64,000 nt of DNA from Echinarachnius parma (Eukaryota; Echinodermata; Echinoidea; Clypeasteroida; Echinarachniidae), in assembly GCA_037951105.1 (NCBI GenBank), contig JBAMJV010008865.1, positions 30,001-94,000 of the forward strand, read 5' to 3'. The notes beneath the pieces are model-generated. The model saw only the letters and a list, made by a program, of their open reading frames with translations. It made no database searches and had not been told where the DNA came from. Positions 1 through 64,000 of this stretch are shown here, one piece after another; within the stretch, counting starts at the first letter, position 1; each line of letters starts with the position of its first letter. A program made the translations under genes and the position numbers.

Positions 1-28
1 GATTTAGTAGTTGTCATGCTGCTATTTT
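1..28 (-). CDS. Ig receptor copy 1, start of ~87-residue repeat-domain exon (runs off left edge)
   Basis: Only the first 28 bases of this minus-strand exon are in the window. It opens after an acceptor (…TTCGACAG) that is nearly identical to those of the three domain exons of copy 2 at 29931, 29592 and 29071. It encodes the same N-terminus (NSSMTTTKS here, NGSMTTTKS at 29931). The entry phase is 1, as in copy 2. One oddity: the preceding Ig exon at 2026 ends with a lone T, and T plus the AA that starts this exon would make TAA if the two were joined directly. Either another exon is used between them, or this exon is skipped or dead. Identification as the paralogous exon is firm; its use in mRNA is not. 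Confidence 0.6.
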
Positions 29-1037
29 CTGTCGAATATATAACACACAAATCAAATTAACCGTCATTTTTCGATTGAAGCAAGCACAAAAAAATGGCCT
101 CTACATCGTTTTCGATGAAAAACCGCATGTGCAGAACCGTAAGTGGATACGAAACTTTTGGAAGCGATCACAAGTAGGTTTGGACCCTATCATCAAAATT
201 TATTGCGACTTTCACGGTGGACTTGTTGGTGACTTATATGACCAAATGACCAAATGAAACTAGCAAACGGTAAAAGTGATTTAGGATGTGAAGGTTATGC
301 AAGTCATGGTTATTATAATCTGTTACTGGTAATGCGCGTTTGACCCCCCCCCCCCCCCCCCCCCTCACCACCATACATTTATTATAAAATGGGCTTCAGA
401 ATCTCTGCAATCTGATTGGTCAATTAGCGTGTAAGAACTTTTACTGACTGCACGCATGTAAATAGCGATACTGCAGCAATAGTGCAATCGAATTAACGAT
501 AGCGAGTGCTATCGTTAATTCGATCATATAGCGTGTCCGATTTCGACTACTGAAATAGCGACTACTCTTCGGTCTTTTCAAAAACAAGAATCAAACGCAA
601 ATTATGATACAGACGCGTTGTGATCTCCATTCCTGTTTACAATATCACCTGGCTGTGTCATGGCTACCCCATGTTTGTTGTGAACATTGAAAGTTCATTC
701 CTGATCGGCGTTCTGCCTCTGGTTAATCGTTCTTCGAGTTCGTTTTCGTCTTTCTGTTCATCGTTTTGTAAGTTGCACGAACACTCAATACATGTACGTA
801 TATTGTGAATGTGTATTTATGACAATTAACTGGACTTTTTTTTTAGTTCAACAAGAGTTTGTGAGTTTCATCAGAAGTTGTACGTGTTTTTATCTCAAGA
901 CTGTAAATGTGTTTATGACAGTTAAGTTGACTTTTTCGAGTTCAACATGAGTTTGTGAGTTTCTACGTGGAGTTTCTAAGTGTTTTTTCTTCAGTTATTA
1001 CATGGTAAGTGTCTCAAATCTCTTCTATTTCTTTATC
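29..1037. other. Intron of receptor copy 1; no gene seen
   Basis: No exon with splice sites was recognised on either strand. The stretch holds a C-run at about 344-364 and a perfect 15-bp-arm hairpin at 489-523 (CGAATTAACGATAGC, a 5-base loop, and its complement). Confidence 0.5.
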
Positions 1038-1149
1038 TCCCAGTCATGCGTCCGGTAAATTCCAGCCATGCGTTGGTAAATTTGCAGCCATGCGTCGGTA
1101 AATTTAGCCATGCGTCCGTTAAAATTCTTTACCGGACGCATGACTGGGA
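1038..1149. mobile_element. Short foldback element with repeated GCATGCGTCGGTAAA-like motif
   Basis: The termini are inverted copies (TCCCAGTCATGCGTCCGG and CCGGACGCATGACTGGGA). Between them the motif CCATGCGTCGGTAAATT is repeated about four times in slightly varied form. At 112 bp it is non-coding. The combination of TIR and an internally repeated motif is the same style as several larger elements in this window. Confidence 0.6.
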
Positions 1150-1188
1150 AAAGGTTTGATTTTCACATTTTGTTTGCGTCCATTTTAT

Positions 1189-1357
1189 AACACAAATGCT
1201 GCACAGGCATATTTCGTGGATCGGTAAGAATTGGATGCGCTCTTTTAACTTTGAAAATGGTCTAATAACCCACTCGCTGCGCTCGTGGGTTTAAACCATT
1301 CCAAAGTTCAACTCGTGCATCCAATTCTTACCGATCCACTCATGCCTGCATGTGCAT
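1189..1357. repeat. Inverted repeat (foldback) ~165 bp
   Basis: The left arm (GTGGATCGGTAAGAATTGGA at about 1216) is matched by its reverse complement at about 1317-1338. The outer arms carry CAGGCAT and ATGCCTG. The centre holds the small hairpin CCACTCGCTGCGCTCGTGGG. It is probably a MITE; no target duplication was fixed. Confidence 0.55.
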
Positions 1358-2025
1358 CGTACTAACGTTGTAATGTCTTTTGTGTGTGGTCTTTGGAACA
1401 TTGTGGTTCATGGTTGACGGAAGAGATGTGGGATAGGGGTATAATTGACGTATGAGATGCAAATCCTTACTACGTGTATTTGCCTCTTCTACGCCTCTTA
1501 TATACGCTTGGTAGGCATGGATGGAACATTCAATATCGAAGGAGGAGAAGAGCAGTCGCTGAAGGGTGATGGGAAGGGGGAATGGTTGTGGGTTAGAGAG
1601 GAAGACTTACGCTCAACATGAAAAAGGGGGTGCTTCTTTTAGGAAAATGATAGTCAGAGATTCGATTTTTGTTTAAAGGTCGGTGGGAGAGCACAGAATG
1701 TCCCCCGAATAGAGAGTGTCATTAACAGGAACGATTAGGAAGGGCAACCTTTACGTGCTATTATTCTACCGCTAGTCGGTGCTGACACTCGAACCTAATT
1801 GTTCAAAGGCAAGATAAGAAGAGAAAATTACAATATGGGGATGAAGTAGATGAAATAGAGATAGTAGAGGGGTATATTGGATTTGGGGAGTAACAAAATT
1901 ACGATTTATTAGAGGGTCGACACGGTCGAGGACCAATTTATGTATAGGCAAGAGCAAGCCGGAGAGAGAGATATAAGATGAGAGAATTGATGTATATACT
2001 CTGTAGGTGAGAAGCGAACACTTAC
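1358..2025. other. Intron of receptor copy 1; nothing recognised
   Basis: There is no coding signal beyond short chance frames and no recognised repeat. Confidence 0.4.
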
Positions 2026-2248
2026 ACTTGATAATCAGTGCAATTCGTTTCATATCAATGCCGTTAATTGATTGGAAGATGCAGACGTAGTTTCCTTGGT
2101 CGCTCGGGTGTACCTCTGAGATGACGAGATGGGCTGTTCCTGTGGTCTGGTTCAGATCCAAGTGGAATCGATCGTCACTGGAGTAATAAATGCACGGCCC
2201 TGATGACATGCAGTCCTGTGTTGCTATTGGCTCACTTGTGCCATTCAT
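2026..2248 (-). CDS. Ig receptor copy 1, second half of V-type Ig domain
   Basis: This exon encodes strands C'' to G of a V-set-like domain. It enters in phase 0 after …TCATAG and leaves in phase 1 at AAGT|GTAAG. The diagnostic motif is SEVHPSDQGNYVC, the D-x-G-x-Y-x-C of Ig domains, preceded by DRFHLDLN. An extra CMSSGPC pair may form a lineage-specific disulfide. The FG (CDR3-like) segment after the Cys is short compared with copy 2, and the exon is exactly 30 bases shorter (223 against 253). It follows the exon at 3999-4165. The long intron between them holds a MITE with a nested hAT. It is a cell-surface receptor by analogy with copy 2. No specific family name is claimed. Confidence 0.82.
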
Positions 2249-2320
2249 CTATGACAACAATTAATAAATACATAATAATAATATTGGTTTTCACAACCAT
2301 TTACAAATTCAATTTAATTA

Positions 2321-3742
2321 ATTGTTAACATCAATTTCGTCTCGAGAAGTTCGAAACGTGCATATATGTAATGTTCAATTTCGTCATTGCGCACACAAGT
2401 TCGTGCTTTTCCAATCAAATTTGCCAATTTCCATTCATTTTAGTCAAAGCTCATTCAGTTTTGTCCGATCCCACCTGCTGGTGTAAAATGTGAACATAAC
2501 ACGCTCGATCGTCAGGCGGGACGAATTTTATTGCAAAATGACGAAATAGAATGACCAAATGTTAAAGTTGATTGGTCACTGACCTAATTGATTGAACATG
2601 ATGAAAAATTAGTAAATGAAATGTAGCAATTGCATGTTCCAGACTTACCGAGACGCAGGGGTGTCGATCCGTTTTTGAGATTGGGGGGGCGAAATTTGAA
2701 AAATTTTCCAGAGTGACCACTGAGAGAGCTAAAAGCCCCACATTGGCATGCCCGGAAGTTTTATTATGCGCTCATTGAAAGTGTCTTGATGGCTCGAAGA
2801 CCTGACTTTGGGGGGCACCCACATTTGGGGACAATAATGGGGGTCCAGGGGGCGGAGCCCCCGGAAGCTTTTAGATTTCAGACATTTGCTCCTAGCATGC
2901 ATGGTGTTAAAATTGTATAAAATAGTGAACCTACTCCTAACGTATTTTTAAAGGGCATAGCGAGGAAAAGACTGAGCCTTGCATGAGATGGATCCACGTG
3001 ATCATGTATACTATTATATAGAGCCATCGATATAGTCTAGGGCATTGGGCTCCCATGAAACTAAGCAAGGGCGTCAACAATTTCTCAAAAGTGTAGGGGA
3101 GACATTGCGAGGAAGCGAAGCGACCGAGCGGGGGAGGGTGTGGGAGGGGGTGTCCCCCTCCCACAGTAGGGAGCTTTTGTATTTTTGGGCGTGAAATCGT
3201 GCGATTTGGTGCACACCTGAGACAGAAATTTCACGTAATATGAAGTATATAGGTATGGAACCAAACATACATAATGAAAAAGGGAGGGGGACAATCTGCT
3301 CCTTTTTCAAATGTGGGGGGACATGATATTCCAATTTGATTTGCGTTCAGCGCATATGTACCGAGATTATTTTATTTTGCTATCTATAGATGAGGGTTTA
3401 ATAAACTTCGTTTGAGGTGTGCGTTTGAGAAATTACGCTGCCCAACACATTTCAAAAGGCGAGTTCCCGCAACCCAAATGAAACTTGCAATATGAGAAAA
3501 AAGAGATTTACAGTCTTTTTCAAACTAAAAAACGGCTATTTTGAAGATTAATTATTGATAAATGTGTCTTTCCCCTCTTTGGCATTATATCACTCAATTT
3601 TTTTCTTCCTCATTTTCGGAATTATTGGGGGGGGCGAAATGATATGTTCGCCCCCCCCCCCCCCCAATATTTTCATTGGGGGGGGGGGGCGACTGCCCCC
3701 CAGGATCGACACCCCTGCCGAGACGAAATTGAAGCTAACAAT
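2321..3742. mobile_element. MITE with TIR containing TCAATTTCGTCTCG, split by a hAT
   Basis: The left end reads ATTGTTAACATCAATTTCGT and the right end is its near-perfect inverse (ACGAAATTGAAGCTAACAAT). Without the hAT insertion (2656-3717 plus one target copy) the element is about 350 bp. Its interior repeats TTTCGTC/GACGAAAT- and ATTCATTT-type words. It lies in the intron that splits the Ig domain of copy 1; the equivalent intron of copy 2 lacks it. Confidence 0.65.
2656..3717. mobile_element. Non-autonomous hAT element, 1.06 kb
   Basis: The TIRs are CAGGGGTGTCGATCC and GGATCGACACCCCTG. They are flanked by a perfect 8-bp target duplication CCGAGACG (2648-2655 and 3718-3725), the size made by hAT transposases. 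There is no transposase ORF. Long G and C runs lie just inside the ends, and a GTGGGAGGGGG/CCCCCTCCCAC hairpin unit lies at about 3130-3175. A second copy, inverted, makes up about 25670-26440. Confidence 0.85.
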
Positions 3743-3998
3743 AAATGAATGACGATTGTTTGAAAATGGATGGGAAAACCTATATAATAACATGATTATA
3801 CAAACAATATAGGAAATCACAGGCAACTGTTTACGGCACTTTCCATATTTGACCATTTTATTTGCATCCGATGTTACTTTGGTTTGCTTATTAACTTTTC
3901 AGAAATTTCATCGTAATTCTTGAAAAGGGGAGATGGTGAGGTTTGATTGAAATTATAAATAGTACGTACAATTGTGTATGAATAATCATAATTATTAC

Positions 3999-4165
3999 CT
4001 CTAACCGCCATATTACACCAGCCAAGTTTTCTCCTGTTATATCATAATCAGTATCACATTTCAGTGTGACGGATCTCCCAGCTTCAATAGTCACATTATC
4101 ATGAATGTCGCGGCTATGCCGGTGCCGTGATGTGGCATCAGTTAAACCAGTAACGACAAGTATAA
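3999..4165 (-). CDS. Ig receptor copy 1, end of signal peptide and first half of Ig domain
   Basis: The exon opens after CTGCAG in phase 1 and closes at TTAGAG|GTAATA in phase 0. With the preceding exon it gives MVGRSYYLPVLCL joined to VILVVTGLTDA, a good signal peptide. Next come a basic RHRHSR segment, then EAGRSVTLKCDTDYDI (strand B cysteine) and VIWRLE (strand C tryptophan). Splitting a V domain between strands C and C' is unusual for a single Ig exon but is shared by both paralogues. It aligns residue for residue with the copy 2 exon at 33252-34225 once that exon's insertion is set aside. Confidence 0.85.
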
Positions 4166-4901
4166 CTGCAGATAGATACAAACATTATCATTGCGACGAT
4201 TTGCATTAGTTTTCAGTAATAATGCTAATAAAACTATTAACAACAGCAATTGCTTGTCAACCAAAGTATGTAGATGAGTGTAAATAAATATAAGTGTAGC
4301 TGCTTACACAGAAACACACTTATTGAATAATGGTATGAAGGTGGTCTATGATATATACATGTAATATGTCACAAAAATGCAAATGTGTCTCTTTGACATT
4401 ATACAAATGAACATGACATTATTTTCTAAATACGGAATGTAACATTATCACAGAGAATCATCATCTAAACTAAGCATATTTAACACAGATAACAAAATTT
4501 AAAAAACAAAGGGCATGCAGCCATGTATTCTACTAAATTTATCAACATAATATAGACTAAAAAGAGAGAAATTACCAGTAACATGTAGGAGCTACTAGCA
4601 CATTGACGGTTGTCATGCACCACCAGAGATATTCTAATTGTTTCTCATCAGCAATACATTTCAGTAAATATTTTTAACAAGTCACCAGTCATATTTTGTA
4701 ATTTTAATCCTCGGAACCGTACATTAATTATTAATATTTTTTAAAAGAACATGAGCTGATTTTCTGAAAAGGGAATGTGATAAATTACTACAGAGAAACT
4801 TGTATAAACTAACTATAATGACAAATATTAAGTACCGTAATACAGTGATTCGATACATGATAAACATCAATATCATTGAATTTACAATCTCACTTTCCTA
4901 C
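4166..4901. other. Intron of receptor copy 1; AT-rich, nothing recognised
   Basis: The sequence is clearly related to 34230-34620 in copy 2, so this intron is part of the tandem gene duplication. No exon or mobile element was identified. Confidence 0.5.
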
Positions 4902-4966
4902 CTAAACAGAGAACTGGAAGGTAATACGATCTTCCAACCATGGTGCTATGTAGCCTATGTAGGTAG
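4902..4966 (-). CDS. Ig receptor copy 1, signal-peptide exon with start codon
   Basis: The acceptor TTGATGCAG at 4967-4968 is followed by a short 5' UTR and ATG at 4941-4939. Thirteen codons (MVGRSYYLPVLCL) follow, ending in phase 1 at TTAG|GTAGG. The start was chosen because copy 2 has the same layout (MAGRLFYAKVFCL, 34639-34678), because both ATGs open a hydrophobic leader, and because both exons have 40 coding bases. The upstream 5' UTR exon is probably that ending at 5673. Confidence 0.8.
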
Positions 4967-5215
4967 CTGCATCAACTTCGAGCAAAGCAGTGACTGTCCC
5001 CAGTCTTCGAAACAAATGATATCGTGACAAATGAAATCTTAGATTATTTTGACTTGCGCTCGGTGTGATAACTTCAACGAACCACACCCAACATGGCAAT
5101 CACAATTATTGGTCTTTACAGTATCCTTGCTTGCGGGTATCAAGTCTAGAAAAGTGAATGACAAACTTCAGAAATAGCTCCCCCATCTGAACATGAATAC
5201 ACACGTACAGATCAG

Positions 5216-5586
5216 CACAGGCGTAGGAGACGGGGGGCTAGGGACTGCAGCCCCCCCCCCCCCCCCCCCGGAGTTTTGAGAACGGCATTTTCGGGGAAAG
5301 AATCACCTTAAATGCGCGCAAACAATGTTATATTTGGGCAAAATCATATAATATTCGGGAAAATAATGTCAAATTCAGGCAAACTTGTCAATTTCGGGCA
5401 AACTCCTGTTACATTCGAGAAAAACGTCTCACATTCGGGCATAAATAATCAAAAACATATCATTTCCAGGCATCAAATGGGCGAGGACCATTTTTGTCTT
5501 AATTTTTGTGCTTGTAAGGTACAAGTAGCGAATGATCCGAGTAAAAGACCTTAACCCCCTGAAAAAGATGTGCTCCTACGCCCATG
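5216..5586. mobile_element. hAT-like MITE with repeated CATTCGGGCAAA motif
   Basis: The ends CACAGGCGTAGGAG and CTCCTACGCCCATG are near-inverse. The flanks CAGATCAG (5208-5215) and CAGATCAA (5587-5594) form an 8-bp target duplication with one mismatch. Copy 2 of the gene has the uninterrupted flank at about 34960. Inside, a word close to CATTCGGGCAAACTC recurs about seven times at roughly 22-bp spacing next to a G/C-run. It is non-coding. Confidence 0.7.
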
Positions 5587-5672
5587 CAGATCAATGTTGG
5601 TCTCTCAGTTCAATTATGATTTGTAATATGTTCAGTTCAAGTACCATTATCATGAGCAAGACCAGTACTTAC

Positions 5673-5712
5673 ATGAATACCGATCCCGGGCATAAGCAGA
5701 TTCAAGTAGGAA
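5673..5712 (-). other. Probable 5' UTR exon of receptor copy 1
   Basis: A strong donor (CAT|GTAAGTACT, exon end at 5673) follows GCCCGGGATCGGTATT. The same sequence with the same donor lies upstream of copy 2 (exon end 35058). Its conservation between the paralogues and its position 0.7 kb (0.36 kb in copy 2) upstream of the signal exon suggest the first, non-coding exon. Its 5' end is not determined. Confidence 0.45.
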
Positions 5713-5766
5713 AATATTTGGTTTCAGTGACAGTATTGTGATGGGTTCAGTCACTTTAATGTTATT

Positions 5767-6181
5767 GTAAAGTGAAACCAGTAAAGTGTCTACCACTGGT
5801 GTCTACGTATATAACTCCACGAAAATTACTTGGAGCTTCCACATTTCTCTTCTACCGTATTGTTTGGCTTATGGTAAGAGAAGAATAAAATAGGGTTAGA
5901 TTTTTTGTAATGCCCCTTTAGTATGACGATAGCTATCATCGATAATCATTCAGCTCAAGAGCGTTAATGAACGGTCATAAACCTCATACACGTTATAAAA
6001 TAATTCGTTATAAAAGCTCACGCACATTTTCGCTTTTTTAACCAGGGTCCAGGAAAGCAGTGTTCTTTTTCAATGCAACTTTCACACATCATTCGGACAT
6101 ATTTTTACATGATTTTGGTACAGGATTGAAGTCTCAAATGTAAGTTTGGGTAATATCTGACACTTTACAGGTGCACCTTTA
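5767..6181. mobile_element. Old TTAA-type MITE (GTAAAGTGTC family)
   Basis: The left end (AAAGTGAAACCAGTAAAGTGTC region) and the right end (GACACTTTACAGGTGCACCT, then TTAA) are inverse. Inside, TTGTTTGGCTTATGGTAA is shared in inverse orientation with the element at 37075-37388. The start of a further copy is at 63981. The left TTAA is decayed. Confidence 0.45.
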
Positions 6182-6403
6182 ATGGCGTAGTCAGGGTCAA
6201 TTATTACTCAGATGGCGGACAGAGAAGGGGTGGGATTTATGCAAATTGTATTCAAATATTTACTGCCCAAACGAGATAAATGTGCCTGGAGCTATAAAAT
6301 ATGAACTTCTCCAAATAATGAGTTAATTTATACCATGTATACATTTACCAAAAATAGATAATTTTGGGGAAAAGCATTTACTGAATACAAAGTAGTACAG
6401 ATC

Positions 6404-6572
6404 AGCACAGGCGTAAGGGACTGGGTTCGGGGTAGGGGGCTGGAGCCCCCCCCCCCCCCCCCCAACGGAGTTTTGAAAACGGCCATATTCGGGCAAAAAC
6501 CATGTCATATTCGGGCAAAATAATGTCACATTCTGGCGAACTCGTGTCATATTTTGGCAAACTCATGTCACA
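6404..6572. mobile_element. Truncated relative of the 5216-5586 element
   Basis: It has the same GATCAGCACAGGCGTA start, the same long C-run and the same tandem word (CATATTCGGGCAAA, about five copies). No matching right end with a CCTACGCC terminus was found, so this copy looks truncated. Confidence 0.55.
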
Positions 6573-8308
6573 TTATAAATTGTATTATAGAACTAACTCA
6601 TATTATGAGTTAGTTTTTGATGTATATGTTTAAATGTATTCACCTTATAAAGGAGGCCGGGGCAGGGGGGGGGGGTGGGGGCTATTCAGTTCCCTCCCAG
6701 TGTGCAAAGGATGATACTCAATTAAGGGCACTTACTTCCTCACACCCACCCTCCCCCCCCCCCCCCCCCGGCAAATCCCAGATACAATGCTGTTTGAGTT
6801 ATTGGCTGAAATTCCACTCACATATCTTAACATTTAATCGATCACAATCACCCCTTGCTAAGTCATAGGAATGAATCATTTCAATTTTCAATTCTTTGGT
6901 TTAAAATGTACACTTTTTTTAATGAAAAGAAATGTAAGAAATAACGGAATAAATTATTGAATAGTGCATTGGTAAAAAACTTCAAATTTGCGCGTGTTGC
7001 AATATACAAAATGTGTACGAAAATGTTCATATAATCATAAACGGTATACGTACAGGAAATTTTGCAGACTTGTTTACGATTATTTTTTCGTATTATACCA
7101 CGATACCGTTACCCAGCTAATGGCTGTTATTTCAGCCGGTCCCTGAAATACAAAAATACATTAAAGTACACAAGAAAGTAAAATACTCAAGTACAATATT
7201 TTTTTGTAGTTATACATTAGAAGAAAAACAAAATATACACAATTTCGAACAACAAAATAAACGAAGAAAGCATTCACTTGATGATCATCTCATAAATCAC
7301 AAAAATCACCAAGAAATTTTTTTTTTTTTTTTTGTTAACGAGACCAAAGTTCTACTTTGTTATATTATTGTTTAGTGTCTCACTAAGGTTGTAGAAAGAT
7401 CGTGGAAAACTAAATATGTCACATGACAAGACGAATTCGTGAACAAAATTCTTAGATTCTTAGTTATATGCAAATAAGAGTCAACGTGCAAAGGGCTTAT
7501 TGTATAGTATCATCCAAGCTGTCATGGTTACGGAGTGAATCCTGTGCACATGGATCATGATAAACTTCAATTACATTTTACAAAGTTCTTAGACGAAATC
7601 ATGAAAATGGTTTCAATGCAAATGAGGGTCATAAAATCGTGTCAAACTGATTATTGTACTGTATCTAAAACTGATATTACTATCGATTATAATATCGGAC
7701 ATAGACTATAATACAGTAAATATGCGTATCACATATCTATAACTTAATCGCATATACTATAATACAGTAAATATGCGTATCATATATTCACCTCATTCGT
7801 GGTGAATTCAAATCTAGTTTCTGTTTATGAGCTGATCCATATAGCTCTTAAAGTATTCTTTTCCACATCGTTACCCTATATGAACTGAGCCCCGTTGCAG
7901 ACAGAGTTAAATCGATCGTAAAGTTTCAATGAATTGTTAGTCAGAAAATATGCACATTTAAAGCAATCACATTTGCGATTTCAAATGGCACATGATCTGA
8001 CTTGCATTTAATTGCAACATTCAATTTTAACTTTTTCTGCAACAGGGCCCTGGTATGTACTTTGGCTCAGACCGATTAAAAGTGACATGGTTATTCAACA
8101 GAGCAATTACAACGTTGACTAGCTAATTGAGATATATACCCCTCGTCTCCCCATTCCGTTTGTGCATTGTTTTAATCGTTTGAGGGGTGCGTCACTCGAT
8201 GTGGGGGTGTCGGGGTGAGGCTAACCATGCAAGCAAGTTCCTCCCTTTTTATTTCAGAGCGATGTTATTAGGGACTGTTCGATTAGCACACCCGCTATTA
8301 TGACTATA
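6573..8308. other. Intergenic between receptor copies; nothing recognised
   Basis: AT-rich sequence with G/C runs at about 6664-6680 and 6752-6770 and a T-run near 7316. A 30-bp direct repeat (CTATAATACAGTAAATATGC) occurs at about 7706 and 7756. No coding region is seen. Confidence 0.4.
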
Positions 8309-9392
8309 CAGGGTGACCCCCCAAAAAACGGAACGGGGCACTTCCCAAAATATCAAATGTATTATGTCCATCGGATAGGGTGTCTTTTCAAATGAACAAC
8401 GATACCAAGAACAGTCAATTTGGTCGTGTAGTTTTTGTTTTAGGGTGCTGTGAGTGACACCACGTCAGGTTCTCTTTTTTGACAATTTTTACCGAGCGAG
8501 TGCTTGACAAATCGCACGTACCGCCTTTCATAGCGTTGAACAAAGCGCGCCATTGTTAGTGTGCACTCAGCCGTGTGCCGAGAGAATGGGCATGGTATTT
8601 CAATGGTATTATGGGCAGGGAGTGCAATTTAAAGGGATAGTTGAGTTCTGGTAAGGAGAGTACAGTTTTGGTGAAACTGAATATTAGTAACCAAATCCTG
8701 CATCATTACATTACAAACTAATAGTTATAACTGGAAAGGAACACAAAATTACAAATGACGTAGTAAAGATCATGTTATCATTCAAAAAGAGCCGTTAAAA
8801 CGTAAGAGGGCGCTCTCTAAACACTCATCGGTTTCAACCATTTTGAATAAAATATTGTGCATGTGATGCTTTGCTGAAATAATGATTAGATAGAGAAATA
8901 ACCAACAACTATTTAAATACCTATTTTGTAACTTTTTGAAAAGAGGAAGCATTTTTTTGAATTTTTAACGGCTGGTTCAAAATTCTCTAATAAACCTGGA
9001 GCCCCAGGTTTATTACAAATTGTTTTATTTATGGATATTTCAGCCGTCTCTGAACCGATTTTGATCAAACAAAGATGATTTTATTATTTAAATATTATGC
9101 TCTTTCAAATTTTACACTCAGTTTTTCATTACCTCACAAAAAAAATAAGTAGTCTAGCGCCCTCTCTACCAAAACTCAACTATCCCTTTAACTGGCACTA
9201 AGTAGGTCAAAATTGACAAAAATGGGCACCTGACATGGTCTCACTCATAGCGTCCTAAAACAAAAACTACACGACCAAAATTACTGTTCTTGGTATCGTT
9301 TTAATTGGAAAAGACACCCTATCTGATGGACATAAACATGTTGGTACTATATTTTGGGAAGTGTCCCGTTCCGTTTTTTAGGGGCCACCCTG
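8309..9392. mobile_element. Tc1/mariner-like element with ~190-bp TIRs
   Basis: CAGGGTGACCCCCCAAAAAA at the left and its inverse at the right begin inverted arms of about 190 bp. They are flanked by TA on both sides, and a TA target duplication with ends of this type fits Tc1/mariner. There is no transposase ORF. The centre is occupied by a 555-bp TTAA MITE, so the mariner-like element is the older of the two. Confidence 0.7.
8633..9187. mobile_element. TTAA MITE family 1, copy a (555 bp)
   Basis: TTAA flanks AGGGATAGTTGAG and CTCAACTATCCCT. A TTAA target duplication is typical of piggyBac-like elements. It is exactly the same length as the copy at 10791-11345 and nearly identical to it, which implies recent activity. 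It sits inside the mariner-like element. Confidence 0.85.
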
Positions 9393-9471
9393 TATAGTGA
9401 ACTGGTATGTGCATTACGTCATCGGTTACCCGTCTCAGTCGAGTACGAAGTTCACGAATTTTCTACGGACA

Positions 9472-9503
<32 letters not shown>

Positions 9504-9775
9504 CCGCTTACACAACTCTCAACCAATGGTCTCGGTCTCGGCTTCTCTCATGCATGCATGATGAAAATAAGTTGACATCGTAGATGATTCTCGGTCACAT
9601 CGGGGTCGGGTGAAGGGCTCGGTCTGGGTAAAAATACGTGTAAAACAGCTTCTCTGGGCGAAAACGACTCTGTCTCAACGCCGACTGCGAATTGGGATAT
9701 GAAGAAGACATGGTGGATGGATCTCGGTCACATTCATGTGCTCTCAGATCGACGACTCCGGGCCTTTACTGTAAT

Positions 9776-9902
9776 GACTATCACTGGCGTAAATCTGGTC
9801 GGAAAACACAATGCATTGGAGGGGCGAGCATTGTTTGTGAACAATTGCTCGCCCCCAATGCATTGTGCTTTCCGAACAAATTTACGCCCATGATGACTAT
9901 TC
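9776..9902. repeat. Near-perfect hairpin (about 55-bp arms) at the receptor stop codon / 3' UTR
   Basis: The left arm (GCGTAAATCTGGTCGGAAAA … GGGGCGAGCATTG) and its inverse meet at about 9838. The structure begins within a few bases of the receptor stop (9899-9897) and so would lie at the start of the 3' UTR of the mRNA. It is probably a foldback MITE, and could also act as an RNA hairpin. Confidence 0.65.
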
Positions 9903-10652
9903 ATCCTGTTTAGGGTCGAAATACGTGTGGACAAGCTTCTCTGGGCGACATCCCTCTGTCTCAGCTAGGGCTGCCAACTGGGTTGGATAAGCGGTAGGTA
10001 TCGTGGTTACACCAATGCATGCCCTAAGGGAAGGCGAACTGTTTTCCGGCTTAGTAGATCTTCTATCCATCCCCATATGTTTATCCCTTGAACGGGATGT
10101 GTCATCCTGACTCTGCCCATCTCTGAATCGCCTTTTCATAGGTACGAGGTATCCATCATCATCGATTTTTCGTATATCGTGATTAGATGAACGGGACGTG
10201 ATGTTGGATAATATCCAACGGCTAGGGCCACTGTTGACATGTAGTGAATTGTGGATAGTCTGGCTCTCTGTATTTACCGACTCATACATATGCTGCTCCA
10301 TCAAACCATGGCTACGCTCGAAGTGACCTATGGGGTTATTGTCGGCAGAAGCGCCCGGAGCATCAAAGTGCGATCTATCAATGGATGTCGATGGACCGGT
10401 AGGACAATGAGCTTCATTTTGAAGAATGCTCGAATTAAGCGATTCCATCCCGTCACTGCATCTATAGGTATATCCAGTCAAAGGAACCTGGACTGTATCA
10501 TTGATTGTCTCATATTTGACTGCTTCTGAAGGTCCGGGTGTGGGACGTGTCACCACCACGTCATCGGCCGTGTGCCCAGTGTCCGCAGTGTTGTCCACCC
10601 GAGCCGTATCAGTTTGGGATTTCTTGTGTCCTGCCTTTCTCTCCAACATTTT
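9897..10652 (-). CDS. Ig receptor copy 2, cytoplasmic tail exon with ITIM-like motif and stop
   Basis: A 756-base last coding exon. The acceptor ACAATTATAG is followed in phase 0 by AAA ATG TTG, matching the phase-0 end of the TM exon at 11469. It starts basic (KMLERKAGHKK), as expected just inside a membrane, and stays hydrophilic for 251 residues, rich in Ser, Thr and Asp. Tyrosine motifs: VKYETI (Y near residue 47) fits the ITIM consensus [IVLS]-x-Y-x-x-[ILV]. HMYESV, DGYLVPM and HTYFDPK are further candidate SH2-docking tyrosines. These features are directly visible; inhibitory signalling through SHP-type phosphatases is inferred from the ITIM class, not shown. No enzymatic domain was recognised. 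Confidence 0.8.
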   Translation of the reverse strand, partial: KMLERKAGHKKSQTDTARVDNTADTGHTADDVVVTRPTPGPSEAVKYETINDTVQVPLTGYTYRCSDGMESLNSSILQNEAHCPTGPSTSIDRSHFDAPGASADNNPIGHFERSHGLMEQHMYESVNTESQTIHNSLHVNSGPSRWILSNITSRSSNHDIRKIDDDGYLVPMKRRFRDGQSQDDTSRSRDKHMGMDRRSTKPENSSPSLRACIGVTTIPTAYPTQLAALAETEGCRPEKLVHTYFDPKQDE

Positions 10653-10790
10653 CTATAATTGTAAACATGCAAACAAATATGAAGATGATAGTGTAGGGAA
10701 AAAAGTTGAAAATAATGACGAATTTTAAACTGTATATAATGTCAATATCTATCATTTTCAAAAAAAAGTAGTTCTTGACGTAAAGGTTAA

Positions 10791-11345
10791 AGGGATAGTT
10801 GAGTTCTGGTAAGGAGAGTACAGTTTTGGTGAAACTGAATTTTAGTAACAAAAACCTGCACCATTACATTACAAACTAATAGTTATAACTAGAAAGGAAC
10901 ACAAAATTACAAATGACGTAGTAAAGATCATGTTATCATTCAAAAAGAGCCGTTAAAACGTAAGAAGGCGCTCTCTAAACACTCATCGGTTTCAACCATT
11001 TTGAATAAAATATTTTCCATGTGATGCTTTGTTGAAATAGTGATTAGATAGAGAAATAACCAACAACTATTTAAATACCTATTTTGTAACTTTTTGAAAA
11101 GAGGAAGCATTTTTTTAAATTTTTTACGGCTGGTTCAAAATTCTCTAATAAACCAGGGGCCCCGGGTTTATTACAAATTGTTATATTTATGGATATTTCA
11201 GCCGTCTCTGAACCGATTTTGATCAAACAAAGATGATTTTATTATTTAAATATTATGCTCTTTCAAATTTTACACTCAGTTTGTCATTACCTCACAACAA
11301 AAATAAGTAGTCTAGCGCCCTCTCTACCAAAACTCAACTATCCCT
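10791..11345. mobile_element. TTAA MITE family 1, copy b (555 bp)
   Basis: TTAA at 10787-10790 and 11346-11349 flank termini identical to copy a. It lies in the intron between the TM and tail exons of receptor copy 2. Confidence 0.85.
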
Positions 11346-11468
11346 TTAACCTACTGACATGAATATTATACAAAATATACAATATCTCCGCGACGCATGG
11401 ACGGCAAAACTTATTCATATACTGTTTGTACGTGTGGTTATATTTGAAAATTACTATATTAGTGTTAC

Positions 11469-11572
11469 CTTTGTTATAAAAAATGTGATGGGGATGATGA
11501 TGACCACGATGAGAAAAGCAGTTACAATGATCCCTGCAATCACTCCCCCGATGTGAGAAGGGGCATCGGACT
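11469..11572 (-). CDS. Ig receptor copy 2, transmembrane exon
   Basis: A 104-base exon entering in phase 1 after CGTTTCAG and leaving in phase 0 at AAAG|GTAAC. It encodes SDAPSHIGG followed by GVIAGIIVTAFLIVVIII and a Lys at the cytoplasmic end: one membrane-spanning helix. The phase-1 entry matches the phase-1 ends of the domain exons at 28811 and 29329, and the exit matches the tail exon. The intron upstream is 17.2 kb and made almost wholly of transposons. Confidence 0.85.
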
Positions 11573-11857
11573 CTGAAACGGGAGATAAATTTGTGTTCAA
11601 TAAGACTCACAAATGTGTCATATAGTTTGAACAAATCTCTCAATTTCGCAGGGCTGCTTATTTGTAGCTGATCGAGTACGTGGCCATGTTCTCACACCAA
11701 ACGAACTGGTATAACCTATAACGCTGATTTTTTGTTTTATTCGTGTATCATGTCTATACAAATATAAGTTTGTCACTTACAGGTTTATAACAAAATAATG
11801 ATGTATTTGCATGTTGTTCGATGTGCATGTATGTACATGTACATGTGTGAATGAATA

Positions 11858-13058
11858 CAGGCGCGCCGGAAGCAGTTTTGGATTGGGGGGGGGGGGGGGG
11901 CAAAACCCTAAGGGGGCTCACGATGTATGTGTTTAGGGGCTCATGCCCAACCACACTCACAGAGTTGCCAACTTTGAGCCAGAGGTGAGAGTGAGACATT
12001 GCGAGGATAAAGCGACCAAGCCCGAGGGAAGGAAGTGACTGAGCGGAGTCCCCCCTCCCACGGTAGGGAGCTTTTGCATTTTTTTGACTTGAAATTGTGC
12101 AATCTGGTGCATAAAAACATAATCCATATGCCATATGAGTCCCGAGGGAGCGAAGCGACCGAGGGCTGGAGCAGAGCCAGAGGGGGAGGGTTTGGGAGGG
12201 GGTATCCCCCTCCCACGGGGAAGATTTTGCATTTATATACTTGAAATGGTGCATTCTGGTGCATAAACACATAAACCATATGCCACATTTGTGTGATCCA
12301 ACATCAAAGCTTACAGCCAAAAATGAGTCCCGAGGGAGTGAAGCGACCAAGGGCTGGGTCAGAGCCAGAGGGGGAGGGTTTGGGAGGGGGTATCCCCCTC
12401 CCACCGGGAAGATTTTGCATTTATATACTTGAAATGGTGCAATTTGGTGCATAAAAACATAAACCATATGCCACATTATGTATGATCCAACAACATAGCT
12501 TACAGCCAAAAATGAGTCCCGAGGGAGCGAAGCAACCGAGGGCTGGGTCAGAGCCAGAGGGGGAGGGTTTGGGAGGGGGTATCCCCCTCCCACGGGGAGG
12601 ATTTTGCATTTATATACTTGCAATGGTGCAATTTGGTTCCTTAAAACGTAAACCATATGCCACATTATGTATGATCCAACAACAGCTTACAGCCAAAAAT
12701 GAGTCCCGAGGGAGCGAAGCGACCGAGGGCTGGGGCAGAGCCAGAGGGGGGGGGGGGGGGTTTGGGAGGGGGTTTCCCCCTTCCACGGGGAAGATTTTGC
12801 ATTCATATACTTGAAATTGTGCAATTTGGTGCACGTCACACAAACAGCCAGAGCAATGACAGCCTACACATGAACTACGTGGACCGGTACAGAAAAATCC
12901 ACCCCAGACGTACACATACGCAAGTTACACAACAAACTGAGATAATTTCTTTGCGCGCGAAGCGCGCAGCGAAAACGTTGAATAGATGTATAACTTAGTT
13001 TTTGAACGTTATAATTAACAAGTATTGGGTGATACATTTAATATTTTCTTTTCCTTTT

Positions 13059-13090
<32 letters not shown>

Positions 13091-13226
13091 TTTTTTTTTT
13101 TTTTTTTTGAGGGGGGGGGGGGGCTTTTTGGGGGGGCAAAAACGCGTTTTGCCCCCCCCCCCCCACTTTTTGGATTGGGGGGGGGGCGGCTGCCCCCCCC
13201 CCCCCCCCCCACTTCCGGCGCCTATG
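11858..13226. mobile_element. hAT-like element carrying a 188-bp tandem array
   Basis: The ends are CAGGCGCGCCGGAAG and CTTCCGGCGCCTATG. The flanks AATGAATA (11850-11857) and AATGAGTA (13227-13234) give an 8-bp target duplication with one mismatch. There is no transposase. The interior holds the GTGGGAGGGGG hairpin unit at least five times, a CGCGCGAAGCGCGC hairpin at about 12952, a CTTT-rich tract at 13056-13110 and long G/C runs near both ends. Related copies are at 20618-21788 and 52912-54519. Confidence 0.65.
12137..12835. repeat. 188-bp tandem repeat, about 3.7 units
   Basis: Units begin with GAGTCCCGAGGG at 12137, 12325, 12514 and 12701. Each contains a GTTTGGGAGGGGGTATCCCCCTCCCAC-type hairpin (stem about 11 bp) followed by ATATACTTGAAATGGTGCA. 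Single, non-tandem units occur inside the related hAT copies (about 21276-21420 and 53270-53405), so the array expanded inside one element copy. Confidence 0.85.
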
Positions 13227-13234
13227 AATGAGTA

Positions 13235-13236
<2 letters not shown>

Positions 13237-13305
<69 letters not shown>
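13237..13305. repeat. (TG)n microsatellite
   Basis: About 34 uninterrupted TG units directly beside the right end of the hAT at 11858-13226. Confidence 0.95.
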
Positions 13306-13307
<2 letters not shown>

Positions 13308-13619
13308 GTATTGGGAAGAAGTAATTGGATATTTACATTTACCTGAAATTGATTTGAGGTCATGGGTTGAGATATTTCTCGGGCTGTCAGGGAAATCCTC
13401 AAGGATAAATGTGTGCAATTCTATAATTGTTTTATTGAAATTATTATTTTCTCTCACAAGGAATAATTCCATCTTTAGAATGTACAGTAAAATTGATTGT
13501 TGATTATTAGGGAAAAGGAAAAGAAAATAGATATTAAGAGAGGCAAATTAGGTGTCCATTTGCAGAAGTGGGACGAGTTAAATAATTGTTTGCCTTAAAT
13601 GTGGAAGTTTGTTTCTTCT

Positions 13620-13985
13620 GATCTTGCTAATAAGGCAGTCACACCGCCAAACCGAATCCAAACCGACACGAGACCGAATAATTCGGGGACGTTGCGGGGA
13701 CGTTCGGGGTGCTAGCGGTTTGGTGTCGATGTGGTATCGGAATTGTCGGTCTCTTATCGGGTTCCAGTTCGGACTCCGAATTTGTCGGAGTGGGTTCTTT
13801 CGAGCGCGCTCGAAAGAACCCATTCCGACAAATTATCGGGGTGCTTGCGGGGACGTGTCGGAGTCGTGTCGGGGACGGTTCGGGGAATGCGGGGAGGATT
13901 CGGAGTGGATTCCATCTGGTGTCGGGGTGAAAATTCGGGCTGGGTTCGGTTCTGATGCCATTTGGATTCGGCCGAACTGAAACAC
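13620..13985. repeat. CpG-rich segment with 56-bp near-perfect palindrome
   Basis: Dense in CGGGGACG and CCGAAT words. The palindrome spans 13779-13834. Its inner 32 bp (13791-13822, TGGGTTCTTTCGAGCG and its complement) are perfect, and the outer arms have one mismatch. It is probably a MITE, but ends and target site could not be fixed. Confidence 0.55.
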
Positions 13986-14490
13986 CAAGAAAAAAAAAAT
14001 GAAAATGTTGTGCCAAAATGATGCTCGCAACTACACCGAATCAATACCGAATAGCCCTCGAGCGATGCGATATTTACCCACTTGAGCACATCCGATATTT
14101 GGAAGAGGGTCGATATCTTGGGCATATTTACCTATAATTTTTTCTGGAAAAAAATATATCCTCTATTGCTTTGAGATGTGCTATGAATATAATTATAGTC
14201 AAGAAATGTGTTTCATTCAAACACTCGGAAATTTGTGGACACTGCTACTAGATCCTTTGTAAGTAATTTATGAGTCTGGACTCTGGACGTTAGGTAGACA
14301 CAAGCAAAAACATATGCAATCACTATTCAGATAAAACATTACTGCTGTTTAACAATGTTTAATGACCAGTCTTGTTTATTTCTATCATTATAATATTCAT
14401 TTCAAACATATAAAAGAACTGAACAGAAATATATAATGTGATTATGTGATTATAATGTGATTATAATGGCACGGCTACTTAATTTATTAT

Positions 14491-16150
14491 AGGATTTCTC
14501 AGTCAATTTCGTAAGTAAGCCGAACGAATTCATTTTATGTTCATTCAATTTCGCCGATTCTGTCACCGCAGCTGTGATTTATCGTTCAAATTCGTTTTTT
14601 AGCATTTGAATTCATAAAACGGTCATTCAAAAACATTTTGTTTTCATTCGAATTAAAACGTGTTTCTTTTTCGTAAAATTTTCATTCAATTTAAAGCGAG
14701 ACGATTCGCTATTACGTAATAACGCCTTCCGTGAATTCAAATTCGTTTCTTTGCATACAATTTCACAAGTTTTGCAGACAAAATAAACACGTTAATCTCA
14801 CCCAGTATAATCATATAACCCAGCTAGCTTAGTTCCATGCTAAATCCATTAAAAAATATATGGTTTAGTAAGCAACAAACATTTTACTTGTCCTCACTAA
14901 ATCAACACTATTTAGCAACTGAACGATCATGTGTTACGTATATATATACCTAGCCACATCATCGATATAGAATTAGCATGGAACTAAGCTAGTGTCTTTT
15001 TATGAATATACCCTGGTATAAGTGCATGTAATGCAAAGTGTGTGTTCAGAGTTGTATTTTTTGGAGTGGCGTACCATCCTTGGACATCACGGGTGGGGGG
15101 GGGGGGGGGGGATCGGTCAATACTCATGAATGTTGTTTTTTATATAATTTATTCGCTGGTCATGATCTCTTTTAGGCCATTTATATTTGTGTAAATTATA
15201 TGTAGTCTTTATTTAACATGTTAAGAACAAACGATGAGTATAAGGTTATAAGCTCAATCACAATCATAATCACAATCTGAATCACAATCACAATCTGAAT
15301 CGCAATCACACTGTTCACAATAAAAATCTGAATTACAATCATAATCACGATCATGATCACAGTCACAATTATACCGTCTCAGTCACAATTTCAATCACCA
15401 TCCCAATCACAATCACAATCACGATCACAATCACGATCACAATCTCGCAACACAATCATTAATGAGTTTGATATGGGAGGGAAGCATTACCCACTGTATG
15501 GAGCTTTTGTACTTTTGGGCTTGAAATTGTAAGATTTGGTGCATACATAAGACATACATTTCACATAATATACATGTATGTCAGAGTAAAAATGTATGGA
15601 ATCGAACATATTGTATACACTTTTGAAAATTGTGGGAGAGGGGTATTCCCTCCATTTTCAAATGTTGGGGGGGGGGGGGCATGATGATCCCCTCTGTCTC
15701 CCGCCTGTTGACGCCCATGTCCCTTATTTGGTATGCAAGGAGTTTTTTTTTTAACACATCACCGGATATTGAAAAATAATGCCAATATATGCTATATAAT
15801 TTATTTGTTTCATTTAGATGAGAACATGTGCATATAACATTAATACCATAGGTTTGTTATGATAGGCGAATTTGAATGAAAACTTTGTTATTTTGAACGA
15901 CCCAATGTGAAATTGAATGATCCGGACGTCCGATTTGTCATTGTTGACGAAATTGAATGCAAACTGCGCATTTGTAAGCGGTTGTTAAATTGAATGATAC
16001 AAGTGCTAAATCGATTGACCAAATAAGTAAATCGAATGAAAAAAGTACTATTTTGATTGACCTTTGCACGCCGACAGCTGTATTTCGCGAATTTGAATGA
16101 ACTTTGTATCAAAACGAATGAAAAGCTAACGAAATTGACCGAGAAATCCT
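14491..16150. mobile_element. TIR element with many ATTCAATTTCG-type subterminal motifs, 1.66 kb
   Basis: The ends AGGATTTCTCAGTCAATTTC and its inverse (one mismatch, at 16129-16150) define the element. In the outer 300 bp on each side, words like TTCATTCAATTT (left) and AAATTGAATGA (right) occur about a dozen times in inverse orientation. The centre includes an AATCAC minisatellite and a hairpin unit at about 15480-15715 like those in the hAT elements. Superfamily and target size are unclear. Confidence 0.6.
15255..15455. repeat. (AATCAC)n-like minisatellite
   Basis: Imperfect tandem hexamers CACAATCACAATCTGAATCA and variants, about 200 bp, inside the TIR element at 14491-16150. Confidence 0.85.
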
Positions 16151-16195
16151 ATATTAATGTGTGCGCTACTAATCCTTTAGTGGAATGCGCAGGGC

Positions 16196-16863
16196 ATGAA
16201 CGGACACGGAGGGGAATTAATTAGATATACACTCACAAGGATACAACTTTCCATTTATTATGTATTCAGGAAAGTTGGTATGATGATACGAATATTATTC
16301 AAATTCCTAATTATACATGTATATGTAAAAATAGAAAAACGCAACGTAGAGGAGGTTGTGTCTTTTATATACATGATACACTTAATTATGAATATGTGGA
16401 GATTGATACAAATATTGAAATGCAGTTGATTAATATATATTATGATGACTCATTTGTGTCAGTTGTGAGTTATTATAATCCTTGTAAAGAAATTACTATT
16501 GACATGTTAGCAACTTTGGTAAAGTATGCTAAAGATCCACAGAAATTAATTATTGTGGGTGATTTTAATTCACATAATGTTTCGTGGGGTAGTAAAACAA
16601 ATGATAGAAATGGAATTTTGATTGAAGAATTTTTGATGAAAAATGATATGATTGTTTTAAATGATGGTTCAGGAACTAGACTAGATCCTTTTACTGGGAA
16701 AACATCCTGCCTGGACTTATCGTTAGTGTCAGTACCTCTGGCAAATAAATGTCAATGGCAAGTGCAGCCAAATAAATTTGGAAGTGACCACTTCCCAGTT
16801 TATATTGAATTTTATATTCAAGGCCATTGTAATAAAACAAAACATGAAAACGAAGGTGAATAG
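16196..16863 (+). pseudogene. LINE-A apurinic-like endonuclease domain
   Basis: Nicks target DNA to prime reverse transcription in the LINE family. Visible motifs: the WNAQGMNGHGGE start (frame continuing for about 20 codons), LIIVGDFNSHNVSWGS (metal-binding GDFN) and the terminal GSDHFPVYIE (catalytic SDH). The N-terminal third has drifted across frames; the rest is open from 16396. The spacer with W-x-x-x-C around 17055 and an open frame to 17402 follow. Confidence 0.8.
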
Positions 16864-17920
16864 ACGAAATGGTCTTTTAAAAAAGGGACTGGACTGCTTT
16901 CAGTCGAATGTGTGAAGAGAAGATTACAATTGAAGCTCTATATGATGAGGATGTAAATATTTTTCATGCAAACTTGATAGAAACGTTGTATGATATATTT
17001 AGAATATTATTACCTAGTAATAATAATAAGAAAAGGGGTAACCCAGTCCCATGGTGGACAGAGACTTGTTCCGCCAAAATAAAGGAAAGAAATAAAGTAA
17101 AAAATAAATTGTCGAAAATGTGGACTCAAGAAAACCTACAAACTTTCAAAGAAAAGAAAGGTGAGGCACAAAGGACAATTCGACAAGCAATAAGAACTTA
17201 TTGGCAAGCATATTGTGCAAAATTGAATAGATTTACATCCATGTCTCAATTATGGCAGTTTATTCGCCTTTTGAGTGGAATTCCAAAGAAATCTATGCAC
17301 AATTTTCCTACTTTAAAGGTAGGACAAGCGATTGTGTTAGACGATAAAGAAAAAAGCAAAGGAGTTAGGAAATTATTTTGTAAAGGTTGGAAAAAAGGAT
17401 AAGAGTAAAGATAGTTCTAAAGTAGATGGGGAATTTAAAGAAATAGTAAATTATTTAAATGAGGAGATGGATCAAAATATTGAGTTGGCAATAAATGAAC
17501 CATTTTAAGATATTTGAATTAGAAAATATTTTACAATTGAAAAATGCCTCGGCCCCTGGCAACGATGGTATCACGTATGAGATATACCAACACTTACCAG
17601 CAAAGGCCAAGCATGTGATATTAGATTTATACAATCTAATATGAAGGACTGGAAATATTCCTACCCAATGTAAGCACGCTATTTTAATTCCAGTTTTAAA
17701 ATATGAAAAGAATCCACAAGAAGTATCCTCTTACTGACCAATAACACTATTACCGTGCTTTATTAAAATATTAGAAGGCTTGGTAAAGGAATGGTTGAAT
17801 TATTATATTGAGAAACACTCTCTATATTCCCCCATTCAGAGTGGTTTTCGAAAACGCCGAATTACAATTGATAATATTGTTCATTTAGAAAATGAAATAC
17901 AAAAACATTTACGTGACCCA

Positions 17921-20900
17921 TTCATTTTAGGTGAAGTTTATCTTCCTTGTGAAGGTTCATCGTATTATCATGGTGAAATTTATGATAATATTGCTGATGA
18001 TTTGCTAAATTGTCAGGCCTCTCTTGATCTCCCTGTGATTTTGCTGGGTGATTTTAATTCAAGAACAGGTAATTTGAGTGATTTTATTGTTTTGGATGAA
18101 GCAGTTGCTATTGAATGTGGGGTTGAATTGGCTCAGGATGATTTGTTCAGTTCAAAATTTGTTCTTGATGATCTTGGTATTATGACTGACCGGTGTAGTA
18201 TGGATAATAATGGTCGTAATTTGATTGAATTGTGTAAGAGTCTTGATATTAAAATTGTTAATGGTAGATTTGGAGATGATCGCGGAGTTGGTGATTATAC
18301 TTGTCAAACTGCCAATGGGAAAAGTGTCATTGATTATGTATTGGTATCCTCTGCTTTAATGCCGAAAATTATTGCATTTCAGGTTGATGTTTTGGACAAG
18401 TGTTTGTCTGATGCCCACTGTGCGGTATCTGTTAAATTGTCTATTGCTAGTGAAGTTAATGATATTAAAGGTCTTTGTAGGCCTAATGTAGTTGTACAGT
18501 CGGAGCACTTTATGATGAGTAATTCACAAAGTGATTATAGGTATTGCCCCCTTAAAATTGGAGTACCAAAATGCTTTTTGTGAAAATAGTATTAACTGTT
18601 TGAGTGTGGATATCCAGAATATGGTTGCTGGAAATGTTACTCAGAATGAATTAGATAGCTTTATTGAGAAATTGAATAAGATATTAATTGACCCAGTTAA
18701 AACGCTTGGTATGTGTAAAGAGGTGAAGAGATTGTCTAGACCTGCTAGACATTCTCAGAAAAAGCCATGGTTTAGTAAATCATGCGAGGTTCGAAGAAGA
18801 GAATTTTTGAACGCTAAACGTAGGTTAAAAGGATTAAGAACGGATGAGGCTCAAGCTGAATTGATGGATAGGGCCAAGGCTTATAAGAAGTTTATACGGA
18901 AGGTTTTTAGGGCGTATTATAATGATTTGCATAAGTCTTTGAGAAATTTGAAGTGTAATAAGCCAAAGAAGTATTGGGACATTTTGAATAATGCAGTTAG
19001 CTCTGAAAGTAAACTGGTAATGTTTCTCTTGAGGAGTTTCGGAGGCATTTTGAGTTGTTAAGTATGAGGCCAGAGGAGTTGGGCATTGAGACTAGAGTAG
19101 AATTTGATCCTACTGTAATACGTCATTCTATTACGGAGGATATAAATAGAGATTTTTCTTTAGAGGAGATTCAGAAAGTGATTAAACTATTGCGTAATAA
19201 TAAGGCCAGTGGAATTGATAATGTGTTAAATGAGTATTTAAAGAATTCCCCGATCAGCTTTGTGCTACTGCTTGTTTGTTTGTTTAATACTATTTTGTAC
19301 TCTGGTGTGGTACCCACTATTTGGTGCCTGGGTATGATTAAATAAACCTTTGTATAAACAGAAAGGCTCTCCAGATGACCCTGATAATTCTAGAGGAATA
19401 ACTTTACTTAGTTGTGTAGGTAAACTATTTACTGCCTGTATTAATGCAAGACTTACTGAATATTTGGATTGTGTTGGTTTAATGGGAGATGAACAGGCTG
19501 GATTCAGGGCCACAGTACTTTAGATCATATTTTTACATTGCATGGTTTGATTGATTTATACTTGCATCGTGGTAAGAGGATTTGTTGTGCCTTCATAGAT
19601 TATAAAAAGGCTTTTGATTTGGTTGGTAGGGCCAGTTTATGGTCAAAGTTAATTGCTAGTGGTATTAATGGTAATGTTATACGTGTAGTGTATAATATGT
19701 ATGAAAGTGCTAAGTCATGTGTTAAGGTATAGGACATAACTTGTCAGATTTCTTTTTGTGTAATATAGGTGTCCGACAAGGAGAAAACCTGTCTCCTCTT
19801 TTGTTTGCGATATATCTTAATGACTTTGAATAGTTTATAAGTAGGCATTATAAGGGTCTGAATATGTGTTCTACTGAGATAAGGGAAAACCTTAGTGATG
19901 ACGATGTAGAGGTATTTTTAAGGTTGTATGCTTTATTTTATGCCGATGATACTTTTGTGATGGCTGAGTCAGCTGTAGAGTTACAAGCTGCGTTATGTGC
20001 AGTTCATCAGTATTGTGAACTTTGGAAATTAACTGTCAATGTTACTAAGACAAAAATTATGATTTTTTTTCTCGCGGAAAAGTTCGTAAATTTCCTGCCT
20101 TTATGTTTGGTGAGAGTGAAGTGGAAGTAGTTCCTGATTATGTTTATCTTGGGACAACCTTTAGTTTTAATGGTTTATTTAATAAAGCTATGGTTAAACA
20201 GGTGAATCAGGCAAGGAGAGCATTATATTGTTTAATTGGTAAGGCAAGGAAATTGTGTTTGCCTTTGGATATTCAATGTGAGTTATTTGATCAGCTTGTA
20301 GTACCAATTTTATTATATGGTTGTGAGGTTTGGGGGTTTCCTAAACTTGATTGTGTTGAAATGTTTCATAAGAAATTTCTTAAAAGTTAGCTTAGAGTTA
20401 ATCGTGGTACTGCTAATTGTATGGTTTATGGAGAACTTGGTAGGTCTGATTTGAGAAGTACTGTAGAGTCGCGTATGGTTAGCTACTGGGCTAGAATTGT
20501 TCAGGGGAAAAAGTCAAAGTTACCTTACATTGTTTGTAAGTTACTGCGTAAGTTGTATGATAAGGGTGATTTTGAGTCGAGGTGGATAAAGCATATAAAA
20601 CATATTTTGGATATATACAGTGGCGTAGACAGGTTCTTACACCTGGGGGGGGGATGATTTGCCGTTCACCGGACCAAGACCAATTTGTTCGCGGCCGAGA
20701 CCACCTGCCGAAATATTTCGAGACCAAGTGGCTCAGTGGGGGGGGGGGGGGGGGGGTTGGATGTTACGACGGTGACCAGGCGGGCCGGAAGCAGTTTTGG
20801 ATTGGGGGGGGGCAAAACCTATGAGGGCTCACGATTTTGTGTGTGTAGGGGCTCATGCCCAACCACACTCACAGTGCTGCCAACTTTGAGCCAGATGTGA

Positions 20901-22507
20901 GAGTGAGACATTGCAAGGAGCGAAGCGACCAAGCCCGAGTGAGCGAAGTGACTGAGCGGGGGGAGGGTGTGGGAGGGGGGTGTCCCCCTCCCACGGTAGG
21001 AAGATTTTGCATTTTTGGGCTTGAAATTGTGCAATTTGATGCTTACCTAGATAGGAAATTCGGGCTTAACATTGACTGTATCTGGGAAAGCGTGTTATGA
21101 TTTGATCGACCAGAAATTTTAAATATATTTTCACGAAGAAAACAAATAATTGGCACACTAATGAATATGCACCCCAACACAAACACAAATATTGTATTTA
21201 TATTTAGCGTCATACACAGTTCCAACATCACCATATGCCACATTATGTATGATCTAACAACTTAGCCTATTGCCAAGAATGAGTCCCGAGGGGCGAAGCT
21301 ACCGAGGGCTGGGGCAGAGCCAAATAGGGAGGGTTTGGGAGGGGGTATCCCCCTCCCACGGAGAAGATTTTGCATTTATATAATATACTTGAAATGGTGC
21401 AATTTGGTGCACGTCACACAAGCAGCCAGAGCAATGCCAGCCTACACTGGAACTACGTGGCCCGGTATACAGAAAAAAATACTCACCCAAGACCATACGC
21501 AAGTTACACAACAAACTGAGATAATCTGTTCGCGCGCGAAGCGCGCAGCGAAAATTGAAAATGTATGTATAAATTACTTTGTTAACGTTAGAATTAACAA
21601 GTCTTAGCTCATACAACTAATGTTTTCTTTCCCACTCGTATACAGATACATACAGAAAAAAAAATATCCTTCCCTAAAACCTGGGGGGGGGGGGATGATT
21701 GTACACGTCATCCCCCCACCTTGTGAGGTGGGGGGGGATGCATCCCCCTCATCCCCCCCCCCCCCCCCCCCCGTTGTCTACGCCCCTGGATATATAGGTG
21801 TGGAATGTCAAATATCTGGACTGTTGATGTTCCATTGAATATTGATTGGGTGAAATTGTCTTTGAATTTGAGGTTAGCTGATATGTATAAGCAAAATTGG
21901 AATGATGAGGTTAATAGGAATCGTTTGTGTATAAATTATAGGTTGGTTTTGAAAAATATTTAGTGCAGTTGGATGTTAAAGATAGGATAACTTTTTCTAG
22001 ATTTCGGTGTGGAAACCATAAACTCCCAATAGCAAATGGTCGCTAATTGCCTGAGCAAGAGTTGCAGATTTGCAGCTTGTGTTCCTTACAAGACCAGGGG
22101 GATGAATTTCATTATGTCTTAGTGTGCCCTGCATTTCAGAATGATCGGAAGCAGCTAGTTAAAGGTCATTATTTTAAGAGGCCAAATGTATATAAGATGT
22201 ACCAGTTATTCAATGTCAGAAATATTAAGCAGTTAAAGAATTTATCAAGGTTTTGTAGAATTATTATGGCTAAGTTCTCTTAGTGCCAAATAAGTCATTG
22301 TGTGTGTTAGTTAAAAGTTGTGCTACTTATATTGTAAATTTTTCGTAAAAAAGGTGTTATTGTCGCCAAAGTGTTGCCAAAAAGATTTTTTTTTTTTTAA
22401 ATCATGTTTATACTTAATATATGTATACACTTGTTGAATCTTTGTATTTCTCCCATGCCCCCGTGAGGGGCCGTTATTGAGAAATAAAATTCATTGTCAT
22501 TGTCATT
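17921..22507 (+). mobile_element. LINE-B: CR1/L2-group-like non-LTR retrotransposon inserted in LINE-A
   Basis: Starts mid-endonuclease, so it is 5'-truncated (VYLPCEGSSYYHGEIYDNIA, then LLGDFNSRTG at about 18045, DYVLVS, and a DAHCAVSV end). A linker with KKPWFSKSC follows. RT motifs: LLRNNKASGIDNV at about 19183, RGITLLSCVGK at about 19390, CCAFIDYKKAFD at about 19590, GVRQGENLSPLLFAIYLND at about 19770 and FYADD at 19936. The C-terminal CSLCSLQDQGDEFHYVLVCP is at 22075. There is no RNase H. The 3' end is AATAAAATTC followed by three ATTG/TCATTG units. Stops and frame changes are present. A 1.17-kb hAT (20618-21788) interrupts it. The exact left boundary and clade are uncertain. Confidence 0.8.
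20618..21788. mobile_element. hAT element in LINE-B, 1.17 kb
   Basis: TIRs CAGTGGCGTAGACA and GTCTACGCCCCTG with a perfect 8-bp target duplication GATATATA (20610-20617, 21789-21796). Non-coding, with two GTGGGAGGGGG hairpin units and G/C runs at each end. It is an inverted, shorter relative of 52912-54519; they share the CGCGCGCGAAGCGCGCAGCG hairpin and the CTGGAACTACGTGG segment. Confidence 0.9.
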
Positions 22508-22611
22508 GTTGGAGTGAAAACTATGGCAGTTTTCATAGACTTGCAAAAGGCTTATGATACGATATGGATAAAAGGACTCATTGTTAAATTAAACAAGTTG
22601 GGTCTCAAAGG

Positions 22612-23338
22612 CACTGGCGTACTGGTGGGGGGCTTGGGGGCGCTTGCCCCCCCCCCCCCCCCCCCAAATAAATTTAAATCATGGCTTTTATCTAATTCGA
22701 TAACTGTACAGTGATTGAAAGAAAAGAGTATTTCTTTAGACAAGAAAACTCAGATTTTACTTCATGTCAAGTCAAATTTCCTTCCCATGTATGCACCAGA
22801 TTGCATAATTTCAACTAAAATATTGCAAAAGCACCTTTACCGTGCACCCACCTACCATCACACCCTCCCATCACCCTCCCCCCTCTCGGTTATCGTTTCG
22901 CTCCCTCGGGAATCGGTCTTGTATACGTCAATACAATGTTCAGGTTGTTTTGTCATAAAATAATGCTTTTGATGCACTGTTTGAACTGAATATGTCACTT
23001 TGCAAATATTATTTTGGGGGTGCATTTTTGTTTTTCTTCATGAATCAATCATAACCTCTTCTGGTTAAGAATCATGACTATGATGACGCACTAACGCACA
23101 TTATAGTACATGTCGTCAAGTCACAATTTCCTTTCCAGGTATGCACCAGATTGCACAGTTTCAAGTCCAAAAATGCAAAAGCTCCCTACCGTGGGAGGGG
23201 GGACACCCCCCTCCCACACCCTCCCCCCGCTCAGTCGCTTCGCTCCTTCGGGCTTGGTCGCTTCGCTCCCTCACAATATCCGGTGGTGATGCAGAATTTG
23301 TTTAGCCCCCCCAAAGGTTTCTGCTCATTACGCCACTG
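22612..23338. mobile_element. hAT element in LINE-A, 727 bp
   Basis: The ends CACTGGCGTACTGG and TTACGCCACTG are flanked by a perfect 8-bp duplication CTCAAAGG (22604-22611, 23339-23346). Non-coding, with two hairpin units (about 22830-22920 and 23190-23270). Confidence 0.9.
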
Positions 23339-24632
23339 CTCAAAGGAAATGTATTGAAGTTTTTAGTAAATTATTTGCTTCAAAGATCTTTCCAAGTTCA
23401 ACTTGGGAAAGAAAAATCTGAAGTAAAATACTTGAATGGTCTTCCCCAGGGAAGCATCCTATAACATGTATAAGTCCTTTATTGTTTAATTTAATGCTTA
23501 GTGATATTCCACAATCGCCTGAAATACACCATGTAATATATGCAGACGATTGCGTTATTTGGAAATCGGTGAATGATATAAGAACAAATATGAAAATAAT
23601 GCAAGATTATATAAATGAAATTAATTATATGATTGGTTATTTTCTTGGGGATTGCATATATCTCAAGATAAAACAGTACCTATACTGTTTTCAAATTGTG
23701 GGAAAGATGAAGGCCTAAAATTATACTTGAAGGGCAAACTATTAATCCCTCAAAAGGAATATAAATATTTAGGCGTCATATTTGATAAAAGATTAACATG
23801 GAGACCACACCTGGAGGATGTGGTCAAACGGTGTAAAAAAAAAGATAAATGTGATTAAAAGTTTGGCCCATGAAAAATGGTGTGGAGACTCTTGGGAATT
23901 ATTGATGGTATACAAATATTTAATACTATCAGTTATTGACTATGTGTGCGAAGCATACGACTCCGCTGCAACAAGTGTAAAAAATAAAGTTAACTCTGTG
24001 CAATACCAATCTTTATTGGTATGTGCAGGAGCTCAAAAGGGAACTTCCCTTAGAACACTGCAGGTTGAATTAGGGGAAATGTCCCTTGACCTGCGGCGAG
24101 AAATGATGAGTTTGAAATTAAAAAAACGTATTGAAAGTGTTTTGGAACATCCTCTTAAGAAAGACATAAAAGATTGTTTGCAATTCCATTTTTATGGAAC
24201 ATCACATGCATCATTTGGAGAAAGAACGTTTAAATTAGAAAAACAATTTAAATATGAAATGGAAGTAATAAGTCCTTTGGAGATGCCTTTCTGGCAAATG
24301 GCTTTACCCTCTGTATCAATTCGGAGTTGACAGAGACAATAAGAAAAAATGATAATCGATTACATCAAAAACAAGCAGCTTTAGAAATAATAAACACAAA
24401 ATTGAGTAATCACTTGTCTATTTTTACTGATGGATCCAAATCCCCAGAATCAGGAAGAGCAGCTGCTGCCTTTTATGTTTCTTATTACAGTATAATTATT
24501 CTCAGTCAAAGAGATTACAAGACAATACCTCATCATATAGAGCAGAAATGGCTGCCATCGCACTTGCTCTTGAATGGTTATGTCAACTCCCTAGCCTTCA
24601 CACAGGAGTTGTGGTATGTAGTGATTCTTTAA

Positions 24633-27134
24633 AGGGGACCACCGGGCAAATAACAACACATTACTATATGTTTTGGTACTGTTTTGTGATATCAAATAGA
24701 TACCTAACATTTTGCAAAGGGTTGAGTAATTCATAAACAAAGCAATTAATTTCCACCACAGTGGCGTAGCTACGGGGGGGCACGGGGGGGGGGGGGGACG
24801 TGCCCCCCCCCCCCCCCCAATCATTTGGCAAAAAAAAAAAATGACGACCCGACATTAGCCAAATGTGTCTATATCATTCATTATCATGTTTTATTAGTGT
24901 GATGATAATGATGTTATCAACGATAATAAAGAAGAACATAACGGTCGTTCCCTAGTACTAGCAATAGCGCACCATATATCAGTTTGAAGAATCCTTCCAA
25001 TATAGCGCCTTATACAAATTTTCAGTCCCGTGCGCGAGGATCGACGCTCACCGCTTCAGAAGACATAGAGCGCGTATAGGCCTAACAAACTTCCTAGCAC
25101 ATGGTAAATCGTCCATCATAGCAAGGGCCTTTTCAGGATCTAGAATCTGCCACCCGCTTTTTAGATCATTTTGACCATTTGACACCTTCATGCAGGCTAT
25201 AAAGGCGCATAGCTGCACTACGTAGTCCTAAATGTCTAGGTAAAGACAAACTTCCTTTACTAATTTCTTCACTCTGCAAATGCACCCGTTCCATTAATTC
25301 CTGATGCATATCTAGGTATATTGTTGATGATCATGATTGAAGGAGCACCAGTCATCTTCTCCAGAGTCGACATCTGCATCAGTTGAGCATAGGGCTACTG
25401 AAACTAACTCAAGGGACCCGTGTCATGGGTCTAGTCACGCGACAACAGGCAGGGGACGGGGAGGGGGGACATGCCCCTCCCCATACATTTGAAAGTGGAG
25501 GTGATTGTTCCTCCCACTTTTAATATGCATACACTATGTATGTTTGATTCTATAGCTTGAACTACGAATCACTTATTTTGGTCTCGGGTATGCGCCAAAT
25601 CGCACAATTTAAAGCCCAAAATTTGCAAAAGCTCCCTACAGTGGGAGGGGTACACCCCCTCCCATGGCGTCGATCCTGGGGGGCAGGGGTGCGGTCGCCC
25701 CCCAATGAAAATATTAGGGGCGAGCATATCATTTCGCCCCCCCCCCCCCCCCCCAATAATTCTGAAAATAAGGAAGACAAAAATCGAGCGATATAATGCC
25801 AAAGAGGGGAAAGACATATTTATCAATAATTAATCTTCAAAATAGCTGTTTTTTTTAGCTTGAAAAGGACTGTAAATCTCGTTTTTTTTGTTTCATTTCG
25901 GTTTGCTTGAACTCACTTTTCGAACTGTGTTGAGCAGTGTAATTTCTCAAACGCACACCTCAAACGAAGTTTATTAAACCCTCATCTATAGCACACCGTC
26001 ACAGAAAATAAAATAATCTGAAATAATATATCTTTCAGTAAATTCGGTCCATATGCGCTGAACGCAAATCATATTGGAATATCATGTCACCCCACATTTG
26101 AAAGTGGAGGAGATTGTCCCCCTCCCTTTGTCATGTATGTTTGGTTCCATACTTATTTACTTCATATTACGTGAAATTTCTGTCTTAGGTGTGCACCAAA
26201 TCGCACAATTTCACGCCCCAAAATACAAAAGCTCCCTACTGTGGGAGGGGGACACCCCCTCCCACACCCTCCCCCACTCGGTCGCTTCGCTTCCTCGCAA
26301 TGTCTCCCCTCCACTTTTGAGAAGTTGTTGACGCCCTTGCTTAGTTTCACTATATCACTATCACTATATCGATATTCCCGTTTAAAAATACGTTACGAGT
26401 AGGTTCACTATTATAATACAATGACAAATAAAAAGACAATAATTACCATACTTCTACACCAATTTCAAAAATTTCTCCATGTGGGAGGGGGTAAACCCCC
26501 TCCCACACCCTCCCCCCAATAAGTATAGACAAGCACGGATATATACGACGTGAGCGTATTTGAGTCTGGTGTGTGTGCATGTACACGTAATGTAGGTTCG
26601 ATTATGTTTGTATACTTTATCATGAGGGAGATGATTTAAGTCCTGATTTCTTTGATTCAGTATTATCAAATTTCCTTCCAAGGTATGCACCAGATTGCAT
26701 TATTTCAAGTGAAAATTTGCAAAAGCTCCCTACCGTGGGAGGGGGGACACCCCCCTCCCACACCCTCCCACCCTCGGGCGCTACGCTCCCTCGCAGTTGT
26801 GCCCCCCCCCCCCCCCCCCAATCCGTTGACCCTCGCTACGCCACTGTTCCACCACTTACGGAACCACTACTATTTCCTGGTTCCTGGTTTGCGAGTGCGC
26901 CAATTCTACTCACGCGTACGTTTGTAGGCAATATAATTCCGAGCGATTCGCTTGCTGCACCCGCGGTAGTCTACACAATTCAGACCGCATAAACGCATGC
27001 TTTAGAATGGTGATGCGGTTTCCAATTTTTTTTTTTTTTCTGCAAACATATTTTTGTGAACTTGTTGATGGAATGGAATACTAAAGATGTTACCTTTCTA
27101 TTATACAAATATTAGTTTTGGGTGGTGGTACCCT
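24633..27134. mobile_element. TTAA MITE family 2 in the RNase H of LINE-A, enlarged by a nested hAT
   Basis: TTAA at 24629-24632 and 27135-27138 flank AGGGGACCACC and GGTGGTACCCT. Without its nested hAT it matches, in inverse orientation, the solo 415-bp copy at 38199-38613. The TTAA target suggests a piggyBac-like origin. It is non-coding. Confidence 0.88.
24759..26846. mobile_element. hAT element nested in TTAA MITE, 2.09 kb, composite
   Basis: CAGTGGCGTAGCTACGGGG at the left, CTACGCCACTG at the right, with the perfect 8-bp duplication TTCCACCA (24751-24758, 26847-26854). The uninterrupted target is seen in the copy at 38199-38613. Inside, 25670-26440 is an inverted partial copy of the hAT at 2656-3717, and further hairpin units lie at about 25610-25670, 26460-26515 and 26690-26780. 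There is no transposase. Confidence 0.88.
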
Positions 27135-27776
27135 TTAAGTTCACTACAGTCCATACAAAATGGAATAAATAAAGAAGATACATTTGTATATGAAATATTG
27201 GTATTATGCACTCACTTGAATTTACAAGGAATTGTGGTGAATTTTGAGTGGATACCGAGTCATTGCGGAGTTAAAGACAATGAAATGGTTGATAGAGAGG
27301 CAAAAAATGGCTTGAAGAAAAAAAGGAGATTTTTAATAAATTAAGTAGAAGTGAAATAAATTATGATTAAACAAAAGTATTATGTTAAATGGCAACAAAG
27401 ATGGGAGGACACCGAATCTCCCTTGAAAAATATTCAAAATAATGTAACTCAGACATACTGTTGTACATTGAATAATAGAACATTTTAATTTATATTGCAC
27501 CGTTTACGGATGGGAAATATTGGTTTAAATATTAATATAGTAGTAATAAATAAGCATGAAACTGGATTATGCTCATTGTGGGTTGTTAGAAACTTTAGAA
27601 CATTTTTTATGCCATTGCCCTCAATATTTGTTTGAGCGAGCAATGTTGATGTGTGAATGTGGAATTACACATTAAGATCATATTGTATTTTTGTTAAAAT
27701 CTGAAGTTTTAGCTCACCAAAGAGCATTGATAGATTATGTCATTAGAACAAATATATTTTGATTGATTGATTGATA

Positions 27777-28291
27777 ATAATTTTGTATGAAGTATTTAAT
27801 TTTGCACACGCACCTTTGAAAGGCCAATCTGTTTGTATTGTATTAACTAATTATTATATGAATATAAATATTGTTGTTATGTATGTTGGTATTTCGGTTA
27901 TGAGAAAAAAAAATATGGCATTGACCTGCAAATCACCATCTGTGTGTGTGTGTGTGTATGTGTTTTTTGTTGCTGGGGGGGAGTAGGGTGGTAGGGTGGT
28001 AGGGGCAGGGGCGTATTAAGGAAGGGTATATGTTTTTAAGTTAACTGTAAAACCTTCCTTTTCCTCCACCTTTCATAATTGGTAAAATAATAATTAATAA
28101 TAATAATATCTATTATGTATATGTACATGATATCACGAATGGAATTCAGGTGTATATTTGTGTGTGTGGGGTGTGTTTGCGTGTATGTATGTGTGAATGC
28201 GTGTGTACGTGTGTGTTTTGAGTTTAATTTTTGAATGGAATTTACACACGATATCAAGTCAAATGTATTATTTGTTAACTAAAGGTAGAGT
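27777..28291. other. Intron of receptor copy 2; low-complexity sequence only
   Basis: Short TG/GT tracts at about 27941-27962 and 28153-28215 and AAT-rich sequence near 28090. No gene is seen. Confidence 0.45.
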
Positions 28292-28395
<104 letters not shown>

Positions 28396-28647
28396 ACAAA
28401 GTATTGCAGCGGCATACGAAACGTCATGATCTTTTAGATTCCTAGTTTGACCATACATTGCGAGACAAACGAATATCATTAGCGATATTATTTCCGATAC
28501 TATATCCGCAATGGATTATATATTTACTATTATTGATTGAACATACGGGCGCCCTGCCCTGAAATTGATACGTAGATATGAGCGTTGTAGCGAGAAGGTG
28601 GCTAGGTTCTACCGTGGGTTTGGCATCAGCCGTTGGGGGCCGGTTGG

Positions 28648-28693
28648 GAAAAAATAAATAAATAAATAAATAAATATAAAAAATAAAATAAAA

Positions 28694-28731
<38 letters not shown>
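28648..28731. repeat. (AAAT)n followed by (TG)n
   Basis: AATAAATAAATAAATAAATA then AAAAT repeats run directly into about 18 TG units. Confidence 0.9.
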
Positions 28732-28732
<1 letters not shown>

Positions 28733-28810
28733 GGGGTGAGAATTTCATAGAAAATGTACTTGCATTGGGAGCACATTTTAATTCGAGGGGAAAGGAAATC
28801 TAGAGCTCAC

Positions 28811-29071
28811 CTGCAATTTGGACTTTCACGGGGGGTGAGCAATCATCGCCCTTGCAGGCAACGATGCCAATGTCATTGGATAAGTGGTCGGGTAGGTTAA
28901 GGACATTCCCGATTTTAGTTGGGTCGTAACACTGTTTGAACTGCCAGAATTCACCGATATTATTAAAAACACCGGTGTAAATACACACACGTTGTTTAGT
29001 GTTCTGTCGCTGATTTCCATCTTTTGCTTTGCTTGGACTTAATGTAGTTGTTGTCATGCTGCCAATATCTG
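28811..29071 (-). CDS. Ig receptor copy 2, repeat-domain exon A
   Basis: A phase 1-1 exon of 258 or 261 bases; the acceptor is a tandem CAGCAG, so the start is 29071 or 29068, both in frame. It ends at GCAG|GTGAGC. It encodes a Ser/Thr-rich linker (MTTTTLSPSKAKDG), QRVCIYTGVFNNIGEFWQF, then LPDHLSNDIGIVACKGDDC and PPVKV. There are four cysteines (VC, QCY, AC, DC). Exon B is a clear homologue, about 60% identical by eye. The family is not recognised. The spacing IYTG…NIG and NDIGIV…G faintly recalls a beta/gamma-crystallin Greek key, which is only a suggestion. It is extracellular, between the Ig domain and the TM helix. Confidence 0.75.
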
Positions 29072-29328
29072 CTGTCGAATAAGGAGCATATCGTGGTTTT
29101 ATTGATTGGCGGGAGGCACGCCACTAATTTGGGACACTTTCGATGTATTTCTACATTTACCCCTTTTTTAATTATGATATGCTATCATTTAGGGGCACAT
29201 ATCGACACACGTCCCTTGTGGCTATACTATATGCCACTACCAATGAAAGCTGATGTATTACAACAGGGACATCATTTACCTTTGTGAATGATACTATGTT
29301 GGGTGAAAATTTGAAATCAAAGGCTCAC

Positions 29329-29592
29329 CTCCAGATTTGACCTTGATGGGGGATGTGCAATCATCACCCGTGCAACTCACGATACCAAGGTCATTGGGTA
29401 AGTGATCGGGTAGGATGTCGAGGAGAGACCCGGCTTTATTTGGTTCGTAACACGTTGAAAACCGCAAGAAGTCACCAATTTCATTATAGACACCGGTGTA
29501 TATACACACGCGTTGTTTTATAGAGTTCTGCCGCTGATTTCCAGCTTTTGTATTACTCGGCCTTGATGTAGTTGTTGTCATTCTGCCAATTA
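29329..29592 (-). CDS. Ig receptor copy 2, repeat-domain exon B
   Basis: A phase 1-1 exon of 264 bases, acceptor CGACAG, donor GGAG|GTGAGC. It has the same architecture as exon A: MTTTTSRPSNTKAG linker, QRVCIYTGVYNEIGDFLRF, CYEPNKAG, LPDHLPNDLGIVSCTGDDC, SPIKV. With exon A it forms a tandem pair from exon duplication. Because both ends are phase 1, any number of copies can be included or skipped without breaking the frame. The partial exons at 29931 and at base 28 belong to the same series. Confidence 0.75.
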
Positions 29593-29775
29593 CTGTCGAA
29601 GCTGTTGGTTCGTTTCCTGAAAGATTATATTATGAAGAATATATTTACGCTCCTACATAATCATAGTGAATTTCAGAGATGCGTTATATCATTTGGGTCA
29701 ATTAATTCCATACAATTTGGGAATATGAATGAAACAAGCTTCCAACAAACTTCCCTCTTCTCTTTACTGTTTTTG

Positions 29776-29931
29776 TAATGTATGTCTTTGGCTCGTAACG
29801 CTGTGCCAACTGCAAGAAGTTATCCTTGTCATCGTAGACACCAGCGTAGATACACACGCGTTGGTTGGAGTTCTGATAACCAGCTTTTGAATTGCTTGGA
29901 ATTGATTTAGTAGTTGTCATGCTGCCATTTT
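29776..29931 (-). pseudogene. Truncated third domain exon (C) of receptor copy 2
   Basis: A good acceptor and the first half of the domain (NGSMTTTKS…QRVCIYAGVYDDKDNFLQL, then RYEPK) are present. The second half with the GDDC motif and the donor are missing, and the conserved Cys before YEP is Arg. Homology stops at about 29776. It is most likely a dead exon that is skipped, which its phase allows. Confidence 0.65.
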
Positions 29932-29949
29932 CTGTCGAAGCTGTTTTTT

Positions 29950-30528
29950 TTTCTTTTCATTTATTAATTTAAATTGAATTAAATTCAATTCAATTCAATT
30001 CAAATTCTTCATAAAAACATTACAATGTACAATATACATGCCAAGGAGACATTTCACAGTAAAATACAAATACAAACATAAATTATGGGAGTGTTTGGAG
30101 TAGGCAGAAAGGAGGGAACTCCTTATATGAAAGCCTACCCCATGATACAGATACTAAACAGACAAAACATACGATAAAAACACACTAAGTTACAAAAGGG
30201 TCAAAATTGCCTTTACTGATTAATATAGTTATTTAATAAAAATTGTTTATATTTTATTTTTAAAAGATTGAGAGTTTTGCTAAATTTGATTTCAGGAGGT
30301 ATACTATTCCATATAACAGGACCTTGAAAAAAGAACGAGTTTTTCATACATGTAAACTGGGTCCCAAAAGAAACATCACTTTTTCAGAGCGACGCTCATT
30401 AAAATCCATATCATCAAATTGAATCATATTCAGACACAGATAAGCTATCATTCTCCTTATGAAGCATATCTGAAAAATTAAAAGTTTGCTTTTGCAAAAA
30501 AAGAGAAAAATGCGATGGAATCACTATA
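29950..30528 (-). mobile_element. LINE-C: 3' end fragment of a CR1/L2-group-like LINE (antisense)
   Basis: The minus strand encodes the typical RT C-terminus NSFFFQGPVIWNSIPPEIKF and LNLLKIKYKQFLLNNYI, then a stop, a short 3' UTR and a tail of GAATT units (29960-30000). Upstream it continues with drifted frames to about 30520. It is only the last ~550 bp and is inactive. A divergent relative lies in the opposite orientation at 31220-31480. Confidence 0.7.
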
Positions 30529-30530
30529 AG

Positions 30531-31019
30531 GACCCCGTTTACAGTGCAGGGCCGGGCCGAGCCGCGGCTCGGCCCGGCCTAAATTGCGGTACTCGGCCCC
30601 CCAATTGTGTGCGTTTACAGTGGCGGGCTCGGCCCGGCCGCCCTTTCAATATCTTGTCGTAGTGGCGCTCTGCATTTTAACAAACCATTATTTTGGGGGC
30701 GCGCCGGGGTCACAGTGCAGATCAGAGCATCGATATACACCACTTTATATATCGATGGATCAGAGGCGCTGGTTATTATTTTGTAATGAATATCCTATGA
30801 CGTAATGATCCTTTCACTTCCGGGGTCACATATTTGGTACCGCATTTGGCCCTGCGTGCGTTTACAGTGAGAAAAAGCGGAGCCGAGCCGCGGCCGAGAC
30901 AACCTCCAGAGCGGGGCCAAATGCGCGGCCACTTTTGGTACCGCATTTGGCATTTTTGAGCGTTTACAGTGAAAAAAAGGCCGGGCCGAGCCGGCCTTTT
31001 TTTCACTGTAAACGGGGTC
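30531..31019. mobile_element. TIR element with five CGTTTACAGTG motifs
   Basis: The ends GACCCCGTTTACAGTG and CACTGTAAACGGGGTC are perfect inverses. The word CGTTTACAGTG recurs at about 30536, 30610, 30857 and 30959 and inverted at the right end. GC-rich palindromes such as GGGCCGAGCCGCGGCTCGGC (about 30552) are also present. 489 bp, non-coding. Confidence 0.7.
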
Positions 31020-31020
31020 T

Positions 31021-31207
31021 AGGTCATTTTTCAAAAATCACAGAAACTGCTCGCTGCGAACCTCCACGAAAGGCGGTCTATTCAGAACTTTCAATAGCTA
31101 TTCATTCAACTTCAAAGCGGGTTATGTAACCACTAGACTGGCTATTGTCCGTACCGAGCTCTGTGCCCGGAAGGCGAGCAGTTTCTGTGATTTTTGAAAA
31201 ATGACCT
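31021..31207. mobile_element. MITE with 34-bp perfect TIRs
   Basis: AGGTCATTTTTCAAAAATCA at the left, continuing to GCTCGC at about 31054, with the exact inverse at the right. 187 bp, abutting the previous element. The target site is not resolved. Confidence 0.65.
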
Positions 31208-31219
31208 CTTGCGATTTCA

Positions 31220-31480
31220 CCTTATTTTATTCTTTGTTGACAAAAGCAAACATAATTTTTTTTAGATGAGCTTGCTAAGGGGTATTAGAGCTAAACTATG
31301 CCCAATTATGATTAATTGTTATGCTTTGGATTTGAATGTGTGTCGCTCTGAAGAAGTGATAAGTTTCTTTTGGAGCCCAGTTTAGTTCGTATTTTGGGGA
31401 GATAGTATATCCCCTAATGTAGTAAAAATAAATGTTGTGAAATTGTTGGATATAATCTTGGAAACAGTTTTAACTTGGTC
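31220..31480 (+). mobile_element. LINE fragment related to LINE-C (plus strand)
   Basis: GCTCTGAAGAAGTGATA and the downstream TTTGGAGCCCAGTT align with the complement of 30365-30400, and the upstream GACAAAAGCAAACATAATTT aligns with about 30480-30500. It lies in opposite orientation to LINE-C across two TIR elements. Short and degenerate. Confidence 0.45.
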
Positions 31481-32130
31481 TAAATACATTACTGATGAGA
31501 AAAAGTGATGTTTCCATTTTGTATTTTTGGTCCCAGGGTGCATTTTGACGATCTTAAAGATAATTAGCTAATTTGCATATTTCTGAAATAAGGTCAGGGG
31601 TCATTTTCCATCTAGGAATAGTACAGTAGTAATCAAAACAATCATGACAGGGTAATTTGGGGCAAGGAATCCATTTCCAGTGCTCATTTTCATGTGCCGT
31701 ATGGGGAACGCCCTGAAATCCAAGATGGCTTCCCCTAATTTGCATATTTATGAATATTATTGATTTACAGTAGCTACATCCTCTAATAAGTATTAATTGC
31801 AGGTCGTATAGATTAAATCATGCTCTTAATGTATATTAAAGATACTTCAGATTGGTTGCCACCTTGGCAACCTCTGACAATGCCTATAATTAGCTTAATT
31901 TGATTATTCACCTAATTTGCATATCCCCAGAAATCGTGTGTTTCATATTGGAGTTATCAACATTTCACATTCGCTCAATCATGTTTCCGAATGAATTATA
32001 TATATACTCGTTACGTGGTAATCATTTATTATATTTTAAGCTATGTCAGCTATAATTAATGAATAGTTAAATTCAAATTAAATGCACATAATATAGCTAA
32101 TAGTCCTATTTTCAAAATTACGTCTGGAGA
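31481..32130. other. Intron of receptor copy 2; AT-rich, nothing recognised
   Basis: No exon or element identified. Confidence 0.4.
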
Positions 32131-32139
32131 TTAAGTATA

Positions 32140-32242
32140 TTAAATTTCCTTCCAAAGTATGCACCAGATTGCATGATTTTCGAATGAAAATTGCAAAAGC
32201 TCCCTACCGTGGGAGGGGGGGGATATCCCCTCCCCTACCTCC

Positions 32243-32276
<34 letters not shown>

Positions 32277-32400
32277 ATCGGGTGCTTCGCACCCTCAGGC
32301 TTGGTCGCTCCGCTCCGTCGCATCACCCTCCCCCCTCCAATATTCGGGCAAAAGATGCCAGCCCCCCCCCCCCCCCCCTGAACAAATATGCTCCTACGCC
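32140..32400. repeat. Solo hairpin unit of the hAT-associated repeat
   Basis: GCACCAGATTGCATGATTTT, CTCCCTACCGTGGGAGGGG, a C-run of about 30 at 32240-32276, and GGTCGCTCCGCTCC: the same module seen many times inside the hAT elements here. The end CTCCTACGCCCATG at about 32390 matches the right end of the element at 5216-5586, so this is probably a degraded hAT. Confidence 0.6.
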
Positions 32401-32425
32401 CATGGTATAAGAGGCGAACACTTAC

Positions 32426-32678
32426 GCTTTATAGTGAGCACAACCAAGGAGTTACTATAGTAACTCCTTGGCACAACATTGTAAGACTTCATGCCGCTGC
32501 TCGACACGAAGACGCAGGTGTAGTTTCCTTGGTCGCTCGGGTGTACCTCTGAGATGACGAGATGGGCTGTTCCCATGAGCTGGTTCAGATCCAAGTGGAA
32601 TCGAGCATCACTAGAGTTATGCATGCACACCCCTAACTTGCAGTCCTGGGCCGCTATGAACTCGCTTACGCCATTCTT
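32426..32678 (-). CDS. Ig receptor copy 2, second half of V-type Ig domain with long CDR3-like loop
   Basis: A 253-base exon, phase 0 in after TTTTTAG, phase 1 out at AAAGC|GTAAG. It begins KNGVSEFIAAQDCKLGVC, then DARFHLDLN and SEVHPSDQGNYTC. It aligns closely with the copy 1 exon (2026-2248) except after that Cys, where it is ten codons longer: VFVSSSGMKSYNVVPRSYYS precedes NSLVVLTIK. That segment is the FG turn, which is CDR3 in antigen receptors. The extra bases include a perfect 28-bp palindrome (32444-32471). Confidence 0.83.
32444..32471. repeat. Perfect 28-bp palindrome inside the Ig exon
   Basis: CCAAGGAGTTACTA followed directly by its complement TAGTAACTCCTTGG, within the lengthened FG loop of copy 2 and absent from copy 1. 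It encodes PRSYYSNSL-type residues in frame. Confidence 0.95.
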
Positions 32679-33251
32679 CTAAAAATAAATTAATCACATT
32701 GTTTGTGCTTTACCAAATATACATTCACATTTTGTTTGAGAATATAACGTATGTATACACTAATTACAATTGAGAGGACGGTCTGGCATTTGCAAGTGTA
32801 TCTAAGACCAAATGTAAACAGAATATTAACGGGCAATATACATGTAATCTCACAAGTAATCTTCTACAAAATAATGCTAAAATTCGCACTTCGCAGGTAA
32901 GCTCTTTAATCGTGTTAATCATATTTTTGATATATGCAAACAGACAAACAAGCAACAACAATAAAAAATAAATAAAATAACGAAATAAAAAAAATATATT
33001 TTTTCTCATTACGCCACCGACTTGATGTCTTGATGTTCATTTCCCAGAGACTCAGATTGAGAAGTACAATATGCACAATTCCCATTCATTATGATTTATA
33101 TAATGAAATGCCTATGTACTATGTAGCCTATATTAATACTATTTTTGGTTTTTATTACATCGTTATTCTTAAAAAGGGGAGATAGTAAGGTTTGATTGAA
33201 ATTATAAATAGTTCGTGCAATTGTGTATGAATATTCTGGAAATATTATTAC

Positions 33252-34225
33252 CTCTAACCGCCATGTTACACTTTCCAAGTATGTTCCCGATCCTGGGCAA
33301 TTCCACGCCAAATGAGCCAAAAGTGGAAAAAATCAAATGAGGATTATTTCTGATCTTGTTTATTTTTTCTGGATTATTTTTTCATAAAATCATGATCACA
33401 TAATGATATTTTTCAGTTTACATGATTAAACAAAATATTGGGCGTCTCCTGATAGGAGAAACAGACACCATACATGAACCCATACACATGGGACTACACA
33501 GTGCCTATTTCTAGATTTTCTTCATTTTTTGCATTCCTTTCTATTATTTTTCTGTATTAAGGTACCAGATTGGATGATTGGATATCACACTATGTGTTCA
33601 CATTAAAATTTCAGTTTTTTGAGAGCCATAAAGTATATTTTTAATGAATCAAAAACTCTGTCCTTCCGTTACTGTCCTTCCGTTACCGAACAGTGAAGCA
33701 ATTAACTTCTTGTAATTAATATACCAATAGACATATTTTGTTCAAATAAATGTTGTAATACTCTTTGAACATTAGGGAATGGACTATGAGCCAATAAAAC
33801 ATGATAGCATTTGAAACTTCACAGAGATTGGATCATAACTAAAGAACTTGAAAATCCATGTCCATTTTGCCGTCCTTCCGTTACCGGCCTGATTAGTGTC
33901 CATATCTAATAAACGCAATGTAAACAAAATGTTTAAAAAAAAATAGGAAATCAAAGGTGTCCCACCAAGAGTCTCAAAAATGTTATTTACAATGATGAAT
34001 CATAAGCAGGATCCTGGAATTATTTTATTAAATTTCAAAAATTGCGTCTGAATGTCCTTCCGTTACCGTGCATTTGGCTTTGCCCTCCTGATATATCCAA
34101 ATCAGTATCACATTTAAGCGTGATGGATCTCCCTGCTTCGACCTCAACAGTCCCATGATCACGAACTTCGCGGCTATGTCGGTGCCGTGGGGTGGCAGCA
34201 GTTAAACCAGTAAGGAAAATGATAA
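33252..34225 (-). CDS. Ig receptor copy 2, first Ig-half exon, interrupted by a DNA transposon
   Basis: The exon starts at 34225 (TTTGCAG|TT, phase 1) with VIIFLTGLTAATPRHRHSRE, completing a signal peptide MAGRLFYAKVFCL-V…. Next comes EAGRSITLKCDTDLDISG (strand B Cys). A 791-bp element follows (33295-34085), then SGTYLESVTWRLE ending at TTAGAG|GTAATA (33252). Counting the 4-bp duplicated target once gives 179 bases in frame, aligning with the 167-base exon of copy 1. As it stands the insertion would break the Ig domain. It could be spliced out, because donor CACG|GTAACG (34067) and acceptor CCCAG|GA (33292) would leave 200 in-frame bases without a stop. Confidence 0.75.
33295..34085. mobile_element. 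TIR DNA transposon (GGGCAATTCC family), 791 bp, with TCCTTCCGTTACCG motifs
   Basis: The left end GGGCAATTCCACGCCAAATG and right end CATTTGGCTTTGCCC are imperfect inverses. They are flanked by a perfect 4-bp duplication TCCT (33291-33294, 34086-34089). The word GTCCTTCCGTTACCG occurs about four times (near 33660, 33674, 33873 and 34054), always in the same orientation. Non-coding. It shares end sequence, target size and repeated-motif design with the 1579-bp element at 47077-48655. Confidence 0.8.
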
Positions 34226-34638
34226 CTGCAAATAGGTAAAAAACATTATCATTGTGCCGACTTGCATCAGTTGTCAGTAATCATGATAATAAAACTATTA
34301 TCAACATTAATTGCTTATCAACCAAATAAATGTATGTAGATGTTTGTTTACCCTGTTTGAAGTGAATGGTGAATAAAATAAGTGTAGATGCTTTCGCACA
34401 AAGACACTTATTGCAGAAAAATGGTATATGAAGGTGGTATATGTAATATGTCACAAAAACATTATTGACATTATAATGAACATGAATTTATTTCCTTAAG
34501 ACAGAATGTAACATTACCACAGAGAATATTCATCTAAACTCAGTTATAGCATATTTAACAAGGATAAAATTCAAAAAAGGGCAGGTATTCTACTATTCTA
34601 TTCTACGATTGTATAATTTTACAGTCTGACTTTCCTAC

Positions 34639-34694
34639 CCAAACAGAAAACTTTAGCGTAAAACAATCTTCCAGCCATGTTGTTATGTAGGTAG
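34639..34694 (-). CDS. Ig receptor copy 2, signal-peptide exon with start codon
   Basis: The acceptor GATGCAG is followed by a short 5' UTR, ATG at 34678-34676, 13 codons (MAGRLFYAKVFCL) and donor TTGG|GTAGG in phase 1. Spliced to 34225 it gives a hydrophobic leader. Using exons B and A, the whole coding sequence is 1854 bases (617 residues) with the inserted element left out, and every exon junction agrees in phase. Confidence 0.8.
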
Positions 34695-35057
34695 CTGCAT
34701 CAACTTGGAGCAAAGCAGTTTCTGTCTCCAGTCTTCAAAAGAAAATTATATCGTCACAAATGAAATTTTAATTATTTGACTCGCGCTCGGCTTCGGTATG
34801 ATAACTTCTCAATCAGTGAAACACCACCAACAGGGCAAACAGAATTATTCGTCTTTAAAATGTCCTTGGATAATGCTTGCGGGTATCAAGTCTAGAAAAG
34901 TGAATGACAAACTTGAGAGAATAGCTCCCATATCTTAACTTGAATAAAATCGTACGGATGCCATTAACAGATTGATGCTGGTCTTACGGTTCAAGTATGA
35001 TTTGTAATGACTGTGTTCAATTCAAGTACCATTTATCATGAGCAAACCAGTACTTAC

Positions 35058-35095
35058 ATGAATACCGATCCCGGGCATAAGCAGATTTATTATTA
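35058..35095 (-). other. Probable 5' UTR exon of receptor copy 2
   Basis: CAT|GTAAGTACTGG donor after CCCGGGATCGGTATT, as at 5673 upstream of copy 1. The 5' end is unknown. About 300 bases upstream (35096-35395) hold nothing recognisable. Confidence 0.45.
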
Positions 35096-35395
35096 AAGTT
35101 CTACTAGTAAATTCGTTGGTTACTTTGAGCTTTCGAGTTAAAGATTAAACAAAAAATACATGTACTAGTCTATGCTATGTTTTGTTTTCTATTGGGAAAA
35201 AGGACATCAATTATCTTCAACAAAACCGAACCTATACTGCTCGGCTCCACACCGCAGTAAATTATACTTATGATAAAAATGACACTGTCTTATACTAATA
35301 AAATATACTAATCAACATACTGTACGTATATCCCAATTCTATAATTAATGACGTGCCAATGAAGTTCTTATTTTAATACTCTCGTGAAGAGGTTT

Positions 35396-35550
35396 CAGGG
35401 GCGGATCTAGCTTTTTGCTAAGGGGGGATTTGACCCAACGACGATGCGGAGCATCGTCCACGAGCCGCATGATGGCGTTTTTCTATCACTTGGCAGCCCA
35501 AGGGGGGGGGGGGGGGTTAAACCCCCTAACCCCCCGTAGATCCGCCACTG
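35396..35550. mobile_element. Small hAT-like TIR element
   Basis: CAGGGGCGGATCTAG and GTAGATCCGCCACTG ends with a G-run and CCCCCTAACCCCCC inside. Only GGTT is shared by the flanks, so the 8-bp target is decayed. A relative lies at about 54174-54382 in the hAT at 52912. Confidence 0.6.
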
Positions 35551-35866
35551 GGTTAAGTAAATCCTTCTTCATACCCCATCTGATTGTTGACGGAATAATG
35601 CATGACAGCTAATATTTTGCCTCCGAGTCTATATTTGGACAATACTAAGCCTATCACGACGTTCCATATGACAGCCAACTGCTGTCTTCGACCAAAGTGT
35701 ATAAAATGTGTACTCGGTAGGAATGGAGGATTTATGTTTGGAAGGTATGTGTGCATGTAAGGTAGCCTGCCTCAGGGGCCGCGGAAAGGTTTTGAAAGTG
35801 GAGGCTGACCTCATTTGGGCTGTTATTATAGTTATTATTTTGTGCTTATGTATTTCTTTGTTTTAA

Positions 35867-36655
35867 CCCTAAAAGGGCCGGGCTATTTGAGGTCTTCAGC
35901 AGGCCGGGGGGGGGGGGGGGGGGGGGCATTATGGCCCCCCCCCCCCCCCCCCCTAAGATCTCGGCCGCGGAGCGGCCGATCGCCGTGAAAATTTGCACGC
36001 ATGATAAGTGAAGTGTATAGAATACAATGGTAATTTTTTTTTAATTTGAAAAATTCATTAATTTGCATATTTATGGTAATTTATGCAAATAAGTCATGAA
36101 ATTCATATTTTTACCCATAAATCATATATTATTCATAATTAAACTCTGGTTTTCACTACATATATTCTTTAGAGCATGTGGAATAATAATACGACAAACA
36201 AATTAGGAAGAGCCAGGTTCTTCCTTATGTTTTCTATTGTTTTGATAATTTCTTATGTATTTCTTTGTTTTTTTTTAACTTATGTATTTTATTGTTTTTG
36301 TTGTTTATTTTATTTCTAACTATAATTTAAGTATTTTGAACCCCCAAAACAACATATAAATGTAAACAACACTGAATAACCAATGATAAACCTCATTTTA
36401 CGAAAATTGATATTTCCATATGTTTTGTACACAAATCACGAAATTGAGCGATTTTCGGGCTGACATGCATAGACAAAAGGTCACGTGACTTTGTAACGGT
36501 ATGTCCGATTTTCGAAATTTTTGTTTTAAAATGTGCGCAAGACCCGAAAGAAAAATGTCACGGAGCAGCGGCGCGTCATCTTACAGCGTTTTGGAGCAAT
36601 AAAAAAAATCGCGGAGGGGGGGGCCATTATGGCCCCCCCCCCGGCCCTATTAGGG
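35867..36655. mobile_element. piggyBac-like TTAA element, 789 bp
   Basis: TTAA (35863-35866, 36656-36659) flanks CCCTAAAAGGGCCGGG and CCGGCCCTATTAGGG. The CCC…GGG ends and TTAA target are typical of piggyBac. The inner G/C tracts around GGCATTATGGCC and GGCCATTATGGCC mirror each other. No transposase. A subterminal CGGCCGCGGAGCGGCCG hairpin lies at about 35963. Confidence 0.75.
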
Positions 36656-36683
36656 TTAAGAGGCCCCAGCCCCAGCCCCAGTA

Positions 36684-36800
36684 TTCTTGATATCAAGAAA
36701 TGTATTCTTGATATCAAGAAATTCTTTTCTGTATTGGTAATACTTGATATCAAGAAATAAACTGATATCAATAATTCAATAATTAATATCAAGAAATAGG
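36684..36800. repeat. Cluster of TTCTTGATATCAAGAA palindromes
   Basis: The 16-bp perfect palindrome occurs at 36684-36699 and 36705-36720. A 12-bp core with flanks is at 36743-36756, and two partial copies follow by 36800. No function is known. Confidence 0.8.
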
Positions 36801-37074
36801 AATAAATGTTAAAACGGCTTGCCATAGGTTTGTATCAATGCGTACTGCATTCGTGGGTCTAGTCGTGGGGAGTCGTGTCCAATGTGACCACTCCTTAACT
36901 GCTAGTCCAACCGCTTTACATTCTACTTTGTCTGTACCCTGATATAATAAGATATCATATATAATAATGTAATTTTATGTTCTCAACCATCCTCCTCATA
37001 ACGAGGTTCCACGGCTGTTCTATTCTTCTTATTACCTTAATACCTCACTCTTAAAATACTTTCCGTCTATTTAA
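36801..37074. other. Intergenic; nothing recognised
   Basis: No gene or element seen here. Confidence 0.4.
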
Positions 37075-37388
37075 AGTGATCCATTAACTTTATGAAATTT
37101 ATAGCAATATCACAGTAAGATTATTCTGAATGATATGACTTTTTTCAAAGAAACAGAACAATTTGCCTACCTAGTGAAATTTATGTCAGATTTTATTCTG
37201 GATGGTTCGTGCAAAGTATCCTAATTCGAGTACGTACTATGAATGATCAAAGTATCCACATTTAGATACAAATTGACAAATCAAAACTAATTTCATCTTT
37301 GTGTTACCATAAGCCAAGCAACAAGGTACAAGTGGAACGTGAAAGCTCCTAGTAATTTGGTTAAAAGGGACAAAGTTAATGGATCACT
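37075..37388. mobile_element. TTAA MITE family 3, 314 bp
   Basis: TTAA flanks AGTGATCCATTAACTTT and AAAGTTAATGGATCACT. Related in part to 5767-6181. Confidence 0.75.
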
Positions 37389-38118
37389 TTAATGCATCTA
37401 TGCTAATTAGGTGATCTGACATCAGATCTAGAACTGGCAAGTGCAAAATAAAACATACTAAAACAATTCTTATTACAAAGAACAACACAAAATCCATGTC
37501 TTTATTCACATATAAGACTACAAATTAAGATACTGGAAACAAATGAAAATGCAATGAATGGAGATGACTTTTGTTATTTGTGCATGTCAGAGGTAATCTT
37601 TTTGGGAAAAAAACCCAAAATGTTCCCTTTATTTTATATATATAACATAATTTCAAATAAGGTTAAAAATAATAAAAAATAATAAAAAACTGTCTCAAAA
37701 TAAGCTTTAAGAAAGTTTAATAAATATGTACTAATTTATTTTAAATGCTCCAGAAGAGGATTTAGATATAACGAAATCAACATAAAAATATTCATAATGA
37801 AGAAAAACTTACTGCAACCCAACTGTTTACAGTATTTCTCTTTTCCTGTTCAATTAGCTATTTGATGCTGCATGACATTTCATCGCATTATACTCTTTGA
37901 GGTTCATGAAGTTAAGACTATCAACAGAAATGTAGTAAGTTCTTTAAAACTCATTACCAAATGTTACATTTTGGGGGGCCAATACTTTCATGCTCTAGTA
38001 AACCTTCATCAATTCAATTAGAAATTATGAATTTCAACACCATGTTTGAATGCATTCAGTGACATAGCCTGAGAGTCGGCAATATCCTCATCACCTGTCT
38101 CACTGCCCTAACTACAAC
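37389..38118. other. Intergenic; AT-rich, nothing recognised
   Basis: No coding region on either strand and no repeat identified. Confidence 0.4.
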
Positions 38119-38698
38119 TTAACCACCCCAAACCTAACCCTAGGTCTCATCCATTAGCAATTACTTGCAAAATTTGAATGCAATTTATTTTACATTAAAG
38201 GGTACCACCACCCAAAAATAATACTCTTATTATAGAAAGGTAACATCTTTAGTATTCCATTCCATCAACAAGTTCACAAAAATATGTTTTCAGAAAAAAC
38301 ATATAATTGGAAAACGCATCACCATTCTGAAGCATGCGTTCATGGGTTTGCATGTACGAAGACTACTTTGTCCAGAGCGAACGAATCGCCGGGATTCTAT
38401 TGTCTCCAAACGTACGCGTGAATAGCATTGGCGCACTCGCAAATGTTTGGCCCGTACGGAACCAGGAAATAATAGTGGTTCCGTAAGTGGTGGAAATTAA
38501 TTGCTTTGTTTATGAATTACACGACCCTTTGAAAACTGTTGGGTATCTATTTGATATCACAAAACGGTACCAAAACATATAATTATGTATTGTTCTTTGC
38601 CTGGTGGTCCCCTTTAACCACCCCCCCCCCCCCTAACCTAACCCTAGGTCTCATCCATTAGCAATTACTTGCATAATTTGAATGCAATTTATTCAACA
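38119..38698. repeat. Direct repeat flanking a TTAA MITE
   Basis: About 75 bp from CTAACCCTAGGTCTCATCCA to GCAATTTATT occurs at about 38126-38190 and again at about 38635-38695, one copy on each side of the MITE at 38199-38613. The duplicated segment is much longer than a TTAA target duplication. Confidence 0.8.
38199..38613. mobile_element. TTAA MITE family 2, solo copy (415 bp)
   Basis: AGGGTACCACC and GGTGGTCCCCT between TTAA sites. This is the uninterrupted form of the element at 24633-27134 and preserves the empty hAT target TTCCACCA. Confidence 0.88.
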
Positions 38699-39039
38699 TT
38701 AGACATAATTTTGAGAGTAAAATATTAAATCCGAGCTTTTGAACCTAGCAAGCTATTTATTGAGGCAGAAATTACAGAACTTTGTTGGTTATGTGCAGCA
38801 AGATATGAGAGGGAAATTACTTCCCTCTGTGACATATCACTGGACCACATCTGGTATGGTATGACTACGTTTTCCTTTTACAGAATACTGCGTCTTGTCA
38901 CTCTGACATTTGAAAGAAAGTTTTCTTTTTGGTTTAGCTCTCTTACAGTTCACATTATTTATTTCCAGGCAAATTGTTTCATGATGAAGTCCCTTCAGAT
39001 CAGAGTAAAAGAGTACTTTGATAGTATACTAGATGGACA

Positions 39040-39360
39040 TGAAGCAAAGACAATTCAGCCCATCAGGCAAACTTTGGAGCCCTCAGTTCTAAATAATCTC
39101 TTGGCAATGGGGGTCAATTTTAGCCATTTACAACGGTCACTTCCTGTCTTCCAGTCAATATTTGCCTTGGCTCCAACAGTTTGATTTCCTTGTATAATTT
39201 GTATCTTGCTCTCCGTTGTTATGAGGAGAATCCTTCAAATATATGGGTGGTAGTTACACCCTTCTGTGGCAGCACCCTGGACCACATGAAGCCCCCCTCC
39301 TCATTGATGCACCACATGGTAGGGAGACTTGATGAAGTGGTAGTAGTCTGACGGCACATG
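39040..39360 (-). pseudogene. Degenerate tandem copy of GATAD1 last exon and 3' flank
   Basis: 39040-39360 aligns with 39400-39720 over its length (shared words GACCACATGAAGCCCCCCTC, GTAGTAGTCTGACGGCAC, TCAATATTTGCC), offset about 360 bp. Compared with the real exon it has small deletions and substitutions (for example GATGCACCACATGG for GATGGGCACCACAGG) and breaks off before the acceptor half, so it cannot serve as a last exon. Confidence 0.8.
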
Positions 39361-39577
39361 TCCTTGAATATAGTCCTTCTCTGACAAAATCCTGGATGAA
39401 CATAGCAAAGACAGTTCAGTCAATATGACAACGTCTGGAGGCCTCAGTTCAAAATATCCACTAGGTAATGGGCCTGGGGATCAATTTGAGCCATTTTCAA
39501 TGGTCACTCCATCTTCACGTCAATATTTGCCTGGGCTCCCAACAGTTTTTGTCTTATTTGAATTTCACTTGCAGCCG

Positions 39578-39771
39578 TCATGAAGAAGACCCTTCAAATA
39601 TCTGGGTGGTAGTTACGCCCTTCTGCGGCAGCACGCTGGACCACATGAAGCCCCCCTCCTCCTTGATGGGCACCACAGGGTAGGGAGACTTGATGAAGCG
39701 GTAGTAGTCTGACGGCACGTGGCAGACAAACTCCATGAACTCCAGCGAGCGAGGGAGCTCTTCATCTGGGC
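39578..39771 (-). CDS. GATAD1: GATAD1 exon 4 (C-terminus and stop)
   Basis: Acceptor TTATCCAG|GC at 39771, stop TGA at 39580-39578. Encodes PDEELPRSLEFMEFVCHVPS, DYYRFIKSPYPVVPIKEEGG and FMWSSVLPQ, matching the vertebrate C-terminus (EEDLPRKMEYLEFVCHAPSE… GYIWTHV). Joined to exon 3 through a split Gly codon. Confidence 0.95.
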
Positions 39772-40368
39772 CTGGATAAGAATGGGAGAGAAGAAAGGTG
39801 TTGATAAAACATCAATTAGTGGAAAGGGGTGGGGGAGGGAGCACTTATTACTGCCTGAATAAGTTTAATAACTAGTTTTTAAAATGTTCATGGATTATAC
39901 TAGCTTACTAGGGGAGATATTCCATGCAGAGTTCAACAGGGATATTTTATAACCAGGTTCTTGTAAAATAAAATCACACTTTCAAATTTATTTGAGTATC
40001 AAAGATATGTAAGATACTCACAAGTCAGAATTTCCACTTTCATTAAATCAAAGTCATGGGAACTACGTTTTAAGTAGTGCACTAGCAAACACTTATCATG
40101 GTTTCAATCACTAAACTGTTTCTGTACAGCATGTACTTCTACATTAATTTCCAATCTAAATTTAAATTATATGTAATATACAGCGGAACCTCTTTCAAAA
40201 AAGATCCTTGGGACCATGACATTACATTGATATGTATCTTGTTATATTAGGGTTTTTAAAAATATATAAAAAAGGCCAGGACCAGCAAAGATACCTTGTT
40301 ATAAGAGAGTGTGTTTTTTTAAATATCAGATCTCTCTATAACAAGGTTCCACTGTGAATTCATCTCAC

Positions 40369-40549
40369 CTAGAATGTAAGTAGACGGATCAAATTTCCCC
40401 TTGACTGTGGACTGTGTTGGGAGAAGCCAGGTGATGATGGCACTTTTCTGTGAGTACTGGTCTTGCAGGAATCCTCGTAGCTGGGCATAGTATATACCGC
40501 CCTCTACATCCAGCAGGGAGGCAATGTCTCCGATCTGGTAGTACGTACC
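40369..40549 (-). CDS. GATAD1: GATAD1 exon 3
   Basis: 181 bases, acceptor TGTCGCAG, donor CTAG|GTGAGA. Encodes GTYYQIGDIASLL, YYAQLRGFLQDQYSQKSA, IITWLLPTQ and FDPSTYIL, nearly colinear with human GATAD1 (YYQIGDVVSVI… YYAQIRGFIQDQYCEKSA). This is the BAH-like conserved core of the protein. Confidence 0.96.
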
Positions 40550-41064
40550 CTGCGACAGAAATTTGATTAAAATGCAGTTGTCATTTGTATGGTGACCCAA
40601 GTGTATGCCCTATGAAAGAATTTTCTGACATGAAAATAACATTAAAACAACAAAATAGTCAGATGTTTTAATTACTTACTTTATGGAGTGAATGGATGAT
40701 TATGAAACACAATTTCAAGAATAACTAATAAGGTCTCTATTTTTGTTACAGTTTACTATTTCTAATTGATAAACTTTATTTAAATTGTATAAAGCAGATG
40801 GCAACAAATAAACTTGGATGTATAAGTATGCAAACAGTGACAATTATTTCAAAATTAGATATAGTCATGTGATCTGACTCGGAATACAAAACAAAGGCTC
40901 TGCAAAAATAATATAAACAGTAAACATGTCGGCATTAAAGTGAAATGTTAAAAATAAATATCTTTTTATTAAAAAAAAGTTGTGCATCAAGCCACATACT
41001 TGCAGGGCTGGGTTCAGAAACATAATTCATCTTTTCATTACTGTTACTTTTTCCTAAAACTTAC

Positions 41065-41124
41065 CCCATGAAAAACACTTCCTGATGTTACTATTGTTGA
41101 CACAGATTCAGAACCTTTTAGTGG
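41065..41124 (-). CDS. GATAD1: GATAD1 exon 2 (60 bases)
   Basis: A microexon-like 20-codon exon, acceptor TTTGCAG, donor ATGGG|GTAAGT, phase 0 both ends: PLKGSESVSTIVTSGSVFHG, matching human PESVSTIITAESIFYKG. Too short to be found as a frame on its own. It is placed by homology and splice sites. Confidence 0.93.
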
Positions 41125-41980
41125 CTGCAAAGAAAAACAATCAAAATAATATTTGTTTGATTTGTCAAGAGATAGCAAGGGAAAATTATTCAAATCGGTA
41201 CCAAATTTTCACACAGACAAGCGTTTTCATTATTATAAAAATATAATGGGGAAAATACTCAAAGATATGCTCAGAAAATAGACACGAAATGCTCTGTTAT
41301 CTGTTATGAAATCTCTGGCATCAATTGCTCATACAACAAATGCTAAATGAAATTGTAAAGGTTTTTTTTTTTAAGATTACGTGATAAATAAATCAAGGTT
41401 AGAATTAGATATCAACTTCTTTCCTTGTGAGTTATATACATGTACAAATTGTGATCCCATCCACTGATCCACATCTACTTTGTAAATGGTCATAAACTGT
41501 ACATATGACCATTTACATGCCATATCATCTGAGCGAACTGTGTACACTGAAACTGAATGCATGGGTAACGATCGTTCAACTATCGGCACCCATGTATTGT
41601 CAATACAATGCAGAGCACATGTGAATCATACCAGGATTCGGACCATTTACAATACATTGTAGACGTGATATGATCCCAGCCCAGTCATGTAGCGAAGCTA
41701 TATAGGCAACCAAAATTATATTTGTTTTAAATAAATTGTAATAAATTGGATTTTGATTAATATATTATAGAATCAAAATTGTGGTGGATAATTTGTCATC
41801 GGTGCAACTATCAGGACCATTTACAATACATTGTACTATGTGCGGTGCAATGGCAATGCCAATTCAGTGTTGCCATTGCCTTGGGTGCATGCTGCAAACA
41901 TGTTTTTTTTATTTTGCTGAATTTGTGCCATTTATGGAAACAATTTTGAAGCGATTGTAGCCAGAACATGTCACCAGATA
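41125..41980. other. Part of GATAD1 intron 1; nothing recognised
   Basis: AT-rich. GACCATTTACAATACATTGT is repeated at about 41640 and 41816. No exon on either strand. Confidence 0.4.
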
Positions 41981-42158
41981 GATGGACAAATCTATCGTTT
42001 TCATGGCCTCTTTTACATTTATAATAGCAGCCTTTACTCATGGCCGACAGTAAACTAGAGTAAAAGAGTGCAAAATTGTCTAAAACTAAAGTCAAGATGT
42101 CAAGACTCAACTCTCAGACTCAAGTCAAGAGGCCATGAAAATGATAGATTTGTCGATC
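41981..42158. mobile_element. TA-flanked foldback MITE (GATCGACAAATC family), copy 1
   Basis: GATGGACAAATCTATCG and its inverse end at TA dinucleotides (41979-41980, 42159-42160). Centre includes ATGGCCGACAGTAAAC. A TA target suggests Tc1/mariner origin. Copies 2 and 3 are at 44396 and 51816. Confidence 0.75.
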
Positions 42159-42159
42159 T

Positions 42160-42512
42160 ATACTCGCCACTCCAGAGTGACCAGACAGCAAGATAAAATA
42201 CAAACTAGAAATTGCGCGCTCGGCGGGTCGCGCAGCCGAGCACATGTATCCCCCGAACCAATTGCATTGCACTTTTTGCATTGCACTCGATTACAAACGC
42301 ACTGCATTTTAACAATTTTTGTTAGAACTGGATCGCCAGCGCGGTAGGCGATCCGGCGAGTTACCTTCTCACATACACAGAGCTGATTGTGTGATTGTAT
42401 GAGTTATGTGTACATGTACGCTATACGATCTCAGAACCGATTCTTCTCGGAACCGAGACATGGGTATGGAATCAGAATCGACTCCAAGCTGGGGCAGAAC
42501 CGCCCAAGCCTA
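42160..42512. other. GATAD1 intron 1; nothing recognised
   Basis: CpG-containing single-copy-looking sequence with the palindromic word GATCGCCAGCGCGGTAGGCG at about 42330. No gene or element assigned. Confidence 0.35.
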
Positions 42513-43777
42513 CTTCATACCAAATAAGAAAATAATCGGACAAGAACTCGGACCTGTAGAGCGGTCACAAGGTAATCTTAACTATTTCTTTATATCATGG
42601 TTACCATGGCAACCATGAATCCGCCCCACACCAAAATCAATAGGCTTCATCCTCTTTCCTTAATACACCTTCATACCAAATAAGAAAATGATCGGACAAG
42701 AACTCGGACCTGTAGAGCGTTCACATGGTAATCTTAACTATTTCTTTATATCATGGTTATCATGGTTACCATGGCAACCAGGACTCCGCCCCACACCAAA
42801 ATCAATAGGCTTCATCCTCTTTCCTTAATACACCTTCATACCAAATTAGAAAATGATCAGACAAGAACTCGGATCTATAGAGCGTTCACAAGGTAATCTT
42901 AACTATTTCTTTATATCATGGTTACCATGGCAACCAGGACTCCGCCCCACACCAAAATCAAAAGGCTTCATCCTCTTTCCTTAATACACCTTCATACCAA
43001 ATTAGAAAATGATCGGACAAGAACTCGGACCTGTAGAGCGTTCACAAGGTAATCTTAACTATTTCTTTATATCATGGTTACCATGGCAACCAGGACTCCG
43101 CCCCACACCAAAATCTAAAGGCTTCATCCTCTTTCCTTAAGACACCTTCATACCAAATTAGAAAATGATCAGACAAGAACTCGGACCTGTAGAGCGTTCA
43201 CAAGGTAATATTAACTATTTATTTATATCATGGTTACCATGGCAACCAGGACCGCGCCCCACACCAAAATCAATAGGCTTCATCCTCTTTCCTTAATACA
43301 CCTTCATACCAAATTAGAAAATGATCGGACAAGAACTCGGACCTGTAGAGCGTTCACAAGGTAATCTTAACTATTTCTTTATATCATGGTTACCATGGCA
43401 ACCAGGGCTCCGCCCCACACCAAAATCAATAGGCTTCATCCTCTTTCCTTAATACACCTTCATACCAAATTAGAAAATGATCGGACAAGAACTCGGACCT
43501 GTAGAGCGTTCACAAGGTAATCTTAACTATTTCTTTATATCATGGTTACCATGGCAACCAGGACTCCGCCCCACACCAAAATCAATAGGCTTCATCCTCT
43601 TTCCTTAATACACCTTCATACCAAATTAAAAAATGATCGGACAAGAACTCGGACCTGTAGAGCGTTCACAAGGTAATCTTAACTATTTCTTTATATCATG
43701 GTTACCATGGCAACCAGGACTCCGCCCCACACCAAAATCAATAGGCTTCATCCTCTTTCCTTAATACACCTTCATAC
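42513..43777. repeat. 156-bp minisatellite, 8 units
   Basis: Units begin with CTTCATACCAAATTAG at 42513, 42669, 42834, 42990, 43146, 43302, 43458 and 43614, with a ninth start at 43770. The period is 156 except for the second unit (165, an extra ATGGTTATC). Each contains the palindromic ATGGTTACCATGGCAACC. Identity between units is very high. A partial unit continues at 51469, beyond the 7.7-kb element. Confidence 0.95.
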
Positions 43778-44395
43778 CAACGAACGTTGAGGGCGTATAA
43801 CACTTGCGTGCAGAGCGCGTTCAGAGCTCTGCTTGCGTGTTGCCTCGAGGAAGGTCAACTCGAATTATTTTTTGTGACCACTTGAAGGGCGCCCCAGTTG
43901 ACAGTAACGTTTTTCCGTAGATTGTAGATTTGATACACCAACCAGAAGTCCGATTTTGTACAGATTGACACTGAACATATAATTTTTTCTGGACATTTCA
44001 TCAGATATGTGAAATGTAACCAAAATTGGTTATTCAAATTAATTTTGTAATAAAAAAAGTTACACCGGCATTCCTAAGTTATTACACATATTTGGCATTT
44101 CAACTGTGTGTACAAATCACAATAGTGACTGAGCCTTTTAAAATAGCAGACGACAACGTACAGCTGTTGAACGGCGGAATCCAACTTTCACAAAATAGTA
44201 AGTCGATTTTATTTTAAAATGCTGTAATACCTTATTTTATATAGATTGTGTCTACTTGTACTAGTCATCATGTCGACAATTTGATTGAAATAATATCTGA
44301 AACTAGTTTGTGAGTTCATTTTCATTAGGCCTATATTAATTTGAAAGAAATATTTGGAAGTGGAACTGGTCTGAGGGCGGGGCGCGGCTGGAATA

Positions 44396-44522
44396 GATCG
44401 ACAAATCTTTTGTTTTTGTGGCATCTTTTAACATTTACTTTCAGTCTCTTACTGTCGGCCATTCTATTACTAAAATAACCAGTAAAATAGGCAATGAAAA
44501 CGATTCATTTTGTCGATCGATC
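44396..44522. mobile_element. TA-flanked foldback MITE, copy 2
   Basis: GATCGACAAATCTTTTG and its inverse between TA sites (44394-44395, 44523-44524). Centre TTACTGTCGGCCATTCT. Inside the 7.7-kb element. Confidence 0.65.
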
Positions 44523-45531
44523 TAACTCTAAGACTGAATAATGGATGGCAAGAACAAAGACATGCAAGTGCTGAACTTCTAAAAGTAAAAGTCGGTAACT
44601 TCACCGGCTTTGCCTTTGCCGGTGCCGGTGGGCTAGAACTAGAAGTGAGCCACGCCGGTCTTGTCGGCAGGCGAAGCTAGGCTAAGGTGTCCCTCTCTCA
44701 TACTCGGCTTCTCTGCATGGCCGTCTCGGCAATCTGGACTAAATATAGTCTACTCGGCCTTAAAACGATTAACGATGGTTTGCCATCTACCTTAGATAAT
44801 CCAAGAACCGGTAATGTTTAATCACATTAGATTTAGAGAGATCAGTTAACTTGTCCTAGCATCTTTCAATGATTTATTAATCATTGATTTTTATTGCGGT
44901 CCCGACTCCTGCCTGGCCCTGGTTAATAATAATTTATTTAAATTTAAATTAAAAACAAGAAAGATTCCGAGAGTGAGAGACTGACCCTAGGCCTGGCTAA
45001 TTGTTTTCTTCCAGCCACTGCACTGACATTCAATTTGTCCTGCAAACACATGCCAGCCCCAGACTGGAAAGCATTAATTCACATTTTTATCTGATGTTTT
45101 TGTTCAACCCCTTAGCTTAGGCCTTACTCTGATTGCACGTTTAGGATGTATCGTTTGTAGCCCATTCTAAATCATTGATGACAATACAAAATGATGGACC
45201 AAGAAATGTCTAAGTAATAACAAAAACTTCTTTTCAAGGATTTTTTTTAACGTTTACTTAACTGGCTCTTGACTGAAAAGTAAATGTAGTACCTAATCAT
45301 CAGTTTAAACCCTAAAGTCAATCAATCAATTTTGCATTTTTTAACTGAGACTTTACAGGAGCTCGTTTGTCATTTCACTGTTTTCAGGAGCTAATTACTA
45401 ATTTGCACTCTCTGAACAGATGTATTTTGTTTACTATTTTGGTCTAGTATTTTCATTCCACATCAAGAACATGTTAGTGAAATTAAGTGAATATTTTTTC
45501 TTATGAATGTTATATTTTTTTCATCTCATAG

Positions 45532-46343
45532 CAATATTTTGAGGATGTGGTTCAACAAGGACTGGCGACTGGTGATAGGCTGGTGTTACAGTGGTACTTC
45601 AGGATTACTTATCTGCCGGTTCTTTACTCGCTATGCACAGCTAGTCAGCTATCCACAGGCACAGGTATTCTTTCTACTATAATTTAATCATCCCACTCAT
45701 TTTTTGGGTGCAGGATTCTTTTTTTTTCTTCATAGGTTAGCTTTTTCCCCGTTATTTATAATTAAGTATTCATTTGGATAAGAGCAATAATTAAGGCCAT
45801 TCAAGTTTTTCTTTTCATATTTTGAATTCATTATTTATTGGTATTATATATCCTAACTATCTCGGAGATCAACTTCTCAGTGAATTTATTTATTGGTTTG
45901 TGGCAATGAATGATTAAACTTTAAGCTATATAAATAATTCAAGCAAATTTCTTCATTGTGTTCAATATCATTTGTCACCTTCTTATTCAATTTATTTGCA
46001 TGTTTTGGTAATTTTTGTTGATAACTTTTATTACTCTACATGCTTTTTGAGGTCAAGACAATTTATTTTAAAGTTTATAATGTTTATAAAGTTGTATTAA
46101 TATTAACTCATTCATGACTGTTCCCTAAAAATACTCCACTCTGTTTTCCATGGACTCGAGAATATGTTATACCAAAATCAATAAACGGGCTGAAAGTGCA
46201 ATTGCTATCTATAGTCTAACATTCTTTCTCTGTGTGTGTTTGCATTCTTTAATTACAGATCTTCGGACTATAGGAGCATGACAGATCACCATGGATGTTA
46301 CTTGGTAGTGTTCACAAGCAATGGACAAGCCATGCTATATCAG
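45532..46343 (+). CDS. Two candidate exons of an unknown gene in the 7.7-kb element
   Basis: 45532-45664: acceptor CTCATAG, donor GCACAG|GTATTC, open through 44 codons (QYFEDVVQQGLATGDRLVLQ, WYFRITYLPVLYSLC). 46259-46343: acceptor TAATTACAG, donor ATCAG|GTACC. If spliced together the frame ends soon at TGA (STGTDLRTIGA). The splice signals and intron-like T-rich flanks are suggestive, but I do not recognise the peptide. It could be part of a transposase, a captured host exon, or chance. Confidence 0.25.
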
Positions 46344-47076
46344 GTACCTCGTTATATAATGAAGTTTGGTATAAAAAGGTTCCACTGTAACAAAATTAGG
46401 CATTCCTAATTCTTTTAAATCCAAACATATGGGAACTGATCAGAAATAAATTAATTTAATGAAAGTGAGCAAAGAAAATAGGCTTATGATCCTACCTAAG
46501 ACCTGTAAATTGCTTTACTGTGTTCTAACCCGCACTGAGCTATAATGCATCTCATAGTGGTACTTTCCTGAACCCGTCTAGTATGTGCATTGAGGAAGAA
46601 TCTTTGAAGGAGTGCCATGTAGCTCAGAGGTTAGAGACTTATAGAGCATGACCTTGCAAAAGTTGACGTCTCTAGTCATTTTAGTTGGTGAAATCATTTG
46701 CAGTGATACAGAATTAAAATGATGCAAGAAAAATGATATTTCCATAATCTAATTGTCTAACCCTCAGGCTCATTTCTTTTCTATTCTGAATCTATATTAT
46801 AGATTTCCATTTTCCTCATGGTCAAGTTAAAAGAAAAATGATAAAATCGCCCCATAACAAAATTGATTGAATCACTTACATTGTAGGCAAACCTGAATAG
46901 ATGTAATATTTTGTTTGTGAAAATTGATCATTATTATATTTATAGTGGAACCTCTTTATAAGGAGACCTGTTATCACATAAGTTACCTGATAATGATATA
47001 GTGAGGTAATTGCTTTAAACCCAAGGCTATCTGAGAACCATCATGCTCGTTATAACAAGGTTTCACTTTACAGATT

Positions 47077-48655
47077 GGGGCAATTCCATAAATATGTCAA
47101 CCAGTAGGCCAAAATTTCAAAATCATCATATTGGTCCAAATGATACATCAATTTGAAGGTAATAATGTGAACTGTCAAAAACCATTCATTAAAACAAAAA
47201 TTGATCAAGGTCAAGGTCATGAGACCCTTCCAAATCAAGGCATACTGAAATTGCTGATTTTTCTTTGCTGTAACATACCATTTGATCTTTTTATCTATTT
47301 CAATTAAAATAGACTGAATAATAAATTGACCATGATAGATGTACACAGTATAACTTTCTGAATCCATTACCACACAAAAATTAGAAAAATACTCTTTTAA
47401 TTACGATTTGTAGCTAATTAATATCAGGACTATTTTTGTCATGTACGTCCGACACGGAAAAACACTTATTTTTAATTTCACGAAAAGACAAAGAACCCAA
47501 TAAAGGGCAGGATGTCAATGCAAAACAAGTTCTAACCCCTCTACACAGAGAGTTAAAAAAAAAATTCCAATCATCACTAATTAAGGAAAAAATGGGTGGT
47601 CGGACGTACACTTTTTGAGTACGTCCGACCATGTACGTCCGACACGGCATTGAAATGAATATGTTTTTGCCAGCCTAAAAAAATTAAATTCACACTGTAT
47701 CCTATCTGTATGATTAAAGAGTGTATTCAAATGTAATATCTCTTAATTACTTAGTGATTCATATCCCTAATTCTAACGAATCATCATAATATGGCTGGAC
47801 ATTCCATAGTCACATTTTTGTATGGGTATTTACATACTAATACTACACACTATCATGCTGTCATTAAAAAATTTATCATAAGAACATACTTTAGATGGAC
47901 CATGTTGTATAATTATTATTTAATTTTGACTCACTTAGGCCATTTAACAATTTTCTTAGTAGGAAAGAACAACAAACATGCATTTTGTGATGAAAAATCA
48001 ACCCTAAACTTCAAATTTACATTATAAATCTAGTTCATGTAGTCCCATCAGTGCATATTCATGTTGGTGAAGATTAATTGTGTTTTTATTTGTATTATAC
48101 TGCCACAATCTAATGGTACAGTGATAACATGTTTATATCTACCATTTAAGACAACATTTGTTACTAAAAATGACTTAAAGTGTCTATTTACAGCAAATAT
48201 TTCAGCAGCAAGTAGATTTGCATTGGTATAACACATGTACGTCCGACATGGCAGTCTTGTACGTCCGACATTGTACGTCCGACACGAAAATAAAACGTAA
48301 ATATTCCATGCTTCGAAGGGAAAATATTAATTTTTTTTTTATATTTCCCATCATTTCAATTCTTAGTCAAATGGTAATAGATGATTTGGCCCCCAAAAAC
48401 AATAAACTTCACAGAGTTTTCCAGTTGAAATCCTCTTGTCAGAAAAATCATTTTCTCTGCGTACGTCCGACCGTGCAGTGTTTTTTGATTGGTACAAGGT
48501 CATTATGGTGGTAAAATCTGAATAAGTCATATTATTATTTTCTACTCATCATAAGCAATCTATTGATCACATAAAATCTTATGATTTACATTTACTTCTC
48601 CTTTAGTACCTAATTGAAGTGTGTGAAATGTACGTCCGAATTTATGGAATTGCCC
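47077..48655. mobile_element. TIR DNA transposon (GGGCAATTCC family), 1.58 kb, with eight TACGTCCGAC motifs
   Basis: Ends GGGCAATTCCATAAAT and ATTTATGGAATTGCCC (perfect inverses), flanked by a 4-bp duplication ATTG (47073-47076, 48656-48659). TACGTCCGAC occurs at 47444, 47620, 47634, 48238, 48260, 48274 and 48462, inverted at 47600, and as TACGTCCGAA at 48631 beside the right TIR. The 47600/47620 pair makes a hairpin. No transposase frame was recognised. It is related in design to 33295-34085. Confidence 0.82.
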
Positions 48656-51468
48656 ATTGGTAAAAGATCTTAGTTAGACTGATGGAATGGCTGTTACAAC
48701 CTTTTGTTATTTCAAGATCTGAATTTTAAAAATGTTCCCAGGTATTTTCTGTAGTATATTATTAGGGTCTTTTTCTTCCGTTTTGGTACAGTCCACCAGC
48801 GCGGTGTATTTTCGTAGGAAAACCCAGACTAGTTGCAGTCTAGACAATTCTAGATTTGCCTAACTGAATGTAGGTCAAACAGTGACCTGTTGTTGTACTT
48901 GTAAACAACATAAATTATGTAGACTGCAATTGCATTGTACATGTGATGTGCATGGGGTGCATGCATAGCTTTAGGCATGCACTTTGTGTATACAACCAGA
49001 GTGTATATAACCAGTGTGTACATACAAGCTGATTTTCATATACTCTCCCAATGAGTTCAATAAACGATGCATGAAAGAATGCATTCTTAACTGAAACAAA
49101 TGGTGCGATGTGTAATTATTGGTGGTTTAGACGACCAGCCTTCAATTTACCTCAACATGCATGCAGAGATTACATTTCCAAGCCCCTTCTCAGGCTAGCT
49201 TTAAAAACATTTTTTTCCTTCATATTATAATTATCTCTCAAGTCTCAACCATTTGCTTTGTCTTTCAAAAAGAGGACATCATGTTTAAATCTATTCAACT
49301 CTCACTCATTCATTTGATTTACAGTCAAATTATAATGTATTACAAACTTGGTCTCGGTGTGTAGATAAATAGATTCATGCAAAAGCCACATTTTTATCAA
49401 TGAATGGTTTACTTGCATTTTTTGCTTGCATCCATCTACAACTTTCAATATTGCAAACAAAATAATCTATGAAATATCATAATTCAAGAACAAATCTTAT
49501 TACTTTGGTATCTAATGTTTATTTCTTATTTTTAAATTGAAGCTAAATGAGAGATATTTGTTATTTTGTTGGCACACTGATTGTGGTGATAATGGTTAGT
49601 GGATGATGTTGAGTGTCATGGTGGAATTCCTGATTGAAAAGCTCCTCTTAACTAACAGGGTGGATGAAGTGTGGCATGATAGTCTTATATTTTCCCCTTC
49701 AGGTCAGGATATTTTTGTCAAATCATTGCAAAACATGTATGTTTTACTATTTTGACCCCCTCCTGTTAAATGATTAGTTGAAAGGTGGCTATGATTGATG
49801 GTGATTAAAGAAATTGATGTAAATTATTTTGTTTTGATAAATGGTGCATAGTCTTCAAAGTCTGAAGCTGCACTTTATTGGAAGAGGAATAAGACATCGA
49901 CATCTATTCACTGGAATATTAAAGGCTTGATTCTGGACCACCCCCATCCTTTACCCAAATGAGAAACAAAATGGAAGTATTATGCCAGTTTCCTTTTACG
50001 CTGCCTAGCTTCCTTTTTTTGTTGTTGAGTTCCTGGAGTAAAGATTTACAAAATAATTCTATCTATTTTAGGCATTAAACCCCCTTTACATCTACAATGC
50101 AATCATGACCACATATTCAATGAAAGATAATAAAGGGGTTCAAATAAGTAAGCCTACACTCCTAAAGAATGGACACCATGTTTATTTTGGCTAATTTCTC
50201 CACACTCATGATCATACTGGTTGATGAGGCAACTATGTACATGCCTTTGGGGTTGGATAGTCTTATACCCCCCCCCCCCCCCCCCTACAAAAAAAAAAAT
50301 GCAATTTGCACATGATTTGAATTGACTTTTCTTTTTGTTTTGCAAACCAGATCTAATTTAAATGTAATTAAACCTGGTCAAACGTACTATTACCCCAAAT
50401 AAGGGCTTAAGGCTAAGACCTATCTAAATAGGGCCTACCCTAGCCTGCCTAGGCTACGTCTAAGCTAGACATTTCTTTTTTTAAACTTGACTCAACAAAA
50501 ACAGGTATCAAATTCAAGCGAGTAAAAAGGTCCAATAGTCAATACAAGACTCAAAGATTGAGGTGAAATCTCCAAGAACAAGACTAAGTTACATGATTTG
50601 GGTTGGAATTGATAAACTGGATCTCCTTCAATAATGATACAAAGTAGGCCATACAATAAGGTAAAAATAAAACCACCACTTTCGTATAAAGACCGAGACG
50701 CGGGACCGAGACTGACTGCATGAAGATGAGCTAGCGTCGAGTCAGCTGAGCCGGAGCAGAAGCCCGGTGAATGAGCGGCAGACTAGCCTCGCCTGCCGCC
50801 GACCCGACCGGCGTAGCTCATTCTCAGACACCGTATCGCGAAGTCACTTGCCGGTCACTATCGTACGTATACAATGTCAATGCCAATGGGCAAGAGTAAG
50901 TCGCAAATTTGTTTTAAATAAAGCACATTAATGTGCTTAATCGGCAGAGTCGCCACAGAGTCTAGTTCTAGTTTAAATGATGTTATACGCTAACGTCAGT
51001 TAATTATCCTAAGTCTAAGACAGGAATAAATAGCATACAAATACAATTCCGGGATTTTGAAGAGTGCTCGTTTTTGTCGTCTGCTTAATATCTCGATACG
51101 TCATCCTCACTCACAAACGGTTTTTGTACACACAGTTTTGCCAACAAAAATTGTTATTATCATGAAAATGCCGATGCGGTTTATTTTAATAAGACTATGA
51201 TTGGAATGAGCGATTTTGTAAAAAAATCCCATAGTCATGAAATGTCAAACAAAATTATATATTTAGTGTCAATCTGTACAAAATTGGACTTCTGGTCTAT
51301 TTATCAAATCTACAATCTACCGAAAAACGTTACTGTCAACTGGGGCGCCCTTCGAAATGGTCACAAAAAATAATTCGCGATTTCTCATAGACTGCGTGTA
51401 TAACAATATACGATTTGACCTTCCTGAAGGCAACACGGTCTCGTGTTTACCGCCCTCAACGTTCGTTG

Positions 51469-51610
51469 CTTCATACCAAATTAGAAAATGATCGGACAAG
51501 AACTCGGACCTGTAGAGCGTTCACAAGAAAATCTCTGCGGCGGACGCGGCGGACGCGGCGGACGCGGCGGCGGCGGCGGCGGCGGCGCGACGAGGCCAAA
51601 TCCATAGTAT
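51469..51610. repeat. Residual 156-bp unit running into a CGG/GGACGC tandem
   Basis: The first about 60 bases continue the minisatellite interrupted by the 7.7-kb element. From about 51535 to 51590 a GGCGGACGC then CGG repeat follows. Confidence 0.85.
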
Positions 51611-51815
51611 CCCCCGAAGTGGTTCGGGGGATACAATTATAGTTATACAACCTTCTGAGCTGAAACTAATAATTCATACAAAAACAAATATGTTGTTCAA
51701 CAGATTTGTGAAGTCTATTTCCATGACAGATGTGATGCATTGTATGATGTGTCTGTCGACAGCAGGTCAATGTCAATGATCAGGATTCATGCATTATTTA
51801 TGCAAATTTATGCTA

Positions 51816-51962
51816 GATCGACAAATCTATCGCTTTCATGCCTGGCCTCTTTGACATTAATATTATTGTCATTTTCACTGTCGGCATTCTAGCTAGAATG
51901 CCGACAGTGAAAATGACAATAATAATGTCCAAAAGGCCATGAAAGCGATAGATTTGTCGATC
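51816..51962. mobile_element. TA-flanked foldback MITE, copy 3
   Basis: GATCGACAAATCTATCGCTT and its exact inverse between TA sites. The arms meet at AGCTAGAATGCCGACAGTG, so it is almost a full palindrome. Confidence 0.85.
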
Positions 51963-52060
51963 TAGCATTATGTATGTTTGTTCAATCATTGAATTTTCAA
52001 GTGAATGACAATTGAGTGACACTTGACACTTGACAGATCAGATTTTTAATTTTTACTTAC

Positions 52061-52396
52061 AATATTCTTTTTGAAGATGACTCTCCTGTTTTTTCCTTTC
52101 GTCGCTTGAGCCTTTGCAGCATTTACTATTTGTCTATATCGTAATCTTTTAGCGCCCTTTCCGGATTTTCTTGCATTGTCGCGACCCTTTCCTGAATTTG
52201 ATCCACTTGACTTTCCATTTCCATTTCCATTTCCATTCCCATTCCCATTCGAACTCTGAGTCTGACTGACAGAATCGTCGTTGTTGTTCTTCATAAAACA
52301 GTTGTTACAAATGATACCACCTTTCTTCTTTTTCCGCCACATACATGTCACTGAAGTCTTGCATGCTGTACAATACGGAGGTGCTCCAAGCGGCAT
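52061..52396 (-). CDS. GATAD1: GATAD1 exon 1, GATA-type zinc finger, start codon
   Basis: GATAD1 is a nuclear zinc-finger protein found in chromatin complexes that bind H3K4me3-marked promoters. ATG at 52396 begins MPLGAPPYCTACKTSVTCMW, then GGIICNNC: two CxxC pairs of the GATA-type finger, as in human MPLGLKPTCSVCKT. A Ser/Asn/Gly linker follows with (NG)n coded by a CCATTT repeat on the plus strand, then RRVIFKKNI before the donor ATT|GTAAGT (52061, phase 0). The four exons total 256 residues (human 269). All splice sites and phases agree and the gene looks intact. Intron 1 is 10.9 kb, mostly transposon and minisatellite. The first ATG is used because it gives the conserved MPLG start. Confidence 0.96.
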
Positions 52397-52911
52397 TTTC
52401 GATGAGTTTTATGGCTGGCAGGGCAAGCTGAATCTGGATGATCTATCCGTCCATCCGAGTATGTTGTATACAGTAAAAGTACATAAAATTATACGAGTGG
52501 GACCGAAGTAAGCGCCGAAACTTGGGCCTGGGATCGGGAGCGACGGTAAAATTTTGAGCGCGTTTGGCGCCACCTACGTTCTTTGTCACTACAGTCTCTA
52601 AAGACAACAACACAATACTGATTTTCATTTGTTATTTTATTTTTCATAAAACATACTATACTCATGTGATCATAAAGTTTAAACAATAACTAAAACATAC
52701 CAATGAGAGTAAAGATACATTTAATGTCACACGTGTATCACCTTTTAAGTTAACTAACTGATGTCTCGATTTATCCAGGAGCTATCCAGCAGTAAATTGA
52801 GGGTGAAAATTACAGCATGCTTTAATTTAATCATTGCTCTTTTACCATTCATCATTCCCCCGGGGAGGGTATTCCAATTTTTGTTCACAGGGTTACTATG
52901 GTTACTATAAT
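52397..52911. promoter_or_regulatory. Upstream region of GATAD1 (5' UTR/promoter presumed)
   Basis: Immediately upstream of the GATAD1 start. CpG-containing words (GGGATCGGGAGCGACGG, GAGCGCGTTTGGCGCC) lie at 52530-52575. No TATA box or other defined element was assigned; the role is inferred from position. Confidence 0.35.
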
Positions 52912-54519
52912 CAGGGGCGTAGACAACGGGGGGGATGAGGGGGATGCATCCCCCCCACCTCACAAGGTGGGGGGGATGACATGTACAATCATCCCCCCCA
53001 GGTTTTAGGGAAGGTTATATATTTGTTTGTGTGTAGCTGTATACGAGTGGGAAAGAAAACATTAGCTGTATGAGCTAAGACTTGTTAATTCTAACGTTAA
53101 AAGGGTAATTCATACATTAACTTTCAATTTTCGCTGCGCGCTTCGCGCGCGAACAGATTATCTCAGTTTGTTGTGTAACTTGCGAATGGTCTGGGGTGAG
53201 TATTTTTTTTCTGAATACTGTGCCACGTAGTTCCAGTGTAGGCTGACATTGCTTTGGCTGCTTGTGTGATGTGCACCAAATTGCCCCATTTCAAGTATAT
53301 ATATAAATGCAAAATCTTCTCCGTGGGAGGGAGATACCCCCTCCCAAACCCTCCCTATTTGGCCCTGCCCCAGCCCTCGGTAGCTTCGCCCCTCGGGACT
53401 CATTCTTGGCAATAGGCTAAGTTGTTGGATCATACATAATGTGGCATATGGTGATGTTGGAACTGTGTATGACGCTAAATATAAATGCAATATTTGTGTT
53501 TGTGTTGGGGTGCATATGTGTCAATTATTTGTTTTCTTCGTGAAAATACATTTAACATTTCTGGTCGATCAAATCATGACACGCTTTCGCAGATACAGTT
53601 AATGTTAAGCCCAAATTTCCTATCTAGGTAAGCACCAGATTGCACAATTTCAAGTCCAAAAATGCAAAATCTCCCTACCATGTGAGGGGGGACACCCCCC
53701 TCCCACACCCTCCCCCCGCTCAGTCACTTCGCTCCCTGTGTTGAGGTGCATATTTATTAGTGTGCCAATTATTTGTTTTCTTCGTGAAGATATATTTAAA
53801 ATTTCTGGTCGATCAAATCATGACACGCTTTCCCAGATACAGTCAATGTTAAGCCCGAATTTCCTATCTAGGTAAGCACCAGAATGCACAATTTCAAGTC
53901 CAAAAATGCAAAAACTCCCTACCGTGGGAGGGGGACACCCCCCTCCCACACCCCCCCCCCCCCCCGCTCCCCGCTCAGTCACTTCGCTCCCTCAGACTTG
54001 ATCGCTTCGTTCCTTGCAATGTCTCACTCTCACATCTGGCTCAAAGTTGGCAACACTGTGAGTGAGGTTGGGCATGAGCCCCTACACACACAAAATCCTG
54101 AGCCCCCATAGGTTTTGCCCCCCCCCCCCCCCAATCCAAAACTGCTTCTGGCCCGCCTGGTCACGACCATCCAGTGGCGGATCCAGGGGGGGGGGGGGGT
54201 TAGGGGGTTTAACCCCCCCCCCCCCCTCACCCTTGGGCTGCCAAGTGAAAATGTATCAGTGAAAAAAAGTGGAAAAAAATCACTTACGGGGGTTCAAAAT
54301 AGAAAGAAAGAAAAAAATCGCCGCTTCGCGGCTCGTCATTGGGTTAAACCCCCCCTTAGCAAAAAGCTAGATCCGCACCTGCCATATTAACATCTAACCC
54401 CCCCCCCCCCCCCCCTCTGAGAAGACTTTCAAGCAATTGTCTTGGTCTCGAAAAATTGGTCGTGGTCCGGTGAACGGCAAATCATCCCCCCCAGGTGTAA
54501 GAACCTGTCTACGCCACTG
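52912..54519. mobile_element. hAT element, 1.61 kb, largest relative of the 20618 copy
   Basis: Ends CAGGGGCGTAGACA and TGTCTACGCCACTG with a perfect 8-bp duplication ACTATAAT (52904-52911, 54520-54527). In inverse orientation to 20618-21788 and containing one more internal block (a near-duplicate of TTTCTTCGTGAA… AAGCCCGAATTTCCTATC at about 53528 and 53776). A small CAGTGGCGGATCC/GGATCTAG-type element at about 54174-54382 is nested in it. Non-coding. Confidence 0.9.
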
Positions 54520-54805
54520 ACTATAATAGTGTACCCCGGCCGGACCTCAAAATTTTACTGCTACACAGCTGTCATATACAAAATCACATACTTAGACGGC
54601 TATTGGCTCTGAAAAGGAGGGCCTAGTAGATATCAATATATGCACCCCACACCTCTCCCTCCCCCGGCATCATCATTCCTATCAAAGTTAGTTTTGTCAT
54701 CTTAACCGATGACTGTAAGATGACAATTTCAAGATGGTGTTTGTTAGTTTCAATATAAAATCCTGGGTAACCAATACCAAGCTAGAATTCAAATGTTATT
54801 GTTTG

Positions 54806-54864
54806 TGTGCATGTGTGTGTGTGTGTGTGTGTGCGTGTGTGGGTGTGTGTGTGTGTGTGTGTGT
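54806..54864. repeat. (TG)n microsatellite
   Basis: Imperfect TG repeats with GC interruptions, about 29 units. Confidence 0.95.
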
Positions 54865-54867
54865 TTG

Positions 54868-57800
54868 TAAACACCCCCAAATCGGGGACATACATGTGAC
54901 AAAACACCATCTAATCGCGGACACACCCCAAGTGCGGATGTCCGCGGTTAGAATTACAATGAGAAAGCACTGCTTGTCCACGTTTAGAATGTAACTAATT
55001 GAACTGCTGCCCGTTCTGAAGCTCATCCCCGATTGGAATGTAAATGTGAAATTTTTGTGTGTATCGGAGTGTGTGGTTTACATCGTGCGTGTGTCGTGAT
55101 CGGCAAGAAAACTACTATACCGCCCTCATGTGATATTACCTGGATACCCCCCTCCCCCTGGCCTAGATGTGCATTAGCTGTATGAGGAACCCCCCTATCC
55201 TTTGTTTTTCGTGAGTCCCCATTTTCCAGGTAAAGAGTCAAGAGTCCCCGTTTGCCGGTGCTTACAAGTATGTGTGTGTGTGTATGTGTGTGCATATGTG
55301 TGTTTTTCATTTGAATGAACACTGAAATCATGATTGTAAATTAGATCATTAAATTATTCACTTCACTACATCCAATCCTAATTAAGCATGCATTTTCATG
55401 TTTGACTGTTTATAGTATACACCCGAGTAAATAATCTTTAAAAATAATCTGGAACAATTAACCTTCAGGAAAATACTTGTGCAGGAGTCTACGCATTTTA
55501 TACCAAAATCACTCAGTCCTGAACGGGTTAAGACAATACTGAAAGAATCACAGCCATCAAATCCATTAAGTAGGTTCCACACAAATGAACAATTCACTTC
55601 ATTTAATTTGACACTATATATTCACAATCATCTAAGTAAGTTCACACATCTGAATATGTACATCGATATATATATATAGAGAGAGAGAGGTGAAAAGGCT
55701 GGTGAAAAAAAGAAGAACTGTACATATAGTTGAAGGGAAATTTAGTGTTCCACATGAAATTGTGAATCTGACTAGTGGAAATATTCAAGGTGTCGTTTTG
55801 AATTACTATACAAACAAGAATACAATTACCTGCATTTGAATAATGTAAAGTGCTAAGAGATGATTATCAATCATATTTACGCCCTATAGAAGTCAAAACA
55901 TTATCTATTATTTTACAATCTCAGTTGATTTTGCCATACAGTCTTAGCTTACATTGTGGCTATCACGTATCAACCACTATTAATTAAAAATAATTTTCTT
56001 CCAATCTTTAGAATCCAAAATATTCAAAGATAATCATTTGTTTGTTTGTTTTTTCTCTTCAATTTACAATGGAAAAATATGGCTTTACTTGTAAACTCAA
56101 GAGTGCTTTAAATCATACCAATCATTTTGTATATATTCATCGCTCAAAATTCATATTACATCATTAAAATGTAATATATCATATTACAAATTATATTATG
56201 CTAATATAAATAAACCTCCACTTTCTTACATCTTGAATTCCTTGAATATTATTAAGATATGAATATCATGACCCACATAATTCTTAAATTTAAAAAATAC
56301 TTCTAAATTCCATTTGAATACGTTTACAGTCGTAATGAACATCGCTCATATAATCAGACATATATAGCTATTAAAATGCATAAACTAACAATATATGTTT
56401 TTTCATTTGGAGATATCTAAAATGTATTACATTGTTGTAACATATATGGATAACAGGTTTAAACCCTCTTTTTGCAAGCATTTAATATGATTTCAAGTTA
56501 GCTTAATGTTTCATTACCATGGTAACAACTATGAATTATGCACAAAGCTGATTGGCTGATTTACAATAACTGTAAAGGTATAGTTCTGTTTTATGAAATT
56601 AGTTTATCTTTTGTATAAGAAATGTCGCTATGAAGTAAATTACTAATTTGTGAGATTAATTTTCTTACCACATCCAAACTGGTAAAAATATCTTAATAAA
56701 TTTTTGTTTAAATCAACATTTAGGCATTACATTAAGAAACACAAATATGCTGGAAAGGATTATATGTAAAGATCAGTCTGGTGAAATTCACTGTACTGTA
56801 TTATATACTCATCAAGTTTACTGCAATATACAAAAACATATATATATATGTCTCCACTACTGTGATAAATGAATCTAATTAACCACTTTAACAAATATGT
56901 AATTTAGAAAGTCAAGCTAATTATATTGGGTGAATACATACATTATACCTGTGACAAAGGTTTGATTTGATAATAAATAAAGACATATATTGATTCAAAC
57001 TTCAATAGACTTCACCACATGACTGACTAAAACATAGGAATGTAAACAAAAATGAAGATTCCTTATTTCCTTCATTGGTTAGTCATTATGCCTTAGACAG
57101 AAGTTCTGTCATTGTGAAGACCCACAGAATCTTGTGTAAGCAGTGACATAGTCAGAAATAACGGACTCTAAATGAGATTTTCCTTGATTTATGACTTGCT
57201 ACCACATTATTTCAAGACTAACAGCCTCCCTATCCACACAAATTGTCATATATCAATGTGAGAATGTGGTAAAGAGAAAGTTAGAAGTCGTTGCAATCCT
57301 TGTAAACAAATATATTACATAAAAACATTAAACACATTCAAATCTACTGAAATTTCATTTCATTTTCAAGAAGGCATCTTTCAAACAGCAAAGTGAGAGA
57401 AATATAAAATAAAAATAGATTATGATTTCTGTTCAAAATTTTATGTGAGGAAAGGCAGTGTATATCTAAAATAATATCAGCTGTATCGTACATGTTGTTC
57501 AGGCATATAACTCCCTAACTCACATACATTGAACATTATTTAGACAGACTACAAAAATATATATAACTATGAAACACAGGATGCGATGAAGGGTTCTGGA
57601 ATTTTCTATCACAACAATTTAAACCTTATTTGCCAGGATTTTTACTAAATAACACTTTGTGTGCTTGACTGTCATAAATTTATAGTACATGTAATAGTGT
57701 ATCACACAAGCATGTGTTGATTTAGTAAAACCATGTATTCTATTTGATATCCCCAGACAGTGGGGTAGTAGCAATAATTTTTCGAAAAACAATAGAAAAC

Positions 57801-58846
57801 ATAAACATAAGGGGGAAATCTGTGTAAAAAATAAAGAAATATATATAAGGGGAGTACCCCCTATCATCCTGACCACATTACATCACTGTCCCCAAGTACC
57901 ATGATCATAACCCTCCAGATAAATACCCCTGCTCAACTTGAGCAACAACACAACATGTGTAATGTTGGATCACTTGCGAAAATAAGATAAATCTCATGTT
58001 CACATTTCTGTAATTTCATTGACAAGATGGCAAACAAAGTAATTACAACGGAAATAGGCGATATTCACGATAAATAATATAGATATGATGACAAAAACAA
58101 TTTACTTATTGGACGGCATTAAAACTAGCACATTAAAACACATCATTAATTCCACCAGCATGAAGGTCATGCAGTTATTATCTACAACATTGAAATAAAA
58201 TATGCCTAAATAGCCCAATTATTTTTCGGTGTGGGTCGTAATAGATCATTCAAGATTTAATAGGACATTTATGATGCATACTGTACAACACAATTTAAGA
58301 TATGACAGTTAAAAGTAGTTTTATATAGTAAATTGCTAAGTATCTAGCAAAGGTGCATATACATTTATCAATTACAATTTACATTAAATGTTTGCAAAGT
58401 AACATAGAAAAAATACACACATTTTCTTTATCTTAATTAAATATAACACTCACAAAAATTGCTCTGAATATTCACAAGATTTCAGCCACGCTAATTGTAT
58501 CCTGTGTCTCAATAAATGTCAGTGAGATCCATGCATATCTGTGCACAAGATACCACTATCTTTGAACACAACACAACATATTGTGAACACAGAAGGATTA
58601 AAGAGAAATTCACAAGTGAATTATGACTGTGAGAAATAACTGTGTATTGAATCCAGTTCGGAATCCACACACACAAAAGAAGGAAAGAATATAGTATTCT
58701 TTAACCCCTTGTCTATAGGAACCGAGTGGGCTGTGTACAAAGTCTATGGGAATTTCTAAATCTCAAAGGAAACGGGTTAGCACAACCGAACGGAGAATGT
58801 GGACAAGAAGGATACATGACTCGTTTTCACAAATTAAGTCAGAATT
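54868..58846. other. Intergenic / possible 3' UTR side of TRAF3IP1; nothing recognised
   Basis: AT-rich throughout, with a TG tract at about 55270 and a (TA)n(GA)n tract at about 55668-55690. No coding exon with credible splice sites on either strand. The part nearest 59.7 kb may be transcribed as TRAF3IP1 3' UTR, but no end was defined. Confidence 0.45.
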
Positions 58847-59098
58847 GTGACCGGCTATAGCAAAACCCGGCACTTGTCGGTAATTCATGTTTTGAAGAAA
58901 TGGGCATTTTAAGTTCACACAATGTGAGTAAAAGACCTTTGATTGTAAAATTAAAAACGATCATATCTTCGCCAATTATTGACCAATTAGTTAGAACAAA
59001 GCGTCAAATGAAAGCTTGTGATAAGGCCTTTGTAATGGAATGAAAATCGACATTTTGATTTTTACCGACAAGTGCCGGGTTTTGCTATAGCCGGTCAC
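58847..59098. mobile_element. MITE with 36-bp perfect TIRs, 252 bp
   Basis: GTGACCGGCTATAGCAAAAC continuing to about 58882 is repeated as an exact inverse at the right end. Non-coding, target site unresolved. It may lie in the TRAF3IP1 3' UTR. Confidence 0.75.
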
Positions 59099-59349
59099 AT
59101 TTGTTTAGGTATATCAGGGCTACATTAGCACTGGCATTCTGTCCCAGGGCTACTTAAAAAAGGAGCTTCGGGCCAACAAATTCAAACAAAAAGTCTGAAT
59201 ATAACATGCCTCAACAGGCAATCAATTATGTCTGAATTATCCATTTGTTGTTGTTTTGTTTAGGTCCATCAATACGTGAAATGTCTTGATTTTACTTGCC
59301 AGACAGAACTACCATATCGGAAAAAAGGGTTAATTTTGAGCATTGGACG

Positions 59350-59764
59350 AGTATCTGTGCTCATCTTGTGAATGCTATACTGCTGACCTTCTTAGGCGAG
59401 GTCAATCTTCATAAGGAATAAACAGATGACATTAAAGTCTGGAAAATTATCTTTGTGATCAAATGCACATATACTACTGGCTGTTATAAGTGTCTGGATG
59501 ACTGTGTTCATTTTGTGAATGCTTTAAAGCTAACCACATTGCGTGAATAAGTCAATCTTTATAAGTGATAAACAGCGTGACGAAGTCTGGAAAATCATCT
59601 CTGTGACCAAGCGCCCATGTACCATGGCCTGTTCTAAGTTTTTGTTGTTGACTGTGCTCAATCTAAAGTGATAAACAGAGTGACAAAGTCTGGAAAATTA
59701 TTGTCCCTGTGACCAATTAATGCACATATACCATTGCCTGTTATAAGTGTGTGGGCGACTGTGC
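59350..59764 (-). repeat. Degenerate tandem copies of the end of TRAF3IP1's last exon
   Basis: GTGCTCATCTTGTGAATGCTATACTGCTGACC at 59358-59392 and weaker copies at about 59503 and 59648 repeat the last codons and 3' flank of the real exon (59758-59795), at about 130-150 bp spacing, with the shared flank AAGTCTGGAAAATTAT. Confidence 0.75.
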
Positions 59765-59924
59765 TCATCTTGTGAAGGCTATACTGCTGACCATCTTGCC
59801 GATCTTCTCCTCGCCCCTCAGGATGCCAGACTTGACCGCAGCGATGGTGTCCAGCTGGTCCTCGATGGACTGGTCAAGTTGGGCCAGCTGGGCTTGCAGG
59901 GGCTCCAGCTCAGAGTCAGTAATC
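59765..59924 (-). CDS. TRAF3IP1: TRAF3IP1/IFT54 last exon
   Basis: Encodes [52 protein letters not shown] and TGA. This is the C-terminal coiled coil of IFT54 (human …[24 protein letters not shown]). The acceptor is GTACTCCAG; the first base G completes the Gly codon begun in the exon at 60946. Confidence 0.95.
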
Positions 59925-60129
59925 CTGGAGTACAAATGTAAGAGATATATGTACAAGAGCATTATGAGCAAAATTGATAAACAAGAGAACAATATGTGAA
60001 TCAACTATCCTTTTTGTATACATTAGACACACTAATTATGCATTTTGTATATAAAATTAATATTTGTGTAAATTATGGTTAACACCAGAATATGTGATAT
60101 AGGCCCGGGATGGCTGACTTGTTTTTCCC

Positions 60130-60580
60130 GATAGATTGCCCTATCTCATTGCAATAGAGTGGTTAAGTGTGATGTCATCAATGATGTCATAAACATCTTT
60201 TTTTGGAATTTTCAAATTTGGACTTCATTTTCAGAAAGAGCATAACAAATAATGTCCAAATACCGAAAATCAATTGAATAGGTTACGTATTGGCTGAGAT
60301 ATGACCATCCGAATGATTTTTGTTGTCAATGGGCAATCAGTGTTATAGTGCACTGGTTCATAACTTTATGAACCAGTGCACTATAACACTGATTGCCCAT
60401 TGAAGTAAAATTCATTCGGATGGGCATATCTCAGCCAATACGTAATATATTTGATTGATTTTCGGTATTTGGACATTATTATTGATGCTCTTACGGAAAA
60501 TGAAGTTGGAATTTAAAAATTCAAAAAAAGTGTTTTTATGACGTCATGGCTTCTGTACTCTATAGGGAAGCGATAGCAAT
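60130..60580. repeat. Large imperfect palindrome (arms ~200 bp) in a TRAF3IP1 intron
   Basis: The arms meet at about 60366. GAACCAGTGCACTATAACAC and the following CTGATTGCCCATTG are exact inverses, and further out GGTATTTGGACATTAT and AATAATGTCCAAATACC, TGATGTCAT and ATGACGTCA match with more change. It is probably a foldback MITE. Confidence 0.85.
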
Positions 60581-60945
60581 ATCAGGCAGCAAACCTAGCG
60601 ATCACTAGCGCAATCACAAACACGACTTTCATTGATCAATAGCAATATCCAAGGGGTTTTATATTTTAAGTCAAGGGAACTATTAAGGCATTGTAATCCT
60701 TTATGGCCCAGTCAGATATCAACGGATATCGGAAACGTATGCCCAACGAATAGAAAATTTGCGAAATTAAATTATCCGGTGATGAAAGTCGTCTCCATTG
60801 CTTCGTGTACAAAACATAGAACAACGTACATCACCGGACAAGGAACGGACAAGAAACGTACAGAACGGATGGAAAATTTAGCTCTCCGTTTGACATCCGT
60901 TTGCGCAATCCGTTGATATGTGACCGGGCTATTATGAATGCTTAC

Positions 60946-61169
60946 CCCTGTTCCCGTTTGATGGCCTGCCTGTGCTCTCCGTTCTCCCTCTGCCACATCT
61001 CCAGCTCTTTCTGCATGCTGTCCACATCCTCCTGCAGGTAGTCCATGATCTTCCCCAGCGGGTTGGCGCTCCTCGTCAGGGTCTGGATCGCCCCCCTCAG
61101 CTTCTCCACCTCACGCTGGACCAGCTCGCGCTCCTTGCGCCTCGCTGGGTCAAGGGTCACAGGTTTATC
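60946..61169 (-). CDS. TRAF3IP1: TRAF3IP1/IFT54 coiled-coil exon
   Basis: IFT54 is an IFT-B complex subunit that binds tubulin through its N-terminal CH domain and IFT20 through its C-terminal coiled coil, and is needed to build cilia. This 224-base exon (acceptor CATCGCAG, donor CAGGG|GTAAG) encodes DKPVTLDPARRKERELVQRE, VEKLRGAIQTLTRSANPLGK and IMDYLQEDVDSMQKELEMWQ. It matches human [21 protein letters not shown]. Partial tandem duplicates lie upstream (61505-62235). Confidence 0.96.
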
Positions 61170-61504
61170 CTGCGATGGTGCAATGAATAGAGAACATGGT
61201 TTATATCGGAAATAATATCGCTAGTGATATTCGTTTGTCTCGCAATGTATGGTCAACATTGAATCTGAATGATCGCGACGTTTCGTATGCTACTGCAATA
61301 CTTTGTCAAGTGATATTAAAGTAACGTAAAACACTCCTATTTATACTCTCATGCGGCTCCAAACCGCGTTATCTCGCATGAGCGAGTTATTCCTAATTGG
61401 TCCATAACGGGCAAATTCTATTGGCCGGTGTACACGGGTGCTAAACCAATCAGCGAGGCGTTTATATCATGGTTTATATCATACACAACTTTTAATCACT
61501 TGTT

Positions 61505-62235
61505 CTTATTCTGTTAACATTGACCTCCTTGTTGGGCTCTGGATCGCCCCCTCTCAGCTTCTCCACCTCACGCTGGACCAGCTCTCGATCCTTGCGCCTC
61601 GCAGGGTCAAGGGTCACAGGTTTATCCTGAAATCTACAGAGAACATGGTTAACATTTTATACAATGTGTAATCTCTTGTTCTGATTCTGTTTACATTGAC
61701 CTCCTTGTCAGGGTCTGGATCGCCCCCTCAGCTTCTCCACCTCACCCTGGACCAGCTCGCCCTCCTTGCGCCTCGCTGGGCCAAGGGTCACAGGTTTGTC
61801 CTGCAATCGAAAGAGAACATGGTTTACATTATACACAACTTATAATCAATTGTTCTGATTCTGTTTACATTGACACTCCTCGTCAGGGTCTGGATCGCCC
61901 CCCTCAGCTTCTCCACCTCGCGCTGGACAAGCTCTCACTCCTTGTGCCTCGCAGGGTCAAGGGTCACAAGTTCATCCTGCAATGAACAGAGAATTTTACA
62001 TAACTTGTAATTACTTGTTTACATTGACCTCGTCAGGGTCTGGATCGCCCCCTCAGCTTCTCCACCTCACGCTGGACTAGCTCATTGTTCTTGCACCTCA
62101 TAGGGTCAAGGATCACCAATTTATGAACATTGGACAGATAACATGGCTTACTTCATACACAAATTGTAATCAATTGTTCTGATTTAGTTCAGCTTCATCA
62201 CCTCACCCTGGACTAGATCTCGCTCCTTGTGCCTT
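61505..62235 (-). repeat. Five degenerate tandem copies of the 5' half of the TRAF3IP1 coiled-coil exon
   Basis: Units of about 150-170 bp, each holding the exon piece that reads GTCTGGATCGCCCCC … CAGCTTCTCCACCTCACG … GGGTCAAGGGTCACAGGTTT on the plus strand, then an intron piece with GAGAACATGGTT and TTGTTCTGATTCTG. The exon pieces lie at about 61540-61630, 61710-61803, 61885-61980, 62035-62120 and (most decayed) 62190-62235. They keep acceptor-like ends but no donor, and several have frame damage. Confidence 0.85.
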
Positions 62236-62305
62236 GCAATAAAAAACAGTTTTTTTTTTATTGAAGTGCTCTTTTAAACAGAACTTGACTAATCCTTCAA
62301 CCTAC

Positions 62306-62410
62306 CTCCTGTTTGTTCTGGGTTCCCTCCAGCTCCTTCTTGGTTTCCAGGATCTTCTTCACCAAGCCTCCGTGCTCCCCATCATCCTCCACCGACTCAC
62401 TGGCTGTAGG
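62306..62410 (-). CDS. TRAF3IP1: TRAF3IP1/IFT54 exon
   Basis: 105 bases, phase 0 both ends (acceptor TATGCAG, donor CAGGAG|GTAGG): PTASESVEDDGEHGGLVKKI and LETKKELEGTQNKQE. GGLVKKILETKK is a conserved IFT54 motif. Confidence 0.93.
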
Positions 62411-63210
62411 CTGCATAGATATGGGAAGGCAAGAATAACACTTGGTTGTTGAGTAAACAACTCACAGGCACAAATTCAGCCGTGGGTTTTACTCAACTCA
62501 TTCAGTACTGTTATGAAAATGCCCCGGCAGAAATGCATGATACTAAACTCAACTAGCCGAACATAGATGCACAAGACAACAATCAAAGTCATTACACATA
62601 ATAATAATTATTATTATTTTTGTTTAACCCAGGGTAGCTTTTACAAAACACTGATACTATTTACTAAACAGTGTCCAATAGCTACATATCATCTAAAATA
62701 TACATGTCCTCTACATTCATTCTGACTAGTACTGGTAATTCTGAACTATCTGTGTGTGTGCACCTTACTTATAACTTGAGTTCAACGTACCGGACATGAC
62801 AAAGATTTGTTGTTATATTATGGCATGCATGGAATACTAGGTTATTACAAAATTGGTCAGACATTCAATAATTGTTTTTAGAAATGTAACACTCTCCCAC
62901 ATATCCATACGGTACCTAGCAGGCAGTGTATACAATGTGACCTTTTTTTTTTTTACAAGATTTTATTGTTATAAGAATGATCTGTTATTTGAAATAACAT
63001 TGTCACAGAATATTGATTTGGGAGACATTTCTGTCTGAAGAAAATTACATTGTGAGTATGACTCATTAGCTATAAATCCCCAAAATAATTTACTGATATA
63101 AAATAAAAAGATTATAATGTAAGTCAATGTAGCCAAGCTTTTTAATCTAGCATATCCTTTGTCTTGGCAGAGAAAAGACCTTAAATGATATAATAAATGA
63201 TTAGACATAC
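62411..63210. other. TRAF3IP1 intron; nothing recognised
   Basis: AT-rich, with a T-run at about 62943. No exon or element identified. Confidence 0.45.
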
Positions 63211-63328
63211 CCCTGGTTCATCGTCGACAATCGGCTGAGTGTCCTCCACCACAAAGATGTCATCCTCATCTTCAGAGTTGTGGGCGTTATCTACAATCAC
63301 GTTGGACACTTGCTTCCCGCTCCCGATT
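63211..63328 (-). CDS. TRAF3IP1: TRAF3IP1/IFT54 acidic-linker exon
   Basis: 118 bases, acceptor GATTCTG-complement CTTTCAG, donor CCAGGG|GTATG. Encodes IGSGKQVSNVIVDNAHNSED, then EDDIFVVEDTQPIVDDEPG, the acidic NVI…FVVE segment of IFT54. Phases match the exons on each side. Confidence 0.9.
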
Positions 63329-63651
63329 CTGAAAGAGAAAACACATTAAATCAATGAGAATGCATGTGAAATAAAATCATCTTACATCACTTTTATCATA
63401 TCATCTGAGTTGTAATCATAGAACCTCCTCATTACATTTTATGGGTTTTTTCATAAGATTATTTCTTCAATTGAGCTAATTAAGATGTTTAACTCCAAGT
63501 ATAACTGCATGAGATCATGCATCGTGAGGTCACCTCCTTTTGTGTTGCACGCTGATTTGGACCCTATTTGGGAGACGAGTTCATGACGCATGACCCTGTA
63601 CAGAAATATGAATGCGCCAATTTGTCTTGATAGTTCTTGTTATAATCTTAC

Positions 63652-63732
63652 CTCGAGTTATCCTCTGTAGATTCTTGCTTCTTCAGCCTTGGGGGAGCTG
63701 GTCTGGCACTGCTAGGTCGGGCCATCCTTCGA
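63652..63732 (-). CDS. TRAF3IP1: TRAF3IP1/IFT54 RPSSARPAPPR exon (gene continues off right edge)
   Basis: 81 bases, acceptor TTCCTCAG, donor CTCGAG|GTAAG. Encodes RRMARPSSARPAPPRLKKQE and STEDNS, the well-conserved R-P-x-SARPAPPR motif of IFT54. The N-terminal CH domain exons lie beyond the window. Confidence 0.92.
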
Positions 63733-63980
63733 CTGAGGAATACAAATAATGTTTAACGTTAAATAACCATGGCATTGGGAAAATGTCTATCTGCAATGTA
63801 ATCAATTTAATGTACAACATAATAAACATGGTATTGTCTGTATGCAATTAATTGTACAAATTTTAAATCAGACTGTATTGTAAATTTATTTAAATATATT
63901 CTACTAGGGAAAAAATATGTTGAGTGTATCCAATGATACACCTTAAAAAATGTTTAGGCTCTACTAAGATATACTATTAA

Positions 63981-64000
63981 AGTGATACCTGTAAAGTGTC
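63981..64000. mobile_element. Start of a TTAA MITE cut by the window edge
   Basis: TTAA then AGTGATACCTGTAAAGTGTC, matching the (inverted) right end of the element at 5767-6181. Confidence 0.5.

Follow-up and report, generated by a model that had tools for sequence, protein, structure and literature searches.

The window, i.e. the whole 64-kb stretch of DNA analysed, contains one complete gene (copy 1) and part of another (copy 2) of what is probably, at a probability of roughly 0.7, a small, tandemly duplicated echinoderm family of exon-shuffled type I receptors, whose ITIM and YxxP motifs would dock partners through phosphotyrosine. The predicted architecture as chained from the exons, namely, a signal peptide, one V-type Ig domain, zero to two cysteine domains (D), one transmembrane (TM) helix and a long cytoplasmic tail, is very likely correct. 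A new point is that the tail appears to be common to genes with CUB heads and, more distantly, to a WSC-CUB gene. In the literature outside subscription papers and preprints, the family is not described in any title or abstract found.

Structure of copy 1

Copy 1 is represented by eight exons on the minus strand (34678-9897), which comprise 1878 nt, or 625 codons and a stop, with no internal stop. In the 1854-base, 617-residue model of the earlier note, the locus and most exons were real, while the exon chain needed repair. Exons starting at 34225, 32678, 29592, 29071, 11572 and 10652 have splice sites and phases that chain; the start of the first exon, placed at 34694, is corrected to the start codon at 34678; and leaving out the exon C fragment shifts the frame and gives many stops. 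A real 41-nt exon (exon 2b, 33292-33252) is required here because it restores the frame, and it also supplies the Ig Trp.

Exon 1 (34639..34678) carries the ATG and signal peptide and ends at the donor GTAGGA; the hydrophobic run of the signal peptide extends into exon 2a (34067..34225, phase 1 in, phase 1 out), which encodes its end and the first part of the Ig domain with its Cys. Exon 2b encodes Ig strand C and is similar to the last part of exon 2 of the other copies, and exon 3 (32426..32678), found at six places in the genome, encodes the second Ig half with DQGNYTC. A degenerate, truncated D exon, D0 (29787..29931, minus strand), matches D2 and D1 at 52-57%, and the match stops near 29787. 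The intact D exons, both of phase 1-1, are exon 4, encoding D1 with a Thr-rich linker and four Cys (29329..29592), and exon 5, encoding D2 (28811..29071), which shares 93% identity with the copy 2 D exon. They are followed by a 17-kb intron (11573..28810), rich in repeats and containing plus-strand retroelement fragments; exon 6, encoding the TM helix (11469..11572, hydropathy 3.17 over 19 residues); and exon 7, encoding the cytoplasmic tail and stop (9897..10652).

The tail exon is open for 251 codons; of 100 order-3 Markov windows, none had an open frame as long (maximum 224). The real window holds two longer frames, 310 (repeats) and 281 (retroelement fragment), so ORF length alone is no proof of the tail exon. 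Among AG sites of that strand, the acceptors of the 41-nt, D1 and tail exons rank at the 69th, 56th and 83rd percentiles, and every other splice site of copy 1 is at percentile 91.6 or above. The window gave neither an Rfam family at gathering score nor a tRNA.

The intron between exons 2a and 2b (33293..34066, minus strand) is insertion-derived and contains four copies of GTAACGGAAGGA. Exon 2 is unbroken in the five other Ig genes, the insertion being present only in copy 1. Copy 1 itself may be failing, because the insertion splits exon 2 and the new acceptor is weak. It is doubtful, nevertheless, that copy 1 is a pseudogene, with the 41-nt exon as a remnant of the broken exon 2 and copy 2 as the working gene: the insertion unique among six genes, the weak acceptor and the degenerate D0 exon point that way, but the frame is kept across both new splice sites and 625 codons run without a stop.

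Other Ig genes of the genome

The source genome (1.2 Gb), whose COX1 fits the echinoderm code, was searched for relatives. Two separate searches, one with each Ig half-exon, recovered an identical set of six genes, three of them on the contig of the window (C8849) and in one orientation, which bears out the tandem array proposed earlier. The second copy, claimed at 5673-1, is present from about 5.7 kb to 1; the rest of the contig completed it and added copy 3. On a further contig, C10261, the sequence stops 0.4 kb past the Ig exon.

In copy 2, six phase-matched exons total 1845 nt and run through Ig, D, TM and tail, with 614 codons open. Its exon 1, encoding the signal peptide (4902..4941), exon 2, encoding the unbroken first Ig half (3999..4165), and exon 3, encoding the second Ig half (2026..2248), lie on the minus strand of the window, and those for D, TM and tail are located left of it (C8849 18513-18253, 16572-16460 and 16120-15080, respectively). 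A D0-like exon starts at 1..28 of the window (minus strand; 97% over 36 bases to 29939-29904) and is interrupted by a 5-kb N run directly left of the window; it is presumably skipped, because joining it to exon 3 gives TAA at once.

The full copy 2, with matching phases and on the contig of copy 1, is the decisive check of the gene model. It bears directly on whether the 17-kb intron could separate two neighbouring genes, one with the Ig-D exons and one with those for TM and tail. That intron is long and filled with repeats, and in two other Ig-D genes, described below, a different TM exon lies nearby; however, the order and phases of Ig, D, TM and tail recur in copy 2, where D lies 1.7 kb from TM, and in copy 3, which is partial, Ig joins TM in phase, so that two separate genes are highly improbable. 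The TM exons of copies 2 and 3 are related to that of copy 1.

Extracellular domains

The signal peptide followed by a split V-type Ig domain, as read earlier, was upheld. Copy 2 passes the Pfam cut-offs for I-set (27.5 bits, cut-off 23.7), ig (27, cut-off 21.8) and V-set (26.6, cut-off 26), and copy 1 falls just below (V-set, 24 bits vs 26); the Ig domain was also matched in PDB. The Cys-Trp-Cys core with D-x-G-x-Y-x-C is present in five of six Ig genes, the second Cys being replaced by Phe in copy 3.

The D domain has four Cys in about 60 residues and is carried on Thr-rich linkers. The unrecognised tandem cysteine domains of the earlier note correspond to the two intact D exons of copy 1, and no significant match to D was found in Pfam, PDB or the protein collection. 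The copies differ in D exons: copy 1 carries two that are intact, a single one was recovered from copy 2, next to the 5-kb gap, and copy 3 yielded none. D is a candidate new domain family. The sole Pfam match of D1, GcpE (E 0.13, 11.6 bits of 32), was taken as chance, and no Pfam family matched D2. Sushi, beta-gamma crystallin and chitin-binding domains gave no Pfam match, and resemblances by eye to one crystallin Greek key or to WSC were dropped, no model matching. A single 22-residue match among viral and prokaryote contigs, on a Sulfobacillus contig (L001), was likewise taken as chance. Two AlphaFold2 predictions of D had pLDDT of 48.5 and 54.1, too low for a fold search.

Cytoplasmic tail

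The ITIM-like tail noted earlier was confirmed: the copy 1 tail contains Y421, in one canonical ITIM (V-K-Y-E-T-I), Y497, Y542 (YLVP) and Y618 (YFDP). The pattern [SIVL]-x-Y-x-x-[ILV] occurs at that one site and is kept in all nine aligned tails, as are three motifs, V-x-Y-E-x-[IV]-N-D, D-x-x-G-Y-L-V-P-M and H-x-Y-F-D; Y542 and Y618 are conserved throughout, besides Y421. These motifs hold 17 of the 33 invariant residues, and conservation of their windows exceeds that of random triples (p 0.0015), the ITIM window by itself ranking only 42nd of 251. Two YxxP sites (YLVP, YFDP) are present in copy 1, with more in tails having a repeated C-terminal segment. Tails of copies 1 and 2 are 73% identical by the count of the search. 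Querying the protein collection with the tail alignment, the D2 exon or the complete protein gave no outside relatives.

The tail is more probably than not a phosphotyrosine docking platform, the motif names being sequence patterns only. In such a receptor, the ligand of the Ig and D parts would sit on another cell or a microbe, and the tail would be a substrate of Src- or Abl-type kinases; an SHP-type phosphatase could be recruited by the V-x-Y-x-x-[IV] site, and Crk-type adaptors by YLVP and YFDP.

Genes sharing the tail

The tail exon has 27 matches in the genome, grouped into 16 places. Each of the six places on C10288, C921 and C1390 is preceded, at a distance of 2-8 kb and on the same strand, by a close CUB relative; CUB scores 39.4 bits vs a cut-off of 21.4. 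The joining of CUB to tail is deduced from their position and strand and from a single hydrophobic exon, that of the C10288 gene (phase 1 to 0, ending ITK), which gave no tblastn match to the TM exon of the window. The C10288 tail exon begins with K after TATAG, the same as in the window. At four of ten places with close CUB relatives (C921:4215, C7334, C487, C2781), no tail match was present.

Upstream of the C2376 tail, a distant relative, are WSC (27.4 bits, cut-off 27.8) and CUB (31.7) domains, like Kremen, which combines WSC and CUB; the likeness is by head domains alone. The scan upstream of the C2376 and C13664 tails turned up no TM exon, and neither of two upstream ORFs scanned on C13664 contains a domain. 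In the tail tree, the separation of Ig tails from the rest has a value of 96, and the CUB group and the pair C2376 with C13664 have 100 each. Shared descent of the tails of the Ig, CUB and WSC-CUB genes is highly likely.

For two Ig-D genes, on C12611 and C11875, no tail of the copy 1 type was matched. A looser scan found a different TM exon in both; the stricter scan found none there, and both settings recovered three of three control TM exons on C8849. A last exon of 87 codons, present in three copies, follows the different TM; the exon between them was not found on these contigs. Ig-D is therefore not always paired with the tail.

Judged from these exon arrangements, heads varying over one tyrosine-motif tail suggest a mix-and-match receptor system, in which the Ig-D head may have replaced a CUB head when exons were shuffled at the phase-1 boundary that precedes the TM exon. 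It is an even chance that the system is fully modular, with one tail, bearing an inhibitory-type site and an expandable set of YxxP sites, under three or more unrelated heads (CUB, WSC-CUB, and Ig-V with the putative disulphide domain D), Ig-D also on a second TM, and recognition and signalling modules shuffled separately.

Comparison with known receptors

Vertebrate inhibitory Ig receptors (LILRB, PD-1) combine an Ig head, one TM and the ITIM pattern; unlike them, the family has D domains, YxxP segments and a tail shared with CUB heads. Excerpted descriptions of the Hydractinia Alr family mention neither a D domain nor a shared CUB tail. The fester co-receptors (FcoR) of Botryllus schlosseri are type I receptors, 520-610 aa long, that combine a V-type Ig domain with a long tail that can contain ITIMs, and they occur in multigene haplotypes (PMC12065747). 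By description only, the window gene is like FcoR in being a type I receptor with a V-type Ig domain and a long ITIM-bearing tail. FcoR has a sushi and two C2-type Ig domains, whereas the window gene has one Ig domain, and no sushi family is among its Pfam matches at E up to 10. A constant signalling tail beneath varying heads has been proposed as the pattern of allorecognition and natural-killer-type systems (PMC12065747). An immune or allorecognition role of the family is put forward tentatively. An echinoderm in which one tail serves both Ig and CUB heads would be a test of a pre-chordate origin of ITIM-type recognition and of its spread by exon shuffling.

The tail might instead belong to an adhesion or guidance scaffold receptor, of the kind represented by DCBLD-type CUB receptors, gathering Crk-type adaptors at cell contacts with no immune role. 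Conserved YxxP sites, a repeated YFDP segment, with seven HTYF in one C10288 tail, and sister genes with CUB heads recall DCBLD1 and DCBLD2, likened by description only, whose several intracellular YxxP sites bind CRKL (PMC6029619). The window gene, unlike these, has an Ig-D head and an ITIM, and CUB, LCCL and FV/FVIII are absent from its Pfam matches. The scaffold is rather unlikely, given the V-x-Y-x-x-[IV] site in all nine tails and the tandem copies and fast-changing Ig halves, which look more like recognition genes.

Selection

As support for the receptor family, dN/dS is weak. Values for Ig halves were 0.45-1.53 (5 of 30 pairs at p under 0.05), and selection could not be demonstrated for the Ig domain of copy 1 vs copy 2. 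D pairs gave 0.34-0.67, with p under 0.05 in four of ten, all involving C12611. Tail pairs ranged over 0.52-1.05 (3/10 at p under 0.05), and the copy 2 tail vs three CUB tails gave 0.52-0.65 (p 0.001-0.02).

Gene structure of the probable receptor

Copy 1 of the probable receptor reads as a single gene on the minus strand of the window (34678-9897; 1878 nt, 625 codons and a stop). It consists of exon 1 (34678-34639, entry phase 0), exon 2a (34225-34067, phase 1), a 41-nt exon (33292-33252, phase 1), the second Ig half (32678-32426, phase 0), exons D1 (29592-29329) and D2 (29071-28811), both of phase 1 and encoding D, a ~60-residue four-cysteine domain on a Thr-rich linker, a transmembrane (TM) exon (11572-11469, phase 1) and the cytoplasmic tail exon (10652-9897, phase 0). 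The earlier, sequence-only model omitted the 41-nt exon and thereby lost the frame downstream; this exon, encoding VTWRLE, supplies both the frame and the Ig tryptophan. Hydropathy clearly marks a signal peptide and a single TM helix. The tail, at 251 codons, exceeds the longest open frame of all 100 Markov windows; the longer frames of the real window are 310 codons in a repeat and 281 in a retroelement fragment.

Exon 2 contains an insertion (34085-33282) with four GTAACGGAAGGA repeats, which appears to be the source of a new intron and ~9 extra codons; no second copy of it was found within the window. A 564-bp direct repeat of 97% identity occupies the TM-tail intron (11350-10787) and a site past the gene end (9192-8629), and the 17-kb intron contains retroelement fragments of endonuclease and reverse-transcriptase type (16225-19061, plus strand).

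Ig gene family in the genome

In searches of the 1.2-Gb assembly, where the window corresponds to C8849:30001-94000, the first Ig half, the second Ig half and D each matched six places. Both Ig halves point to the same six genes, three on the window's own contig, C8849; the contigs C12611, C10261 and C11875 carry one apiece. Copy 2, partly in the window (C8849:34941-34902, 34165-33999, 32248-32026, 18513-18253, 16572-16460 and 16120-15080), totals 1845 nt, 614 codons and a stop, with 93% identity between its D exon and the D2 exon of copy 1; it may have further D exons, since a 5-kb run of N lies directly left of the window. Copy 3, elsewhere on C8849, is represented by two Ig halves and a TM exon joining in phase; the interval separating Ig from TM yielded no D match. 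Phe replaces the second Ig cysteine of this copy.

Copy 1 has two intact D exons, and copy 2, C12611 and C11875 have one apiece; all five retain the four cysteines. The D0 exon is truncated in copies 1 and 2. Ten pairs of D gave dN/dS of 0.34-0.67, with p < 0.05 in four, every one involving C12611. D2 matched no Pfam family and no PDB entry; the sole Pfam match of D1, GcpE (E 0.13), is at chance level. The protein collection, which may hold few animals, gave no relative for any of three queries (the whole protein, the D2 exon and the tail alignment), and the predicted D models were too weak for naming a fold. The D domain itself seems to be new.

On C12611 and C11875 the Ig-D genes showed no match to the tail. 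Both contigs carry a hydrophobic exon unlike the TM of the window (sequence LTMATYLSISLYVVIGMAFL, variant FTMATYLSISLYVVIGMAFL). It lies 0.6 and 2.3 kb past D, with an extra copy on C12611; the positions are ~19725 and ~36770 on C12611 and ~16131 on C11875. Accordingly, two kinds of TM seem to carry the Ig-D head. Downstream, 87 open codons follow an AG on both contigs, in three copies in total; the gene model lacks the exon between this TM and the 87-codon stretch.

Tail exon shared among heads

The tail exon matched 27 places, grouped by us into 16, ten of which were surveyed for heads. Ig heads belong to two genes on C8849; at six of six places on C10288 (two), C921 (three) and C1390 (one), the strand of the tail also carries a close CUB relative, 2-8 kb upstream; WSC and CUB lie upstream on C2376; and no domain was detected in the two ORFs scanned on C13664. 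The C1390 tail scores the same as one of those on C921; these two may be alleles. Close CUB relatives were also found without a tail match, at four of ten places. A search with the C2376 tail yielded 56 matches, including both C8849 tails. The C10288 CUB exon has at least 150 related matches in the genome (150 of 473 candidates scored).

One C10288 gene contains a 95-nt hydrophobic exon, phase 1 to 0, ending in ITK, after which the tail exon opens with K behind TATAG, like that of the window; no other sequence match to the window TM was found in this hydrophobic exon. One tail common to Ig-D, CUB and WSC-CUB heads seems to be new.

The tree of nine tails contains three separate groups, the Ig pair (96), CUB (100) and the C2376/C13664 pair (100). 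When the tree is rooted on the long branch, CUB heads stand on both sides, and the simplest order would therefore be that the Ig-D head took over from a CUB head.

Tyrosine motifs and possible function

Three of the seven tyrosines of the copy 1 tail are kept in all seven tails first aligned, in the motifs V-x-YETIND, D-x-x-GYLVPM and VHTYFD. The same tyrosines are present in 9/9 tails once the distant pair (C2376, C13664) is added, the motifs loosening to V-x-Y-E-x-[IV]-N-D and H-x-Y-F-D. The three motif windows are more conserved than random triples (p 0.0015, a guide only, because the aligned rows are related); singly they rank 42nd, 5th and 13th of 251. The last tail segment occurs three times in copy 2 and once in copy 1, plus a degenerate piece beyond the stop (repeats, partly degenerate: window 9717-9625; C8849:15190-14931). 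A CUB-gene tail on C10288 (L037, C10288:9940-11850), in which the segment is likewise repeated, has 595 open codons and seven HTYF.

In sequence, the first conserved motif has the ITIM pattern, and YLVP and YFDP have the YxxP pattern, sites of which bind CRKL in DCBLD receptors (PMC6029619). The product is most likely a surface receptor converting Ig-D binding into phosphotyrosine docking. Nearest by layout is Botryllus FcoR (PMC12065747); FcoR has sushi and C2-Ig features absent from the window receptor, which is thus FcoR-like, not an FcoR.

Other features

An ORF on the minus strand (window 52046-52408), scoring 24.5 bits for Pfam GATA against a cut-off of 26.8, resembles GATAD1. COX1 has one genome match, on C14600 (19741 bases), presumably mitochondrial. 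The piece read contains 17 ATA, 1 AAA, 3 AGA, 12 TGA and 1 TGG codons; ATA, AAA and AGA stand at what we take to be Ile, Asn and Ser positions of known COX1, so the code fits table 9, the echinoderm code, which flatworms share.
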